A stretch of 64,000 nt of DNA from Gracilariopsis chorda. Its lineage: Eukaryota; Rhodophyta; Florideophyceae; Gracilariales; Gracilariaceae. The position numbers and the translations under genes were made by a program. Shown one piece after another: positions 1 through 64,000 of the stretch. The DNA lies in NCBI GenBank assembly GCA_003194525.1, contig NBIV01000266.1:50700-114699 (forward strand). Direction: 5' to 3'. Numbering within the stretch: position 1 is the stretch's first letter; each line of letters begins with the position of its first letter. The notes under the pieces are model-generated. The model was not told the origin of the DNA. It worked only from the letters and a program-made list of their open reading frames with translations, and made no database searches.

Positions 1-272
1 GCAGCTCGTCATTTTGGTCCAGAACGACCGCTTTATAGGCGCACTCATCTCGTGCGGGAGCCCCCAGAGCAAGAGCTCTCTTGCACCTCCCTGTTGACAA
101 GTGCTTCTTGAGTCCTCCCCTTATTGTTCCAAGCGCCTCGTCCCTCGTATCAAGTACCGCAATGAACACATGACGCGGAGGCATGTAATACATAGGGAGC
201 ATACTGACCAGCAAAAATCAGCCCGTTACAGGTCTTTATCGGACATGGACAAAGTACTGCGATGCTTTCCTT

Positions 273-734
273 TTATAAAGCCCAAACATGTACCATCTCT
301 TGATCGATGCGTTCCACAAATGAATCTTGGGTGGAGTCAAAGCTGACCGGTAACAATCGCCAGAAGCTCTCGAGAGTAGAAGCTCCAGGAGCATGCAGAG
401 TAGTGTGGCGAACATGCATAGAAAGGCAGTCGACACGTGAAGAAAGGTCCTGAACCAATTCCATTACTTTGGCATTTGGAGGAGCCATAGCGGTGCGACT
501 CTCGATGGGAGAGAGGGGTGAGGGCGGAGCCACGGTGGCGGTGCTTGCAGTGGTGGTGGTGGGAGGAGAAGGCGAAGCCAAAGAGGTGGAAGAAGGCAGA
601 GACGCGGTGGCGAGCCACGTGATTGGAGGAAAAGGAGGAGAAGAATAAGCCACCGCAGTAGGGCACCCGATTATAGAGGTGGGAGGAGAAGGCGAAGCCA
701 CAGCGGTAAGCGACGATATTGGAGAGGGAGCCAC
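273..734 (-). CDS. Ser/Pro/Thr-rich hypothetical protein, array copy 1 (early stop)
   Basis: The minus-strand frame carries degenerate blocks such as ASPSPPTS and TTTTASTATVAP, then a more ordinary segment with NAKVMELVQDLSSRVDCL. The blocks come from a DNA repeat: GTGGGAGGAGAAGGCGAAGCC occurs twice on the plus strand (about 559 and 679). No family is recognised. There is no ATG at the open end; the nearest upstream in-frame stop is just before the block, so a spliced leader exon or a non-coding origin are both possible. A second frame over the same bases is also open for 152 codons, which is expected for GC-rich repetitive sequence and lowers confidence. In this copy the frame ends early at VHVWAL because of a TTT-to-TAT type change. 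Confidence 0.3.
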   Translation of the reverse strand: MAPSPISSLTAVASPSPPTSIIGCPTAVAYSSPPFPPITWLATASLPSSTSLASPSPPTTTTASTATVAPPSPLSPIESRTAMAPPNAKVMELVQDLSSRVDCLSMHVRHTTLHAPGASTLESFWRLLPVSFDSTQDSFVERIDQEMVHVWAL

Positions 735-955
735 AGCAACGAGGGTCGTGATTGGATGAGTGAATAAGTGGAGGAAGGTAGCGCCGGAGCGTCAAGGCTC
801 TTAATGGAAGTGGTCACTCTCGGAGAAGGGGGAGCTATAGTGGCCACAGCTTCCAATCGATGGTTTCGCAATTTCATGTTGAGGTTAGGGGTTTACGCTG
901 TGGGCCAGAATGGAAGACTTTGGACTGCGGGGTCTGGGGCCCCGTGGCAGTCTCA

Positions 956-963
956 TATTTATA
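956..963 (-). promoter_or_regulatory. TATA-like box, minus-strand frame
   Basis: TATAAATA on the minus strand lies about 80 bp upstream of an ATG at 877 and 220 bp upstream of the Ser/Pro-rich frame. A GGGGCCCC palindrome lies at 937-944. Copies 2 and 3 have TATAAGTA instead. This and the plus-strand TATA box at 1708 would give divergent transcription of the unit. Confidence 0.4.
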
Positions 964-1675
964 CTGCCTGACCGAAACCATGTTCAGTTCAGAGTGTTCA
1001 CAACAGTTCAAAACGGTTAAAAACCTTGTTGAGCAGAGCGTGCAATGCGTTGCAACGGACGGCGACGACGGCTACAGCAGTTGAAACACTGCTGCAAGCT
1101 TGAGCAGTCTTTCAACCGTTGAGATATTTCACGTAATTCTGCAAAACGAATGCCGATAAAACCTTTTTTCTTGTTGCGCAACCTGGTTGCGCACGTGTTA
1201 ACCGAAGCGGGTTCAACGAAGGAACGAAAACTTATTACAGACGATCGAGGGGCTTGTTGATCATACGCGGGTTATGTACGTTGGTGCAAGTTCTTGCTGT
1301 ACGCACTAGCCGTTGATCCGCGGGCGGATGCGAACGAAGAAAGAGTTGCACACTTCGTACCACGAATGCATCCCAAGCTGCGTTTGTTCAGATGTTTGTT
1401 CAGATGTTTGTTCAGATTTGGACAGAGTTTTGGTACTGATTTAGCATATTATATAATTGCGTCACGTCTACGTAGCACGATCTTACAGTGTATGAAGCTG
1501 TTACTATTTATGGAACCCTAGTGGCGTTCGTTCAGATTTGGATCGAGTTTTGGCACTGATTTCGCATACCTAAAGTAAATTTGGTAGATAACCCTTAGGG
1601 TTAGGATTGCCACCTTGCTTAGCAACCAACTTCGTACATTGGTTTTTAAAATATCTCCCTAAGGTGTGGGTCGAG
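964..1675. other. Divergent intergenic region of the array unit
   Basis: I see no convincing gene here. The region contains a palindrome cluster at 1173-1202 (GTTGCGCAAC, CACGTG, GTTAAC), a 12-bp direct repeat TTCAGATGTTTG with two complete tandem copies and a partial third around 1388-1418, and a telomere-like motif at 1588-1604. A second copy of the TTCAGATTTGGA..GAGTTTTGG phrase lies at about 1530-1556. Confidence 0.6.
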
Positions 1676-1693
1676 ACGGTACAACTGTACCGT
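1676..1693. promoter_or_regulatory. 18-bp dyad upstream of TATA box
   Basis: ACGGTACA-AC-TGTACCGT is a perfect inverted repeat with 8-bp arms, ending 14 bp before the TATA box. It recurs unchanged at 6497-6514, 11316-11333, 16140-16157, 20962-20979 and 25784-25801. The spacing is that of a transcription-factor site or operator; the protein that binds it is unknown. Confidence 0.5.
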
Positions 1694-1707
1694 TGAAATC
1701 ACAACCG

Positions 1708-1716
1708 TATAAAAAG
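1708..1716 (+). promoter_or_regulatory. TATA box of the small spliced gene
   Basis: TATAAAAAG occurs 386 bp upstream of the ATG at 2094. Equivalent boxes start at 6529, 11348, 16172, 20994 and 25816. The long leader between TATA and ATG contains TTGCGGG-AAC-CCCGCAA (about 1818-1834), a 7-bp stem hairpin. Confidence 0.55.
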
Positions 1717-2093
1717 AGCGGTCCATACCTTCAAAGATTTGAATCACTCTCTTGCGATTGGTTCAAAATCTCTCAGAGCTTCGCTTGCCTAGCGACGCTA
1801 AGGTTTCGGCAATAACTTGCGGGAACCCCGCAAAGCTGGTCGATGTCATCAACTAAGCGCTGGAGATTATTGGGAGTGCAGGCGGAGCCCCCAGTTTCAT
1901 GTGGTTTGCCAAAGGCCACAATCTGTCCGCCTAATATCATCGCTATATGCGGTCTGTGAACGCATTTTCATCAGTGTTTTGTCTAACCGAGCCCACTTAC
2001 CGACCTCAACGCTCACCCGTTAATGCGTTGCACCCTTAACACCCCTTCTGATTTGCAACGTATACAGGTCCCACTAGGCCCGTAGCTCGGAAT

Positions 2094-2380
2094 ATGTCTA
2101 GTTCCGGTGGAAGGTTTAGAAACATTATGGGAAGCGGAAGGCAGCTGAAAGACATGGCGGCGAGAGCGATTTCTGCAAAGGTTAACACCTTGCTAAACGC
2201 TGACAAAAACGGCACGCTGCAGAGCACCAATGAAGAGACTCAGCCAACCACTGATGCATCTAAGTCGACATCCGTTGGGGAATCTGCCCCTAGCAATAGC
2301 AAAGAAGTGAAGTAAGTTCAGCTATTCTTTGTCATTACTTTACGACAAGCTACTGAAACTTTCATTGTAGAAGACACTAG
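2094..2380 (+). CDS. Small spliced gene, 75-aa protein of unknown function, copy 1
   Basis: CDS is join 2094-2311, 2371-2380. The ATG opens MSSSGGRFRNIMGSGRQLKD, a basic and probably helical N-terminus, followed by a Ser/Thr/Glu-rich C-terminus with QSTNEETQPTTDASK. The intron 2312-2370 (59 nt) starts GTAAGT, has TACTGAAAC as a plausible branch site and ends TTTCATTGTAG. Splicing replaces an unspliced stop with K-R-H-stop. AATAAA follows at 2442-2447. With the TATA box at 1708, this makes a complete small transcription unit. The N-terminus could be a targeting peptide or a nucleic-acid-binding helix; I recognise no family. The reading frame is intact in all six full copies, unlike the neighbouring APH-like frame, which suggests either selection or recent amplification. 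Confidence 0.6.
2312..2370 (+). other. Spliceosomal intron, 59 nt, copy 1
   Basis: The donor is GTAAGTTC, the branch-like site is TACTGAAAC and the acceptor is TTTCATTGTAG. It is kept with identical ends in the other five copies (for example 7133-7191 in copy 2). Confidence 0.6.
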
Positions 2381-2441
2381 GGGCCTACTAGTGCAGTTAT
2401 TAAGAGGCCGTACAGCTACGTGAGCCCACTACGGGATTTAC

Positions 2442-2447
2442 AATAAA
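2442..2447 (+). terminator. AATAAA polyadenylation signal, small gene
   Basis: The hexamer lies 62 bp downstream of the predicted stop. It is conserved in every full unit. Confidence 0.45.
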
Positions 2448-3079
2448 CCTACCTCCACTCCATGACCCAAGTGGTTGTGTATATTTATAGTTTATCTCAT
2501 TACGTACTGCCGTTCTAAGATTCCTTCTTTGTGTTCGAGTACTGCATCATGCCACATCGTAGGATTCCTCACCAATGAAGAGAGGCAATGAAGGAGGCTG
2601 CAACTGGGATGTTTTCTCTTTACACAGCTGTTCTTCTGACCGGTCGAGAGTCCGCTCTCCTTCCACAGCTAACGCATCATAGTTGATAAAGCGAACAAGT
2701 GGTCGCAAATCGACCCAACGGACGCAACAACGAGGATCCGAGCACTTCAACATGCAGTACACGGCACCTTGACCACAGCGGTTGCGATGTCTATTTCAGA
2801 GGCGACAGTCGTCGGAAATCCAAATGCCCTAGCGGTTGAAAACATCTAAGAATAAACACGTGTATTAAATATACAAAATTTGGAGGAATCTCAAAAAAAT
2901 TTGGGTGGAAAAATTCAGAAACCTTTGGGAAAAAGGGTACCGCAGACAATTAGGGCTATCAAAAACTGTTGCCAAAATCCCAATCGCCGCCCAAGCACTC
3001 CCTGAGAATAGAAAAGCCACTCTGAGAGAATGTAGTCATCTACGTGTATTACATTTACAAAGTTTGGAGGAAGCTCTGA
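2448..3079. other. Spacer between small gene and APH-like frame, with degenerate internal repeat
   Basis: No confident gene. A 68-codon minus-strand frame (ATG at about 2753, end 2547) with motif DRSEEQLCKEK is shared by the copies but is unrecognised and is disrupted in copy 4. A phrase ACGTGTATTAAATATACAAA (from about 2858) followed by a GGTACCGCAGACAATTAG phrase recurs in altered form at 3041-3105, so this spacer includes an old local duplication. Confidence 0.4.
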
Positions 3080-4591
3080 AAAAGGTTACCGCGGGCAATT
3101 AGCGGTAACAGGCTAAGTAAGACGATTTCAGTCTCGTTACCTTCCGATCGGGACCTATTTGGACCAATTACTCCGAGATATTTGGGCTGGGATACTGACG
3201 GAAGTAACCGTTTGGAAAGGATACTTACTGCAGGTAACAAAGCGAAAGTCAATTGTGATCCCATTTACAAACGATCAGTACAGCGGGACAATGTCACATC
3301 GCGATCCCATGACCTGTTTAACGTTTGTCACCGTCACAGGACATGTACTATAGCGTGCACAGATCGTAATTGCACTCCAGATCACATTAGATCTGCAGTG
3401 AGCGAATTTGGATTTGGAGATGTTCGGAAACGTGTATTGGAGGAGTACGTGGAAAATTTGAAATTACACTGCCCCGTGTGCAACCTGTGCTGTAAGGACC
3501 CCTTGGCCTACGATCCCCGCTACCTTACAGAAGAACATCAGCACCGAGTGTCAGCATTTCTGGAATAGGACACACCTCCAGACTTCATTTTGGTAAAGCA
3601 AGACAAGACTTCTCTAGTCATTGTTGAGCATGATATGCTCGACATCCTTTATTTTCTCCAGCAGCACGAAAAGCACTCTCTATCAAAGAATGGTGCTGGT
3701 ATGTATCCTTATTCTATGCAGGGTTCGTTCAAGGAGGCTGTAGCATGGGTACGCGATGAGTTTGTCCGCCTGGGGCTACATGTTGTGCAAATAGAGCGAG
3801 TGAAAAGAAAAGCAGAAGGATGCGTTCTGTGTGCTCTTACGTGTGAAGGATCTCGCCTGTATTTCAAAGAAGTTGGGCCGAATTTTGGTCTGAACGAAGT
3901 AAGAACTACTGAAGTCCTTGCAGAAGCAATGTAATATCGGCTTCCATTGCTTCTCAGTGTAGAGAGAGACCGAAAATAGATGCTCTTGCAAGACCACGGG
4001 CAAACTATTGAAAAGAGAGAAATATCCATTTCAAACCACCCTGGTCTATTTCGCTTTTTTCTAACTGAATGGGGAAATATTCAAAGAAGGTCGATCTCCA
4101 AAATACGCCAGCTCCAGCGCAGTGGGCTTGAAACAGTTGATGAATCGTTTATGAGAGAAAGAGTGTTGAACATGATGTCAGATGGAGAATGGCTATTACT
4201 ATGTTTGAAAGAGGTAAATAGGGCAGACTCTGAGTTGGAGATAGATCTTTTCTCTCTGAAGAAGACATTTCTTAATTATGTTGATCGTGCTTGTAGGTTG
4301 ATGTGGCAAATCCAAATGCCGTTGACTCCGGCTCATAGAGATTTACATCCAGTGAGTGTCATGGTTTCTGAACATTGTCAAATTCGGCTTATTGATCTTA
4401 TTTCTACACGTATTTCGTATCCCTTTCCATATTTTTACCTCTTTGCTGCTCATTGCAATGCTAATGACATGAATCTTGGGTTCTATTTAAAGCTGTGGAA
4501 GGATTACGGTACCATGGAGAAGTTGTGGAAGCTTTACGAGGTGACAGAGGCGTTTGAAATGGTAATCAGCTGTGTCACTTTCCACAGATAG
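3080..4591 (+). pseudogene. APH/kinase-like phosphotransferase frame with conserved internal stops, copy 1
   Basis: One reading frame runs from after a TGA at 3077 to 4591, interrupted only by TAG (3566), TAA (3932) and TAG (3977). The first third is Cys/His-rich (CHRHRTCTIACTDRNC, CPVCNLCC). Next come the N-lobe-like segment RLYFKEVGPNFGLNE, then LPLLLSVERDRK and MLLQDHG, the kinase catalytic-loop motif HRDLHPVSVMV (Asp codon 4340) and RLIDL (Asp codon 4394), then YPFPYFYLF. This order is that of the aminoglycoside-phosphotransferase fold (Pfam APH). The metal-binding Asn of the loop is Ser here. The second TAG stands where the family has Trp before M-L-L, so a TGG-to-TAG mutation is likely. 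I read it as a pseudogene that decayed before the array amplified. Stop readthrough or recoding is a less likely alternative. Confidence 0.6.
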
Positions 4592-4797
4592 TATTGTAAT
4601 ACAGAGAGAAGCAGAAGATCTCTAAAACAACAGGCAACCAAAGCGTTTAGTTTCTTTGTAACTCAACTTTGTGGATTCCCGGAGTTGAGGGGAGAGAACG
4701 GTGCTTAATAGTGAGACTGCAATTATGTCCAAGAGTGGATGATCGTTTTTCAACTAATATCCTTCTATGCGGGACTTTACCCTGGATAGCTACAAAC

Positions 4798-5037
4798 TCA
4801 GCATACTTCGTCTAAACGTTGTTGCAGCTCGTCATTTTGGTCCAGAACGACCGCTTTATAGGCGCACTCATCTCGTGCGGGAGCCCCCAGAGCAAGAGCT
4901 CTCTTGCACCTCCCTGTTGACAAGTGCTTCTTGAGTCCTCCCCTTATTGTTCCAAGCGCCTCGTCCCTCGTATCAAGTACCGCAATGAACACATGACGCG
5001 GAGGCATGTAATACATAGGGAGCATACTGACCAGCAA
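4798..5037 (-). CDS. Charged hypothetical frame at unit junction, about 75 aa
   Basis: The minus-strand frame has a first ATG at about 5025 and ends at 4798. It has mixed charged and hydrophobic composition with no low-complexity blocks (motifs PPRHVFIAVLDTRDEAL and LQQRLDEVC). The same frame occurs at 9618-9857, 14440-14679, 19260-19499 and 28906-29145. In copy 6 a missing C near 24228 shifts its end (24098-24322). No family is recognised. It may be a 3' exon of the Ser/Pro-rich frame lying upstream on the same strand. Confidence 0.3.
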   Translation of the reverse strand: MLVSMLPMYYMPPRHVFIAVLDTRDEALGTIRGGLKKHLSTGRCKRALALGAPARDECAYKAVVLDQNDELQQRLDEVC

Positions 5038-5557
5038 AAATCAGCCCGTTACAGGTCTTTATCGGACATGGACAAAGTACTGCGATGCTTTCCTTTTTTA
5101 AAGCCCAAACATGTACCGTCTCTTGATCGATGCGTTCCACAAATGAATCTTGGGTGGAGTCAAAGCTGACCGGTAACAATCGCCAGAAGCTCTCGAGAGT
5201 AGAAGCTCCAGGAGCATGCAGAGTAGTGTGGCGAACATGCATAGAAAGGCAGTCGACACGTGAAGAAAGGTCCTGAACCAATTCCATTACTTTGGCATTC
5301 GGAGGAGCCATAGCGGTGCGACTCTCGATGGGAGAGAGGGGTGAGGGCGGAGCCACGGTGGCGGTGCTTGCAGTGGTGGTGGTGGGAGGAGAAGGCGAAG
5401 CCAAAGAGGTGGAAGAAGGCAGAGACGCGGTGGCGAGCCACGTGATTGGAGGAGAAGGAGGAGAAGAATAAGCCACCGCAGTAGGGCACCCGATTATAGA
5501 GGTGGGAGGAGAAGGCGAAGCCACAGCGGTAAGCGACGATATTGGAGAGGGAGCCAC
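4973..5557 (-). CDS. Ser/Pro/Thr-rich hypothetical protein, array copy 2
   Basis: This is the fuller version of the frame (194 codons). It runs through the Ser/Pro-rich blocks, the NAKVMELVQ segment and a Cys-containing tail with VLCPCPIKTCNG. It overlaps the 5' part of another minus-strand frame, 4798-5037, whose charged sequence (motifs GTIRGGLKKHL and DQNDELQQRLDEV) looks protein-like. The two frames are out of phase, and I found no GT-AG pair that would join them. Function unknown. Confidence 0.35.
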   Translation of the reverse strand: MAPSPISSLTAVASPSPPTSIIGCPTAVAYSSPPSPPITWLATASLPSSTSLASPSPPTTTTASTATVAPPSPLSPIESRTAMAPPNAKVMELVQDLSSRVDCLSMHVRHTTLHAPGASTLESFWRLLPVSFDSTQDSFVERIDQETVHVWALKKESIAVLCPCPIKTCNGLIFAGQYAPYVLHASASCVHCGT

Positions 5558-6914
5558 AGCAACGAGGCTCGTGATTGGATGAGTGAATAAGTGGAGGAAG
5601 GTAGCGCCGGAGCGTCAAGGCTCTTAATGGAAGTGGTCACTCTCGGAGAAGGGGAGCTATAGTGGCCACAGCTTCCAATCGATGGTTTCGCAATTTCATG
5701 TTGAGGTTAGGGTTTACGCTGTGGGCCAGAATGGAAGACTTTGGACTGCGGGGTCTGGGGCCCCGTGGCAGTCTCATACTTATACTGCCTGACCGAAACC
5801 ATGTTCAGTTCAGAGTGTTCACAACAGTTCAAAACGGTTAAAAACCTTATTGAGCAGAGCGTGCAATGCGTTGCAACGGACGGCGACGACGGCTACAGCG
5901 GTTGAAACACTGCTGCAAGCTTGAGCAGTCTTTCAACCGTTGAGATATTTCACGTAATTCTGCAAAACGAATGCCGATAAAACCTTTTTTCTTGTTGCGC
6001 AACCTGGTTGCGCACGTGTTAACCGAAGCGGGTTCAACGAAGGAACGAAAACTTATTACAGACGATCGAGGGGCTTGTTGATCATACGCGGGTTATGTAC
6101 GTTGGTGCAAGTTCTTGCTGTACGCACTAGCCGTTGATCCGCGGGCGGATGCGAACGAAGAAAGAGTTGCACACTTCGTACCACGAATGCATCCCAAGCT
6201 GCGTTTGTTCAGATGTTTGTTCAGATGTTTGTTCAGATTTGGACAGAGTTTTGGTACTGATTTAGCATATTATATAATTGCGTCACGTCTACGTAGCACG
6301 ATCTTACAGTGTATGAAGCTGTTACTATTTATGGAACCCTAGTGGCGTTCGTTCAGATTTGGATCGAGTTTTGGCACTGATTTCGCATACCTAAAGTAAA
6401 TTTGGTAGATAACCCTTAGGGTTAGGATTGCCACCTTGCTTAGCAACCAACTTCGTACATTGGTTTTTAACATATCTCCCTAAGGTGTGGGTCGAGACGG
6501 TACAACTGTACCGTTGAAATCACAACCGTATAAAAAGAGCGGTCCATACCTTCAAAGATTTGAATCACTCTCTTGCGATTGGTTCAAAATCTCTCAGAGC
6601 TTCGCTTGCCTAGCGACGCTAAGGTTTCGGCAATAACTTGCGGGAACCCCGCAAAGCTGGTCGATGTCATCAACTAAGCGCTGGAGATTATTGGGAGTGC
6701 AGGCGGAGCCCCCAGTTTCGTGTGGTTTGCCAAAGGCCACAATCTGTCCGCCTAATATCATCGCTATATGCGGTCTGTGAACGCATTTTCATCAGTGTTT
6801 TGTCTAACCGAGCCCACTTACCGACCTCAACGCTCACCCAGTAATGCGTTGCACCCTTAACACCCCTTCTGATTTGCAACGTATACAGGTCCCACTAGGC
6901 CCGTAGCTCGGAAT

Positions 6915-7201
6915 ATGTCTAGTTCCGGTGGAAGGTTTAGAAACATTATGGGAAGCGGAAGGCAGCTGAAAGACATGGCGGCGAGAGCGATTTCTGCAAA
7001 GGTTAACACCTTGCTAAACGCTGACAAAAACGGCACGCTGCAGAGCACCAATGAAGAGACTCAGCCAACCACTGATGCATCTAAGTCGACATCCGTTGGG
7101 GAATCTGCCCCTAGCAATAGCAAAGAAGTGAAGTAAGTTCAGCTATTCTTTGTCATTACTTTACGACAAGCTACTGAAACTTTCATTGTAGAAGACACTA
7201 G
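6915..7201 (+). CDS. Small spliced gene, array copy 2
   Basis: CDS is join 6915-7132, 7192-7201. The predicted protein is identical to copy 1, and the intron ends and AATAAA are conserved. Confidence 0.6.
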
Positions 7202-7900
7202 GGGCCTACTAGTGCAGTTATTAAGAGGCCGTACAGCTACGTGAGCCCACTACGGGATTTACAATAAACCTACCTCCACTCCATGACCCAAGTGGTTGTG
7301 TATATTTATAGTTTATCTCATTACGTACTGCCGTTCTAAGATTCCTTCTTTGTGTTCGAGTACTGCATCATGCCACATCGTAGGATTCCTCACCAATGAA
7401 GAGAGGCAATGAAGGAGGCTGCAACTGGGATGTTTTCTCTTTACACAGCTGTTCTTCTGACCGGTCGAGAGTCCGCTCTCCTTCCACAGCTAACGCATCA
7501 TAGTTGATAAAGCGAACAAGTGGTCGCAAATCGACCCAACGGACGCAACAACGAGGATCCGAGCACTTCAACATGCAGTACACGGCACCTTGACCACAGC
7601 GGTTGCGATGTCTATTTCAGAGGTGACAGTCGTCGGAAATCCAAATGCCCTAGCGGTTGAAAACATCTAAGAATAAACACGTGTATTTAATATACAAAAT
7701 TTGGAGGAATCTCAAAAAAATTTGGGTGGAAAAATTCAGAAACCTTTGGGAAAAAGGGTACCGCAGACAATTAGGGCTATCAAAAACTGTTGCCAAAATC
7801 CCAATCGCCGCCCAAGCACTCCCTGAGAATAGAAAAGCCACTCTGAGAGAATATAGTCATCTACGTGTATTACATTTACAAAGTTTGGAGGAAGCTCTGA

Positions 7901-9411
7901 AAAAGGTTACCGTGGGCAATTAGCGGTAACAGGCTAAGTAAGACGATTTCAGTCTCGTTACCTTCCGATCGGGACCTATTTGGACCAATTACTCCGAGAT
8001 ATTTGGGCTGGGATACTGACGGAAGTAACCGTTTGGAAAGGATACTTACTGCAGGTAACAAAGCGAAAGTCAATTGTGATCCCATTTACAAACGATCAGT
8101 ACAGCGGGACAATGTCACATCGCGATCCCATGACCTGTTTAACGTTTGTCACCGTCACAGGACATGTACTATAGCGTGCACAGATCGTAATTGCACTCCA
8201 GATCACATTAGATCTGCAGTGAGCGAATTTGGATTTGGAGATGTTCGGAAACGTGTATTGGAGGAGTACGTGGAAAATTTGAAATTACACTGCCCCGTGT
8301 GCAACCTGTGCTGTAAGGACCCTTGGCCTACGATCCCCGCTACCTTACAGAAGAACATCAGCACCGAGTGTCAGCATTTCTGGAATAGGACACACCTCCA
8401 GACTTCATTTTGGTAAAGCAAGACAAGACTTCTCTAGTCATTGTTGAGCATGATATGCTCGACATCCTTTATTTTCTCCAGCAGCACGAAAAGCACTCTC
8501 TATCAAAGAATGGTGCTGGTATGTATCCTTATTCTATGCAGGGTTCGTTCAAGGAGGCTGTAGCATGGGTACGCGATGAGTTTGTCCGCCTGGGGCTACA
8601 TGTTGTGCAAATAGAGCGAGTGAAAAGAAAAGCAGAAGGATGCGTTCTGTGTGCTCTTACGTGTGAAGGATCTCGCCTGTATTTCAAAGAAGTTGGGCCG
8701 AATTTTGGTCTGAACGAAGTAAGAACTACTGAAGTCCTTGCAGAAGCAATGTAATATCGGCTTCCATTGCTTCTCAGTGTAGAGAGAGACCGAAAATAGA
8801 TGCTCTTGCAAGACCACGGGCAAACTATTGAAAAGAGAGAAATATCCATTTCAAACCACCCTGGTCTATTTCGCTTTTTTCTAACTGAATGGGGAAATAT
8901 TCAAAGAAGGTCGATCTCCAAAATACGCGAGCTCCAGCGCAGTGGGCTTGAAACAGTTGATGAATCGTTTATGAGAGAAAGAGTGTTGAACATGATGTCA
9001 GATGGAGAATGGCTATTACTATGTTTGAAAGAGGTAAATAGGGCAGACTCTGAGTTGGAGATAGATCTTTTCTCTCTGAAGAAGACATTTCTTAATTATG
9101 TTGATCGTGCTTGTAGGTTGATGTGGCAAATCCAAATGCCGTTGACTCCGGCTCATAGAGATTTACATCCAGTGAGTGTCATGGTTTCTGAACATTGTCA
9201 AATTCGGCTTATTGATCTTATTTCTACACGTATTTCGTATCCCTTTCCATATTTTTACCTCTTTGCTGCTCATTGCAATGCTAATGACATGAATCTTGGG
9301 TTCTATTTAAAGCTGTGGAAGGATTACGGTACCATGGAGAAGTTGTGGAAGCTTTACGAGGTGACAGAGGCGTTTGAAATGGTAATCAGCTGTGTCACTT
9401 TCCACAGATAG
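7901..9411 (+). pseudogene. APH-like pseudogene, array copy 2
   Basis: It has the same three internal stops (TAG near 8386, TAA near 8752, TAG near 8797) and in addition loses one C near 8322, so the Cys-rich section goes out of frame before the first stop. Confidence 0.6.
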
Positions 9412-9916
9412 TATTGTAATACAGAGAGAAGCAGAAGATCTCTAAAACAACAGGCAACCAAAGCGTTTAGTTTCTTTGTAACTCAACTTTGTGGATTCCC
9501 GGAGTTGAGGGGAGAGAACGGTGCTTAATAGTGAGACTGCAATTATGTCCAAGAGTGGATGATCGTTTTTCAACTAATATCCTTCTATGCGGGACTTTAC
9601 CCTGGATAGCTACAAACTCAGCATACTTCGTCTAAACGTTGTTGCAGCTCGTCATTTTGGTCCAGAACGACCGCTTTATAGGCGCACTCATCTCGTGCGG
9701 GAGCCCCCAGAGCAAGAGCTCTCTTGCACCTCCCTGTTGACAAGTGCTTCTTGAGTCCTCCCCTTATTGTTCCAAGCGCCTCGTCCCTCGTATCAAGTAC
9801 CGCAATGAACACATGACGCGGAGGCATGTAATACATAGGGAGCATACTGACCAGCAAAAATCAGCCCGTTACAGGTCTTTATCGGACATGGACAAAGTAC
9901 TGCGATGCTTTCCTTT

Positions 9917-10375
9917 TTAAAGCCCAAACATGTACCGTCTCTTGATCGATGCGTTCCACAAATGAATCTTGGGTGGAGTCAAAGCTGACCGGTAACAATC
10001 GCCAGAAGCTCTCGAGAGTAGAAGCTCCAGGAGCATGCAGAGTATGTGGCGAACATGCATAGAAAGGCAGTCGACACGTGAAGAAAGGTCCTGAACCAAT
10101 TCCATTACTTTGGCATTCGGAGGAGCCATAGCGGTGCGACTCTCGATGGGAGAGAGGGGTGAGGGCGGAGCCACGGTGGCGGTGCTTGCAGTGGTGGTGG
10201 TGGGAGGAGAAGGCGAAGCCAAAGAGGTGGAAGAAGGCAGAGACGCGGTGGCGAGCCACGTGATTGGAGGAGAAGGAGGAGAAGAATAAGCCACCGCAGT
10301 AGGGCACCCGATTATAGAGGTGGGAGGAGAAGGCGAAGCCACAGCGGTAAGCGACGATATTGGAGAGGGAGCCAC
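9917..10375 (-). pseudogene. Ser/Pro/Thr-rich frame, array copy 3 (shuffled)
   Basis: The Ser/Pro-rich blocks are kept, but a two-base deletion near 10044 (GAGTATGTGG against GAGTAGTGTGG) and a shorter T run near 9916 change the downstream frame. The tail seen in copy 2 is therefore lost. Confidence 0.3.
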
Positions 10376-11733
10376 AGCAACGAGGCTCGTGATTGGATGA
10401 GTGAATAAGTGGAGGAAGGCAGCGCCGGAGCGTCAAGGCTCTTAATGGAAGTGGTCACTCTCGGAGAAGGGGGAGCTATAGTGGCCAAAGCTTCCAATCG
10501 ATGGTTTCGCAATTTCATGTTGAGGTTAGGGTTTACGCTGTGGGCCAGAATGGAAGACTTTGGACTGCGGGGTCTGGGGCCCCGTGGCAGTCTCATACTT
10601 ATACTGCCTGACCGAAACCATGTTCAGTTCAGAGTGTTCACAACAGTTCAAAACGGTTAAAAACCTTATTGAGCAGAGCGTGCAATGCGTTGCAACGGAC
10701 GGCGACGACGGCTACAGCGGTTGAAACACTGCTGCAAGCTTGAGCAGTCTTTCAACCGTTGAGATATTTCACGTAATTCTGCAAAACGAATGCCGATAAA
10801 ACCTTTTTTCTTGTTGCGCAACCTGGTTGCGCACGTGTTAACCGAAGAGGGTTCAACGAAGGAACGAAAACTTATTACAGACGATCGAGGGGCTTGTTGA
10901 TCATACGCGGGTTATGTACGTTGGTGCAAGTTCTTGCTGTACGCACTAGCCGTTGATCCGCGGGCGGATGCGAACGAAGAAAGAGTTGCACACTTCGTAC
11001 CACGAATGCATCCCAAGCTGCGTTTGTTCAGATGTTTGTTCAGATGTTTGTTCAGATTTGGACAGAGTTTTGGTACTGATTTAGCATATTATATAATTGC
11101 GTCACGTCTACGTAGCACGATCTTACAGTGTATGAAGCTGTTACTATTTATGGAACCCTAGTGGCGTTCGTTCAGATTTGGATCGAGTTTTGGCACTGAT
11201 TTCGCATACCTAAAGTAAATTTGGTAGATAACCCTTAGGGTTAGGATTGCCACCTTGCTTAGCAACCAACTTCGTACATTGGTTTTTAAAATATCTCCCT
11301 AAGGTGTGGGTCGACACGGTACAACTGTACCGTTGAAATCACAACCGTATAAAAAGAGCGGTCCATACCTTCAAAGATTTGAATCACTCTCTTGCGATTG
11401 GTTCAAAATCTCTCAGAGCTTCGCTTGCCTAGCGACGCTAGGGTTTCGGCAATAACTTGCGGGAACCCCGCAAAGCTGGTCGATGTCATCAACTAAGCGC
11501 TGGAGATTATTGGGAGTGCAGGCGGAGCCCCCAGTTTCGTGTGGTTTGCCAAAGGCCACAATCTGTCCGCCTAATATCATCGCTATATGCGGTCTGCGAA
11601 CGCATTTTCATCAGTGTTTTGTCTAACCGAGCCCACTTACCGACCTCAACGCTCACCCGTTAATGCGTTGCACCCTTAACACCCCTTCTGATTTGCAACG
11701 TATACAGGTCCCACTAGGCCCGTAGCTCGGAAT

Positions 11734-12020
11734 ATGTCTAGTTCCGGTGGAAGGTTTAGAAACATTATGGGAAGCGGAAGGCAGCTGAAAGACATGGCGG
11801 CGAGAGCGATTTCTGCAAAGGTTAACACCTTGCTAAACGCTGACAAAAACGGCACGCTGCAGAGCACCAATGAAGAGACTCAGCCAACCACTGATGCATC
11901 TAAGTCGACATCCGTTGGGGAATCTGCCCCTAGCAATAGCAAAGAAGTGAAGTAAGTTCAGCTATTCTTTGTCATTACTTTACGACAAGCTACTGAAACT
12001 TTCATTGTAGAAGACACTAG
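11734..12020 (+). CDS. Small spliced gene, array copy 3
   Basis: CDS is join 11734-11951, 12011-12020. The predicted protein is identical to copy 1. Confidence 0.6.
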
Positions 12021-12720
12021 GGGCCTACTAGTGCAGTTATTAAGAGGCCGTACAGCTACGTGAGCCCACTACGGGATTTACAATAAACCTACCTCCACTC
12101 CATGACCCAAGTGGTTGTGTATATTTATAGTTTATCTCATTACGTACTGCCGTTCTAAGATTCCTTCTTTGTGTTCGAGTACTGCATCATGCCACATCGT
12201 AGGATTCCTCACCAATGAAGAGAGGCAATGAAGGAGGCTGCAACTGGGATGTTTTCTCTTTACACAGCTGTTCTTCTGACCGGTCGAGAGTCCGCTCTCC
12301 TTCCACAGCTAACGCATCATAGTTGATAAAGCGAACAAGTGGTCGCAAATCGACCCAACGGACGCAACAACGAGGATCCGAGCACTTCAACATGCAGTAC
12401 ACGGCACCTTGACCACAGCGGTTGCGATGTCTATTTCAGAGGCGACAGTCGTCGGAAATCCAAATGCCCTAGCGGTTGAAAACATCTAAGAATAAACACG
12501 TGTATTAAATATACAAAATTTGGAGGAATCTCAAAAAAATTTGGGTGGAAAAAATTCAGAAACCTTTGGGAAAAAGGGTACCGCAGACAATTAGGGCTAT
12601 CAAAAACTGTTGCCAAAATCCCAATCGCCGCCCAAGCACTCCCTGAGAATAGAAAAGCCACTCTGAGAGAATGTAGTCATCTACGTGTATTACATTTACA
12701 AAGTTTGGAGGAAGCTCTGA

Positions 12721-14233
12721 AAAAGGTTACCGCGGGCAATTAGCGGTAACAGGCTAAGTAAGACGATTTCAGTCTCGTTACCTTCCGATCGGGACCTATT
12801 TGGACCAATTACTCCGAGATATTTGGGCTGGGATACTGACGGAAGTAACCGTTTGGAAAGGATACTTACTGCAGGTAACAAAGCGAAAGTCAATTGTGAT
12901 CCCATTTACAAACGATCAGTACAGCGGGACAATGTCACATCGCGATCCCATGACCTGTTTAACGTTTGTCACCGTCACAGGACATGTACTATAGCGTGCA
13001 CAGATCGTAATTGCACTCCAGATCACATTAGATCTGCAGTGAGCGAATTTGGATTTGGAGATGTTCGGAAACGTGTATTGGAGGAGTACGTGGAAAATTT
13101 TGAAATTACACTGCCCCGTGTGCAACCTGTGCTGTAAGGACCCCTTGGCCTACGATCCCCGCTACCTTACAGAAGAACATCAGCACCGAGTGTCAGCATT
13201 TCTGGAATAGGACACACCTCCAGACTTCATTTTGGTAAAGCAAGACAAGACTTCTCTAGTCATTGTTGAGCATGATATGCTCGACATCCTTTATTTTCTC
13301 CAGCAGCACGAAAAGCACTCTCTATCAAAGAATGGTGCTGGTATGTATCCTTATTCTATGCAGGGTTCGTTCAAGGAGGCTGTAGCATGGGTACGCGATG
13401 AGTTTGTCCGCCTGGGGCTACATGTTGTGCAAATAGAGCGAGTGAAAAGAAAAGCAGAAGGATGCGTTCTGTGTGCTCTTACGTGTGAAGGATCTCGCCT
13501 GTATTTCAAAGAAGTTGGGCCGAATTTTGGTCTGAACGAAGTAAGAACTACTGAAGTCCTTGCAGAAGCAATGTAATATCGGCTTCCATTGCTTCTCAGT
13601 GTAGAGAGAGACCGAAAATAGATGCTCTTGCAAGACCACGGGCAAACTATTGAAAAGAGAGAAATATCCATTTCAAACCACCCTGGTCTATTTCGCTTTT
13701 TTCTAACTGAATGGGGAAATATTCAAAGAAGGTCGATCTCCAAAATACGCGAGCTCCAGCGCAGTGGGCTTGAAACAGTTGATGAATCGTTTATGAGAGA
13801 AAGAGTGTTGAACATGATGTCAGATGGAGAATGGCTATTACTATGTTTGAAAGAGGTAAATAGGGCAGACTCTGAGTTGGAGATAGATCTTTTCTCTCTG
13901 AAGACGACATTTCTTAATTATGTTGATCGTGCTTGTAGGTTGATGTGGCAAATCCAAATGCCGTTGACTCCGGCTCATAGAGATTTACATCCAGTGAGTG
14001 TCATGGTTTCTGAACATTGTCAAATTCGGCTTATTGATCTTATTTCTACACGTATTTCGTATCCCTTTCCATATTTTTACCTCTTTGCTGCTCATTGCAA
14101 TGCTAATGACATGAATCTTGGGTTCTATTTAAAGCTGTGGAAGGACTACGGTACCATGGAGAAGTTGTGGAAGCTTTACGAGGTGACAGAGGCGTTTGAA
14201 ATGGTAATCAGCTGTGTCACTTTCCACAGATAG
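12721..14233 (+). pseudogene. APH-like pseudogene, array copy 3
   Basis: It has the same three internal stops, with an extra T near 13101 shifting the frame in the Cys-rich section. One Lys-to-Thr change lies before the catalytic loop (FSLKTTFLN). Confidence 0.6.
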
Positions 14234-14614
14234 TATTGTAATACAGAGAGAAGCAGAAGATCTCTAAAACAACAGGCAACCAAAGCGTTTAGTTTCTTTG
14301 TAACTCAACTTTGTGGATTCCCGGAGTTGAGGGGAGAGAACGGTGCTTAATAGTAAGACTGCAATTATGTCCAAGAGTGGATGATCGTTTTTCAACTAAT
14401 ATCCTTCTATGCGGGACTTTACCCTGGATAGCTACAAACTCAGCATACTTCGTCTAAACGTTGTTGCAGCTCGTCATTTTGGTCCAGAACGACCGCTTTA
14501 TAGGCGCACTCATCTCGTGCGGGAGCCCCCAGAGCAAGAGCTCTCTTGCACCTCCCTGTTGACAAGTGCTTCTTGAGTCCTCCCCTTATTGTTCCAAGCG
14601 CCTCGTCCCTCGTA

Positions 14615-15199
14615 TCAAGTACCGCAATGAACACATGACGCGGAGGCATGTAATACATAGGGAGCATACTGACCAGCAAAAATCAGCCCGTTACAGGTCT
14701 TTATCGGACATGGACAAAGTACTGCGATGCTTTCCTTTTTTAAAGCCCAAACATGTACCGTCTCTTGATCGATGCGTTCCACAAATGAATCTTGGGTGGA
14801 GTCAAAGCTGACCGGTAACAATCGCCAGAAGCTCTCGAGAGTAGAAGCTCCAGGAGCATGCAGAGTAGTGTGGCGAACATGCATAGAAAGGCAGTCGACA
14901 CGTGAAGAAAGGTCCTGAACCAATTCCATTACTTTGGCATTCGGAGGAGCCATAGCGGTGCGACTCTCGATGGGAGAGAGGGGTGAGGGCGGAGCCACGG
15001 TGGCGGTGCTTGCAGTGGTGGTGGTGGGAGGAGAAGGCGAAGCCAAAGAGGTGGAAGAAGGCAGAGACGCGGTGGCGAGCCACGTGATTGGAGGAGAAGG
15101 AGGAGAAGAATAAGCCACCGCAGTAGGGCACCCGATTATAGAGGTGGGAGGAGAAGGCGAAGCCACAGCGGTAAGCGACGATATTCGAGAGGGAGCCAC
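14615..15199 (-). CDS. Ser/Pro/Thr-rich hypothetical protein, array copy 4
   Basis: The frame has the same length and tail as copy 2, with a Pro-to-Arg change near its start (plus strand ATATTCGAG). Copies 2 and 4 share this unbroken length although they are not adjacent. Confidence 0.33.
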   Translation of the reverse strand: MAPSRISSLTAVASPSPPTSIIGCPTAVAYSSPPSPPITWLATASLPSSTSLASPSPPTTTTASTATVAPPSPLSPIESRTAMAPPNAKVMELVQDLSSRVDCLSMHVRHTTLHAPGASTLESFWRLLPVSFDSTQDSFVERIDQETVHVWALKKESIAVLCPCPIKTCNGLIFAGQYAPYVLHASASCVHCGT

Positions 15200-16557
15200 A
15201 GCAACGAGGCTCGTGATTGGATGAGTGAATAAGTGGAGGAAGGCAGCGCCGGAGCGTCAAGGCTCTTAATGGAAGTGGTCACTCTCGGAGAAGGGGAGCT
15301 ATAGTGGCCACAGCTTCCAATCGATGGTTTCGCAATTTCATGTTGAGGTTAGGGGTTTACGCTGTGGGCCAGAATGGAAGACTTTGGACTGCGGGGTCTG
15401 GGGCCCCGTGGCAGTCTCATATTTATACTGCCTGACCGAAACCATGTTCAGTTCAGAGTGTTCACAACAGTTCAAAACGGTTAAAAACCTTGTTGAGCAG
15501 AGCGTGCAATGCGTTGCAACGGACGGCGACGACGGCTACAGCGGTTGAAACACTGCTGCAAGCTTGAGCAGTCTTTCAACCGTTGAGATATTTCACGTAA
15601 TTCTGCAAAACGAATGCCGATAAAACCTTTTTTCTTGTTGCGCAACCTGGTTGCGCACGTGTTAACCGAAGAGGGTTCAACGAAGGAACGAAAACTTATT
15701 ACAGACGATCGAGGGGCTTGTTGATCATACGCGGGTTATGTACGTTGGTGCAAGTTCTTGCTGTACGCACTAGCCGTTGATCCGCGGGCGGATGCGAACG
15801 AAGAAAGAGTTGCACACTTCGTACCACGAATGCATCCCAAGCTGCGTTTGTTCAGATGTTTGTTCAGATGTTTGTTCAGATTTGGACAGAGTTTTGGTAC
15901 TGATTTAGCATATTATATAATTGCGTCACGTCTACGTAGCACGATCTTACAGTGTATGAAGCTGTTACTATTTATGGAACCCTAGTGGCGTTCGTTCAGA
16001 TTTGGATCGAGTTTTGGCACTGATTTCGCATACCTAAAGTAAATTTGGTAGATAACCCTTAGGGTTAGGATTGCCACCTTGCTTAGCAACCAACTTCGTA
16101 CATTGGTTTTTAACATATCTCCCTAAGGTGTGGGTCGACACGGTACAACTGTACCGTTGAAATCACAACCGTATAAAAAGAGCGGTCCATACCTTCAAAG
16201 ATTTGAATCACTCTCTTGCGATTGGTTCAAAATCTCTCAGAGCTTCGCTTGCCTAGCGACGCTAGGGTTTCGGCAATAACTTGCGGGAACCCCGCAAAGC
16301 TGGTCGATGTCATCAACTAAGCGCTGGAGATTATTGGGAGTGCAGGCGGAGCCCCCAGTTTCGTGTGGTTTGCCAAAGGCCACAATCTGTCCGCCTAATA
16401 TCATCGCTATATGCGGTCTGCGAACGCATTTTCATCAGTGTTTTGTCTAACCGAGCCCACTTACCGACCTCAACGCTCACCCGTTAATGCGTTGCACCCT
16501 TAACACCCCTTCTGATTTGCAACGTATACAGGTCCCACTAGGCCCGTAGCTCGGAAT

Positions 16558-16844
16558 ATGTCTAGTTCCGGTGGAAGGTTTAGAAACATTATGGGAAGCG
16601 GAAGGCAGCTGAAAGACATGGCGGCGAGAGCGATTTCTGCAAAGGTTAACACCTTGCTAAACGCTGACAAAAACTGCACGCTGCAGAGCACCAATGAAGA
16701 GACTCAGCCAACCACTGATGCATCTAAGTCGACATCCGTTGGGGAATCTGCCCCTAGCAATAGCAAAGAAGTGAAGTAAGTTCAGCTATTCTTTGTCATT
16801 ACTTTACGACAAGCTACTGAAACTTTCATTGTAGAAGACACTAG
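16558..16844 (+). CDS. Small spliced gene, array copy 4
   Basis: CDS is join 16558-16775, 16835-16844. One substitution changes ADKNG to ADKNC. Frame and splice sites are intact. Confidence 0.58.
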
Positions 16845-17541
16845 GGGCCTACTAGTGCAGTTATTAAGAGGCCGTACAGCTACGTGAGCCCACTACGGGA
16901 TTTACAATAAACCTACCTCCACTCCATGACCCAAGTGGTTGTGTATATTTATAGTTTATCTCATTACGTACTGCCGTTCTAAGATTCCTTCTTTGTGTTC
17001 GAGTACTGCATCATGCCACATCGTAGGATTCCTCACCAATGAAGAGAGGCAATGAAGGAGGCTGCAACTGGGATGTTTTCTCTTTACACAGCTGTTCTTC
17101 TGACCGGTCGAGAGTCCGCTCTCCTTCCACAGCTAACGCATCATAGTTGATAAAGCGAACAAGTGGTCGCAAATCGACCCAACGACGCAACAACGAGGAT
17201 CCGAGCACTTCAACATGCAGTACACGGCACCTTGACCACAGCGGTTGCGATGTCTATTTCAGAGGTGACAGTCGTCGGAAATCCAAATGCCCTAGCGGTT
17301 GAAAACATCTAAGAATAAACACGTGTATTAATATACAAAATTTGGAGGAATCTCAAAAAAATTTGGGTGGAAAAATTCAGAAACCTTTGGGAAAAAGGGT
17401 ACCGCAGACAATTAGGGCTATCAAAAACTGTTGCCAAAATCCCAATCGCCGCCCAAGCACTCCCTGAGAATAGAAAAGCCACTCTGAGAGAATATAGTCA
17501 TCTACGTGTATTACATTTACAAAGTTTGGAGGAAGCTCTGA

Positions 17542-19053
17542 AAAAGGTTACCGTGGGCAATTAGCGGTAACAGGCTAAGTAAGACGATTTCAGTCTCGTT
17601 ACCTTCCGATCGGGACCTATTTGGACCAATTACTCCGAGATATTTGGGCTGGGATACTGACGGAAGTAACCGTTTGGAAAGGATACTTACTGCAGGTAAC
17701 AAAGCGAAAGTCAATTGTGATCCCATTTACAAACGATCAGTACAGCGGGACAATGTCACATCGCGATCCCATGACCTGTTTAACGTTTGTCACCGTCACA
17801 GGACATGTACTATAGCGTGCACAGATCGTAATTGCACTCCAGATCACATTAGATCTGCAGTGAGCGAATTTGGATTTGGAGATGTTCGGAAACGTGTATT
17901 GGAGGAGTACGTGGAAAATTTGAAATTACACTGCCCCGTGTGCAACCTGTGCTGTAAGGACCCCTTGGCCTACGATCCCCGCTACCTTACAGAAGAACAT
18001 CAGCACCGAGTGTCAGCATTTCTGGAATAGGACACACCTCCAGACTTCATTTTGGTAAAGCAAGACAAGACTTCTCTAGTCATTGTTGAGCATGATATGC
18101 TCGACATCCTTTATTTTCTCCAGCAGCACGAAAAGCACTCTCTATCAAAGAATGGTGCTGGTATGTATCCTTATTCTATGCAGGGTTCGTTCAAGGAGGC
18201 TGTAGCATGGGTACGCGATGAGTTTGTCCGCCTGGGGCTACATGTTGTGCAAATAGAGCGAGTGAAAAGAAAAGCAGAAGGATGCGTTCTGTGTGCTCTT
18301 ACGTGTGAAGGATCTCGCCTGTATTTCAAAGACGTTGGGCCGAATTTTGGTCTGAACGAAGTAAGAACTACTGAAGTCCTTGCAGAAGCAATGTAATATC
18401 GGCTTCCATTGCTTTTCAGTGTAGAGAGAGACCGAAAATAGATGCTCTTGCAAGACCACGGGCAAACTATTGAAAAGAGAGAAATATCCATTTCAAACCA
18501 CCCTGGTCTATTTCGCTTTTTTCTAACTGAATGGGGAAATATTCAAAGAAGGTCGATCTCCAAAATACGCGAGCTCCAGCGCAGTGGGCTTGAAACAGTT
18601 GATGAATCGTTTATGAGAGAAAGAGTGTTGAACATGATGTCAGATGGAGAATGGCTATTACTATGTTTGAAAGAGGTAAATAGGGCAGACTCTGAGTTGG
18701 AGATAGATCTTTTCTCTCTGAAGAAGACATTTCTTAATTATGTTGATCGTGCTTGTAGGTTGATGTGGCAAATCCGAATGCCGTTGACTCCGGCTCATAG
18801 AGATTTACATCCAGTGAGTGTCATGGTTTCTGAACATTGTCAAATTCGGCTTATTGATCTTATTTCCACACGTATTTCGTAACCCTTTCCATATTTTTAC
18901 CTCTTTGCTGTTCATTGCAATGCTAATGACATGAATCTTGGGTTCTATTTAAAGCTGTGGAAGGATTACGGTACCATGGAGAAGTTGTGGAAGCTTTACG
19001 AGGTGACAGAGGCGTTTGAAATGGTAATCAGCTGTGTCACTTTCCACAGATAG
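17542..19053 (+). pseudogene. APH-like pseudogene, array copy 4
   Basis: It has the same three internal stops plus TAT-to-TAA at 18880-18882 just after the RLIDL motif, which removes the last 57 codons. Confidence 0.6.
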
Positions 19054-19405
19054 TATTGTAATACAGAGAGAAGCAGAAGATCTCTAAAACAACAGGCAAC
19101 CAAAGCGTTTAGTTTCTTTGTAACTCAACTTTGTGGATTCCCGGAGTTGAGGGGAGAGAACGGTGCTTAATAGTGAGACTGCAATTATGTCCAAGAGTGG
19201 ATGATCGTTTTTCAACTAATATCCTTCTATGCGGGACTTTACCCTGGATAGCTACAAACTCAGCATACTTCGTCTAAACGTTGTTGCAGCTCGTCATTTT
19301 GGTCCAGAACGACCGCTTTATAGGCGCACTCATCTCGTGCGGGAGCCCCCAGAGCAAGAGCTCTCTTGCACCTCCCTGTTGACAAGTGCTTCTTGAGTCC
19401 TCCCC

Positions 19406-20020
19406 TTATTGTTCCAAGCGCCTCGTCCCTCGTATCAAGTACCGCAATGAACACATGACGCGGAGGCATGTAATACATAGGGAGCATACTGACCAGCAAA
19501 AAATCAGCCCGTTACAGGTCTTTATCGGACATGGACAAAGTACTGCGATGCTTTCCTTTTTTAAAGCCCAAACATGTACCGTCTCTTGATCGATGCGTTC
19601 CACAAATGAATCTTGGGTGGAGTCAAAGCTGACCGGTAACAATCGCCAGAAGCTCTCGAGAGTAGAAGCTCCAGGAGCATGCAGAGTATTGTGGCGAACA
19701 TGCATAGAAAGGCAGTCGACACGTGAAGAAAGGTCCTGAACCAATTCCATTACTTTGGCATTCGGAGGAGCCATAGCGGTGCGACTCTCGATGGGAGAGA
19801 GGGGTGAGGGCGGAGCCACGGTGGCGGTGCTTGCAGTGGTGGTGGTGGGAGGAGAAGGCGAAGCCAAAGAGGTGGAAGAAGGCAGAGACGCGGTGGCGAG
19901 CCACGTGATTGGAGGAGAAGGAGGAGAAGAATAAGCCACCGCAGTAGGGCACCCGATTATAGAGGTGGGAGGAGAAGGCGAAGCCACAGCGGTAAGCGAC
20001 GATATTGGAGAGGGAGCCAC
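19406..20020 (-). CDS. Ser/Pro/Thr-rich hypothetical protein, array copy 5 (shifted tail)
   Basis: The body matches copy 2. An additional A in the run at about 19500 moves the last 50 codons into another frame, replacing the Cys-rich tail. Confidence 0.3.
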   Translation of the reverse strand: MAPSPISSLTAVASPSPPTSIIGCPTAVAYSSPPSPPITWLATASLPSSTSLASPSPPTTTTASTATVAPPSPLSPIESRTAMAPPNAKVMELVQDLSSRVDCLSMHVRHNTLHAPGASTLESFWRLLPVSFDSTQDSFVERIDQETVHVWALKKESIAVLCPCPIKTCNGLIFCWSVCSLCITCLRVMCSLRYLIRGTRRLEQ

Positions 20021-21379
20021 AGCAACGAGGCTCGTGATTGGATGAGTGAATAAGTGGAGGAAGGCAGCGCCGGAGCGTCAAGGCTCTTAATGGAAGTGGT
20101 CACTCTCGGAGAAGGGGGAGCTATAGTGGCCAAAGCTTCCAATCGATGGTTTCGCAATTTCATGTTGAGGTTAGGGGTTTACGCTGTGGGCCAGAATGGA
20201 AGACTTTGGACTGCGGGGTCTGGGGCCCCGTGGCAGTCTCATATTTATACTGCCTGACCGAAACCATGTTCAGTTCAGAGTGTTCACAACAGTTCAAAAC
20301 GGTTAAAAACCTTGTTGAGCAGAGCGTGCAATGCGTTGCAACGGACGGCGACGACGGCTACAGCGGTTGAAACACTGCTGCAAGCTTGAGCAGTCTTTCA
20401 ACCGTTGAGATATTTCACGTAATTCTGCAAAACGAATGCCGATAAAACCTTTTTTCTTGTTGCGCAACCTGGTTGCGCACGTGTTAACCGAAGCGGGTTC
20501 AACGAAGGAACGAAAACTTATTACAGACGATCGAGGGGCTTGTTGATCATACGCGGGTTATGTACGTTGGTGCAAGTTCTTGCTGTACGCACTAGCCGTT
20601 GATCCGCGGGCGGATGCGAACGAAGAAAGAGTTGCACACTTCGTACCACGAATGCATCCCAAGCTGCGTTTGTTCAGATGTTTGTTCAGATGTTTGTTCA
20701 GATTTGGACAGAGTTTTGGTACTGATTTAGCATATTATATAATTGCGTCACGTCTACGTAGCACGATCTTACAGTGTATGAAGCTGTTACTATTTATGGA
20801 ACCCTAGTGGCGTTCGTTCAGATTTGGATCGAGTTTTGGCACTGATTTCGCATACCTAAAGTAAATTTGGTAGATAACCCTTAGGGTTAGGATTGCCACC
20901 TTGCTTAGCAACCAACTTCGTACATTGGTTTTTAACATATCTCCCTAAGGTGTGGGTCGACACGGTACAACTGTACCGTTGAAATCACAACCGTATAAAA
21001 AGAGCGGTCCATACCTTCAAAGATTTGAATCACTCTCTTGCGATTGGTTCAAAATCTCTCAGAGCTTCGCTTGCCTAGCGACGCTAGGGTTTCGGCAATA
21101 ACTTGCGGGAACCCCGCAAAGCTGGTCGATGTCATCAACTAAGCGCTGGAGATTATTGGGAGTGCAGGCGGAGCCCCCAGTTTCGTGTGGTTTGCCAAAG
21201 GCCACAATCTGTCCGCCTAATATCATCGCTATATGCGGTCTGTGAACGCATTTTCATCAGTGTTTTGTCTAACCGAGCCCACTTACCGACCTCAACGCTC
21301 ACCCGTTAATGCGTTGCACCCTTAACACCCCTTCTGATTTGCAACGTATACAGGTCCCACTAGGCCCGTAGCTCGCAAT

Positions 21380-21666
21380 ATGTCTAGTTCCGGTGGAAGG
21401 TTTAGAAACATTATGGGAAGCGGAAGGCAGCTGAAAGACATGGCGGCGAGAGCGATTTCTGCAAAGGTTAACACCTTGCTAAACGCTGACAAAAACGGCA
21501 CGCTGCAGAGCACCAATGAAGAGACTCAGCCAACCACTGATGCATCTAAGTCGACATCCGTTGGGGAATCTGCCCCTAGCAATAGCAAAGAAGTGAAGTA
21601 AGTTCAGCTATTCTTTGTCATTACTTTACGACAAGCTACTGAAACTTTCATTGTAGAAGACACTAG
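21380..21666 (+). CDS. Small spliced gene, array copy 5
   Basis: CDS is join 21380-21597, 21657-21666. The protein is as in copy 1; the base four upstream of the ATG is C instead of G. Confidence 0.6.
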
Positions 21667-22365
21667 GGGCCTACTAGTGCAGTTATTAAGAGGCCGTACA
21701 GCTACGTGAGCCCACTACGGGATTTACAATAAACCTACCTCCACTCCATGACCCAAGTGGTTGTGTATATTTATAGTTTATCTCATTACGTACTGCCGTT
21801 CTAAGATTCCTTCTTTGTGTTCGAGTACTGCATCATGCCACATCGTAGGATTCCTCACCAATGAAGAGAGGCAATGAAGGAGGCTGCAACTGGGATGTTT
21901 TCTCTTTACACAGCTGTTCTTCTGACCGGTCGAGAGTCCGCTCTCCTTCCACAGCTAACGCATCATAGTTGATAAAGCGAACAAGTGGTCGCAAATCGAC
22001 CCAACGGACGCAACAACGAGGATCCGAGCACTTCAACATGCAGTACACGGCACCTTGACCACAGCGGTTGCGATGTCTATTTCAGAGGCGACAGTCGTCG
22101 GAAATCCAAATGCCCTAGCGGTTGAAAACATCTAAGAATAAACACGTGTATTAAATATACAAAATTTGGAGGAATCTCAAAAAAATTTGGGTGGAAAAAT
22201 TCAGAAACCTTTGGGAAAAAGGGTACCGCAGACAATTAGGGCTATCAAAAACTGTTGCCAAAATCCCAATCGCCGCCCAAGCACTCCCTGAGAATAGAAA
22301 AGCCACTCTGAGAGAATGTAGTCATCTACGTGTATTACATTTACAAAGTTTGGAGGAAGCTCTGA

Positions 22366-23877
22366 AAAAGGTTACCGCGGGCAATTAGCGGTAACAGGCT
22401 AAGTAAGACGATTTCAGTCTCGTTACCTTCCGATCGGGACCTATTTGGACCAATTACTCCGAGATATTTGGGCTGGGATACTGACGGAAGTAACCGTTTG
22501 GAAAGGATACTTACTGCAGGTAACAAAGCGAAAGTCAATTGTGATCCCATTTACAAACGATCAGTACAGCGGGACAATGTCACATCGCGATCCCATGACC
22601 TGTTTAACGTTTGTCACCGTCACAGGACATGTACTATAGCGTGCACAGATCGTAATTGCACTCCAGATCACATTAGATCTGCAGTGAGCGAATTTGGATT
22701 TGGAGATGTTCGGAAACGTGTATTGGAGGAGTACGTGGAAAATTTGAAATTACACTGCCCCGTGTGCAACCTGTGCTGTAAGGACCCCTTGGCCTACGAT
22801 CCCCGCTACCTTACAGAAGAACATCAGCACCGAGTGTCAGCATTTCTGGAATAGGACACACCTCCAGACTTCATTTTGGTAAAGCAAGACAAGACTTCTC
22901 TAGTCATTGTTGAGCATGATATGCTCGACATCCTTTATTTTCTCCAGCAGCACGAAAAGCACTCTCTATCAAAGAATGGTGCTGGTATGTATCCTTATTC
23001 TATGCAGGGTTCGTTCAAGGAGGCTGTAGCATGGGTACGCGATGAGTTTGTCCGCCTGGGGCTACATGTTGTGCAAATAGAGCGAGTGAAAAGAAAAGCA
23101 GAAGGATGCGTTCTGTGTGCTCTTACGTGTGAAGGATCTCGCCTGTATTTCAAAGAAGTTGGGCCGAATTTTGGTCTGAACGAAGTAAGAACTACTGAAG
23201 TCCTTGCAGAAGCAATGTAATATCGGCTTCCATTGCTTCTCAGTGTAGAGAGAGACCGAAAATAGATGCTCTTGCAAGACCACGGGCAAACTATTGAAAA
23301 GAGAGAAATATCCATTTCAAACCACCCTGGTCTATTTCGCTTTTTTCTAACTGAATGGGGAAATATTCAAAGAAGGTCGATCTCCAAAATACGCGAGCTC
23401 CAGCGCAGTGGGCTTGAAACAGTTGATGAATCGTTTATGAGAGAAAGAGTGTTGAACATGATGTCAGATGGAGAATGGCTATTACTATGTTTGAAAGAGG
23501 TAAATAGGGCAGACTCTGAGTTGGAGATAGATCTTTTCTCTCTGAAGAAGACATTTCTTAATTATGTTGATCGTGCTTGTAGGTTGATGTGGCAAATCCG
23601 AATGCCGTTGACTCCGGCTCATAGAGATTTACATCCAGTGAGTGTCATGGTTTCTGAACATTGTCAAATTCGGCTTATTGATCTTATTTCTACACGTATT
23701 TCGTATCCCTTTCCATATTTTTACCTCTTTGCTGCTCATTGCAATGCTAATGACATGAATCTTGGGTTCTATTTAAAGCTGTGGAAGGATTACGGTACCA
23801 TGGAGAAGTTGTGGAAGCTTTACGAGGTGACAGAGGCGTTTGAAATGGTAATCAGCTGTGTCACTTTCCACAGATAG
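22366..23877 (+). pseudogene. APH-like pseudogene, array copy 5
   Basis: It has the same three internal stops and no private disruption. It shares the IRMPLTP variant with copies 4 and 6. Confidence 0.6.
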
Positions 23878-24257
23878 TATTGTAATACAGAGAGAAGCAG
23901 AAGATCTCTAAAACAACAGGCAACCAAAGCGTTTAGTTTCTTTGTAACTCAACTTTGTGGATTCCCGGAGTTGAGGGGAGAGAACGGTGCTTAATAGTAA
24001 GACTGCAATTATGTCCAAGAGTGGATGATCGTTTTTCAACTAATATCCTTCTATGCGGGACTTTACCCTGGATAGCTACAAACTCAGCATACTTCGTCTA
24101 AACGTTGTTGCAGCTCGTCATTTTGGTCCAGAACGACCGCTTTATAGGCGCACTCATCTCGTGCGGGAGCCCCCAGAGCAAGAGCTCTCTTGCACCTCCC
24201 TGTTGACAAGTGCTTCTTGAGTCCTCCCTTATTGTTCCAAGCGCCTCGTCCCTCGTA

Positions 24258-24842
24258 TCAAGTACCGCAATGAACACATGACGCGGAGGCATGTAATACA
24301 TAGGGAGCATACTGACCAGCAAAAATCAGCCCGTTACAGGTCTTTATCGGACATGGACAAAGTACTGCGATGCTTTCCTTTTTTAAAGCCCAAACATGTA
24401 CCGTCTCTTGATCGATGCGTTCCACAAATGAATCTTGGGTGGAGTCAAAGCTGACCGGTAACAATCGCCAGAAGCTCTCGAGAGTAGAAGCTCCAGGAGC
24501 ATGCAGAGTATTGTGGCGAACATGCATAGAAAGGCAGTCGACACGTGAAGAAAGGTCCTGAACCAATTCCATTACTTTGGCATTCGGAGGAGCCATAGCG
24601 GTGCGACTCTCGATGGGAGAGAGGGGTGAGGGCGGAGCCACGGTGGCGGTGCTTGCAGTGGTGGTGGTGGGAGGAGAAGGCGAAGCCAAAGAGGTGCAAG
24701 AAGGCAGAGACGCGGTGGCGAGCCACGTGATTGGAGGAGAAGGAGGAGAAGAATAAGCCACCGCAGTAGGGCACCCGATTATAGAGGTGGGAGGAGAAGG
24801 CGAAGCCACAGCGGTAAGCGACGATATTGGAGAGGGAGCCAC
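24258..24842 (-). CDS. Ser/Pro/Thr-rich hypothetical protein, array copy 6
   Basis: The frame has full length with one Ser-to-Cys change in the repeat blocks (plus strand GAGGTGCAAG). Its tail equals that of copy 2. Confidence 0.33.
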   Translation of the reverse strand: MAPSPISSLTAVASPSPPTSIIGCPTAVAYSSPPSPPITWLATASLPSCTSLASPSPPTTTTASTATVAPPSPLSPIESRTAMAPPNAKVMELVQDLSSRVDCLSMHVRHNTLHAPGASTLESFWRLLPVSFDSTQDSFVERIDQETVHVWALKKESIAVLCPCPIKTCNGLIFAGQYAPYVLHASASCVHCGT

Positions 24843-26201
24843 AGCAACGAGGCTCGTGATTGGATGAGTGAATAAGTGGAGGAAGGCAGCGCCGGAGCGT
24901 CAAGGCTCTTAATGGAAGTGGTCACTCTCGGAGAAGGGGGAGCTATAGTGGCCAAAGCTTCCAATCGATGGTTTCGCAATTTCATGTTGAGGTTAGGGGT
25001 TTACGCTGTGGGCCAGAATGGAAGACTTTGGACTGCGGGGTCTGGGGCCCCGTGGCAGTCTCATATTTATACTGCCTGACCGAAACCATGTTCAGTTCAG
25101 AGTGTTCACAACAGTTCAAAACGGTTAAAAACCTTGTTGAGCAGAGCGTGCAATGCGTTGCAACGGACGGCGACGACGGCTACAGCGGTTGAAACACTGC
25201 TGCAAGCTTGAGCAGTCTTTCAACCGTTGAGATATTTCACGTAATTCTGCAAAACGAATGCCGATAAAACATTTTTTCTTGTTGCGCAACCTGGTTGCGC
25301 ACGTGTTAACCGAAGAGGGTTCAACGAAGGAACGAAAACTTATTACAGACGATCGAGGGGCTTGTTGATCATACGCGGGTTATGTACGTTGGTGCAAGTT
25401 CTTGCTGTACGCACTAGCCGTTGATCCGCGGGCGGATGCGAACGAAGAAAGAGTTGCACACTTCGTACCACGAATGCATCCCAAGCTGCGTTTGTTCAGA
25501 TGTTTGTTCAGATGTTTGTTCAGATTTGGACAGAGTTTTGGTACTGATTTAGCATATTATATAATTGCGTCACGTCTACGTAGCACGATCTTACAGTGTA
25601 TGAAGCTGTTACTATTTATGGAACCCTAGTGGCGTTCGTTCAGATTTGGATCGAGTTTTGGCACTGATTTCGCATACCTAAAGTAAATTTGGTAGATAAC
25701 CCTTAGGGTTAGGATTGCCACCTTGCTTAGCAACCAACTTCGTACATTGGTTTTTAACATATCTCCCTAAGGTGTGGGTCGACACGGTACAACTGTACCG
25801 TTGAAATCACAACCGTATAAAAAGAGCGGTCCATACCTTCAAAGATTTGAATCACTCTCTTGCGATTGGTTCAAAATCTCTCAGAGCTTCGCTTGCCTAG
25901 CGACGCTAGGGTTTCGGCAATAACTTGCGGGAACCCCGCAAAGCTGGTCGATGTCATCAACTAAGCGCTGGAGATTATTGGGAGTGCAGGCGGAGCCCCC
26001 AGTTTCGTGTGGTTTGCCAAAGGCCACAATCTGTCCGCCTAATATCATCGCTATATGCGGTCTGCGAACGCATTTTCATCAGTGTTTTGTCTAACCGAGC
26101 CCACTTACCGACCTCAACGCTCACCCGTTAATGTGCTGCACCCTTAACACCCCTTCTGATTTGCAACGTATACAGGTCCCACTAGGCCCGTAGCTCGCAA
26201 T

Positions 26202-26488
26202 ATGTCTAGTTCCGGTGGAAGGTTTAGAAACATTATGGGAAGCGGAAGGCAGCTGAAAGACATGGCGGCGAGAGCGATTTCTGCAAAGGTTAACACCTTG
26301 CTAAACGCTGACAAAAACGGCACGCTGCAGAGCACCAATGAAGAGACTCAGCCAACCACTGATGCATCTAAGTCGACATCCGTTGGGGAATCTGCCCCTA
26401 GCAATAGCAAAGAAGTGAAGTAAGTTCAGCTATTCTTTGTCATTACTTTACGACAAGCTACTGAAACTTTCATTGTAGAAGACAGTAG
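26202..26488 (+). CDS. Small spliced gene, array copy 6
   Basis: CDS is join 26202-26419, 26479-26488. The last residue is Gln rather than His; the stop codon is retained. Confidence 0.58.
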
Positions 26489-27187
26489 GGGCCTACTAGT
26501 GCAGTTATTAAGAGGCCGTACAGCTACGTGAGCCCACTACGGGATTTACAATAAACCTACCTCCACTCCATGACCCAAGTGGTTGTGTATATTTATAGTT
26601 TATCTCATTACGTACTGCCGTTCTAAGATTCCTTCTTTGTGTTCGAGTACTGCATCATGCCACATCGTAGGATTCCTCACCAATGAAGAGAGGCAATGAA
26701 GGAGGCTGCAACTGGGATGTTTTCTCTTTACACAGCTGTTCTTCTGACCGGTCGAGAGTCCGCTCTCCTTCCACAGCTAACGCATCATAGTTGATAAAGC
26801 GAACAAGTGGTCGCAAATCGACCCAACGGACGCAACAACGAGGATCCGAGCACTTCAACATGCAGTACACGGCACCTTGACCACAGCGGTTGCGATGTCT
26901 ATTTCAGAGGTGACAGTCGTCGGAAATCCAAATGCCCTAGCGGTTGAAAACATCTAAGAATAAACACGTGTATTAAATATACAAAATTTGGAGGAATCTC
27001 AAAAAAATTTGGGTGGAAAAATTCAGAAACCTTTGAGAAAAAGGGTACCGCAGACAATTAGGGCTATCAAAAACTGTTGCCAAAATCCCAATCGCCGCCC
27101 AAGCACTCCCTGAGAATAGAAAAGCCACTCTGAGAGAATGTAGTCATCTACGTGTATTACATTTACAAAGTTTGGAGGAAGCTCTGA

Positions 27188-28699
27188 AAAAGGTTACCGC
27201 GGGCAATTAGCGGTAACAGGCTAAGTAAGACGATTTCAGTCTCGTTACCTTCCGATCGGGACCTATTTGGACCAATTACTCCGAGATATTTGGGCTGGGA
27301 TACTGACGGAAGTAACCGTTTGGAAAGGATACTTACTGCAGGTAACAAAGCGAAAGTCAATTGTGATCCCATTTACAAACGATCAGTACAGCGGGACAAT
27401 GTCACATCGCGATCCCATGACCTGTTTAACGTTTGTCACCGTCACAGGACATGTACTATAGCGTGCACAGATCGTAATTGCACTCCAGATCACATTAGAT
27501 CTGCAGTGAGCGAATTTGGATTTGGAGATGTTCGGAAACGTGTATTGGAGGAGTACGTGGAAAATTTGAAATTACACTGCCCCGTGTGCAACCTGTGGTG
27601 TAAGGACCCCTTGGCCTACGATCCCCGCTACCTTACAGAAGAACATCAGCACCGAGTGTCAGCATTTCTGGAATAGGACACACCTCCAGACTTCATTTTG
27701 GTAAAGCAAGACAAGACTTCTCTAGTCATTGTTGAGCATGATATGCTCGACATCCTTTATTTTCTCCAGCAGCACGAAAAGCACTCTCTATCAAAGAATG
27801 GTGCTGGTATGTATCCTTATTCTATGCAGGGTTCGTTCAAGGAGGCTGTAGCATGGGTACGCGATGAGTTTGTCCGCCTGGGGCTACATGTTGTGCAAAT
27901 AGAGCGAGTGAAAAGAAAAGCAGAAGGATGCGTTCTGTGTGCTCTTACGTGTGAAGGATCTCGCCTGTATTTCAAAGAAGTTGGGCCGAATTTTGGTCTG
28001 AACGAAGTAAGAACTACTGAAGTCCTTGCAGAAGCAATGTAATATCGGCTTCCATTGCTTCTCAGTGTAGAGAGAGACCGAAAATAGATGCTCTTGCAAG
28101 ACCACGGGCAAACTATTGAAAAGAGAGAAATATCCATTTCAAACCACCCTGGTCTATTTCGCTTTTTTCTAACTGAATGGGGAAATATTCAAAGAAGGTC
28201 GATCTCCAAAATACGCGAGCTCCAGCGCAGTGGGCTTGAAACAGTTGATGAATCGTTTATGAGAGAAAGAGTGTTGAACATGATGTCAGATGGAGAATGG
28301 CTATTACTATGTTTGAAAGAGGTAAATAGGGCAGACTCTGAGTTGGAGATAGATCTTTTCTCTCTGAAGAAGACATTTCTTAATTATGTTGATCGTGCTT
28401 GTAGGTTGATTTGGCAAATCCGAATGCCGTTGACTCCGGCTCATAGAGATTTACATCCAGTGAGTGTCATGGTTTCTGAACATTGTCAAATTCGGCTTAT
28501 TGATCTTATTTCTACACGTATTTCGTATCCCTTTCCATATTTTTACCTCTTTGCTGCTCATTGCAATGCTAATGACATGAATCTTGGGTTCTATTTAAAG
28601 CTGTGGAAGGATTACGGTACCATGGAGAAGTTGTGGAAGCTTTACGAGGTGACAGAGGCGTTTGAAATGGTAATCAGCTGTGTCACTTTCCACAGATAG
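27188..28699 (+). pseudogene. APH-like pseudogene, array copy 6
   Basis: It has the same three internal stops. A Cys in the CPVCNLCC cluster is Trp, which would harm a metal site if the protein were made. Confidence 0.6.
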
Positions 28700-28931
28700 T
28701 ATTGTAATACAGAGAGAAGCAGAAGATCTCTAAAACAACAGGCAACCAAAGCGTTTAGTTTCTTTGTAACTCAACTTTGTGGATTCCCGGAGTTGAGGGG
28801 AGAGAACGGTGCTTAATAGTAAGACTGCAATTATGTCCAAGAGTGGATGATCGTTTTTCAACTAATATCCTTCTATGCGGGACTTTACCCTGGATAGCTA
28901 CAAACTCAGCATACTTCGTCTAAACGTTGTT

Positions 28932-30358
28932 GCAGCTCGTCATTTTGGTCCAGAACGACCGCTTTATAGGCGCACTCATCTCGTGCGGGAGCCCCCAGAG
29001 CAAGAGCTCTCTTGCACCTCCCTGTTGACAAGTGCTTCTTGAGTCCTCCCCTTATTGTTCCAAGCGCCTCGTCCCTCGTATCAAGTACCGCAATGAACAC
29101 ATGACGCGGAGGCATGTAATACATAGGGAGCATACTGACCAGCAAAAATCAGCCCGTTACAGGTCTTTATCGGACATGGACAAAGTACTGCGATGCTTTC
29201 CTTTTTTAAAGCCCAAACATGTACCGTCTCTTGATCGATGCGTTCCACAAATGAATCTTGGGTGGAGTCAAAGCTGACCGGTAACAATCGCCAGAAGCTC
29301 TCGAGAGTAGAAGCTCCAGGAGCATGCAGAGTATTGTGGCGAACATGCATAGAAAGGCAGTCGACACGTGAAGAAAGGTCCTGAACCAATTCCATTACTT
29401 TGGCATTCGGAGGAGCCATAGCGGTGCGACTCTCGATGGGAGAGAGGGGTGAGGGCGGAGCCACGGTGGCGGTGCTTGCAGTGGTGGTGGTGGGAGGAGA
29501 AGGCGAAGCCAAAGAGGTGGAAGAAGGCAGAGACGCGGTGGCGAGCCACGTGATTGGAGGAGAAGGAGGAGAAGAATAAGCCACCGCAGTAGGGCACCCG
29601 ATTATAGAGGTGGGAGGAGAAGGCGAAGCCACAGCGGTAAGCGACGATATTGGAGAGGGAGCCACAGCAACGAGGCTCGTGATTGGATGAGTGAATAAGT
29701 GGAGGAAGGCAGCGCCGGAGCGTCAAGGCTCTTAATGGAAGTGGTCACTCTCGGAGAAGGGGAAGCTATAGTGGCCACAGCTTCCAATCGATGGTTTCGC
29801 AATTTCATGTTGAGGTTAGGGGTTTACGCTGTGGGCCAGAATGGAAGACTTTGGACTGCGGGGTCTGGGGCCCCGTGGCAGTCTCATATTTATACTGCCT
29901 GACCGAAACCATGTTCAGTTCAGAGTGTTCACAACAGTTCAAAACGGTTAAAAACCTTGTTGAGCAGAGCGTGCAATGCGTTGCAACGGGCGGCGACGAC
30001 GGCTACAGCGGTTGAAACACTGCTGCAAGCTTGAGCAGTCTTTCAACCGTTGAGATATTTCACGTAACTCTTCAAAACGAATGCAGACAAAACCTTTTTT
30101 CTTGTTGTGCAACCTGGTTGCGCACGTGTTAACCGAAGAGGGTTCAACGAAGGAACGAAAACTTATTACAGACGATCGAGGGGCTTGTTGATCATACGCG
30201 GGTTATGTACGTTGGTGCAAGTTCTTGCTGTACGCACTAGCCGTCGATCGGCGGGCGGATGCGAAGGAAGAAAGAGTTGCACACTTCGTACCACGAATGC
30301 ATCCCAAGCTGCGTTGGTTCAGATGTTTGTTCAGATTTGGACAGAGTTTTGGTACTGA
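28932..30358 (+). repeat. tandem array, copy 7, terminal partial unit
   Basis: Only the first about 1427 bp of the unit is present. The match stops at about 30358, within a stretch that reads GTTTTGGTACTGAT in every other copy. From 30061 onward there are about nine substitutions and loss of one 12-bp internal repeat within 300 bp, clearly more than among inner copies. This fits an array edge that escapes homogenisation. Confidence 0.95.
29081..29665 (-). CDS. Ser/Pro/Thr-rich hypothetical protein, array copy 7
   Basis: The frame has full length and lies entirely within the partial terminal unit. This is the only one of the unit's genes left in copy 7. Confidence 0.33.
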   Translation of the reverse strand: MAPSPISSLTAVASPSPPTSIIGCPTAVAYSSPPSPPITWLATASLPSSTSLASPSPPTTTTASTATVAPPSPLSPIESRTAMAPPNAKVMELVQDLSSRVDCLSMHVRHNTLHAPGASTLESFWRLLPVSFDSTQDSFVERIDQETVHVWALKKESIAVLCPCPIKTCNGLIFAGQYAPYVLHASASCVHCGT

Positions 30359-30360
30359 TC

Positions 30361-31119
30361 TCCGCCAAAATCCGCCTAACTTCTTCGGTCACAGCATGTG
30401 TGTTGACATTTTCCAGGTATAGAAGCCATTCCTCATTGTTTGGTAGTCGGCACAATACTCGTTTTTCTCGAAGCCACTCAAGAAAAAGTCGACCATCCAT
30501 CCATTCTTTTGGCCCCGTCCAGTATACGGCCCCCGGGCACGTCGTTGGGTAGGCCTCTGATGGGATAACTTTTTTCTGCATATTTGAAAATGAGCATCAG
30601 TATCTCAAGGGCAGAACGTGGGCCTCCCGAGATCAGAACCATCATGGTAATAATATCATCACCAGACACTACGTCAGTATACTTTATCTGCTTGTCGCCC
30701 ACGATAGCCAGTGTTTTAGGGTTGTCCATATTCATGGCAAAGTGACTCTCATCGGCATTGTACACGTTCTCTTCTTTAAACTGATTCGAACAGAAGTCCC
30801 GTGCTAGGTAACCCAAGTGATACGCACCTTCGCTTTCAATGTTTTTCTGTTTGGAAGGTGAGACTATGAGCTTCCCACACTGAGATCGGTTAACGATCTT
30901 TGATCGTTCCATGAAAATTTGGATCCAGCGTGCCCTAATCAACTCACGTATTGGGCGATCCAATCTTGGATGGACGCTGTTTGCGTTGTACGTTTGAATG
31001 TCAGTATGAGTGATAAGGTGCAAACAAAGGCGACGTAGTGGCCGAGAGTTGTACCTAGCCCCCGCTTTTCTCAACCTATGAAACTCTTCAAGTAGGTCTT
31101 TTTGAGTGCTTTGACCCAT
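30361..31119 (-). pseudogene. pogo-class DDE transposase remnant 1
   Basis: The minus-strand frame from ATG 31119 contains VYNADESHFAMNMDNPKT (first catalytic Asp) and SYPIRGLPNDVPG. After a one-base shift near 30537 the frame continues as WTGPKEWMDGRLFLEW and LYLENVNTHAVTEEV. In relatives the last motif has Asp where Glu stands here. These motifs are those of DDE endonuclease-domain transposases of the pogo/Tigger group. The third acidic residue is missing because the gene is cut at about 30360 by the end of the tandem array. Frameshift, substituted second acidic residue and truncation mark it as dead. Confidence 0.75.
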
Positions 31120-31560
31120 GCAGTTATTTCTTTTTCCCTTCTCGGGGCAGCTTTGATGTAGTGGCGTTGAATGCTAGTCTTTGTGACGCGAATAAAAGAA
31201 GCTTACGTCGTTTTGCCGCCGTTTTCTTTATTTGTAACAAATTGGAGACGTTGTTTCCAATATTGGCTTGCTTTCTGAATGTTTGCTTTATAGGAACTTC
31301 GAAATTAGTGCGAGAAATGGTTAACCGCTGCTGCGAGAACATGGTTCTCTGTGTTTCGTTCTGCGCTTTGGATGATGAATTTGATGATTTGAGACTTTGG
31401 TTGGTGTGTCAAGACAATTTGCGAGCTTCTATTGGCAATAGTCATGGTAGCTTGGTGCAACTGGGTTTTCGGAGCACGGGAGATAACGACAGTGTTAGGT
31501 CCATGGTTGTTAGGTTGAACTGCAGCTTGTTGTGTTGCGTGAATAAAAGCACTTTAGATC
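31120..31560. other. Upstream flank of transposase remnant 1
   Basis: A minus-strand frame at 31124-31342 is rich in Lys/Arg (KKTAAKRRKL) and could be the decayed DNA-binding N-terminus of the transposase, out of frame with it. An open plus-strand frame over the same bases has no ATG at its start and I do not support it. Confidence 0.3.
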
Positions 31561-32848
31561 GGTGAACCATGGAGAGACATTGTTTGTCCCGCCTTCTATC
31601 GAGACGCATGAATGCCTGCCAGAGACAGGAGAAGTTCTACGATGGGAATCTGGCGCACTTTGCTGTTCACTGTCTTATTATACACAATAATCAGGGGTGA
31701 AGGAAATTGCGTGTACCACGAATACTGTGGACCACACTAATCAGCGTATCCACACTAATTGATGACCCACACTAATCACAATGTTACCCTGTACCTCCAA
31801 AAACTATCTCTGTTGGCAGTGTACTCTTCAGATCTTCTGGGTTACATCTGTGCAGCCACTTGACAGCGCCAAGTTCGCGCCACTTCTTGCTGGCTGACCC
31901 TTACTGTAATTGATTGAATTGAATCACCCCACCAGTGCACCCTTTGCTTTCCCCCTCCACATAAGAGTGCATGGGACGTAAGGGTTAACCCTCAGAAGGG
32001 CAAAATTATGCAACAATTCTGGAGCGCAAATATGTTGCTCCAGGACACCGTAGAAATTCATTTTACTTGCGGCGTTTTGCAGCAATCATTCAAACTTATG
32101 CACAGGGAGTAGTTCTACAAAACCCCGACGCCTGCCTGCCTTGGTCACTAAACTCACCCACTGCGCATCAAGCCCAAAAGAGCGTAGACGGCGGTTACCG
32201 CCAACTCATTCTCTTTGAAGCCACCTTCCAACACGGTACGTCGACGCCTCCACGCTTCCAATACTTAAATATCGTCATCAACATCCCACGCGTTGTTTCG
32301 TGCTGACTGAACTCCGTTTCATGTGGCAGTCTCTCTGTTTGTGCTGTAAGTCCTCTCACTATTGTTCGCGGTGTTACGAGTGGCGTGACTATTTGTAATG
32401 TCTCCCAATGGCGTACGGTCTGTAAAAGTAGCAGCGGGTGCACCGCATGAACTCCCAACATTTTTTCGAACGCTATGAGTCGGGGACCGACGCGGCGCTG
32501 CTTCCTACAGGATGCGATGGATAGAACGGTTTCCCTGTAACCTTTCTTCTATGTCGCAAATACCTCGCGTTCGACACTCTTCTCGTTGTACAATTATCCT
32601 AATTCTGGAGTACAACACTCGGTCTATTGTACGCAATGTCCTCTGCAAGTCCAATTGATTATTTTATTCCTGTTTTCACATGTCCGCTGTTGATCGTTGA
32701 GTCTACCATGAAGATTGCCAAAGAACTGGAAATCCGTTTGCCACATTCCAGTGCTTATAAAGCTCTGCTTGGCAGTTTGAGAGCTGAGCGCCCTCAAGCC
32801 GGCGATACCTAACTTCAACTTTAAATCTATATTTGCATTGCAATACAG
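31561..32848. other. Spacer with degenerate CCACACTAAT repeats
   Basis: No gene is recognised. About 31730-31782 holds three copies of a CCACACTAAT-like phrase 18-21 bp apart, which could be a transposon end. The remainder shows only short frames without family features. Confidence 0.4.
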
Positions 32849-33989
32849 TCATGTTTTCACAGTAATGTCTCTGACCTCTCTCTTTTTCTCCTTGAACGTT
32901 TCATGAATAGACGCATCGCATGTTTGAAGAAAGTGCGAGGTAGTTGTGGGCAGTTCTACGACTATGATATTGTCTTCTTTGCAGTGCATGATCCATTCAT
33001 CTCCTTTTCGGGAACTGTGGCCATCGAGCATTGAGAGAACGGGGTGGTAGTGTGCAACTATCCCAAGAACAAACTCATTCAAATGTTGCACAAGATCGGG
33101 CATGAGTTCCTTTTTCATGGACCCAATTGTAGTGGTGAAAATTTTCGTGTGTCGGGTGTGCAGTCTTCTTCAGCCATCCAACTGAGCACTGGTGGAGGTT
33201 TTGTTTTGCTTTCGGTTTCGATCTTCTTCCACCTTGGCATTTTCTTCTTTCCTGCTGTAACAAAGAGTGGAGGAGCTATCAGACCTGATGCAGAAGCGGC
33301 GATTACTGCGGTTATGTGTGATCCATTGTCTTTATTGTTGTGGCGTTGACCTCCCAAGTTGGTTCGTGCACTTGTGAACTCTAACTAGTTTTCCATATGT
33401 GGCGTTGACGACGGTCTCGTCTACGTTCCAGATTCTGATGGGGTCTTTGAACGTATCTCGATACTTTTTCTTCGAAGCTTTAAGGTGAGTCATCAACGAC
33501 CAGCTTGATCAACGTCCTCTCACAAAAAGTACTCGTGGTTATGGTACTCCATTTTGAGTACTGTTATTTCACGACTACCAGCACGAAAGGTGCAACCTGT
33601 CACTAGGATAGAGAGCTTATATCTGTATGTTTTGCTTCCATCGCTTGCAATGTCGCTCATGTAATGCCTAATGTGATTCACGTCTAACTTAGAAGCTCTT
33701 TCCGCAGCGTGTTCATTTTTTGCTCTTGAGTGTTAAGAACAGAAGGACGCCCGGCGTGGTACAATACAGGGTTCAGCAGCTTTTGCAGCTGATGTTGGTT
33801 GTTTGACTTCCCAGCTCTCCGAATTTGGGAAACTATGGTCGTGGACAATCCATTGGCTGTGACAATGCTGGCACCTTTTTGGTTCTGCTCTAGAAGGTCA
33901 AGTGCCCGAATGCCAGCGACTTCAGTTCTTTTCCGTTTGATTCTACTTCTCTTCATACGTGTAGTGCAAAAACAGGGAATTGGTGACAC
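32849..33989 (-). pseudogene. pogo-class DDD transposase remnant 2
   Basis: In minus-strand order: a basic N-terminal frame (33989-33684, with KRSRIKRKRTEVAG and the HTH-like GLSTTIVSQIRRAG), then RIWNVDETVVNATYG near 33420 (first Asp), SHITAVIAASASGLIAPPL near 33300, LSMLDGHSS near 33020 (second Asp) and FLQTCDASIHETFK near 32910 (third Asp). All three catalytic Asp residues survive, but the pieces lie in different frames, so several indels separate them. It differs from remnant 1 and is a separate family of the pogo superfamily. Confidence 0.75.
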
Positions 33990-34905
33990 TGAAGGATGTC
34001 CCAGTCCCTGCTCTGTCGAGAGGTAGAGTCGGCGGCTGAGCCTTCCGTCTACCTATGTGTCGGGTGTAAGACCGACGGTAGTTCGGAAATACCACGGAGG
34101 TAAAAAGGAACGGTAAAACCAAGAAACAGTGGAACAAGCGTACGGTGGACCAGTGCGAACCCACAAAAAGAGGTGCTATCCAAAGACAGAACGGAACCAC
34201 CCGACGGGGCGTGGGGACAGCGGGAACAGGCCCGACGGTGGGTGCAAAAGCAAAAAGGAACAACCAAATAATACCCAATACAGGGTGGATTTCTGTAACA
34301 CAGAGAAAATAGAAGTCACACTACAATTAGTGAACATAGTATATCTGTAGTCGTACCGAGCGGGTAGATAGTACAACCTGATTGCAGTAACCCTCCCGGT
34401 GTCGTTGTGCACACTGCAAAGGCAATATAATCCAGAGCCGGATTCCTAAGGTCAAACTGAACACTTATGTGAGATCGAAGACTCCGGCTGACTGTACTTA
34501 GTGCTCGCAACGGTGAGGTCGCGCTCACCTAAGTAGGTACATTACAGAAATAATTTGTAGAAATAAACTAGAATAGTGCACACCTCATGAGCTACCCACA
34601 CGTCGCTAGTCCAGTGTCAGGTACCCCAAGGGGTCAACCACAACTCTCATAACATCATAGCATGGCGCTGTAGTACACGCACACACGCGTCCAACCATTT
34701 CACATCGAGTCGAGTTCCATACCATCCTAGGTGAATCCATACACAGTAAACCAATCCAAATGGTTCCACTCCATCGGAGTACAACTCATATAATGTAGAG
34801 CAAATGTGGCGACCATGTCATAATCTTGTGAGTTGCAACCCCAGGGATACACACGCATTCGCGTTGCTCCACAATGCGGGTTGTCTGTTGCCACATTGAT
34901 TCGGG
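33960..34905 (+). repeat. Long inverted repeat, left arm
   Basis: The arm starts TGTAGTGCAAAAACAGGGAA and is matched in reverse complement by 37946-37035 with many substitutions (about three quarters identical by eye). It includes CGGGTGTAAGACCGACGGTAG and the phrase GGTGAATCCATACA. The arm's outer end overlaps the N-terminus of transposase remnant 2. Confidence 0.75.
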
Positions 34906-36620
34906 CATTGTGTGGACGGTAAGAATGTGGTTGTGGAAGGGGCTGTTGGACCAGCCAGAGTGGACAAAAGGGTGAAACACTTGTTCAGGATATTCTAAAA
35001 ACTACTGAGGACTAAACAATGTGTGGCTCTGACGCTCTTCATATTCTCGCATTTTGTAGAATTACCGCCCTGAGAGGGTTACACTCTGTGAAACCTGAAT
35101 AACGCCATCGACCTTTTCACTGCGACAATGTGTTGTAGGAAGGGAGGCCGGCTAGCATACTGCGCTTTTTAGCTTCAACGAAAAGCGCAGTTGGGCAAAC
35201 TTGTAGAAGTGTAGCTACCACGCAGACCGAAAGATTTAAATAAAATCCAAAACAAACACTTTTACTTTAATCAATACTTTGTCACTTCTCCCTTCTTTTC
35301 CAATACTTTGATACAACTTTCCTGCCAAAAGCTACACAAAGTTTCAAAATACTTACTGGTCAGGGTGTTCCAACAGTCCAAAACAACTTCCAGAAGACTT
35401 CCAACATCCTTGAATTGCCACTCACTTGCGAAGACTCGACAAGCCAAGATCTCCCAAATATTTTCCAGGATGTTCAAGCTCAATTCTTGGCCAAAACAGC
35501 ACATCAAAATTTTAACTATCCAACCATTTTGCATTACAAATAAAAATATAAATAAAAACATCATTTTGTTGAAAATTAAAAATCTTCCAAATGTTTTAGT
35601 TTCAAATAAAAACTTTTCTTTGTAATAGTTTAAAATACATTTTACGCTTCATATTTTAATTTTAAATTGATAGGTTAGGTCAAAAATAAAACAAGGAAAC
35701 ACCTCACTGGCTTGAAGAATCTTTACTATTTTATCTTTGAAAAACAGGTTTCCATTTTGTAGGTCTTGTTAGTAGTAATAAAAAAAGTCTCGACAGATTG
35801 TACGTCTTCTTATCAAGACCAATAGTTCTTTTCAATTAGAAAAAATGATATTTTCATTTTATGTTCCGCACGAATTGCTTTTGAATTTTGGTGACGATTA
35901 TTCATCATTGGAACAGCCTAAAGATTTTTATAAACTATGGTGGGGTCATTGCAAAGCTTCTGCTATAATCTGCTTGTGAATATTGGTAGAAAGAGACTTA
36001 CGTGACTCTCATTCTGACTTCATAGTACGTGAATGGATATAAATAATGCTTTTTGCAGTTCGATATAACGATTTGTTGCTGGAATCTCTAAAACGATTTT
36101 TTTTACCGTTCGGGTTGTTTCAGGAAGTTTTAAACCACCATTTGGAGGCGCACCAGAGTATCTGATTTTTTCTGGAGGCAGTAGTAAGTTGTGGCTCCCA
36201 GAATCATTCTTTCTTTTCGTATCAGATAGTGGTTTTCAATGAGGCATGTTGTATGAAATTGGAATGTAGGACACTGCAGAAGATAGAGGTGAAAGAGTCG
36301 GGTGTTCTGGTATGCTGTTTAGTGTGGGTCGTTTTTTGAGATGGACTGAACGTATATAGACATTAATCAAATATCACCAATTGGCATTGTAACTGTATTA
36401 CTGGAGACCAGATACAGCTTATGAACGTGATTTAACGTAATAAAAGCTTACGTTTTTGAGTTGTTCTCATCTGATGGGACATGCTACGAAGGAAAATGGT
36501 AGTTCGGGGACAGTGGAGGAAATCGTAGAGCAAAACCCTTTGAAGGGATTTCGTCCACCGGATGTTCGGGGTCCATTCTCTTGACAGATGCACACAGTGA
36601 AAGAGCCCTCTCCCCGTACT
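34906..36620. other. AT-rich core between inverted arms
   Basis: A 10-bp perfect stem (CTGCGCTTTT / AAAAGCGCAG, 35160-35190) stands near the left edge. The core from about 35220 to 36100 is strongly AT-rich. An open minus-strand frame at 35271-35564 and its plus-strand mirror are low-complexity, and I do not support either as a gene. Confidence 0.5.
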
Positions 36621-36626
36621 CAGTGC

Positions 36627-36950
36627 AAGGCACGTCGGGTGTAAGACCGGACACGTTTACTGGATATACCTACAGAATTGAATAACTAAAAGGGGTGAGA
36701 TCAAGAGAACAGAAAGAGAAACCCGAGAAGAAGGGGAAAAGATAAGGGAAAAGATGAACCCAAGAATTGGTACAGACTTACGTGTGTGGTAACCCGGAGC
36801 GGCGCCAAGGACCGATAAACAGCGGTTACAAGGTCCAAAGACGGAGCGGCAACAACTAGAAATAATAGGAACGATACCATATACAGGGGCGGAACCCAAC
36901 AGAGGTCTCGGGACGATACGGTACCCTATGAACAAAGATATATCCAACGA
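36627..36950 (+). repeat. Third, diverged copy of the arm sequence
   Basis: It begins with GTCGGGTGTAAGACCGGAC as the left arm does at 34060, in the same orientation, then keeps scattered matches (GGTCCAAAGACGGAGCGG, CCATATACAGGGGCGGA). It abuts the right arm, giving a direct-plus-inverted arrangement. Confidence 0.45.
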
Positions 36951-37034
36951 TGGAGCTTCCTAGTTGACACTGTGGGGTACACGTACCAGGACCAAGCGTG
37001 GTTATCCTCCGTGAGGAGTTGTAGACCTACGTAA

Positions 37035-37946
37035 TGTGGAGCAACCCGTTTGCGTAGTGTCCGTGTGGATTCTACTCACAAGAGTATGACACGGACGTCT
37101 GCATGGCTCTACGTTATATGAGTTCTACTCCTGCGGAGTGGCACCATGCGGATTTGTCTAATTTGTATGGATTCACCTAGGCAGGTAGAATCTCGACTTG
37201 ATGTGAAATGGATGGACGCGTGCGCGCGTATACTACAGCGCCATGCTGTGATGTTATGTTTCGTTTTGGTTAGTGCCTTCGGTTTCCTGATACTGGCCTA
37301 GCCACGTCTGTGGACCTCATGAGGTGTGCACTATTCTAGTTAATTTATACAATTATTTCTGTAGTGTACCTACTGAGGTGAACGCGATCTCACCCTCGCC
37401 AGCACTAAATAAAGTCAACCCGAGTCTTCGGTCATTCAAAGGTGTTCAGTTTGACCTGAGGAATCCGTCTCTGGATTAGATTGCCATTGCAGTGTGTAAA
37501 ACTCTACCAGGAGGGTCACCGCAATCGGTTTGTACTATCTACCGGCTCGACAAGCCTACACATATACTGTGTTCAATAATTGTCTTGTGACTTACATTTC
37601 CTCTGTGTTACAGATATGGACCCTGTATTTGGTACTCTTTTCCTGTTTCTTATTCTTTGTGCACCCACCGTCGGGTCTGTTCCCCCTGTACGCACGACTG
37701 TTGGGTTGTTCCGTTCTGTTTTTGGATAGCCCTCTTTACTGGGTTCGTACTGTTCAACTGTACGCGTGTTTCAACCGTTCCTCGGTTTACCGTTCATTTT
37801 CAACCTCCATGGTATTTTCGAACTACCGTCGGTCTTACACCCGAAACATAGATAGAAGGAGGGCTCAACCGCTGAGTCTACCTCAACAGAAGGCAGGGAA
37901 TCGGACATTTTTGAGTGTCATCCATTCCCGGGTTTTGCACTACAAG
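37035..37946 (-). repeat. Long inverted repeat, right arm
   Basis: This is the reverse complement of the left arm. A hydrophobic frame of 143 codons (37530-37961, with HPPSGLFPLY) is partly mirrored in the left arm (HPPSGLFPLS), but indels break the correspondence. It is more likely repeat sequence than a gene. Confidence 0.75.
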
Positions 37947-37949
37947 TGG

Positions 37950-39000
37950 TCTCCCCACTAAGAATGGTCTAACCTGGATTGGTTGCTTCAAGCTGGTACC
38001 ATTTCTGATTTGTTTCCTGGGAGGAAGATTCACGTCAAAAGTGAAGAACTGGTTATCAGTCAGATCGTGGTATCATTGTCGAGTGACCTCAGTTAAGGTT
38101 TGATTTGTTATGTTTTTTTTTGTTTCACTCTGCGAATATCTCATAATCGAGCTCTCTAGAATCATGAGTGGATTGCTTGGCGAATCGTAAAACTCCACCA
38201 TCCTGTAAGGGTTGAAGCGCAGGTTCTGCAGGCAACTCTCAGCCTGCAGTCCCGCGTTCGCTTGGTTCTGCTGCAGAGAATTCTCCTTCTGATAGAGGTT
38301 GATGAAAAGCGATGGCTGGAGGTATGGAGATGCAAGGGAAGTTCGCTACCTCTGGCTCGGATTTACTTTGGAGGCTCCTTGGTCACAGCTTATATAGAAC
38401 TTCTATCTAACTCCTCCTTCGGACTCCAATCTCGAGTAAACCTAATGTGCAGAGCAGAGACACAAAATACTACCAATCACATTCTAACATAACACAGTCA
38501 AGTCATCATAAACTCATGACACCGACGCAGAAAAATGCACAACAATATGCCAGCATGTGCAATCACAACACCAGAGTTCCGTGCATACGCAAAACCATGA
38601 CAACGCCCAAATTCACATGACAACACACACCAACACATCCAAATTCATTCATGCACGTCACCGTAACTCACACAACGGCTTCTACATGCTAGCGTGCCAA
38701 ATCACATATCAGCACAATAACTCACACGTAAGCAAAATTACTCCCACGTCACCAATAACTTCGTGCACCTGTAAACTTCATGAAAGTTACAACTCTCAGC
38801 AACGTAGTACCATTGCTGTACCACTTGTGTTCTCTGCCCATCTACCATACCTGGGTGTCTTGTACATTTTGCTCACTGTACTAACTGCACAAGTGTATGT
38901 GCCGCCCTGTTTCACTCACCCACAGTGGGTTTCAATGACATTAAACGCACATCATCGAAATAACACTGATAGAAGACTATGACAGCAATATCACTGAGTG
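37950..39000. other. Spacer, CA-rich low complexity
   Basis: No gene is supported. From about 38480 to 38780 the plus strand is strongly A and C biased with many ACACA and CATCA steps, which alone explains the open His/Thr/Ser-rich frame there. Confidence 0.5.
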
Positions 39001-39200
39001 AATTTCATAAGTTTTCGAGGGAGACGTTGGTGAAGGACGGGAAGGCGTGCTTGGGGATGTGAGAGATGAAGAAGACCGTCTCTGGAGCGAAGAGATCTTT
39101 GCAGGAGGTGGGTTCTGGGTGGGGGCTTGGAGCGAAGATACTTGTCGGCGGTGATGAGATCGACGAAGGGGATTTGCTTTCCATGACGGACGAAGCCTGG

Positions 39201-40005
39201 CTAACGGGTGGGTGCAGGAAGGGCAGGGGAGGAGGAGGAGATGGAGGCTATAGCGGAGATATGGTTCCAGAGCCGTGTAGGGTTGGAGCGGTCGATGGCT
39301 TTGATTGTTTCGTGGCGTGCGGTAGATCTGCCCCTGAAGGTTGGGCGGTAATGGGTCTTGAATACGATTTTGGCATGCTCGCAGATGCCTGCATCGTTTA
39401 AATTGGTTTTTTCGAAGCGGCGAATATCGTCGACGATGTAATCGAGGATATGGATTTTAAGGGTGCCGAGGTTTGAGGAGTGGTACGGACCTAGGACGGA
39501 TACTGCAGTTTCCTTGAAGGAGTGGATATGGTCTTGGAGTTCGAGAAGGCGTGGTTTCGTCAACTCGGTGAAGGAGTTGTATTGCATGGCCGTGAAGAGA
39601 AGATCTGTGTGCTTGGCGAAGATAGAGGTGAGGGGTGCTGAGGTTGCTTCGTCACAACAGCACTCGAAGAAGACTCGGATGACGGGAAAGACCATGTCCA
39701 GGGCGAGGTAGTCCTTTGTTCCGAGCATTCCGCGAAGGCCGTCTTGGGTTAAGAGGTGGTTGAGGAGCTGGGCACTGTCTAGAGAGGTGAAGTTGATGTG
39801 GAGGCCGGTGGCAGGGAACTCTTTTTTGATTGCAGCGAGGATGGTGTTGGAGTGCTTGATGATGGCAGTAAAGACTGAGGAGAAGGATCGGCGTGTCTTG
39901 GAGGGGTCAACCTCGGTGAAAAGGGAATCTGCTTTGCGTCGTTCGATGGCTGCAATCGTGATGAGTTTGGAGACGCCCAGAGGGAAGTTGTGAAGCGGCT
40001 AGAAT
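39201..40005 (-). pseudogene. CACTA/Plavaka-like transposase remnant, C-terminal part
   Basis: The minus-strand frame contains NHLLTQDGLRGMLGTKDYLALD, then LGPYHSSNLGTLKIHILDYIVDDIRRF and EHAKIVFKTHYRPTFRGRST. The H-x(5)-DDIRRFE plus E-H-x(5)-H spacing recalls the C-terminal region of Plavaka/EnSpm transposases, where a His-rich motif precedes the conserved glutamate. It lies just downstream of the N-terminal frame on the same strand, out of phase. There is no intact catalytic core between the two parts, so this is an internally deleted, dead element. Confidence 0.55.
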
Positions 40006-40149
40006 GCCAAGATCTTGTAAGGGGAGAGAAGATATGGGAGTTTGTGGAGGGATAGGATTAGAAGAGGGAGGAGTAGTTTGCGATGGAAAGGGAATGGAGG
40101 GCTTCGACTGCCTGCTCTCTCTTGTTGCAGGTGAATGGGAGATTGCGGC

Positions 40150-41475
40150 CTAGGAGACCCTGTTCTGCGTCGTGTAGGAGGTTGGAGTTGTGCCGAAGGG
40201 TGGTGAGGGTATGCTGCTGTGTGGGGGACTGGAGGTGGAGGTAGAGGTCGTCACAGCAGACTGTGAATCTGTGGCATACTTTATTTTATTGGGTGCCTTG
40301 GATGATTGCGAGAATGTCCTTTCCTTGGGGATGTGTGAACAGTAGCTGGCAATTACTGGATGGCAGTGCCGAAGAACCCCGTGAGCACCACAGAAGGATA
40401 AAGCGAGGAGTCCGGAGGTGAGGATGGGGTGAAGAAAGTGGGAGAGAGCGTTCTGAACGAGTTCCTTTTTGGGTTCGCGGGAGATGACTAGGAAGTGGTG
40501 GAGAACTGATCTGCTTTTGAGGCGGCGTTGGTTCTTGGATTGGAAGAAAGTTGGGATGTAGCCGACGAGGGTGGGGTTTTCGGAGATGAACTTGCGGCCA
40601 AAGGAGTCGGAGGAGTTAGGAAGGGTGATTTGAATGGTGTAGGAGGTGACAGAGGAGGACTTGAGGGAGGTGGAGGATTTGTGGGAGTAGATTTCAACAA
40701 TGCCTGTGAAGGAGTCGGTTCCGGTTGTTGTGGGATAGTGCCAGACAATGTTTGGATTTGGAAACTGTCTGATTTGGGCCTTGAAAGCGGGGACTGCTTT
40801 GTGGCCGCGGTCTGCTGCCATAGGGTCGGCTTTGCCTGTGCTGAAGGATGAAGCGATGGAGGAGATGCAGAGGACGAGTTGCTCGAGATGGGGGTTGTTG
40901 AGGAGAGGGGAGGGGGATTGGGACGAGGTATGGGGGGATGGGTTTGAGGAGCAGACCGAACAGAGGGCGTGACTTGCCATATGGTGTGCTTCTTGTGTTT
41001 GGAGGGAAAGGGAGGCCTGTTGGATGTGATAGGGTTCATCTTCGGCGAGGGGGACGTTGTCGGAAGGGCAGTGTGAGGGAGTGGGAGGAGGAATGGTGGA
41101 GAGGTTTGGAACGGATTTTCGTCGCTTGGTCCTTGGAGGGAACTGGGCGGGAGCGTTGGAGAAGGAGAAAGGGCGTTTGTCGGGGGTGATTCGATGAGGG
41201 CACCTGCGTTGGTGACTCTGGAGAGAGAACGCGGTGCGGCTATAGAAGGTGCAACGGGGATGGCAACAGGGTGTCATGGCGGGGGAAGGAGAACGGAGAA
41301 CGGGATGCTTGGAAACAGAGAAGGGAGGGTGGTGGCGGAGTGGGATATCGGGGAGCGTAATATTATGGCGCACGTAGATGAGGTGATGCACATGATGCAG
41401 AGCGTCTTTTCGTAGGGCGTGGGGTAGAGCATGCGATGCAGGAAGCAGGTCGGGCAACGGGTGAAAGAAAGCCAA
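40150..41475 (-). pseudogene. CACTA/Plavaka-like transposase remnant, N-terminal part with Cys/His finger
   Basis: The 441-codon minus-strand frame lacks an ATG at its open end; the first Met is about residue 67, at MTPCCHPRC. A C-x3-C...H-x4-C finger follows (residues about 71-94), then a Ser/Pro-rich linker. After this come the segments VGYIPTFFQSKNQRRLKSRSVL, FLHPILTSGLLALSFCGAHG and RHCHPVIASYCSHIPKE. The last three fit the Plavaka pattern: a G-Y-x-P segment, a helix ending in P-I/L, then a G-x-x-R-x-C/H-x-P-x-x-A-x-Y ... P-E motif. Assignment is by motif order only. Confidence 0.5.
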
Positions 41476-41479
41476 AGCA

Positions 41480-42062
41480 ATTTGATTATGTAAACGCTAT
41501 GTATCTATTCTATCTATTCTATCTATTCTATTTTGCTATTTGAAGGGGCACTCGCTCAGGACCAGTAAGATTTGGATTCCACGTGCACCTGAGACGGTAG
41601 GTATTAGTGGGGTCTGGCGCTAGTTTTACTTCCAAAGAAACTGGGAAATGTCTAGTATACTGCTAGTCTTTTGTCCCACGCAAACTAGCTCTGTGCTATG
41701 TATGGAATTATTTTGAGAAATTTGATTCATTCAAAATTGGGTTTGAAGAGTTGTTATTCGTTCATTTTAAATCTTTGCCTTTTGAATGCCAAACTAGCAT
41801 AACGAGAACACCGACGTACTGGTATGGCTCATTACCTGCCATGAGAACCGTCAAATTTAGTAACGCATTGCTCCAGGACAATGTAGCGGCAATATTTACT
41901 TATAGATTGACTAGGTAGCTCACGACAAAAAAGAACCTCTTTGTAAGCGTGACTTCTGGTTAGATACGTAAGAAGTTGTCAGGAGCATGTAACTGTATGC
42001 AGGGTTTGCACGAGCGAAGCACCCCACACTTACACGCGACATCGCGCTTCCAGAGACTCAAA
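41480..42062. other. Spacer with (TCTAT) microsatellite
   Basis: TCTATTCTA-type repeats lie at 41503-41535. Nothing else is recognisable. Confidence 0.5.
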
Positions 42063-42069
42063 ATGGGTG

Positions 42070-42898
42070 ATGGTAGTGATGGGTGCTGTGGTTGTTACAA
42101 GATATGATCGTATAGGCACTCCGCCCGATCTGTTGGGACTTGAAACAGATGAAGAGAGCCGCGTAATACAGAGTATGCTTCGAGAGCAATATCTTCAAAA
42201 CCATGCTCATTGGCGTAAATTGACTCAAAATGTAGTGGGTGTATGTGAGCAGACCTTTTCTGGAGTTTATCGGCTACGGAAAAGGGTGAGCCACCGAAGT
42301 TTGGTATTCCCGGTACTGAGCATAAACGACTGCATTATGAAGAGTAAGATCGAAGATCACGTACTCCATTGTACTTGGCATCATGCTTGCTGGTAATGCA
42401 GTTCTCTTCTGTGGATTCAGTGACGTCGGCATGGGTTGTGCTATAGCTATGAACGCAGCCAAGGCACGGTGTCTCACCGCGGAAACTGACCCCGTTCGAG
42501 GGCTCATGGCAGGAATAGAAGGGTATCAGGTTGCTACAATAGAAACAGTTTTACCTGAAGTAGACATACTTATAACCGCTACTGGGAGTTGCGGGGTAAT
42601 CCGTGTGGAGCACATGCTGAAGATGAAGAACAATGCCGTAGTGGGAAACATGGGTCATTTCAATCGGGAAATCGATTTGGAAAGCTTACGAAAATACCCA
42701 GGCATCAAAAACATTGAAGTGAAGCCCTACATTCATCGCTGGGTGTTTCAAGTTGGACACTCAATAACAATACTAGCAGAAGGAAGGTTACGGAACGTAA
42801 TATGCCGAACTGCTAACCCCAGGCTCTTCTTAAGTATAGCTTTCACGCTTCAGGTAATGACGAAGGTTCATTTGTGGAAGAACCGAAACTCTGCTTAG
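42070..42898 (+). pseudogene. S-adenosylhomocysteine hydrolase fragment, frameshifted
   Basis: SAHH splits S-adenosylhomocysteine into adenosine and homocysteine, using bound NAD. Two plus-strand frames match it in order. The first (ATG 42070) carries GVCEQTFSGVYRL and FPVLSINDCIMKSK, the substrate-domain pattern G-V-x-E-x-T-x-x-G-V-x-R-L ... N-x-N-D-S-x-T-K-S-K. The second (from about 42383) carries GFSDVGMGCA (NAD-binding G-x-x-x-V-G-x-G), TETDPVRGLMAGIEGY, VGNMGHFNREID and ILAEGRLRN. About ten codons are missing at the junction, and the usual N-terminus and the C-terminal tail with the conserved Lys/Tyr are absent. It sits among transposons with no introns visible, so a degraded duplicate or retrocopy is likely. 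Confidence 0.8.
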
Positions 42899-43402
42899 AA
42901 TTTACCAACCGTGTGTGTTCCACCCAGAACAATAGACACCCTAGCAGCATTGTACCATCTTCCTTGCATTGACGCCGATCTAACTGTATCAACAAATAAC
43001 CCTATTTCAAGCAATACCGTGCTTCGACAGAGCTCGTAGTCACAGATATATCTCCATACTTTTATCCATGTCTCAGAAAGGATTACAAAAGCAGAACGGA
43101 GGCCGGATCGTAAGTCTTTTTTCGCTGGCTCTTCCGAGGTTTGTCCCGCTTTGCTTTTGAATAAAGATCTTAGTTCCAGGAATATCTTTTCCACTGCGGT
43201 CACTGGTGCAGAGAGAGCCACAGTACAAGCATAGAGCATCAAACCTTTCACGAGGACCACTGCGTGAGAGAAGTTTGCATCAGTGACGTTTGGACCACCG
43301 TTACAAAGTTGAGGTGCAATAGAAAAATGGTATGCAAAATTCGACTCCAGAAAGATACTATGCGGTTGTTCAGCAGGTGTTGTGATTAAGAATTTGAAAC
43401 AT
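42895..43402 (-). CDS. Unidentified frame, about 168 codons
   Basis: The minus-strand frame is open from about 43402, without an ATG at the open end, to 42895. It has ordinary composition: hydrophobic stretch LVKGLMLYACTVALSAPV, charged SKAGQTSEEPAKKDLRSGLRS, and several Cys. It converges on the SAHH fragment. A neighbouring minus-strand frame 43386-43595 ends in a hydrophobic segment (GSAIVIGGLGLIVMA) and a charged tail; the two overlap out of frame and could be exons or shifted parts of one membrane-protein gene. No family recognised. Confidence 0.3.
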
Positions 43403-43620
43403 GTTTCTTCTTATCATGATTGGCGTCACCGACTTCATCCGTATCTACCTTGCAGCTTGCCATCACGATAAGCCCAAGCCCACCTATCACAATTGCTGAG
43501 CCAAATCCTTGGTGTAAAGCTCCAAAGCATTTGTTAAATGTCTTTGATGAAGGATGGAAGTAGAAAAGCGCAACGTAACCAATCAACATCAGCACCAGCC
43601 GCGTTAAAACTGCTTCAGCC
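43386..43620 (-). CDS. Possible membrane-protein fragment
   Basis: The minus-strand frame has two hydrophobic stretches (LVLMLIGYVALFYF and GSAIVIGGLGLIVMA) and a KDE-rich end. The upstream DNA (43640-43780), read on the same strand, also gives a hydrophobic stretch (VTFAALAVSAVVAGAYS) in another frame. This would fit a multi-pass protein interrupted by shifts or an unseen intron. Confidence 0.25.
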
Positions 43621-43779
43621 TTACGTCAAAGAATTATATGGTGCACAAATCCTTTTCAGCGAGTGCGAAGCATGCACGAAAGCGGTGTTCGGCCACATAT
43701 CGCCCTCAAGCAAAGCGGCATTGAGTAGGCGCCTGCAACCACAGCCGAAACCGCAAGCGCAGCAAATGTGACTAGTAGC

Positions 43780-44077
43780 CATGAACTTGAACGCGTGCGC
43801 AAGAAAGCAACAATCGAGGAGCTGAAAGAGGGGGTATCAGGTCGTTTACAGGTGACTAGCTTCTCAAGGTCATGCCAATTCTACTTGTGTGCAGCGATTT
43901 TCTTTCTTCTCGCGCTGTCGAGAAGACGAAGTGCTCGACGATGCAGCAGACGTACGTCTAGAAGTGGTTTTGACATCGTGAGGGAAACGTGAGTGGGTGA
44001 AGTTGAATGTTGTGTCGCCAAGGTCTCCTTATCTCTACGCTACAGTGGTCGGACTAGTCTGTCGTGTTTATGTCTGA
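43780..44077. other. Spacer
   Basis: Only short frames are present; nothing recognised. Confidence 0.4.
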
Positions 44078-44410
44078 CTATAGACTTTCATTCAGTCGGG
44101 ATCGTTTCGCTCGTTGACGTTGTCGCAACTCCAGCCTCTTTTTTTTCTTCTTCAAGCGCTTAGTGATTTTCTTCTTCTCGAGTTCCAACTTTCCATGTTT
44201 GTCCATCTTCTTGTATTTATTGTCGTAGTTAACATATAACTTGAAATGTTTTTCAACCAAGACTTCCCTGCACCTTGGACACTTATCACTTTGTTTCCTT
44301 GCATTTAATCGCTGGTGCTCTGCAATTGCGTCTATCTGCACTGCTTCGGAAAGCCCTGAGAGGTTTGGCATCGCAGTATTTTGCTCTTTGACGGTCTTCC
44401 ACTGTGCCAA
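44078..44410 (-). CDS. Lys/Arg-rich small protein, unidentified
   Basis: The minus-strand frame of about 110 codons has one CPRC motif and a very basic C-terminal third (ELEKKKITKRLKKKKKRLEL) that should form a charged helix. There is no ATG at the open end; the first Met lies about 14 codons in. It could be an exon of a nucleolar or nucleic-acid-binding protein, or a transposon accessory fragment. No family recognised. Confidence 0.3.
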   Translation of the reverse strand: MAQWKTVKEQNTAMPNLSGLSEAVQIDAIAEHQRLNARKQSDKCPRCREVLVEKHFKLYVNYDNKYKKMDKHGKLELEKKKITKRLKKKKKRLELRQRQRAKRSRLNESL

Positions 44411-44489
44411 GCACGAATTCTAAAACACATGCGAACAATTCGTTACTTCCACAAAACCTTCCAAGTCCTCGAGACAGATTGAGCACTTC

Positions 44490-45676
44490 CGTGGATGACT
44501 TATACGGGGTTTGCTAGCACAGCCAACTCCGCCCATCTGGCGAAAAGAAACAGGAAGATTTCACGAAGACGGTTTTTCCAGTAAGCTATTGATAAGTAAA
44601 GACAAGATTCTACAAGAGGAAATGTGGAGGCCGAACTTAGAATGCCCAAATGGCAACAATGTTCGACGCAAAAAAATTTCCCGACCTCACTTGCGCCTCT
44701 GGCCTCAAAACATATAAAATTAAGGGACCACCTCTCATCAGTCACCGATGCCTTCATCAGTGGCGCTTGAAACCCTCCCGACCGCTGCAGCTTGCCCGTG
44801 GCGATGCTATGCAAAAAGCGCCATGAGTTTGCTCTGAGCTGGCTTGTCCGTTCTATGACTCATGGTGCTGCCACGAAAATGTTACTCAGGTTGGCTCGCC
44901 CACCTCTTTAATCGTGTGCCAAACTGCCAAACTCGCACCGGGCGAGCTGGTGTGTCTACAACTGCAGCACTGCATGGGCGCGCACGAAGCTGGGTGGTCC
45001 GCTTCTGCTCCCATGGCTTTGCGAGCCCTCGTTCATTCAGGTTGGCTTGCCCACTTTCACGAGCTTGTGTGCAATTGCAGGTGACACATTAAGCGGGCCA
45101 GTTTGAGGGGTAGTCGTGCAAGACAATGACTTGCGCAATGCCTAAGACCTTGGAAGACGAAAGCCGTATGTGACTCGGCCCGTACTTTACCGTGTTCCGC
45201 TTTGCAAACAATATTTCTGCAACTGGTCAAACCATTCCACTGTTACTCTGGTCATCTAATATTCTGAGGCATTGAATGTCGTGCCGCACTATTCCATGTT
45301 ATAGAGTGCGAAGGTGCAGCTACTTCTTTTGGCCACCGTCACCATCGCTGAGTCAGCAGCTCGACCGTGGCCACCTTGATCCAACACCCCCTTTCTCCGT
45401 CAGAACACTAACGCTTCCAAACCCTTCTTCATGCGATTGGGGCTTGCTTTATTCCGGCTCACGCGGGAACCACACCTCCAAGAATCCCTATTTACTGCTC
45501 GTGTTCTAGAGACCTCCAGAAGTATTGGAAACAGCAAACTCTTGAAGTGGGACGATCTTCCTGACTTTTCCTTAGACTACCTTGCGTTCATCACGAACAA
45601 GTCGAAGCAATGCACTCATAGACACTGAATCTTTTGTAAACAACTTGAGCTTCCTGACGTTGCTAATTCCATACTC
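44490..45676. other. Spacer with two copies of a GGTTGGCTCGCCCAC-type repeat
   Basis: The phrases TCAGGTTGGCTCGCCCAC and TCAGGTTGGCTTGCCCAC lie about 151 bp apart (about 44888 and 45039). Both are followed by a CGTGTGCCAA / TTGTGTGCAA phrase. The vocabulary resembles the minisatellite at 48140-49370. No gene is supported. Confidence 0.4.
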
Positions 45677-46381
45677 CTAAGCTTTATCCTTCCCTTCCTT
45701 TCCGATCCTTAAATTCATTGGTTCATACTCCGAGACAAACTCAGCAAGATCTCTGAATCTGTAGAACGATGCTATTTGCCTGCTCCGATTCCAATACTTA
45801 TCATTGTAGTTATTGATGATGCTTCTGCGTGACGAAGCCGTGAGAAACATTCGCACAGGCTTAAAGCCCATGTCTTTGCCCCAATCCGCCAAAGCCTAAT
45901 AAGGTCTTCAATCGTACGAGGAAGATCAGGAATAAATTTAGGCCACGGTAAGTCCCTGGCGTTAAGGTGTCCAGCTTTTAACAAACAGGCCTTCTTTCTC
46001 ATAATCGCTGTGGGACAGTGCCAAAAGTACGTGATGCTCCTCGCCTAAAGAATTATGATTGTAACTAGCTTTTGATCTGTCATCCACCCCATTCACATTC
46101 AGCGCAGTCATGGTCCGAGGCGTAGAGCAGTCCATTCGAACAACTCTCTTTCGTTCCAGAAGCGTTTTGAGACGATCCTTAGCCTCCCGTTTCCACACCC
46201 ATCTTTTGTTTTTCTCGTTTTCATCGTGTTCGTAGTTGTCTCCAACATCAAATGATTCCAGGAGCTGCAACTGCAGCTTCGCCAGCACACCCGGCTCGTA
46301 CTCACAGATCTCACGTGGCTGTTTAAATACATTTCCAGTCCCACCGCCTTGAATAGCTCGATGATATCCATGACGTTCCAT
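45677..46381 (-). pseudogene. GCR1_C-like DNA-binding protein remnant
   Basis: The frame starts at a good ATG (46381) and runs 139 codons. It then continues in a second frame with LPWPKFIPDLPRTIEDLIRLWRIGA and in a third with GFKPVRMF...SSRRSIINNYNDKYWNRSRQI. The pattern of a proline, T-I/V-x-D-L-x-x-x-W-x-x-G, then a basic helix with R-x-x-I is that of the GCR1_C-type DNA-binding domain found in fungal regulators and in some tyrosine-recombinase transposons. Two frame changes without visible splice signals suggest decay. The gene is divergent from the tyrosine recombinase at 46773. Assignment is tentative. Confidence 0.35.
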
Positions 46382-46772
46382 CTTATACCTTACGAACGCA
46401 GTACAATCAAAATATCAGACCGACTGATCGGAGCTAGGTGAGTTACGATGATCTTGCTTCGAACGATGGCATAGTTAGTGGGGAAGTTGTGCCACTAAAC
46501 TCTACACGAAGTTTTGTTCTTTTCAAACAAAACATCGAAATAAGTTTTGAATCTGTTCGTAATAACATCTTTCGCGATATGGATATGGATACAGTCGTTT
46601 CAAACGGTCGTACTACATTCATATCGAAACGACTTCACTCTTTCTCCATCTAATCCATCTAGATTCCTCTTTGCATATCTTCATGGCTTGCAAAAACAAC
46701 AGAAAACATGTGAACATCTCAATAGAAATGCAACATCCTCAAAATAAATTGGTAATTCGAAAAGATAGAGGA
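46382..46772. other. Divergent spacer between DNA-binding and recombinase remnants
   Basis: About 390 bp between two genes transcribed away from each other. I saw no TATA box or gene that I would support. Confidence 0.4.
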
Positions 46773-47822
46773 GGTCATGTGCCATCTGTTAAATCGTTTT
46801 CTGGGTCAGCTCTTCGCACCAGACATGCTCTTATATGATCCGCGCATAGTCCAGCAACATATGCTAATTTTGCGTTGGCAGAGAAGGTGCTGAGGCAGTA
46901 CACCACCTTGAATAATGCCCCAGATCCCGTTAAGGTGACTAACAGCAGCTCCGATCTTCTTATTAATCTCTTAGCAGCCTGCTGTGGATTTGGAACAAAA
47001 CATGCTTTGAAGAACAATACAATGGGAGCCGTAGTTCAAGGACTTAGGATTGTATACTCTAAGCATGGGCACTACCAGTCATGGTACGTGAATACAGACG
47101 GAGAAGCACAAGGAAATCTATTGATCAACAACCCAGATATTGAGCGACTTCGTAAGGCAAATCGCGTGCATCTTCCGAGAAATGGGACTTTCACCATAAG
47201 AGCTCGGCCGATTACAATCAATAACATATGTGATATAGCGGAACGTTTTTGGTATGGGAACCGAAATACACCCGCTCCATTTGATATAGTGCTACATGCA
47301 ATTCTTGTTTTAGGAATACATTTGGGTCTGAGATATGATGAAGTGTCCAAACTGAAGCTTGAAAACGTTACTGTGGGATCTGGTGGGGTTCGGCTAACAA
47401 TGCGCGAGTCAATCAAGAACTCAACCGTTCAACGGGATTTCGTGCTACGGGAATGGGATGGTAACAGTGGCTTGAGACATTCGGTGCTCCTGGATCCATT
47501 CCTTGCTTTGTTCGCTTGGTTGGCAGTACTTGGAGCAGCAAACGGGTATTTGTTCTGCGATATTCGAGAAAACAATCACTGTACCGTGCTTAACCAATCC
47601 AAACCTTGACATGTTAAACACTTTACCAATCATCTTCGTCGGAGATTGAGCGAAGTCGGTGTTGGACAGGGAGATCTTTCCTGTTACTCCGGACATTCAA
47701 TGAAGCGCGGTTGTTTGTAACTATATCGTTCGTTGGGTTTACGGGACGAGATGATCATGCAGTTGATTCAAATGTCTGGACCTAACGCGTACCATAATTA
47801 CTGCGCTGCATACAATGACTGA
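46773..47822 (+). pseudogene. Eukaryotic tyrosine recombinase (Crypton/DIRS-type) with in-frame stops
   Basis: A single frame runs from 46773 to the TGA at 47820, broken by TGA (46836), TGA (47607) and TAA (47718). SAHSPATYANFALAEKVLRQYT suggests the helical N-terminal domain. GIHLGLRYDEVSKLKLENV is the box-I arginine region (Arg codon 47331). YSGHSMKRGC is the box-II H-x-x-R, and the MSGPNAYHNYC region supplies the tyrosine nucleophile. The H-S-x-x-R-G form is typical of eukaryotic YR transposons rather than phage integrases. Such enzymes insert or excise circular DNA intermediates by recombination. The stops make it inactive under the standard code. A divergent GCR1_C-like remnant lies next to it. 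Confidence 0.65.
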
Positions 47823-48130
47823 GCTCCAACCGATCTGCCGCGCTTCGCATCTGTGCAGGACTTTTTGCGACATGCCGAAACGATTAATTTTGAGGAAAAC
47901 CAGCATGAGCATGATGGAGGAGTTTTGGAATAGTACTAAAGTTTTAGCTTTCGATTCAAGACATATCAGAATAAACCAATGTCTTGATGACATTCCCTGC
48001 CAAAAGTCCAAAACCGGAATTAATCCAAACTACTATAAGATTTACGAACACCATCCCTTCGACAGCTACACAAGCCGCCCAACATAGAAACTATTCAAGT
48101 AATGAAACTCTGTCATAGGTACGTAGCATA
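47823..48130. other. Spacer after the recombinase
   Basis: Open frames exist on both strands at 47815-48087, but none shows a family feature; possibly the 3' part of the recombinase element. Confidence 0.4.
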
Positions 48131-48139
48131 AATGGGGGA

Positions 48140-48429
48140 GCTGCAACGATTCGTGCCACTTGCCACACTTGGCAAACACCCCTCAAATCATCGGGCGAGC
48201 CGAGAGATATGAGGGGTTCGATGGCTTTGCGCAGAGCACAAAAGCTGGTCGAGCCAGCATCTGTACTCTTATGCAGAGCGACCAAGTGGCACGAATGTTG
48301 GACAAGCCAGCATTAGTGCCATATGCCACATATGGCGAACAACCCTCATATCATCGGGCGAGCCGAGAGATATGAGGGGTTCGATGGCTTTGCGTAGAGC
48401 ACAAAAGCTGGTCGAGCCAGCTTTTATAG
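48140..48429 (+). repeat. Hairpin minisatellite, block 1
   Basis: A unit of about 163 bp starts at AAAAGCTGGTCGAGCCAGC (48239 and 48402), with a partial unit before. Each full unit carries one AAAGCTGG-loop-CCAGC hairpin and one CACGAATGTTGG-ACAAG-CCAGCATT(A/C)GTG hairpin. Confidence 0.8.
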
Positions 48430-48828
48430 GCACAGTAGCTTAATTGCAACTACATGCGGAGCGTTTCTGAAAGAACCGCTCTCTCAGTAAAAAGGCCAAC
48501 ACTCTTTCTGGCCATTTGGAGATGATTCCACTAACAGCGAGACCCTCACGCTCACTTAAGGGTGGTAGGCTGATTCTTCTTGATAATGTTCTCATCGGGG
48601 ATGTTAGCAAATAGTGGTTCAAATCGTTCAAGACTCCAGGGCGACAGTGGCAGACCATTCTTATCTTCAGCAAGTAGGATCCCAACGGATGTAGCATGGA
48701 CGTATGTCCTACGTAAAGATGAGATAGCACTACTTCTGCCATTCTTTGTGTGATAATTCCGTGCATGTTTTCCGGAAGCCATGTTAGCAAAGGTGCCACG
48801 ACCATGATCTTCTTTACTCTTCGACGAA
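48430..48828 (-). other. Segment interrupting the minisatellite
   Basis: Non-repeat DNA of about 400 bp splits the minisatellite. On the minus strand one frame reads TYVHATSVGILLAEDKNG and SPWSLERFEPLFANIP, which looks protein-derived but is unrecognised. A second overlapping frame is also open. Probably a captured gene or transposon fragment. Confidence 0.35.
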
Positions 48829-49370
48829 CTTCTCGAGCCAGCTTTACTACTCTTATGCAGAGCGACCAAATGGCACGAATGTTGGACAAGCCAGCATTCG
48901 TGGTACACGCTACACATGGCAAACACCCCTCATATCATCAGGAGAGCCAGGAGATATGACGGGATCGCCGGCTTTGGCCAGAGCACAAAAGCTGGTCGAG
49001 ACAGTTTCTGTGCTCTGATACAGAGCGAATAGGTGACCCGAATGCTGCAGAAGCCAGCATTCGTGCCCCCTGCTACATTGGGCCAACAAACCTCATGTGA
49101 CTGGACGAGCTGAGTTATATGAGGGGTTCGCCCGCTTGGCCTAGAGCAAAAAAGCTGGTCAAGCCAGCTTTTGTGCTCTTACACAGAGCGAAATGGTGGC
49201 ACGAATGCTGGACAAGCCAGCAATCGCCCCACGTACCACACCTGGCGAAACACCTTCATAGGACTTGGCGAGCCGAGTTTTATGGGATCTGTCAGCTTTG
49301 GCGAGAGCACTAAAGCTGGTCGAACCATCTTTTATGCTCTGATACAGAGCAAGACGGTGACACGAATGTG
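48829..49370 (+). repeat. Hairpin minisatellite, block 2
   Basis: Units begin near 48830 (partial), 48987, 49149 and 49311, spaced about 162 bp. The second hairpin is best preserved at 48872-48900 (CACGAATGTTGG-ACAAG-CCAGCATTCGTG) and is present in altered form at 49038 and 49200. Confidence 0.8.
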
Positions 49371-49900
49371 AGAACCGTTATCAGCATGTAGAGAGCGAAA
49401 AAAACGGTTCTTATAAGCTATATAATTTGAAACCCTGCAATTAACTTCGGAAGAGAACTGTACTGTTTATTGGCATGTGTCATTGAGAAAAGTTCTCACT
49501 ACTCTGGAAGATTGTAATTGCATTTTTTTTGCATTCGAATGCTCTCATTTATAACAAAGTCCGGTGATTGCATTGCTGTGGTGCTTTGTCCCAAAATTAG
49601 AAAATTGTTTTGAAAACTTTTGTTCAAATTCTGCTAGTTATGAATGTTTGACTCTCCACCTAAATCTACTTCACTGGTGGCACTGTAACCTTCCGTAACG
49701 TCTACATCGTCACAATGTGACATCTCATGGTTTGTAGGTTTCCTTGACGCTTTTAACCTGAGAACCCGAAAGCACGGTTCATTTGACCAAATAATCCTCC
49801 ATTAGTGGAAAAGAAAGTGTGAATGGGGATACGCTAGTTACCAGTTGGAACGTTGAATACAGTTCCCTAGTTCCAACTGGAGGTAATAGACTAAATGAAC
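49371..49900. other. Spacer, leader side of the plus-strand retroelement
   Basis: AT-rich at first, then CCAGTTGGAAC...GTTCCAACTGG (about 49841-49881), an 11-bp inverted repeat that may mark a leader structure of the retroelement. No gene seen. Confidence 0.35.
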
Positions 49901-51911
49901 TCCCTGATCTGCCCTCCCCTAAAGGTCAGAGGAGCAGTAAGGGAGTGAGTTCCAACCCCGCTATATGGTACCATCGCGACCAAACCACCCTCTCCGACTA
50001 CTCCGTCTGCGCTTCCCTTCTCGCGCGCTACCGCACACCAACTTTCTCCACCCGCGCGCGCCACTGTTTACTCACCTTCTCCACCCACGCGCTCGCTGCC
50101 GCGCACCCACCTTCTCCGCCAGGGCGCGCGCTGCCTTCTACACACCGCTTCGCCTGCGCAGCCGCTAAAAAACAACTCCGTGAAAGGCTTGACGTGTATC
50201 TCTCGCAGCTCAGCACACCACAGGCATTACTGCAGGACACCAGTGGAACAGTGTCTACCCATAAAATTGTTGACTGCCTTTGGCCAAGAGCTCGAGAAAT
50301 GCTCGATGCCCGCTTAGAGACCCTTGTGGATCTCCGGGTATTGGTCGCCCTCGTCGAGAACGCTGACCAGTTGCAGAACGTGTACTTCCTAAGGTGTTGG
50401 ATTCGAATGGTTTTTTCGACTCTTTAGCCAGTGATATTGGCCGTGAAGTGTCTCGTCAATTAGGCAGTACGCCGCCCGTGGGCGAATCTCAAAGTAGAGC
50501 TTTGATATCTGTATGGCAACCCTGTTCTGAACCCACGGGAGTAGCTGCTTTGCCAGCCCCTCGCCGGACTTAACCACAGGTAGACCAATTGGACCCACGC
50601 CCAGAGAGCATAAGGGGTGCTCCTCGGCAGAAGGGCCTAATGGACGTGCATTCCATGAGGTATAACTGGGCCCAGCGCCCCCGTGACCCCATTGGTTTTG
50701 AGGCTGAAGAGGAAGAGCCGCTATTGGATTCGAAACGTTCTGACCGTAAGAAAAAGAGAAGTGGCCGAAGGAAAAAGTTTAAGAGTAAGAGGAAAAGCCG
50801 AAGGAGCTCCAGCGGTAGCGAGTCCGACTCGGACTCGTCGAATTTCAGTAGCTCAGAGACGGATAAGGCTGCTGTTTGATGCCTCAAGTCGTTGGTAATG
50901 GCCAATGAACTCTTTGCGAGGGTATTGGACTACTGCACGTACCGTCTGGATGATCATTCCACTCGGTACACGTCTTTGGTGGCTAAAAATGTCACCAAAT
51001 GAACCAAAGGTATGCAGCTAACCTTAACGGAGAAGTTTTCGGGATCCGACCCCATTTCTATCCTAAGGTTTCTCAGTTTGTTCCGTACGGCTTGCAACCA
51101 CAATGGTGTCCACGAGGGTGCCGCTCTGTATTCGCTTCAGTTTTTCATCCATGGGCAGGTGCACGATCATGTGGTTTCTAAGATATCTGGGACCAGTGAA
51201 CCCATCGATGCTACTGATCGGGAGTTATTGACGTCCTATCCTGAGGTTGTGCACTACCTATTGGAAACATATGCGACGGACGACTTCGTCATGCATGCCC
51301 ATCAAAACGTTAATTTCTATAGGCAAAGCTCCGATATGACTGAGAAGGACTACGCCGGCAACCTTTGGAGAAAGGTCTACAGGTGTGGGAACGTGTTGTC
51401 CAAGAACCAGTTGAAGCAGCATTACATTGCTGGATTGCAACCCGCTACCCGGATACTCGTCCGGAATCACCACATGGCTCATTATGGTATCTACTATAGG
51501 CAGTTGGTAGATTTCGCCGAAGGTTATGTAAAAACCTACAGGTCTTCCCTTCTGGCAGTCGAACATGACGCCAGAGGACGAGGGACTCCTGTCGGGAAAA
51601 TCTCTCGTGCCAATATATTTGAGTTCTCCGACAGTAGTGCCTCAGGTCTCTACGAGGATGAGGGAAACATCCTCGCAGTTTCCTTTGGATCCGCACCTTC
51701 TGGTCCTTCGTCGACTGCCTCGACTGGCACTGATGCAACCAATCCTTCAGGTCAGGGGAGACCCAGATACTCGCCAGTCGCACCTCGTGAGGATGTGTTC
51801 CAACGGGCTTTTCAGGCGTGTTACATATTTTTATCCAGGATAATACCAAGTGACTACATGAAATTCTTGCCTAAGGAAACTCAGGAGGAGCTCGTCGCCC
51901 TACGGAACTAT
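49901..51911 (+). pseudogene. gag: Retrotransposon gag, interrupted and truncated
   Basis: Coding matter runs through several frames. QLRERLDVYLSQLSTPQALL lies near 50170; an LDSNGFFDSLASDIGREVSRQL segment near 50400 is in another frame. A Lys/Arg/Ser-rich stretch (50720-50870, RKKKRSGRRKKFKSKRK) follows. Then comes the 51012-52013 frame, with TEKFSGSDPISILRFLSLF, LLTSYPEVVHYLLETYATDD and MTEKDYAGNLWRKVYRCG, the helical gag core pattern of LTR elements. A TGA at 51000 separates the last two parts in the same frame. At 51912 the frame enters the LTR of a Ty3/Gypsy element, so everything 3' of gag is displaced or lost. The element is therefore older than the Gypsy insertion. Confidence 0.6.
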
Positions 51912-51913
51912 AT

Positions 51914-52919
51914 GTGGGCGCCATCACGGGACGGTGACGCAGGGGGCCAAAAAGTTGTAATAATAAAAGCCAAAAGGGTGCTCTTCGTAGCTAAAAGCTC
52001 CAAAACAAGTTGAAAACAGTGGGATCAAAAGAACTAAACCCACTCGATGAAATAAAACAACACTAGGGAGAGCAAGAGGCTCAATACCCAAATAAAACTT
52101 CTTAACTTCTTTGTTGAAACGGCGCGCAACCCAAGAATTATGTCAAGGATCACTAAGGGTCAGACCCTCGGCTTCCGGTCAGACACTCCGGATGTGAAGT
52201 GGATTCTGCAGCCTACCTACCTCTGCACTAACCAGAAGCAGGCGCATACAATCCTTACAGGGCTTCCAGAGGAGAGCTACTAACAGCGGGATATGCTTTC
52301 ACTCTATACCCAAGCTGGCCCTTTGCAGGAAAGGTTGCACGGCACGTCGCCTGCGGATAACTTCCTGTCAAGTACTTCCGTCCGGAAATCCCCAGGTCTT
52401 TCGACCGACACCGTTATCAGAGCAAAGCTCCGGTGGGGCTCACAGACGACAGAAACACCTTTGGTACACACTACCCTTCTCCCGTCCACGCCTAAGGCGC
52501 TTCAACCGGTCTTAGCGACGGTACTTCCCCACCCTATTGGACAACTAGCGGCACACTCCTCACTAGAAGCCCTTTATCCAGTGGCGAACGCCTCACTGGT
52601 TGTTGATGATAGTTGAAGTGGCTGAAGGTTGATAGGTGGTGGGGCTTAGATGTTGGTCGATTGTTGAGGTGAGTTCAGACCAAAGTCCGAAGCTCAGAAC
52701 CTCTTTTTATAGTGCTTAGAGGCACTACAAACGAGCCAAATACGCATTTCTACTTGCTAGTTACTCATGTGTGCGTCTCGGTTACTCCATTGGCTTCTAG
52801 AGACCTCTGGAGCTGCACACTAACCAATAATAAAGCTACAATTTGCGCCAGCATCACTAAAATACTGTAGTCTTTGCTGGGCCAACAAAGCGTGCAATGT
52901 GCTAGACACTACTGGAACA
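51914..52919 (-). repeat. Ty3/Gypsy LTR 1 (left, solo edge)
   Basis: The sequence TGTGGGCGCCATCACGGG... recurs at 57593 and 63270. The left boundary is fixed by divergence from the gag flank. The right boundary, ACTGGAACA, is inferred from the TGT...ACA rule and could be tens of bases off, because the internal DNA next to it is also repeated. On the minus strand TATAAAAAG lies at 52703-52711, the likely LTR promoter. Confidence 0.7.
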
Positions 52920-53019
52920 TTCTACGCGTGTGTTCCAGCAATTTCTGGCAAATTCCGAAAAATTAGCGACCGACACAACCCGAACCTCAAGGGTTGCCAC
53001 GCCGTGGCAACCTGAAAAC

Positions 53020-56000
53020 CTAACCTTCCATCGGGCGCGCAATATACTTCTTCAAAAGACGGGCGTGTATTCCATGGCGACTGTACCGGTTGTGTGGAGA
53101 AACCAACGTGTACCTTGGATGGTGAGCCCTCACCACACGACATGGACCAAAGTACTTAGAGGAAAAAGCAGGCCATTTCACGGTAGTGTTCAGGGCCTTT
53201 CCACGAGCCACAAGGACCAGATCACCGACTTCAAACTTCGTAATGGAGACTGCATCGACTTCCTTCAAAGGCCTCAGAGCAGAACGTTTAGCTCTATGAT
53301 TCCTTGATGCGAGCAGCTCCACTGATCGGAACCGGTCGGAGGAGTCCCCAACTCGTGCCACGACACCACCTTCATCGGAGGTCATACGTGGTTTCACGCC
53401 GTAAAGCAACTCGAACGGAGAGATCCCACTGGCAAGATGTCTGCGCCGGTATCCGTACAGAACCGAAGGCAGGTGTTCGTCCCAACTTGAACGATTATCC
53501 AGAGCTTTCTTTCCTATTGCTATTTTCAGAGTACCAACCATCCTTTCAGCTCGGCCATTGGACATGGGGGCGTACGCCAAGACCGTTTTCCATTTGATAC
53601 CATGGTCCTCCATGAATGAGACGAGCGACTTAGAAGTGAAGCATGTAGCATTGTCCGACACCACGATACGATGGAAACCAAACACGGCAATGATCTCTTT
53701 TCTCACGAAGTCTATGACCTCCTGTGACGTAGACCATTTTGTCGCTACGGCGAGTGGCCAACCAGTCAAATGGTCAACACAAACCAGAATGAAACGGTTT
53801 CCGGATTCGGTAGTCGGAAGAGGACCTGCAAAATCAATCGAGAAGACGTCAAAGAGAGAGGAAATGGAAGTCCGAAGGTTGCTGTAATACCTTGGTAGTG
53901 GTGCGAGTCTCTGGCATTCGTCACAACTCTTGACGTAGTTGCCGATATCTTCATGCATAGTGGGCCACCAGTATCTCTCAGTGATGAACTTCCTTGTAGT
54001 CTTCAAATCCGAGTGTCCAATCTCATCATGAAATGACTTGATAATGATCTGTCGCCGACCAATAACAGGAACAACTTGCAGTGCGTTTGGCATCCTTCTG
54101 AACAATTTTCCTTCCCAGACCAGGAATTTTTTCGCATTTCGTCGGATTGCTTGGCGGAGACGTGCATCAGTCTCATCTGTAGGCAGACCACACAAGAAGC
54201 GCGCAATGTTTGCGTAGTATGGTTCAAGACCGGAGAAGTCGTCAGGCTCAACAGCCATACAAGCAAGGTCGCCTTCATCTTCTAACGGCTCGACCTCGTC
54301 TCCGTGAACTATCCTTGACAGATAATCTGCTGCGCCATTCTCCTTGCCTGCGCGATACACTATTTCAAAGTCATACTCGGCCAGAAAGTCTAGCCAGCGA
54401 GCTAAGCGTCCATGTATATCGCGCTTCTGAAACGCATATCGTAAAGCCATATGGTCCGTGATTACCTTGAATGGAACAGACGAGAGTAGATACAATCTGA
54501 ACTTCTTGAGAGCAAATATAACTGCCAATGCTTCTCTTTCACATGCCGAGTAGTTCCTTTCCGCAGCGGTCATAGTACGACTGGCAAACTGCAGTGGATG
54601 TATCTTCCCATCTTCCTTTTTCTGAGAGAGAACTGCGCCGAGTGAAACACTAGAGGCGTCCGTTTCCACAATGAAAGGCTGCTCGAAGTTTGGAAATGAA
54701 AGTACCGGAGGCTCAGTCATCTTTTTCTTCAGACCGTGGAAAGCTTCTAGCATCTCTCCGGTCCAACGCAGCTTCTAATTCCCCGAGGTAGCACTGTGAA
54801 GCACGGCGGAGGTCTCAGCAAAGTTTCTGATGAACCTTCGATAGTATCCGGCTAGTCCCAGAAAAGATCGTAGTTCCGTAGTGGTGGCAGGAATTGGGGC
54901 ATCCTGGATCTTAGCAATCTTCTCCTGGTCCACGTGCACTCCATCTCCGTTGATGACATGGCCTAGAAGAGACACCTCCGATAGTGCAAAGAAACATTTG
55001 GACAGTTTGAGCTTCAATCCATGCTTCGCAATCCGACCAATCACAGCCTTCAAGTGAATCACGTGCTCTCTGAGGCTTCTTGAGAATATGAAAACGTCAT
55101 CAATGTAAACCCGAACGAATGGAAGTCCTCTTAGCACATGATCCATCATCCTTTGAAAGGTGGAAGGGGCATTCATGAGACTAAATGGCATGATTTCGAA
55201 CATGAAAGTTCCGTATCTGCACACAAAGGTCGTCATCTCTTTGCAATCCTCAGACATCTTGAATTGCCAGTATCCAGAGAACAGGTCGAGTGTAGTGAAG
55301 ACACAGCAACCTCCAAGTTCGTCAAAGATCTCTTCCATGCGTGGCAAAGGCCAGCGGTCAGCTTTCATGACTCTGTTCAGCTCTCTGTAATCGACACAAA
55401 ACCTTGCGCTTCCATCTTTCTTGGAGGCAATGACAATTGGAAACGACCAAGCAGAGGCTGAAGGGGTAATGATACCAGCTTCGAGAAGAAGATCAATCTC
55501 CTTGCGTACGAACTCGTTGTGCTTCGGCGACATCCTCCTGGCTCTGAAGTAGATTGGTTTGTCAACTGTCAACTAGAAAGAGTGAGAAACATGCACATCG
55601 GCTGGGCGTAAGTCTTTCAATGACCAAGCGATTACATTCGAGTCCTTCAGACAAGAAACCAAGTCGTCTCTTTCATCCTCTGAAATGTGCGAGAGTTTTG
55701 AAAAGAGTAACTTCTCGTGCTGCTCATCGGTATTGATATCCAATTGCGGGATCATTTCGGGAGTCTCGCCATGGTTCTTTTCTGTTAGAGCAACCACGAG
55801 TTGTTCGTCATTTTCAGAAGCAGTATTAGAGTCAATAGCGGCGTCAGAATCTGAAGTGAAGTCGTCGCTATCCGTCTGGAAACCCTCTTCGTCTGAAATA
55901 TCGACGCGAGCATAGTCAAAGCCAAGTGTTACTCTTTTTCCATCAATATTCATCTTCACGTGCTGATTTCCGAGGTCAAGGCAGGCTTGTAACGATTCAA

Positions 56001-57603
56001 GTGTTGGACAGCCCACAATGATGTCGAATGGCGGACCATCAATAACAAGAAAGTCTAATGGAACGGAGACGCCCCTGAAGAATATAGGGATATCGTATAG
56101 TATTCCTCTCCACACGGCGCTCTGTCCATTGGCAACAGTTATCTTCTTCGTCGTATGCTTGGGTTCCAGTGCTAGCCTGTCACACAGCTTGGTTGACATA
56201 AGGTTTGGAACAGCTCCAGAGTTTAGCAAAGCTTCAGTCTCAGTCCCATATATCATAACGGGGACCGCCTTAAGACGTCTAGGCTGCTTACCGACTGGCC
56301 CAACAAAAGGGCGTCGAACATTGCTTTTGCGACCGATGAGCTTACGAATCTCTTTCTTCGCATCATCTGCGTCTCCTCAGATAAGTTGTCCAAAGGTTAG
56401 TCCGGAAGAGGCATTCGCGAGCTCAGTGAGAACGTTATATTTGCTTGCATGGTCTTGAAGACTCTGCTTCTTCGACTTCCTCTGTTTCGGCTTCTTGACT
56501 TTCTGTTCATGAACCTTAGGTCTCCGAACTCTCTCTTCGTATCTTGTTGGATTGAGCAAAAGCGGGATGGGTGCACCACCGTCTGAACGGCTCTGTTTGG
56601 GCAACGCTTCACCGTCAGCACTTCTCTTGGTTGTGGCGACTACATCAGAATTCCCGGCGTTTTCGGTGACAATTGATACGGGGTCGGATCCTTACTGAAG
56701 ATTAGATGCTGACTCTCTAGATTCCTCATTGGCATCCCATACTTTGCGGGTCTCTTCGGGTCGGATTGTTCGCCAACAAGTGATCTCTGAGTGTCCAATT
56801 TTCCCACAACGCGGGCATCGCGTATCTCGGTGCGGCTTAGAGTCACATTGTGAGGCATAATGTCCGGGCTTCTTGCAGTATGAACAAACCTTTTCGTAGT
56901 CTCGACGCTCCGTCTTTGTCTTCTTAACCATTAATGACAGCTGAGCAAACTGCTCAGAGAGTTTGTCGACCTTAGACTCCAAAGCATGAGAGATAGTTTC
57001 TTCAGAAGACCTGTGGTTTTGGACAATACGCTTAGGTGGGGTACTTAATGAAACGTAGTTCCCCATTGCTTTCCGGGCAGCATCGAAGGCTTTCACTTGA
57101 ACCTTCAACTCATCATAATCATCAGCGCCACGGAAAACAACGAACTGGGCTAGATCAGCGTATTCCATTACAGCTTTCTTCAAAAGACCAAACTTAGCCT
57201 TAGCATTGAATCCTGCCTTTAAGAAGAGGTTGTCCATATAGGTCAAGGAACCAACCAAGTCTGCATAATCCAACTTAGCAGAAATTGCAAGGCGTATATG
57301 TTCCTCAGGCTCCTCGGCTTTTCCAAAACGATCGATGAAAGCTTGCTTAACGGAGCGGTAGTCCTTTGCTTCTTCCGAAAGTGAACCATTAACAGCATAA
57401 GAATCATAGTAGAACTCAAAGACTTTGTTCTCAAGGAAACCAAGCAACTCAAGTGCCATGTCCTCGTCAGTCCTTCCTCTCATCGCAACATTCTCAAAGT
57501 AAAAGAAGAACTTTACGAAGTCAATAGAAGAACCGTCATAAGAAGTAAATGCAGCGTTAGAGTCAGAAGAGCTCCCTCCTCGAGAGTAACATGTGGGCGC
57601 CAT
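53020..57603 (-). pseudogene. pol: Ty3/Gypsy element A gag-pol, four nonsense mutations
   Basis: Gag starts at ATG 57603, inside the LTR. Two CCHC knuckles (CSYCKKPGHYASQC, CPRCGKIGHSEITC) follow, then a protease with ALLNSGAVPNL (catalytic Asp replaced by Asn), RT (RFCVDYRELN, VYIDDVFIFS), RNase H (FIVETDASSV) and integrase with HHCC, then IDFAGPLP, VSDNATCF and NGRAERMVG (D, D, E), and a GPY/F-type tail. Compared with element B, sense codons became stops at about 56693 (AAA to TAA), 56379 (AGA to TGA), 55575 (GAG to TAG) and 54777 (AAG to TAG). RT also has FSLMNAPS where B has FGLMNAPS. No indel breaks the frame between 57603 and 53020. Confidence 0.9.
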
Positions 57604-58598
57604 CACGGGACGGTGACGCAGGGGGCCAAAAAGTTGTAATAATAAAAGCCAAAAGGGTGCTCTTCGTAGCTAAAAGCTCCAAAACAAGTTGAAAACAGTG
57701 GGATCAAAAGAACTAAACCCACTCGATGAAATAAAACAATACTAGGGAAAGCAAGAGGCTCAATCCCCAAATAAAACTTCTTAACTTCTTTGTTGAAACG
57801 GCGCGCAACCCAAGAATTATGTCAAGGATCACTAAGGGTCAGACCCTCGGCTTCCGGTCAGACACTCCGGATGTGAAGTGGATTCTGCAGCCTACCTACC
57901 TCTGCACTAACCAGAAGCAGGCGCATACAATCCTTACAGGGCTTCCAGAGGAGAGCTACTAACAGCGGGATATGCTTTCACTCTATACCCAAGCTGGCCT
58001 TTTGCAGGAAAGGTTGCACGGCACGTCGCCTGCGGATAGCTTCCCGTCAAGTACTTCCGTCCGGAAATCCCCAGGTCTTTCGACCGACACCGTTATCAGA
58101 GCAAAGCTCCGGTGGGGCTCACAGACGACAGAAACACCTTTGGTACACACTACCCTTCTCCCGTCCACGCCTAAGGCGCTTCAACCGGTCTTAGCGACGG
58201 TACTTCCGCACCCTATTGGACAACTAGCGGCACACGCCTCACTAGAAGCCCTTTATCCAGTGGCGAACGCCTCACTGGTTGTTGATGATAGTTGAAGTGG
58301 CTGAAGGTTGATAGGTGGTGGGGCTTAGATGTTGGTCGATTGTTTAGGTGAGTTCAGACCAAAGTCCGAAGCTCAGAACCTCTTTTTATAGTGCTTAGAG
58401 GCACTACAAACGAGCCAAATACGCATTTCTACTTGCTAGTTACTCATGTGTGCGTCTCGGTTACTCCATTGGCTTCTAGAGACCTCTGGAGCTGCACACT
58501 AACCAATAATAAAGCTACAATTTGCGCCAGCATCACTAAAATACTGTAGTCTTTGCTGGGCCAACAAAGCGTGCAATGTGCTAGACACTACTGGAACA
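57593..58598 (-). repeat. Ty3/Gypsy LTR 2 (shared, central)
   Basis: It is flanked on both sides by gag-pol internal regions, so it serves as 5' LTR of element A and 3' LTR of element B. It differs from LTR 1 by roughly ten substitutions in 1 kb by eye. The minus-strand TATAAAAAG is at 58382-58390. Confidence 0.75.
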
Positions 58599-58698
58599 TT
58601 CTACGCGTGTGTTCCAGCAATTTCTGGCAAATTCCGAAACATTAGCGACCGACACAACCCCAACCTCAAGGGTTGCCACGCCGTGGCAACCTGAAAAC

Positions 58699-61600
58699 CT
58701 AACCTTCCATCGGGCGCGCAATATACTTCTTCAAAAGACGGGCGTGTATTCCATGGCGACTGTACCGGTTGTGTGGAGAAACCAACGTGTACCTTGGATG
58801 GTGAGCCCTCACCACACGACATGGACCAAAGTACTTAGAGGAAAAAGCAGGCCATTTCACGGTAGTGTTCAGGGCCTTTCCACGAGCCACAAGGACCAGA
58901 TCACCGACTTCAAACTTCGTAATGGAGACTGCATCGACTTCCTTCAAAGGCCTCAGAGCAGAACGTTTAGCTCTATGATTCCTTGATGCGAGCAGCTCCA
59001 CTGATCGGAACCGGTCGGAGGAGTCCCCAACTCGTGCCACGACACCACCTTCATCGGAGGTCATACGTGGTTTCACGCCGTAAAGCAACTCGAACGGAGA
59101 GATCCCACTGGCAAGATGTCTGCGCCGGTATCCGTACAGAACCGAAGGCAGGTGTTCGTCCCAACTTGAACGATTATCCAGAGCTTTCTTTCCTATTGCT
59201 CTTTTCAGAGTACCAACCATCCTTTCAGCTCGGCCATTGGACATGGGGGCGTACGCCAAGACCGTTTTCCATTTGATACCATGGTCCTCCATGAATGAGA
59301 CGAGCGACTTAGAAGTGAAGCATGTAGCATTGTCCGACACCACGATACGAGGGAAACCAAACACGGCAATGATCTCTTTTCTCACGAAGTCTATGACCTC
59401 CTGTGACGTAGACCATTTTGTCGCTACGGCAAGTGGCCAACCAGTCAAATGCTCAACACAAACCAGAATGAAACGGTTTCCGGATTCGGTAGTCGGAAGA
59501 GGACCTGCAAAATCAATCGAGAAGACGTCAAAGAGAGAGGAAATGGGAGTCCGAAGGTTGCTGTAATACCTTGGTAGTGGTGCGAGTCTCTGGCATTCGT
59601 CACAACTCTTGACGTAGTTGCCGATATCTTCATGCATAGTGGGCCACCAGTATCTCTCAGTGATGAACTTCCTTGTAGTCTTCAAATCCCAGTGTCCAAT
59701 CTCATCATGAAATGACTTGATAATGATCTGTCGCCGACCAATAACAGGAACAACTCGCAGTGCGTTTGGCATCCTTCTGAACAATTTTCCTTCCCAGACC
59801 AGGAATTTCTTCGCATTTCGTCGGATTGCTTGGCGGAGACGTGCATCAGTCTCATCTGTAGGCAGACCACACAAGAAGCGCGCAATGTTTGCGTAGTATG
59901 GTTCAAGACCGGAGAAGTCGTCAGGCTCAACAGCCATACAAGCAAGGTCGCCTTCATCTTCTAACGGCTCGACCTCGTCTCCGTGAACTATCCTTGACAG
60001 ATAATCTGCTGCGCCATTCTCCTTGCCTGCGCGATACACTATTTCAAAGTCATACTCGGCCAGAAAGTCTAGCCAGCGAGCTAAGCGTCCATGTATATCG
60101 CGCTTCTGAAATGCATATCGTAAAGCCATATGGTCCGTGATTACCTTGAATGGAACAGACGAGAGTAGATACAATCTGAACTTCTTGAGAGCAAAATAAC
60201 TGCCAATGCTTCTCTTTCACATGCCGAGTAGTTCTTTTCCGCAGCGGTCATAGTACGACTGGCAAACTGCAGAGGATGTATCTTCCCATCTTCCTTTTTC
60301 TGAGAGAGAACTGCGCCGAGTGAAACACTAGAGGCGTCCGTTTCCACAATGAAAGGCTGCTCGAAGTTTGGAAATGAAAGTACCGGAGGCTCAGTCATCT
60401 TTTTCTTCAGACCGTGGAAAGCTTCTAGCATCTCTCCGGTCCAACGCAGCTTCTTATTCCCCGAGGTAGCACTGTGAAGCACGGCGGAGGTCTCAGCAAA
60501 GTTTCTGATGAACCTTCGATAGTATCCGGCTAGTCCCAGAAAAGATCGTAGTTCCGTAGTGGTGGCAGGAATTGGGGCATCCTGGATCTTAGCAATCTTC
60601 TCCTGGTCCACGTGCACTCCATCTCCGTTGATGACATGGCCTAGAAGAGACACCTCCGATAGTGCAAAGAAACATTTGGACAGTTTGAGCTTCAATCCAT
60701 GCTTCGCAATCCGACCAATCACAGCCTTCAAGTGAATCACGTGCTCTCTGAGGCTTCTTGAGAATATGAAAACGTCATCAATGTAAACCCGAACGAATGG
60801 AAGTCCTCTTAGCACATGATCCATCATCCGTTGAAAGGTGGAAGGGGCATTCATGAGACCAAATGGCATGACTTCGAACATGAAAGTTCCGTATCTGCAC
60901 ACAAAGGTCGTCATCTCTTTGCAATCCTCAGACATCTTGACTTGCCAGTATCCAGAGAACAGGTCGAGCGTAGTGAAGACACAGCAACCTCCAAGTTCGT
61001 CAAAGATCTCTTCCATGCGTGGCAAAGGCCAGCGGTCAGCTTTCATGACTCTGTTCAGCTCTCTGTAATCGACACAAAACCTTGCGCTTCCATCTTTCTT
61101 CGAGGCAATGACAATTGGAAACGACCAAGCAGAGGCTGAAGGGGTAATGATACCAGCTTCGAGAAGAAGATCAATCTCCTTGCGTACGAACTCGTTGTGC
61201 TTCGGCGACATCCTCCTGGCTCTGAAGTAGATTGGTTTGTCAACTGTCAACTCGAAAGAGTGAGAAACATGCACATCGGCTGGGCGTAAGTCTTTCAATG
61301 ACCAAGCGATTACATTCGAGTCCTTCAGACAAGAAACCAAGTCGTCTCTTTCATCCTCTGAAATGTGCGAGAGTTTTGAAAAGAGTAACTTCTCGTGCTG
61401 CTCATCGGTAGTGATGTCCAATTGCGGGATCATTTCGGGAGTCTCGCCATGGTTCTTTTCTGTTAGAGCAACCACGAGTTGTTCGTCATTTTCAGAAGCA
61501 GTATCAGAGTCAATAGCGGCGTCAGAATCTGAAGTGAAGTCGTCGCTATCCGTCTGGAAACCCTCTTCGTCTGAAATCTCGACGCGAGCATAGTCAAAGC

Positions 61601-63270
61601 CAAGTGTTACTCTTTTTCCATCAATATTCATCTTCACGTGCTGATTTCCGAGGTCAAGGCAGGCTTGTAACGATTCAAGTGTTGGACAACCCACAATGAT
61701 GTCGAATGGCGGACCATCAATAACAAGAAAGTCTAATGGAACGGAGACGCCCCTGAAGGATATAGGGATATCGTATAGTATTCCTCTGCACACGGCGCTC
61801 TGTCCATTGGCAACAGTTATCTTCTTCGTCGTATGCTTGGGTTCCAGTGCTAGCCTGTCACACAGCTTGGTTGACATAAGGTTTGGAACAGCTCCAGAGT
61901 CGAGCAAAGCTTCAGTCTCAGTCCCATATATCATAACGGGGACCGCCTTAAGACGTCTAGGCTGCTTACCGACTGGCCCAACAAAAGGGCGTCGAACATT
62001 GCTTTTGCGACCGATGAGCTTACGAATCTCTTTCTTCGCATCATCTGCGTCTCCTCTGATAAGTTGTCCAAAGGTTAGTCCGGAAGAGGCATTCGCGAGC
62101 TCAGTGAGAACGTTATATTTGCTTGCATGGTCTTGAAGACTCTGCTTCTTCGACTTCCTCTGTTTCGGCTTCTTGACTTTCTGTTCATGAACCTTAGGTC
62201 TCCGAACTCTCTCTTCGTATCTTGTTGGATTGAGCAAAAGCGGGATGGGTGCACCACCGTCTGAACGGCGCTGTTTGGGCAACGCTTCACCGTCAGCACT
62301 TCTCTTGGTTGTGGCGACTACATCAGCATTCCCGGCGTTTTCGGTGACAATTGATACGGGGTCGGATCCTTTCTGAAGATTAGATGCTGACTCTTTAGAT
62401 TCCTCATTGGCATCCCATACTTTGCGGGTCTCTTCGGGTCGGATTCTTCGCCAACAAGTGATCTCTGAGTGTCCAATTTTCCCACAACGCGGGCATCGCG
62501 TATCTCGGTGCGGATTAGAGTCACATTGTGAGGCATAATGTCCGGGCTTCTTGCAGTATGAACAAACCTTTTCGTAGTCTCGACGCTCCGTCTGTGTCTT
62601 CTTAACCATTAATGACAGCTGAGCAAACTGCTCAGAGAGTTTGTCGACCTTAGACTCCAAAGCATGAGAGATAGTTTCTTCAGAAGACCTGTGGTTTTGG
62701 ACAATACGCTTAGGTGGGGTACTTAATGAAACGTAGTTCCCCATTGCTTTCCGGGCAGCATCGAAGGCTTTCACTTGAACCTTCAACTCATCATAATCAT
62801 CAGCGCCACGGAAAACAACGAACTGGGCTAGATCAGCGTATTCCATTACAGCTTTCTTCAAAAGACCAAACTTAGCCTTAGCGTTGAATCCTGCCTTTAA
62901 GAAGAGGTTGTCCATATAGGTCAAGGAACCAACCAAGTCTGCATAATCCAATTTAGCAGAAATTGCAAGGCGTATATCTTCCTCAGGCTCCTCGGCTTTT
63001 CCAAAACGATCGATGAAAGCTTGCTTAACGGAGCGGTAGTCCTTTGCTTCTTCCGAAAGTGAACCATTAACAGCATAAGAATCATAGTAGAACTCAAAGG
63101 CTTTGTTCTCAAGGAAACCAAGCAACTCAAGTGCCATGTCCTCGTCAGTCCTTTCCTCTCATCGCAACATTCTCAAAGTAAAAGAAGAACTTTACGAAGT
63201 CAATAGAAGAACCGTCATAAGAAGTAAATGCAGCGTTAGAGTCAGAAGAGCTCCCTCCTCGAGAGTACAT
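58699..63270 (-). pseudogene. pol: Ty3/Gypsy element B gag-pol, two frameshifts
   Basis: The first ATG is at 63270, exactly at the LTR border (MYSRGGSSSDSN). One extra T near 63153 breaks gag after VAMRG. The rest is a 998-codon frame (63137-60141): CCHC knuckles at residues 192-205 and 215-228, protease LLDSGA with Asp 413 intact, RT with YIDD at 785-788, and RNase H with ETDASS near 930. A missing base near 60197 then shifts the frame, and RNase H plus integrase continue at 60174-58699 with HHCC, the D-D-E motifs (IDFAGPLP, VSDNATCF, GRAERMVG) and a GPY/F-like C-terminus. Gag and Pol share one frame, with no programmed shift between knuckles and protease. Catalytic residues are all present, so this copy is young; the two indels could also be assembly errors. 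Confidence 0.92.
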
Positions 63271-64000
63271 GTGGGCGCCATCACGGGACGGTGACGCAGG
63301 GGGCCAAAAAGTTGTAATAATAAAAGCCAAAAGGGTGCTCTTCGTAGCTAAAAGCCCCAAAACAAGTTGAAAACAGTGGGATCAAAAGAACTAAACCCAC
63401 TCGATGAAATAAAACAACACTAGAGAGAGCAAGAGGCTCAATCCCCAAATAAAACTTCTTAACTTCTTTGTTGAAACGGCGCGCAACCCAAGAATTATGT
63501 CAAGGATCACTAAGGGTCAGACCCTCGGCTTCCGGTCAGACACTCCGGATGTGAAGTGGATTCTGCAGCCTACCTACCTCTGCACTAACCAGAAGCAGGC
63601 ACATACAATCCTTACAGGGCTTCCAGAGGAGAGCTACTAACAGCGGGATATGCTTTCACTCTATACCCAAGCTGGCCTTTTGCAGGAAAGGTTGCACGGC
63701 ACGTCGCCTGCGGATAGCTTCCCGTCAAGTACTTCCGTCCGGAAATCTCCAGGTCTTTCGACCGACACCGTTATCAGAGCAAAGCTCCGGTGGGGCTCAC
63801 AGACGACAGAAACACCTTTGGTACACACTACCCGTCTCCCGTCCACGCCTAAGGCGCTTCAACCGGTCTTAGCGACGGTACTTCCCCACCCTATTGGACA
63901 AACTAGCGCACACGCCTCACTAGAAGCCCTTTATCCAGTGGCGAACGCCTCACTGGTTGTTTGATGATAGTCTGAAGTGGCTGAAGGTTGATAGGGGGTG
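63270..64000 (-). repeat. Ty3/Gypsy LTR 3 (right, cut by window edge)
   Basis: It matches LTR 2 over all 731 bp present, with small indels near 63900 and 63960, and runs out of the window. It would be the 5' LTR of element B or yet another shared LTR. Confidence 0.75.

Follow-up and report, generated by a model that had tools for sequence, protein, structure and literature searches.

A 4.82-kb head-to-tail repeat in Gracilariopsis chorda, a probable in-place tandem segmental duplication

The contig (C266) carries a genuine tandem repeat of a 4.82-kb unit, larger than the original prediction stated and very probably formed by tandem segmental duplication in place, with subsequent homogenization by recombination; as such, it is a further case of an ordinary, known kind of genome growth. 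Alignment of the unit to the contig by blastn placed the array at contig positions 30208-81058 (50.85 kb), where ten full copies and a partial copy at each end, all on the + strand, follow one another head to tail at the only locus of the unit. The window, that is, the whole 64,000-nucleotide stretch analysed, cuts the array at its edge; four further full copies and the left partial copy (c0) lie upstream on the contig. The phase of the unit is arbitrary and was fixed by the window start. The six full copies and one partial copy originally described in the window are borne out by blastn and, for the full copies, by their lengths:

Window 1..30359, + strand: right 60% of the array, c5-c10 complete and c11 truncated
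Window 1..4823, + strand: copy c5
Window 4824..9643, + strand: copy c6
Window 9644..14465, + strand: copy c7
Window 14466..19285, + strand: copy c8
Window 19286..24109, + strand: copy c9
Window 24110..28931, + strand: copy c10
Window 28932..30359, + strand: truncated right-edge copy c11 (unit 1-~1440), from blastn

The full copies in the window measure 4823, 4820, 4822, 4820, 4824 and 4822 bp, so that the reported 4-bp spread stands there (4820-4824), but all ten full copies on the contig range from 4795 to 4826 bp. The exact copy number rests on one assembly, and the count is unproven. The following parts were distinguished in the unit and just beyond the array on its right (evidence in brackets):

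Unit 1..2590, no strand: part with no DNA match outside the array (own-genome DNA search)
Unit 273..791, - strand: Ser/Pro-rich frame (frames, protein search)
Unit 2094..2380, + strand: possible mini-gene of 75 aa (sequence, exon 1 translation)
Unit 2599..2798, no strand: dispersed repeat fragment (own-genome matches)
Unit 2857..3567, + strand: interrupted Ty3/gypsy-like pieces (blastn; frames by reading)
Unit 3567..3570, no strand: putative duplication junction between the gypsy-like fragment and an internal point of an APH-like gene (blastn, tblastn)
Unit 3570..4669, + strand: 3' part of an APH/TCAD9-like gene, a pseudogene carrying in-frame stops (tblastn, frames, Pfam on the C152 frame)
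Window 30352..31802, no strand: dispersed repeat directly adjoining the array on its right (own-genome search)

The search of the unit against its own assembly, a check suggested with the original prediction, found unit 1-2590 in the array only (12 of 12 DNA matches on C266 fall inside it), whereas 2599-2798 and 2857-3567 also match elsewhere. Among the matches listed for the dispersed repeat fragment, 30 of 40 lie outside the array. The sequence of unit 2857-3567 reads as the probable 5' region of a Ty3/gypsy element in interrupted pieces, which match four loci at 76-91% by piece (mostly 82-84%) and two more at 70-75%; at one matching locus, L015, gag-pol-like frames follow downstream (by reading). 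In protein searches, the minus-strand Ser/Pro-rich frame (273-791) within unit 1-2590 has weak matches elsewhere in the assembly, the best with E values of 8.8e-5 and 6.2e-4, and in the 11 copies that span it this frame is unbroken in 6, stopped in 1 and split in 4. The longest frame in the first unit has 203 aa, and Pfam at E<=1 returned only a weak APH match for five unit frames.

The view that the unit is neither rDNA nor a simple satellite was upheld. An RNA-gene array (rDNA or other) was rejected: Rfam gave no family on the window at gathering score and none at E<=1 on window 1-5000, and ARAGORN gave no tRNA. Satellite DNA would have a short monomer in high copy number at several loci, and here a 4.82-kb unit is present in ten full copies at one locus. 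A tandem LTR retrotransposon array, initially suspected from a 49-bp piece that recurs in pairs ~4680 bp apart, was likewise rejected, with only ~0.7 kb of gypsy-like pieces and no gag-pol seen in the unit. The proposed divergent promoters found no backing: TATAWAW occurs near chance, at 6 sites per unit versus 3.8 in shuffled sequence, and a count of 6 was attained in 22.6% of the 500 shuffles. A scan for an oomycete initiator pattern gave no match. As to the lineage of the host, Chitin_synth_2 found no counterpart in the genome, and a piece of adenosylhomocysteinase matched 38 distinct PDB sequences that pointed to no particular lineage.

The phosphotransferase-like frame is indeed present in the unit, but it is a pseudogene, a truncated remnant containing stops; the description of the unit as gene-bearing is accordingly weak. 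By tblastn, unit 3570-4669 corresponds to residues 112-478 of a frame of 491 aa on another contig (C152). Residues 17-478 of this protein align to the left flank plus c0 in one alignment, whereas against the unit the match starts only at residue 112, the break falling at unit ~3570, where c0 begins. Two in-frame stops are common to c0 and nine of the ten full copies, and c2 is frame-shifted. The APH/TCAD9-like assignment is weak, scores being below the Pfam cut-offs for both families: PF01636 (APH) gives 11.6 bits for the unit frame and 17.8 for the C152 relative (cut-off 23.2), and TCAD9 gives 22.2 for the C152 frame (cut-off 40). The C152 frame had no match in the PDB at E<=0.01.

The left edge of the array is continuous, and in register, with the 5' part of the APH/TCAD9-like gene, of which the repeats carry only the 3' part. 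Within the unit, the gypsy-like match stops at 3567 and the gene match begins at ~3570. At the right edge, c11 breaks off at unit ~1440, next to a dispersed repeat for which the own-genome search gave 7 matches (81-86%) spread over 5 other contigs; five of these matches begin at window 30352-30359. No terminal inverted repeat was found for this dispersed repeat. Continuation of the gypsy sequence past 3567, which would mark the right ancestral border, was not found on C266 by blastn with the L015 element. One of the two original borders, the left, is thus seen, and the right can have been lost later.

Mean pairwise substitution among copies is 0.53%, in agreement with the recent amplification or strong homogenization originally proposed. 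The ten full copies differ at 88 substitution sites, and in 36 columns the minor base is common to at least two copies. Similarity between copies falls with their separation in the array (Mantel r=0.48, p=0.0015). The left partial copy c0 is set apart from each of c1-c10 by 39-49 differences in the 1248-1254 sites compared. Within unit 1-1440, c1, c2 and c11 lie on average 1.61%, 1.23% and 1.13% from the other copies, versus 0.49% among c3-c10, although the non-edge copies c3 and c5 are also fairly divergent (1.05% and 0.98%). Nine sites up to unit 1440 are diagnostic, in that c1 and c2 share one allele and c3-c10 all lack it; c11 carries the left-edge allele at five of them and the inner one at four. 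Some variants common to several copies are scattered and do not occur in neighbouring copies. Private gap columns number 20 in c2 and 17 in c3.

Like a tandem segmental duplication, the array is head to tail at one locus and consists of local sequence in which a novel junction can be identified. Its starting point would have been an APH/TCAD9-like gene with two in-frame stops at contig ~29.9-31.3 kb, the rest of the unit, including the dispersed repeat and the gypsy-like fragment, lying downstream of the broken gene. As the junction suggests, a head-to-tail duplication of ~4.82 kb may then have arisen when the gypsy fragment became fused to an internal point of the gene; the repair pathway behind this founding junction is a guess. 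The variant pattern points to unequal crossing-over or conversion as the process that could have raised the array to ten full copies, and the same exchange would have spread variants through its middle; another dispersed repeat now lies at the truncated right edge. Gene continuity on the left flank, the junction, the common stops, the array-only part, the greater likeness of neighbouring copies, the diverged edges and the left-edge alleles of c11 all favour this in-place origin. The absence of the right border from C266, the inner alleles of c11, the divergence of c3 and c5 and the scattered variants count against it, as do the single assembly, the private gaps of c2 and c3 and the low variation in unit 2091-2802. 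In itself, the unit is most likely without function.

Expansion of one or a few units by the assembler, to which the reliance on a single assembly and the gap-rich c2 and c3 would lend themselves, is the least probable of the alternatives: the array is not one unit multiplied in this way, because the copies carry different and partly common substitutions at the sites and columns counted above, and divergence grows with separation, up to the diverged edges. Insertion at the locus of a concatemer derived from a plasmid, a virus or another extrachromosomal circle is very improbable. The head-to-tail order and nearly equal copy lengths fit such an event, but the gene at the left edge is the repeated one, in register, and neither 72,556 plasmid records nor 50,697 phage records yielded a match, results that also speak against the integrated circular or selfish element first considered. 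No replication family was found by Pfam in five unit frames, and a viral relative of the 203-aa frame, the one frame tried against IMG/VR, was rejected, neither of two pattern matches being confirmed. Excision of a circle from the locus followed by homologous reinsertion is indistinguishable from unequal crossing-over.

It is very unlikely too, if a little less so, that selection maintains the array for the dosage it gives to the 75-aa mini-gene or to an RNA encoded in unit 1.7-2.4 kb. The spliced mini-gene first described has its frame and intron (ATG at 2094, exon 2094-2311, 59-nt intron 2312-2370, stop 2378-2380), and its exon 1 is in one piece in nine of the ten full copies, with 1 variable site versus 4.0 expected (P=0.09). 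Beyond the array, however, exon 1 finds no match at E<=1, and codon usage, in a test trained on one gene, does not favour the frame; support from relatives or codon usage being absent, the mini-gene is a candidate only, its status as a gene unsupported. Over unit 2091-2802, a stretch chosen after the fact, 2 sites vary versus 13 expected, which could hint at constraint. Yet low variation need not mean function, because the pseudogene piece 3569-3934 (2 versus 6.7 expected, P 0.037) and the repeat-derived part (10 versus 17.7, P 0.034) are also low. The want of an Rfam match at E<=1 and the near-chance TATA count likewise argue against selection. There is a very slight chance that the transcript concerned (from the spliced 75-aa frame or from 1.7-2.4 kb of the unit) is specific to the lineage and that the array is maintained and homogenized because it multiplies this transcript; a new gene would then have arisen next to a decaying one and been amplified for dosage.

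Taken as an in-place duplication, the array brings together in one contig the likely founding junction, the adjacent parent gene, a homogenized middle and other alleles at both edges, and offers a clean example of array growth in a eukaryotic genome, of little functional weight unless the mini-gene is expressed. Tandem Ty3/gypsy elements lie at window 51.9-64.0 kb on the same contig; they are likewise head to tail and several kilobases long, unlike the array unit in the gag-pol content considered above. The satellites of Phytophthora parasitica, as described in PMC7290008, resemble the array in forming long homogenized tandem arrays; they include PpSat1 (337 bp), PpSat2 (143 bp) and two further families (294 and 420 bp) derived from transposable elements. 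Their units of 143-420 bp occupy 2-18 scaffolds, whereas the 4.82-kb unit is found at one locus and is probably of local origin. In Phytophthora sojae, according to the account in PMC2661136, the Avr1a locus has four near-identical 5.2-kb segments and Avr3a lies in a 10.8-kb segmental duplication: there too, tandem segments several kilobases long and almost identical occupy a single locus, and the Avr1a unit, like ours, contains transposon-like fragments. The Avr1a and Avr3a units carry a transcribed effector gene and vary in copy number among strains, whereas the array unit holds a broken gene end and a candidate mini-gene, in more copies than at either Phytophthora sojae locus as reported there.

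With the first copy of the unit (window 1-4822) as query against contig C266, the array spanned positions 30208-81058 and comprised ten full and two partial unit matches, all on the plus strand and numbered here from c0 (left partial) through c1-c10 (full) to c11 (right partial). The assembly searched amounted to 91.3 Mb in 1081 contigs, the window corresponding to C266:50700-114699; its size and gypsy elements led us to regard it as eukaryotic. The tandem repeat of the original prediction was borne out, with six of the ten full copies (4820-4824 bp) and the right partial one lying in window 1-30359, but its proposed extent held only within the window, whose edge cuts the array; over all ten full copies, lengths range from 4795 to 4826 bp.

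Comparison of the ten full copies yielded 88 substitution sites and 60 gap columns, of which those private to c2 (20) and c3 (17) suggest that the sequence of these two copies is poorly polished. At 47 columns, the minor state occurs in at least two copies (36 by bases, 11 by gaps only), with part of the shared variants scattered along the array rather than neighbouring. Mean pairwise substitution is 0.53%, and the farther apart two copies lie, the more they tend to diverge (Mantel r = 0.48, P = 0.0015). Both shared minor states and separation-dependent divergence are expected of real copies, whereas a single unit expanded by the assembler would lack them, so the latter explanation is unlikely. 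The exact copy number, as given by the assembly, is provisional.

The features of the unit and of the right border are the following:
Unit 1-2590 (within), minus strand: Ser/Pro-rich frame; among the 11 copies spanning it, 6 have it unbroken, 4 split and 1 interrupted by a stop
Unit 2094-2380, plus strand: possible spliced 75-aa mini-gene, from sequence and translation (ATG at 2094, GTAAGT at 2312, AG ending at 2370, stop at 2378-2380)
Unit 2599-2798: dispersed repeat, with 30 of the 40 matches listed outside the array
Unit 2857-3567: Ty3/gypsy-like pieces, with interrupted matches at four loci (76-91%, mostly 82-84%)
Unit 3570-4669, plus strand: 3' part of an APH/TCAD9-like (phosphotransferase-like) gene, related to an open 491-aa frame on contig C152
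Window 30352-31802: dispersed repeat of ~1.45 kb adjoining the right end of the array, from the own-genome search

Unit 1-2590 gave 12 DNA matches assembly-wide in a search that skips very common words, all 12 in the array; at the protein level, the Ser/Pro-rich frame had weak matches elsewhere (C34, E = 8.8e-5; C234, E = 6.2e-4) and three further ones with E of 0.017-0.48. The 49-bp stretch at unit 2599-2647 is also present on C13, C19, C63 and C146, in pairs ~4680 bp apart, like LTRs of an unrelated element. Two further loci, on C84 and C30, match unit 2857-3567 at 70-75%. At locus L015, which carries a gypsy-like element, the frames following this match were assigned by inspection to Ty3/gypsy gag-pol; the single L015 frame put to Pfam gave no match. 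The window also contains a second tandem array (51912-64000) of head-to-tail Ty3/gypsy elements with a period of ~5679 bp, 99% alike and reaching past the contig end, which look like elements with shared LTRs.

The C152 relative scored 22.2 bits for TCAD9 and 17.8 bits for APH in Pfam, both under the cut-offs, so that 'APH/TCAD9-like' denotes resemblance, not membership. Its protein aligned over residues 17-478 to the left flank plus c0 (35.8%, E = 8e-104) and only from residue 112 to the repeat unit (36.2%, E = 3e-75), indicating that the front of the gene sits in the left flank and the back end is what is repeated. Two in-frame stops in the flank-plus-c0 frame occupy the same positions in nine of the ten full copies, c2 being frame-shifted; hence, the gene was broken before amplification. 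The start of c0 (unit 3570) falls immediately after the end of the gypsy-like match (3567). Most simply, one event would have linked a gypsy fragment to a mid-gene position and thereby produced the tandem duplication in place. On contig C7, eight weak matches to the APH-like frame (E = 1.4e-5 to 1.2e-4) lie at 70.9-390.6 kb, all of them within open frames 463-498 aa long.

The phosphotransferase-like frame (203 aa) exceeds the longest frame of each of 200 shuffles, but as the gene content originally proposed it makes no strong case, lacking its front and carrying the two stops and additional breaks in c1, c2 and c8. For the predicted spliced mini-gene, a frame with splice sites is present, but codon usage, not distinctive in a test trained on one gene, and the absence of own-genome matches beyond the array at E ≤ 1 make no strong case for a gene. 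Its exon is undivided in nine full copies out of ten; at 87 aa, its frame falls below the median length of the longest frame in shuffles (126). Variable sites are few in the exon (1 versus 4.0 expected, P = 0.09) and in unit 2091-2802, a stretch picked after the data were seen (2 versus 13). Since variation is also low in the pseudogene piece 3569-3934 (2 versus 6.7) and the repeat-derived 2599-3567 (10 versus 17.7), recent conversion explains this equally well. Each unit has 6 TATA-like sites, versus 3.8 in shuffles. Judged from sequence, a strong functional case is absent for every unit frame.

Under repeated unequal crossing-over or conversion, the middle of an array loses alleles that its edges keep. 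Compared with the full copies over 1248-1254 sites, c0 shows 39-49 differences, whereas c3-c10 differ among themselves by 0.38% in this stretch. Over unit 1-1440, mean distance to other copies is 1.61% for c1, 1.23% for c2 and 1.13% for c11, versus 0.49% among c3-c10, with c3 (1.05%) and c5 (0.98%) likewise high. Private substitutions number 19 in c1, 1-7 in each of c2-c8 and c10, and none in c9. Such edge-retained alleles fit the theoretical prediction. The pattern is incomplete: of nine diagnostic sites up to unit 1440, at which c1 and c2 are alike and differ from every one of c3-c10, c11 shares the left-edge allele at five but carries the inner one at the other four, three of which are adjacent bases.

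On the right, c11 ends at unit ~1440, where the dispersed repeat starts. Seven matches to this repeat (81-86%) lie on five other contigs, five beginning at window 30352-30359 and four finishing at 31793-31802; weaker ones included, there are 35, with 11 on C266. The search for terminal inverted repeats in it was negative, and its frame, which is reminiscent of a DDE transposase, had no Pfam match at E ≤ 0.01. The L015 gypsy element as query revealed no continuation right of the array on the contig. The right border may have been lost either through insertion with deletion or through rearrangement. Farther right, the window holds an inverted repeat pair (33960-34873 and 37035-37944; ~0.91 kb, 81% alike, ~2.2 kb between), an adenosylhomocysteinase gene piece with the NAD domain (42341-42898; Pfam E = 1.2e-46; exon or pseudogene) and 2.5 tandem copies of 163 bp (48961-49368).

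Among the matches listed from the Phytophthora/oomycete literature on tandem arrays and duplications, no title fitted the unit, which is not proof that it is unpublished. A 2006 paper reportedly describes amplification at a Phytophthora avirulence locus. The P. parasitica satellites (PMC7290008) have short units of 143 and 337 bp that occupy 11 and 18 scaffolds, in contrast to the 4.82-kb unit here. The nearest precedents encountered are in P. sojae (PMC2661136): at Avr1a, an array in which a 5.2-kb segment containing transposon-like fragments is present four times, and at Avr3a, a segment of 10.8 kb.
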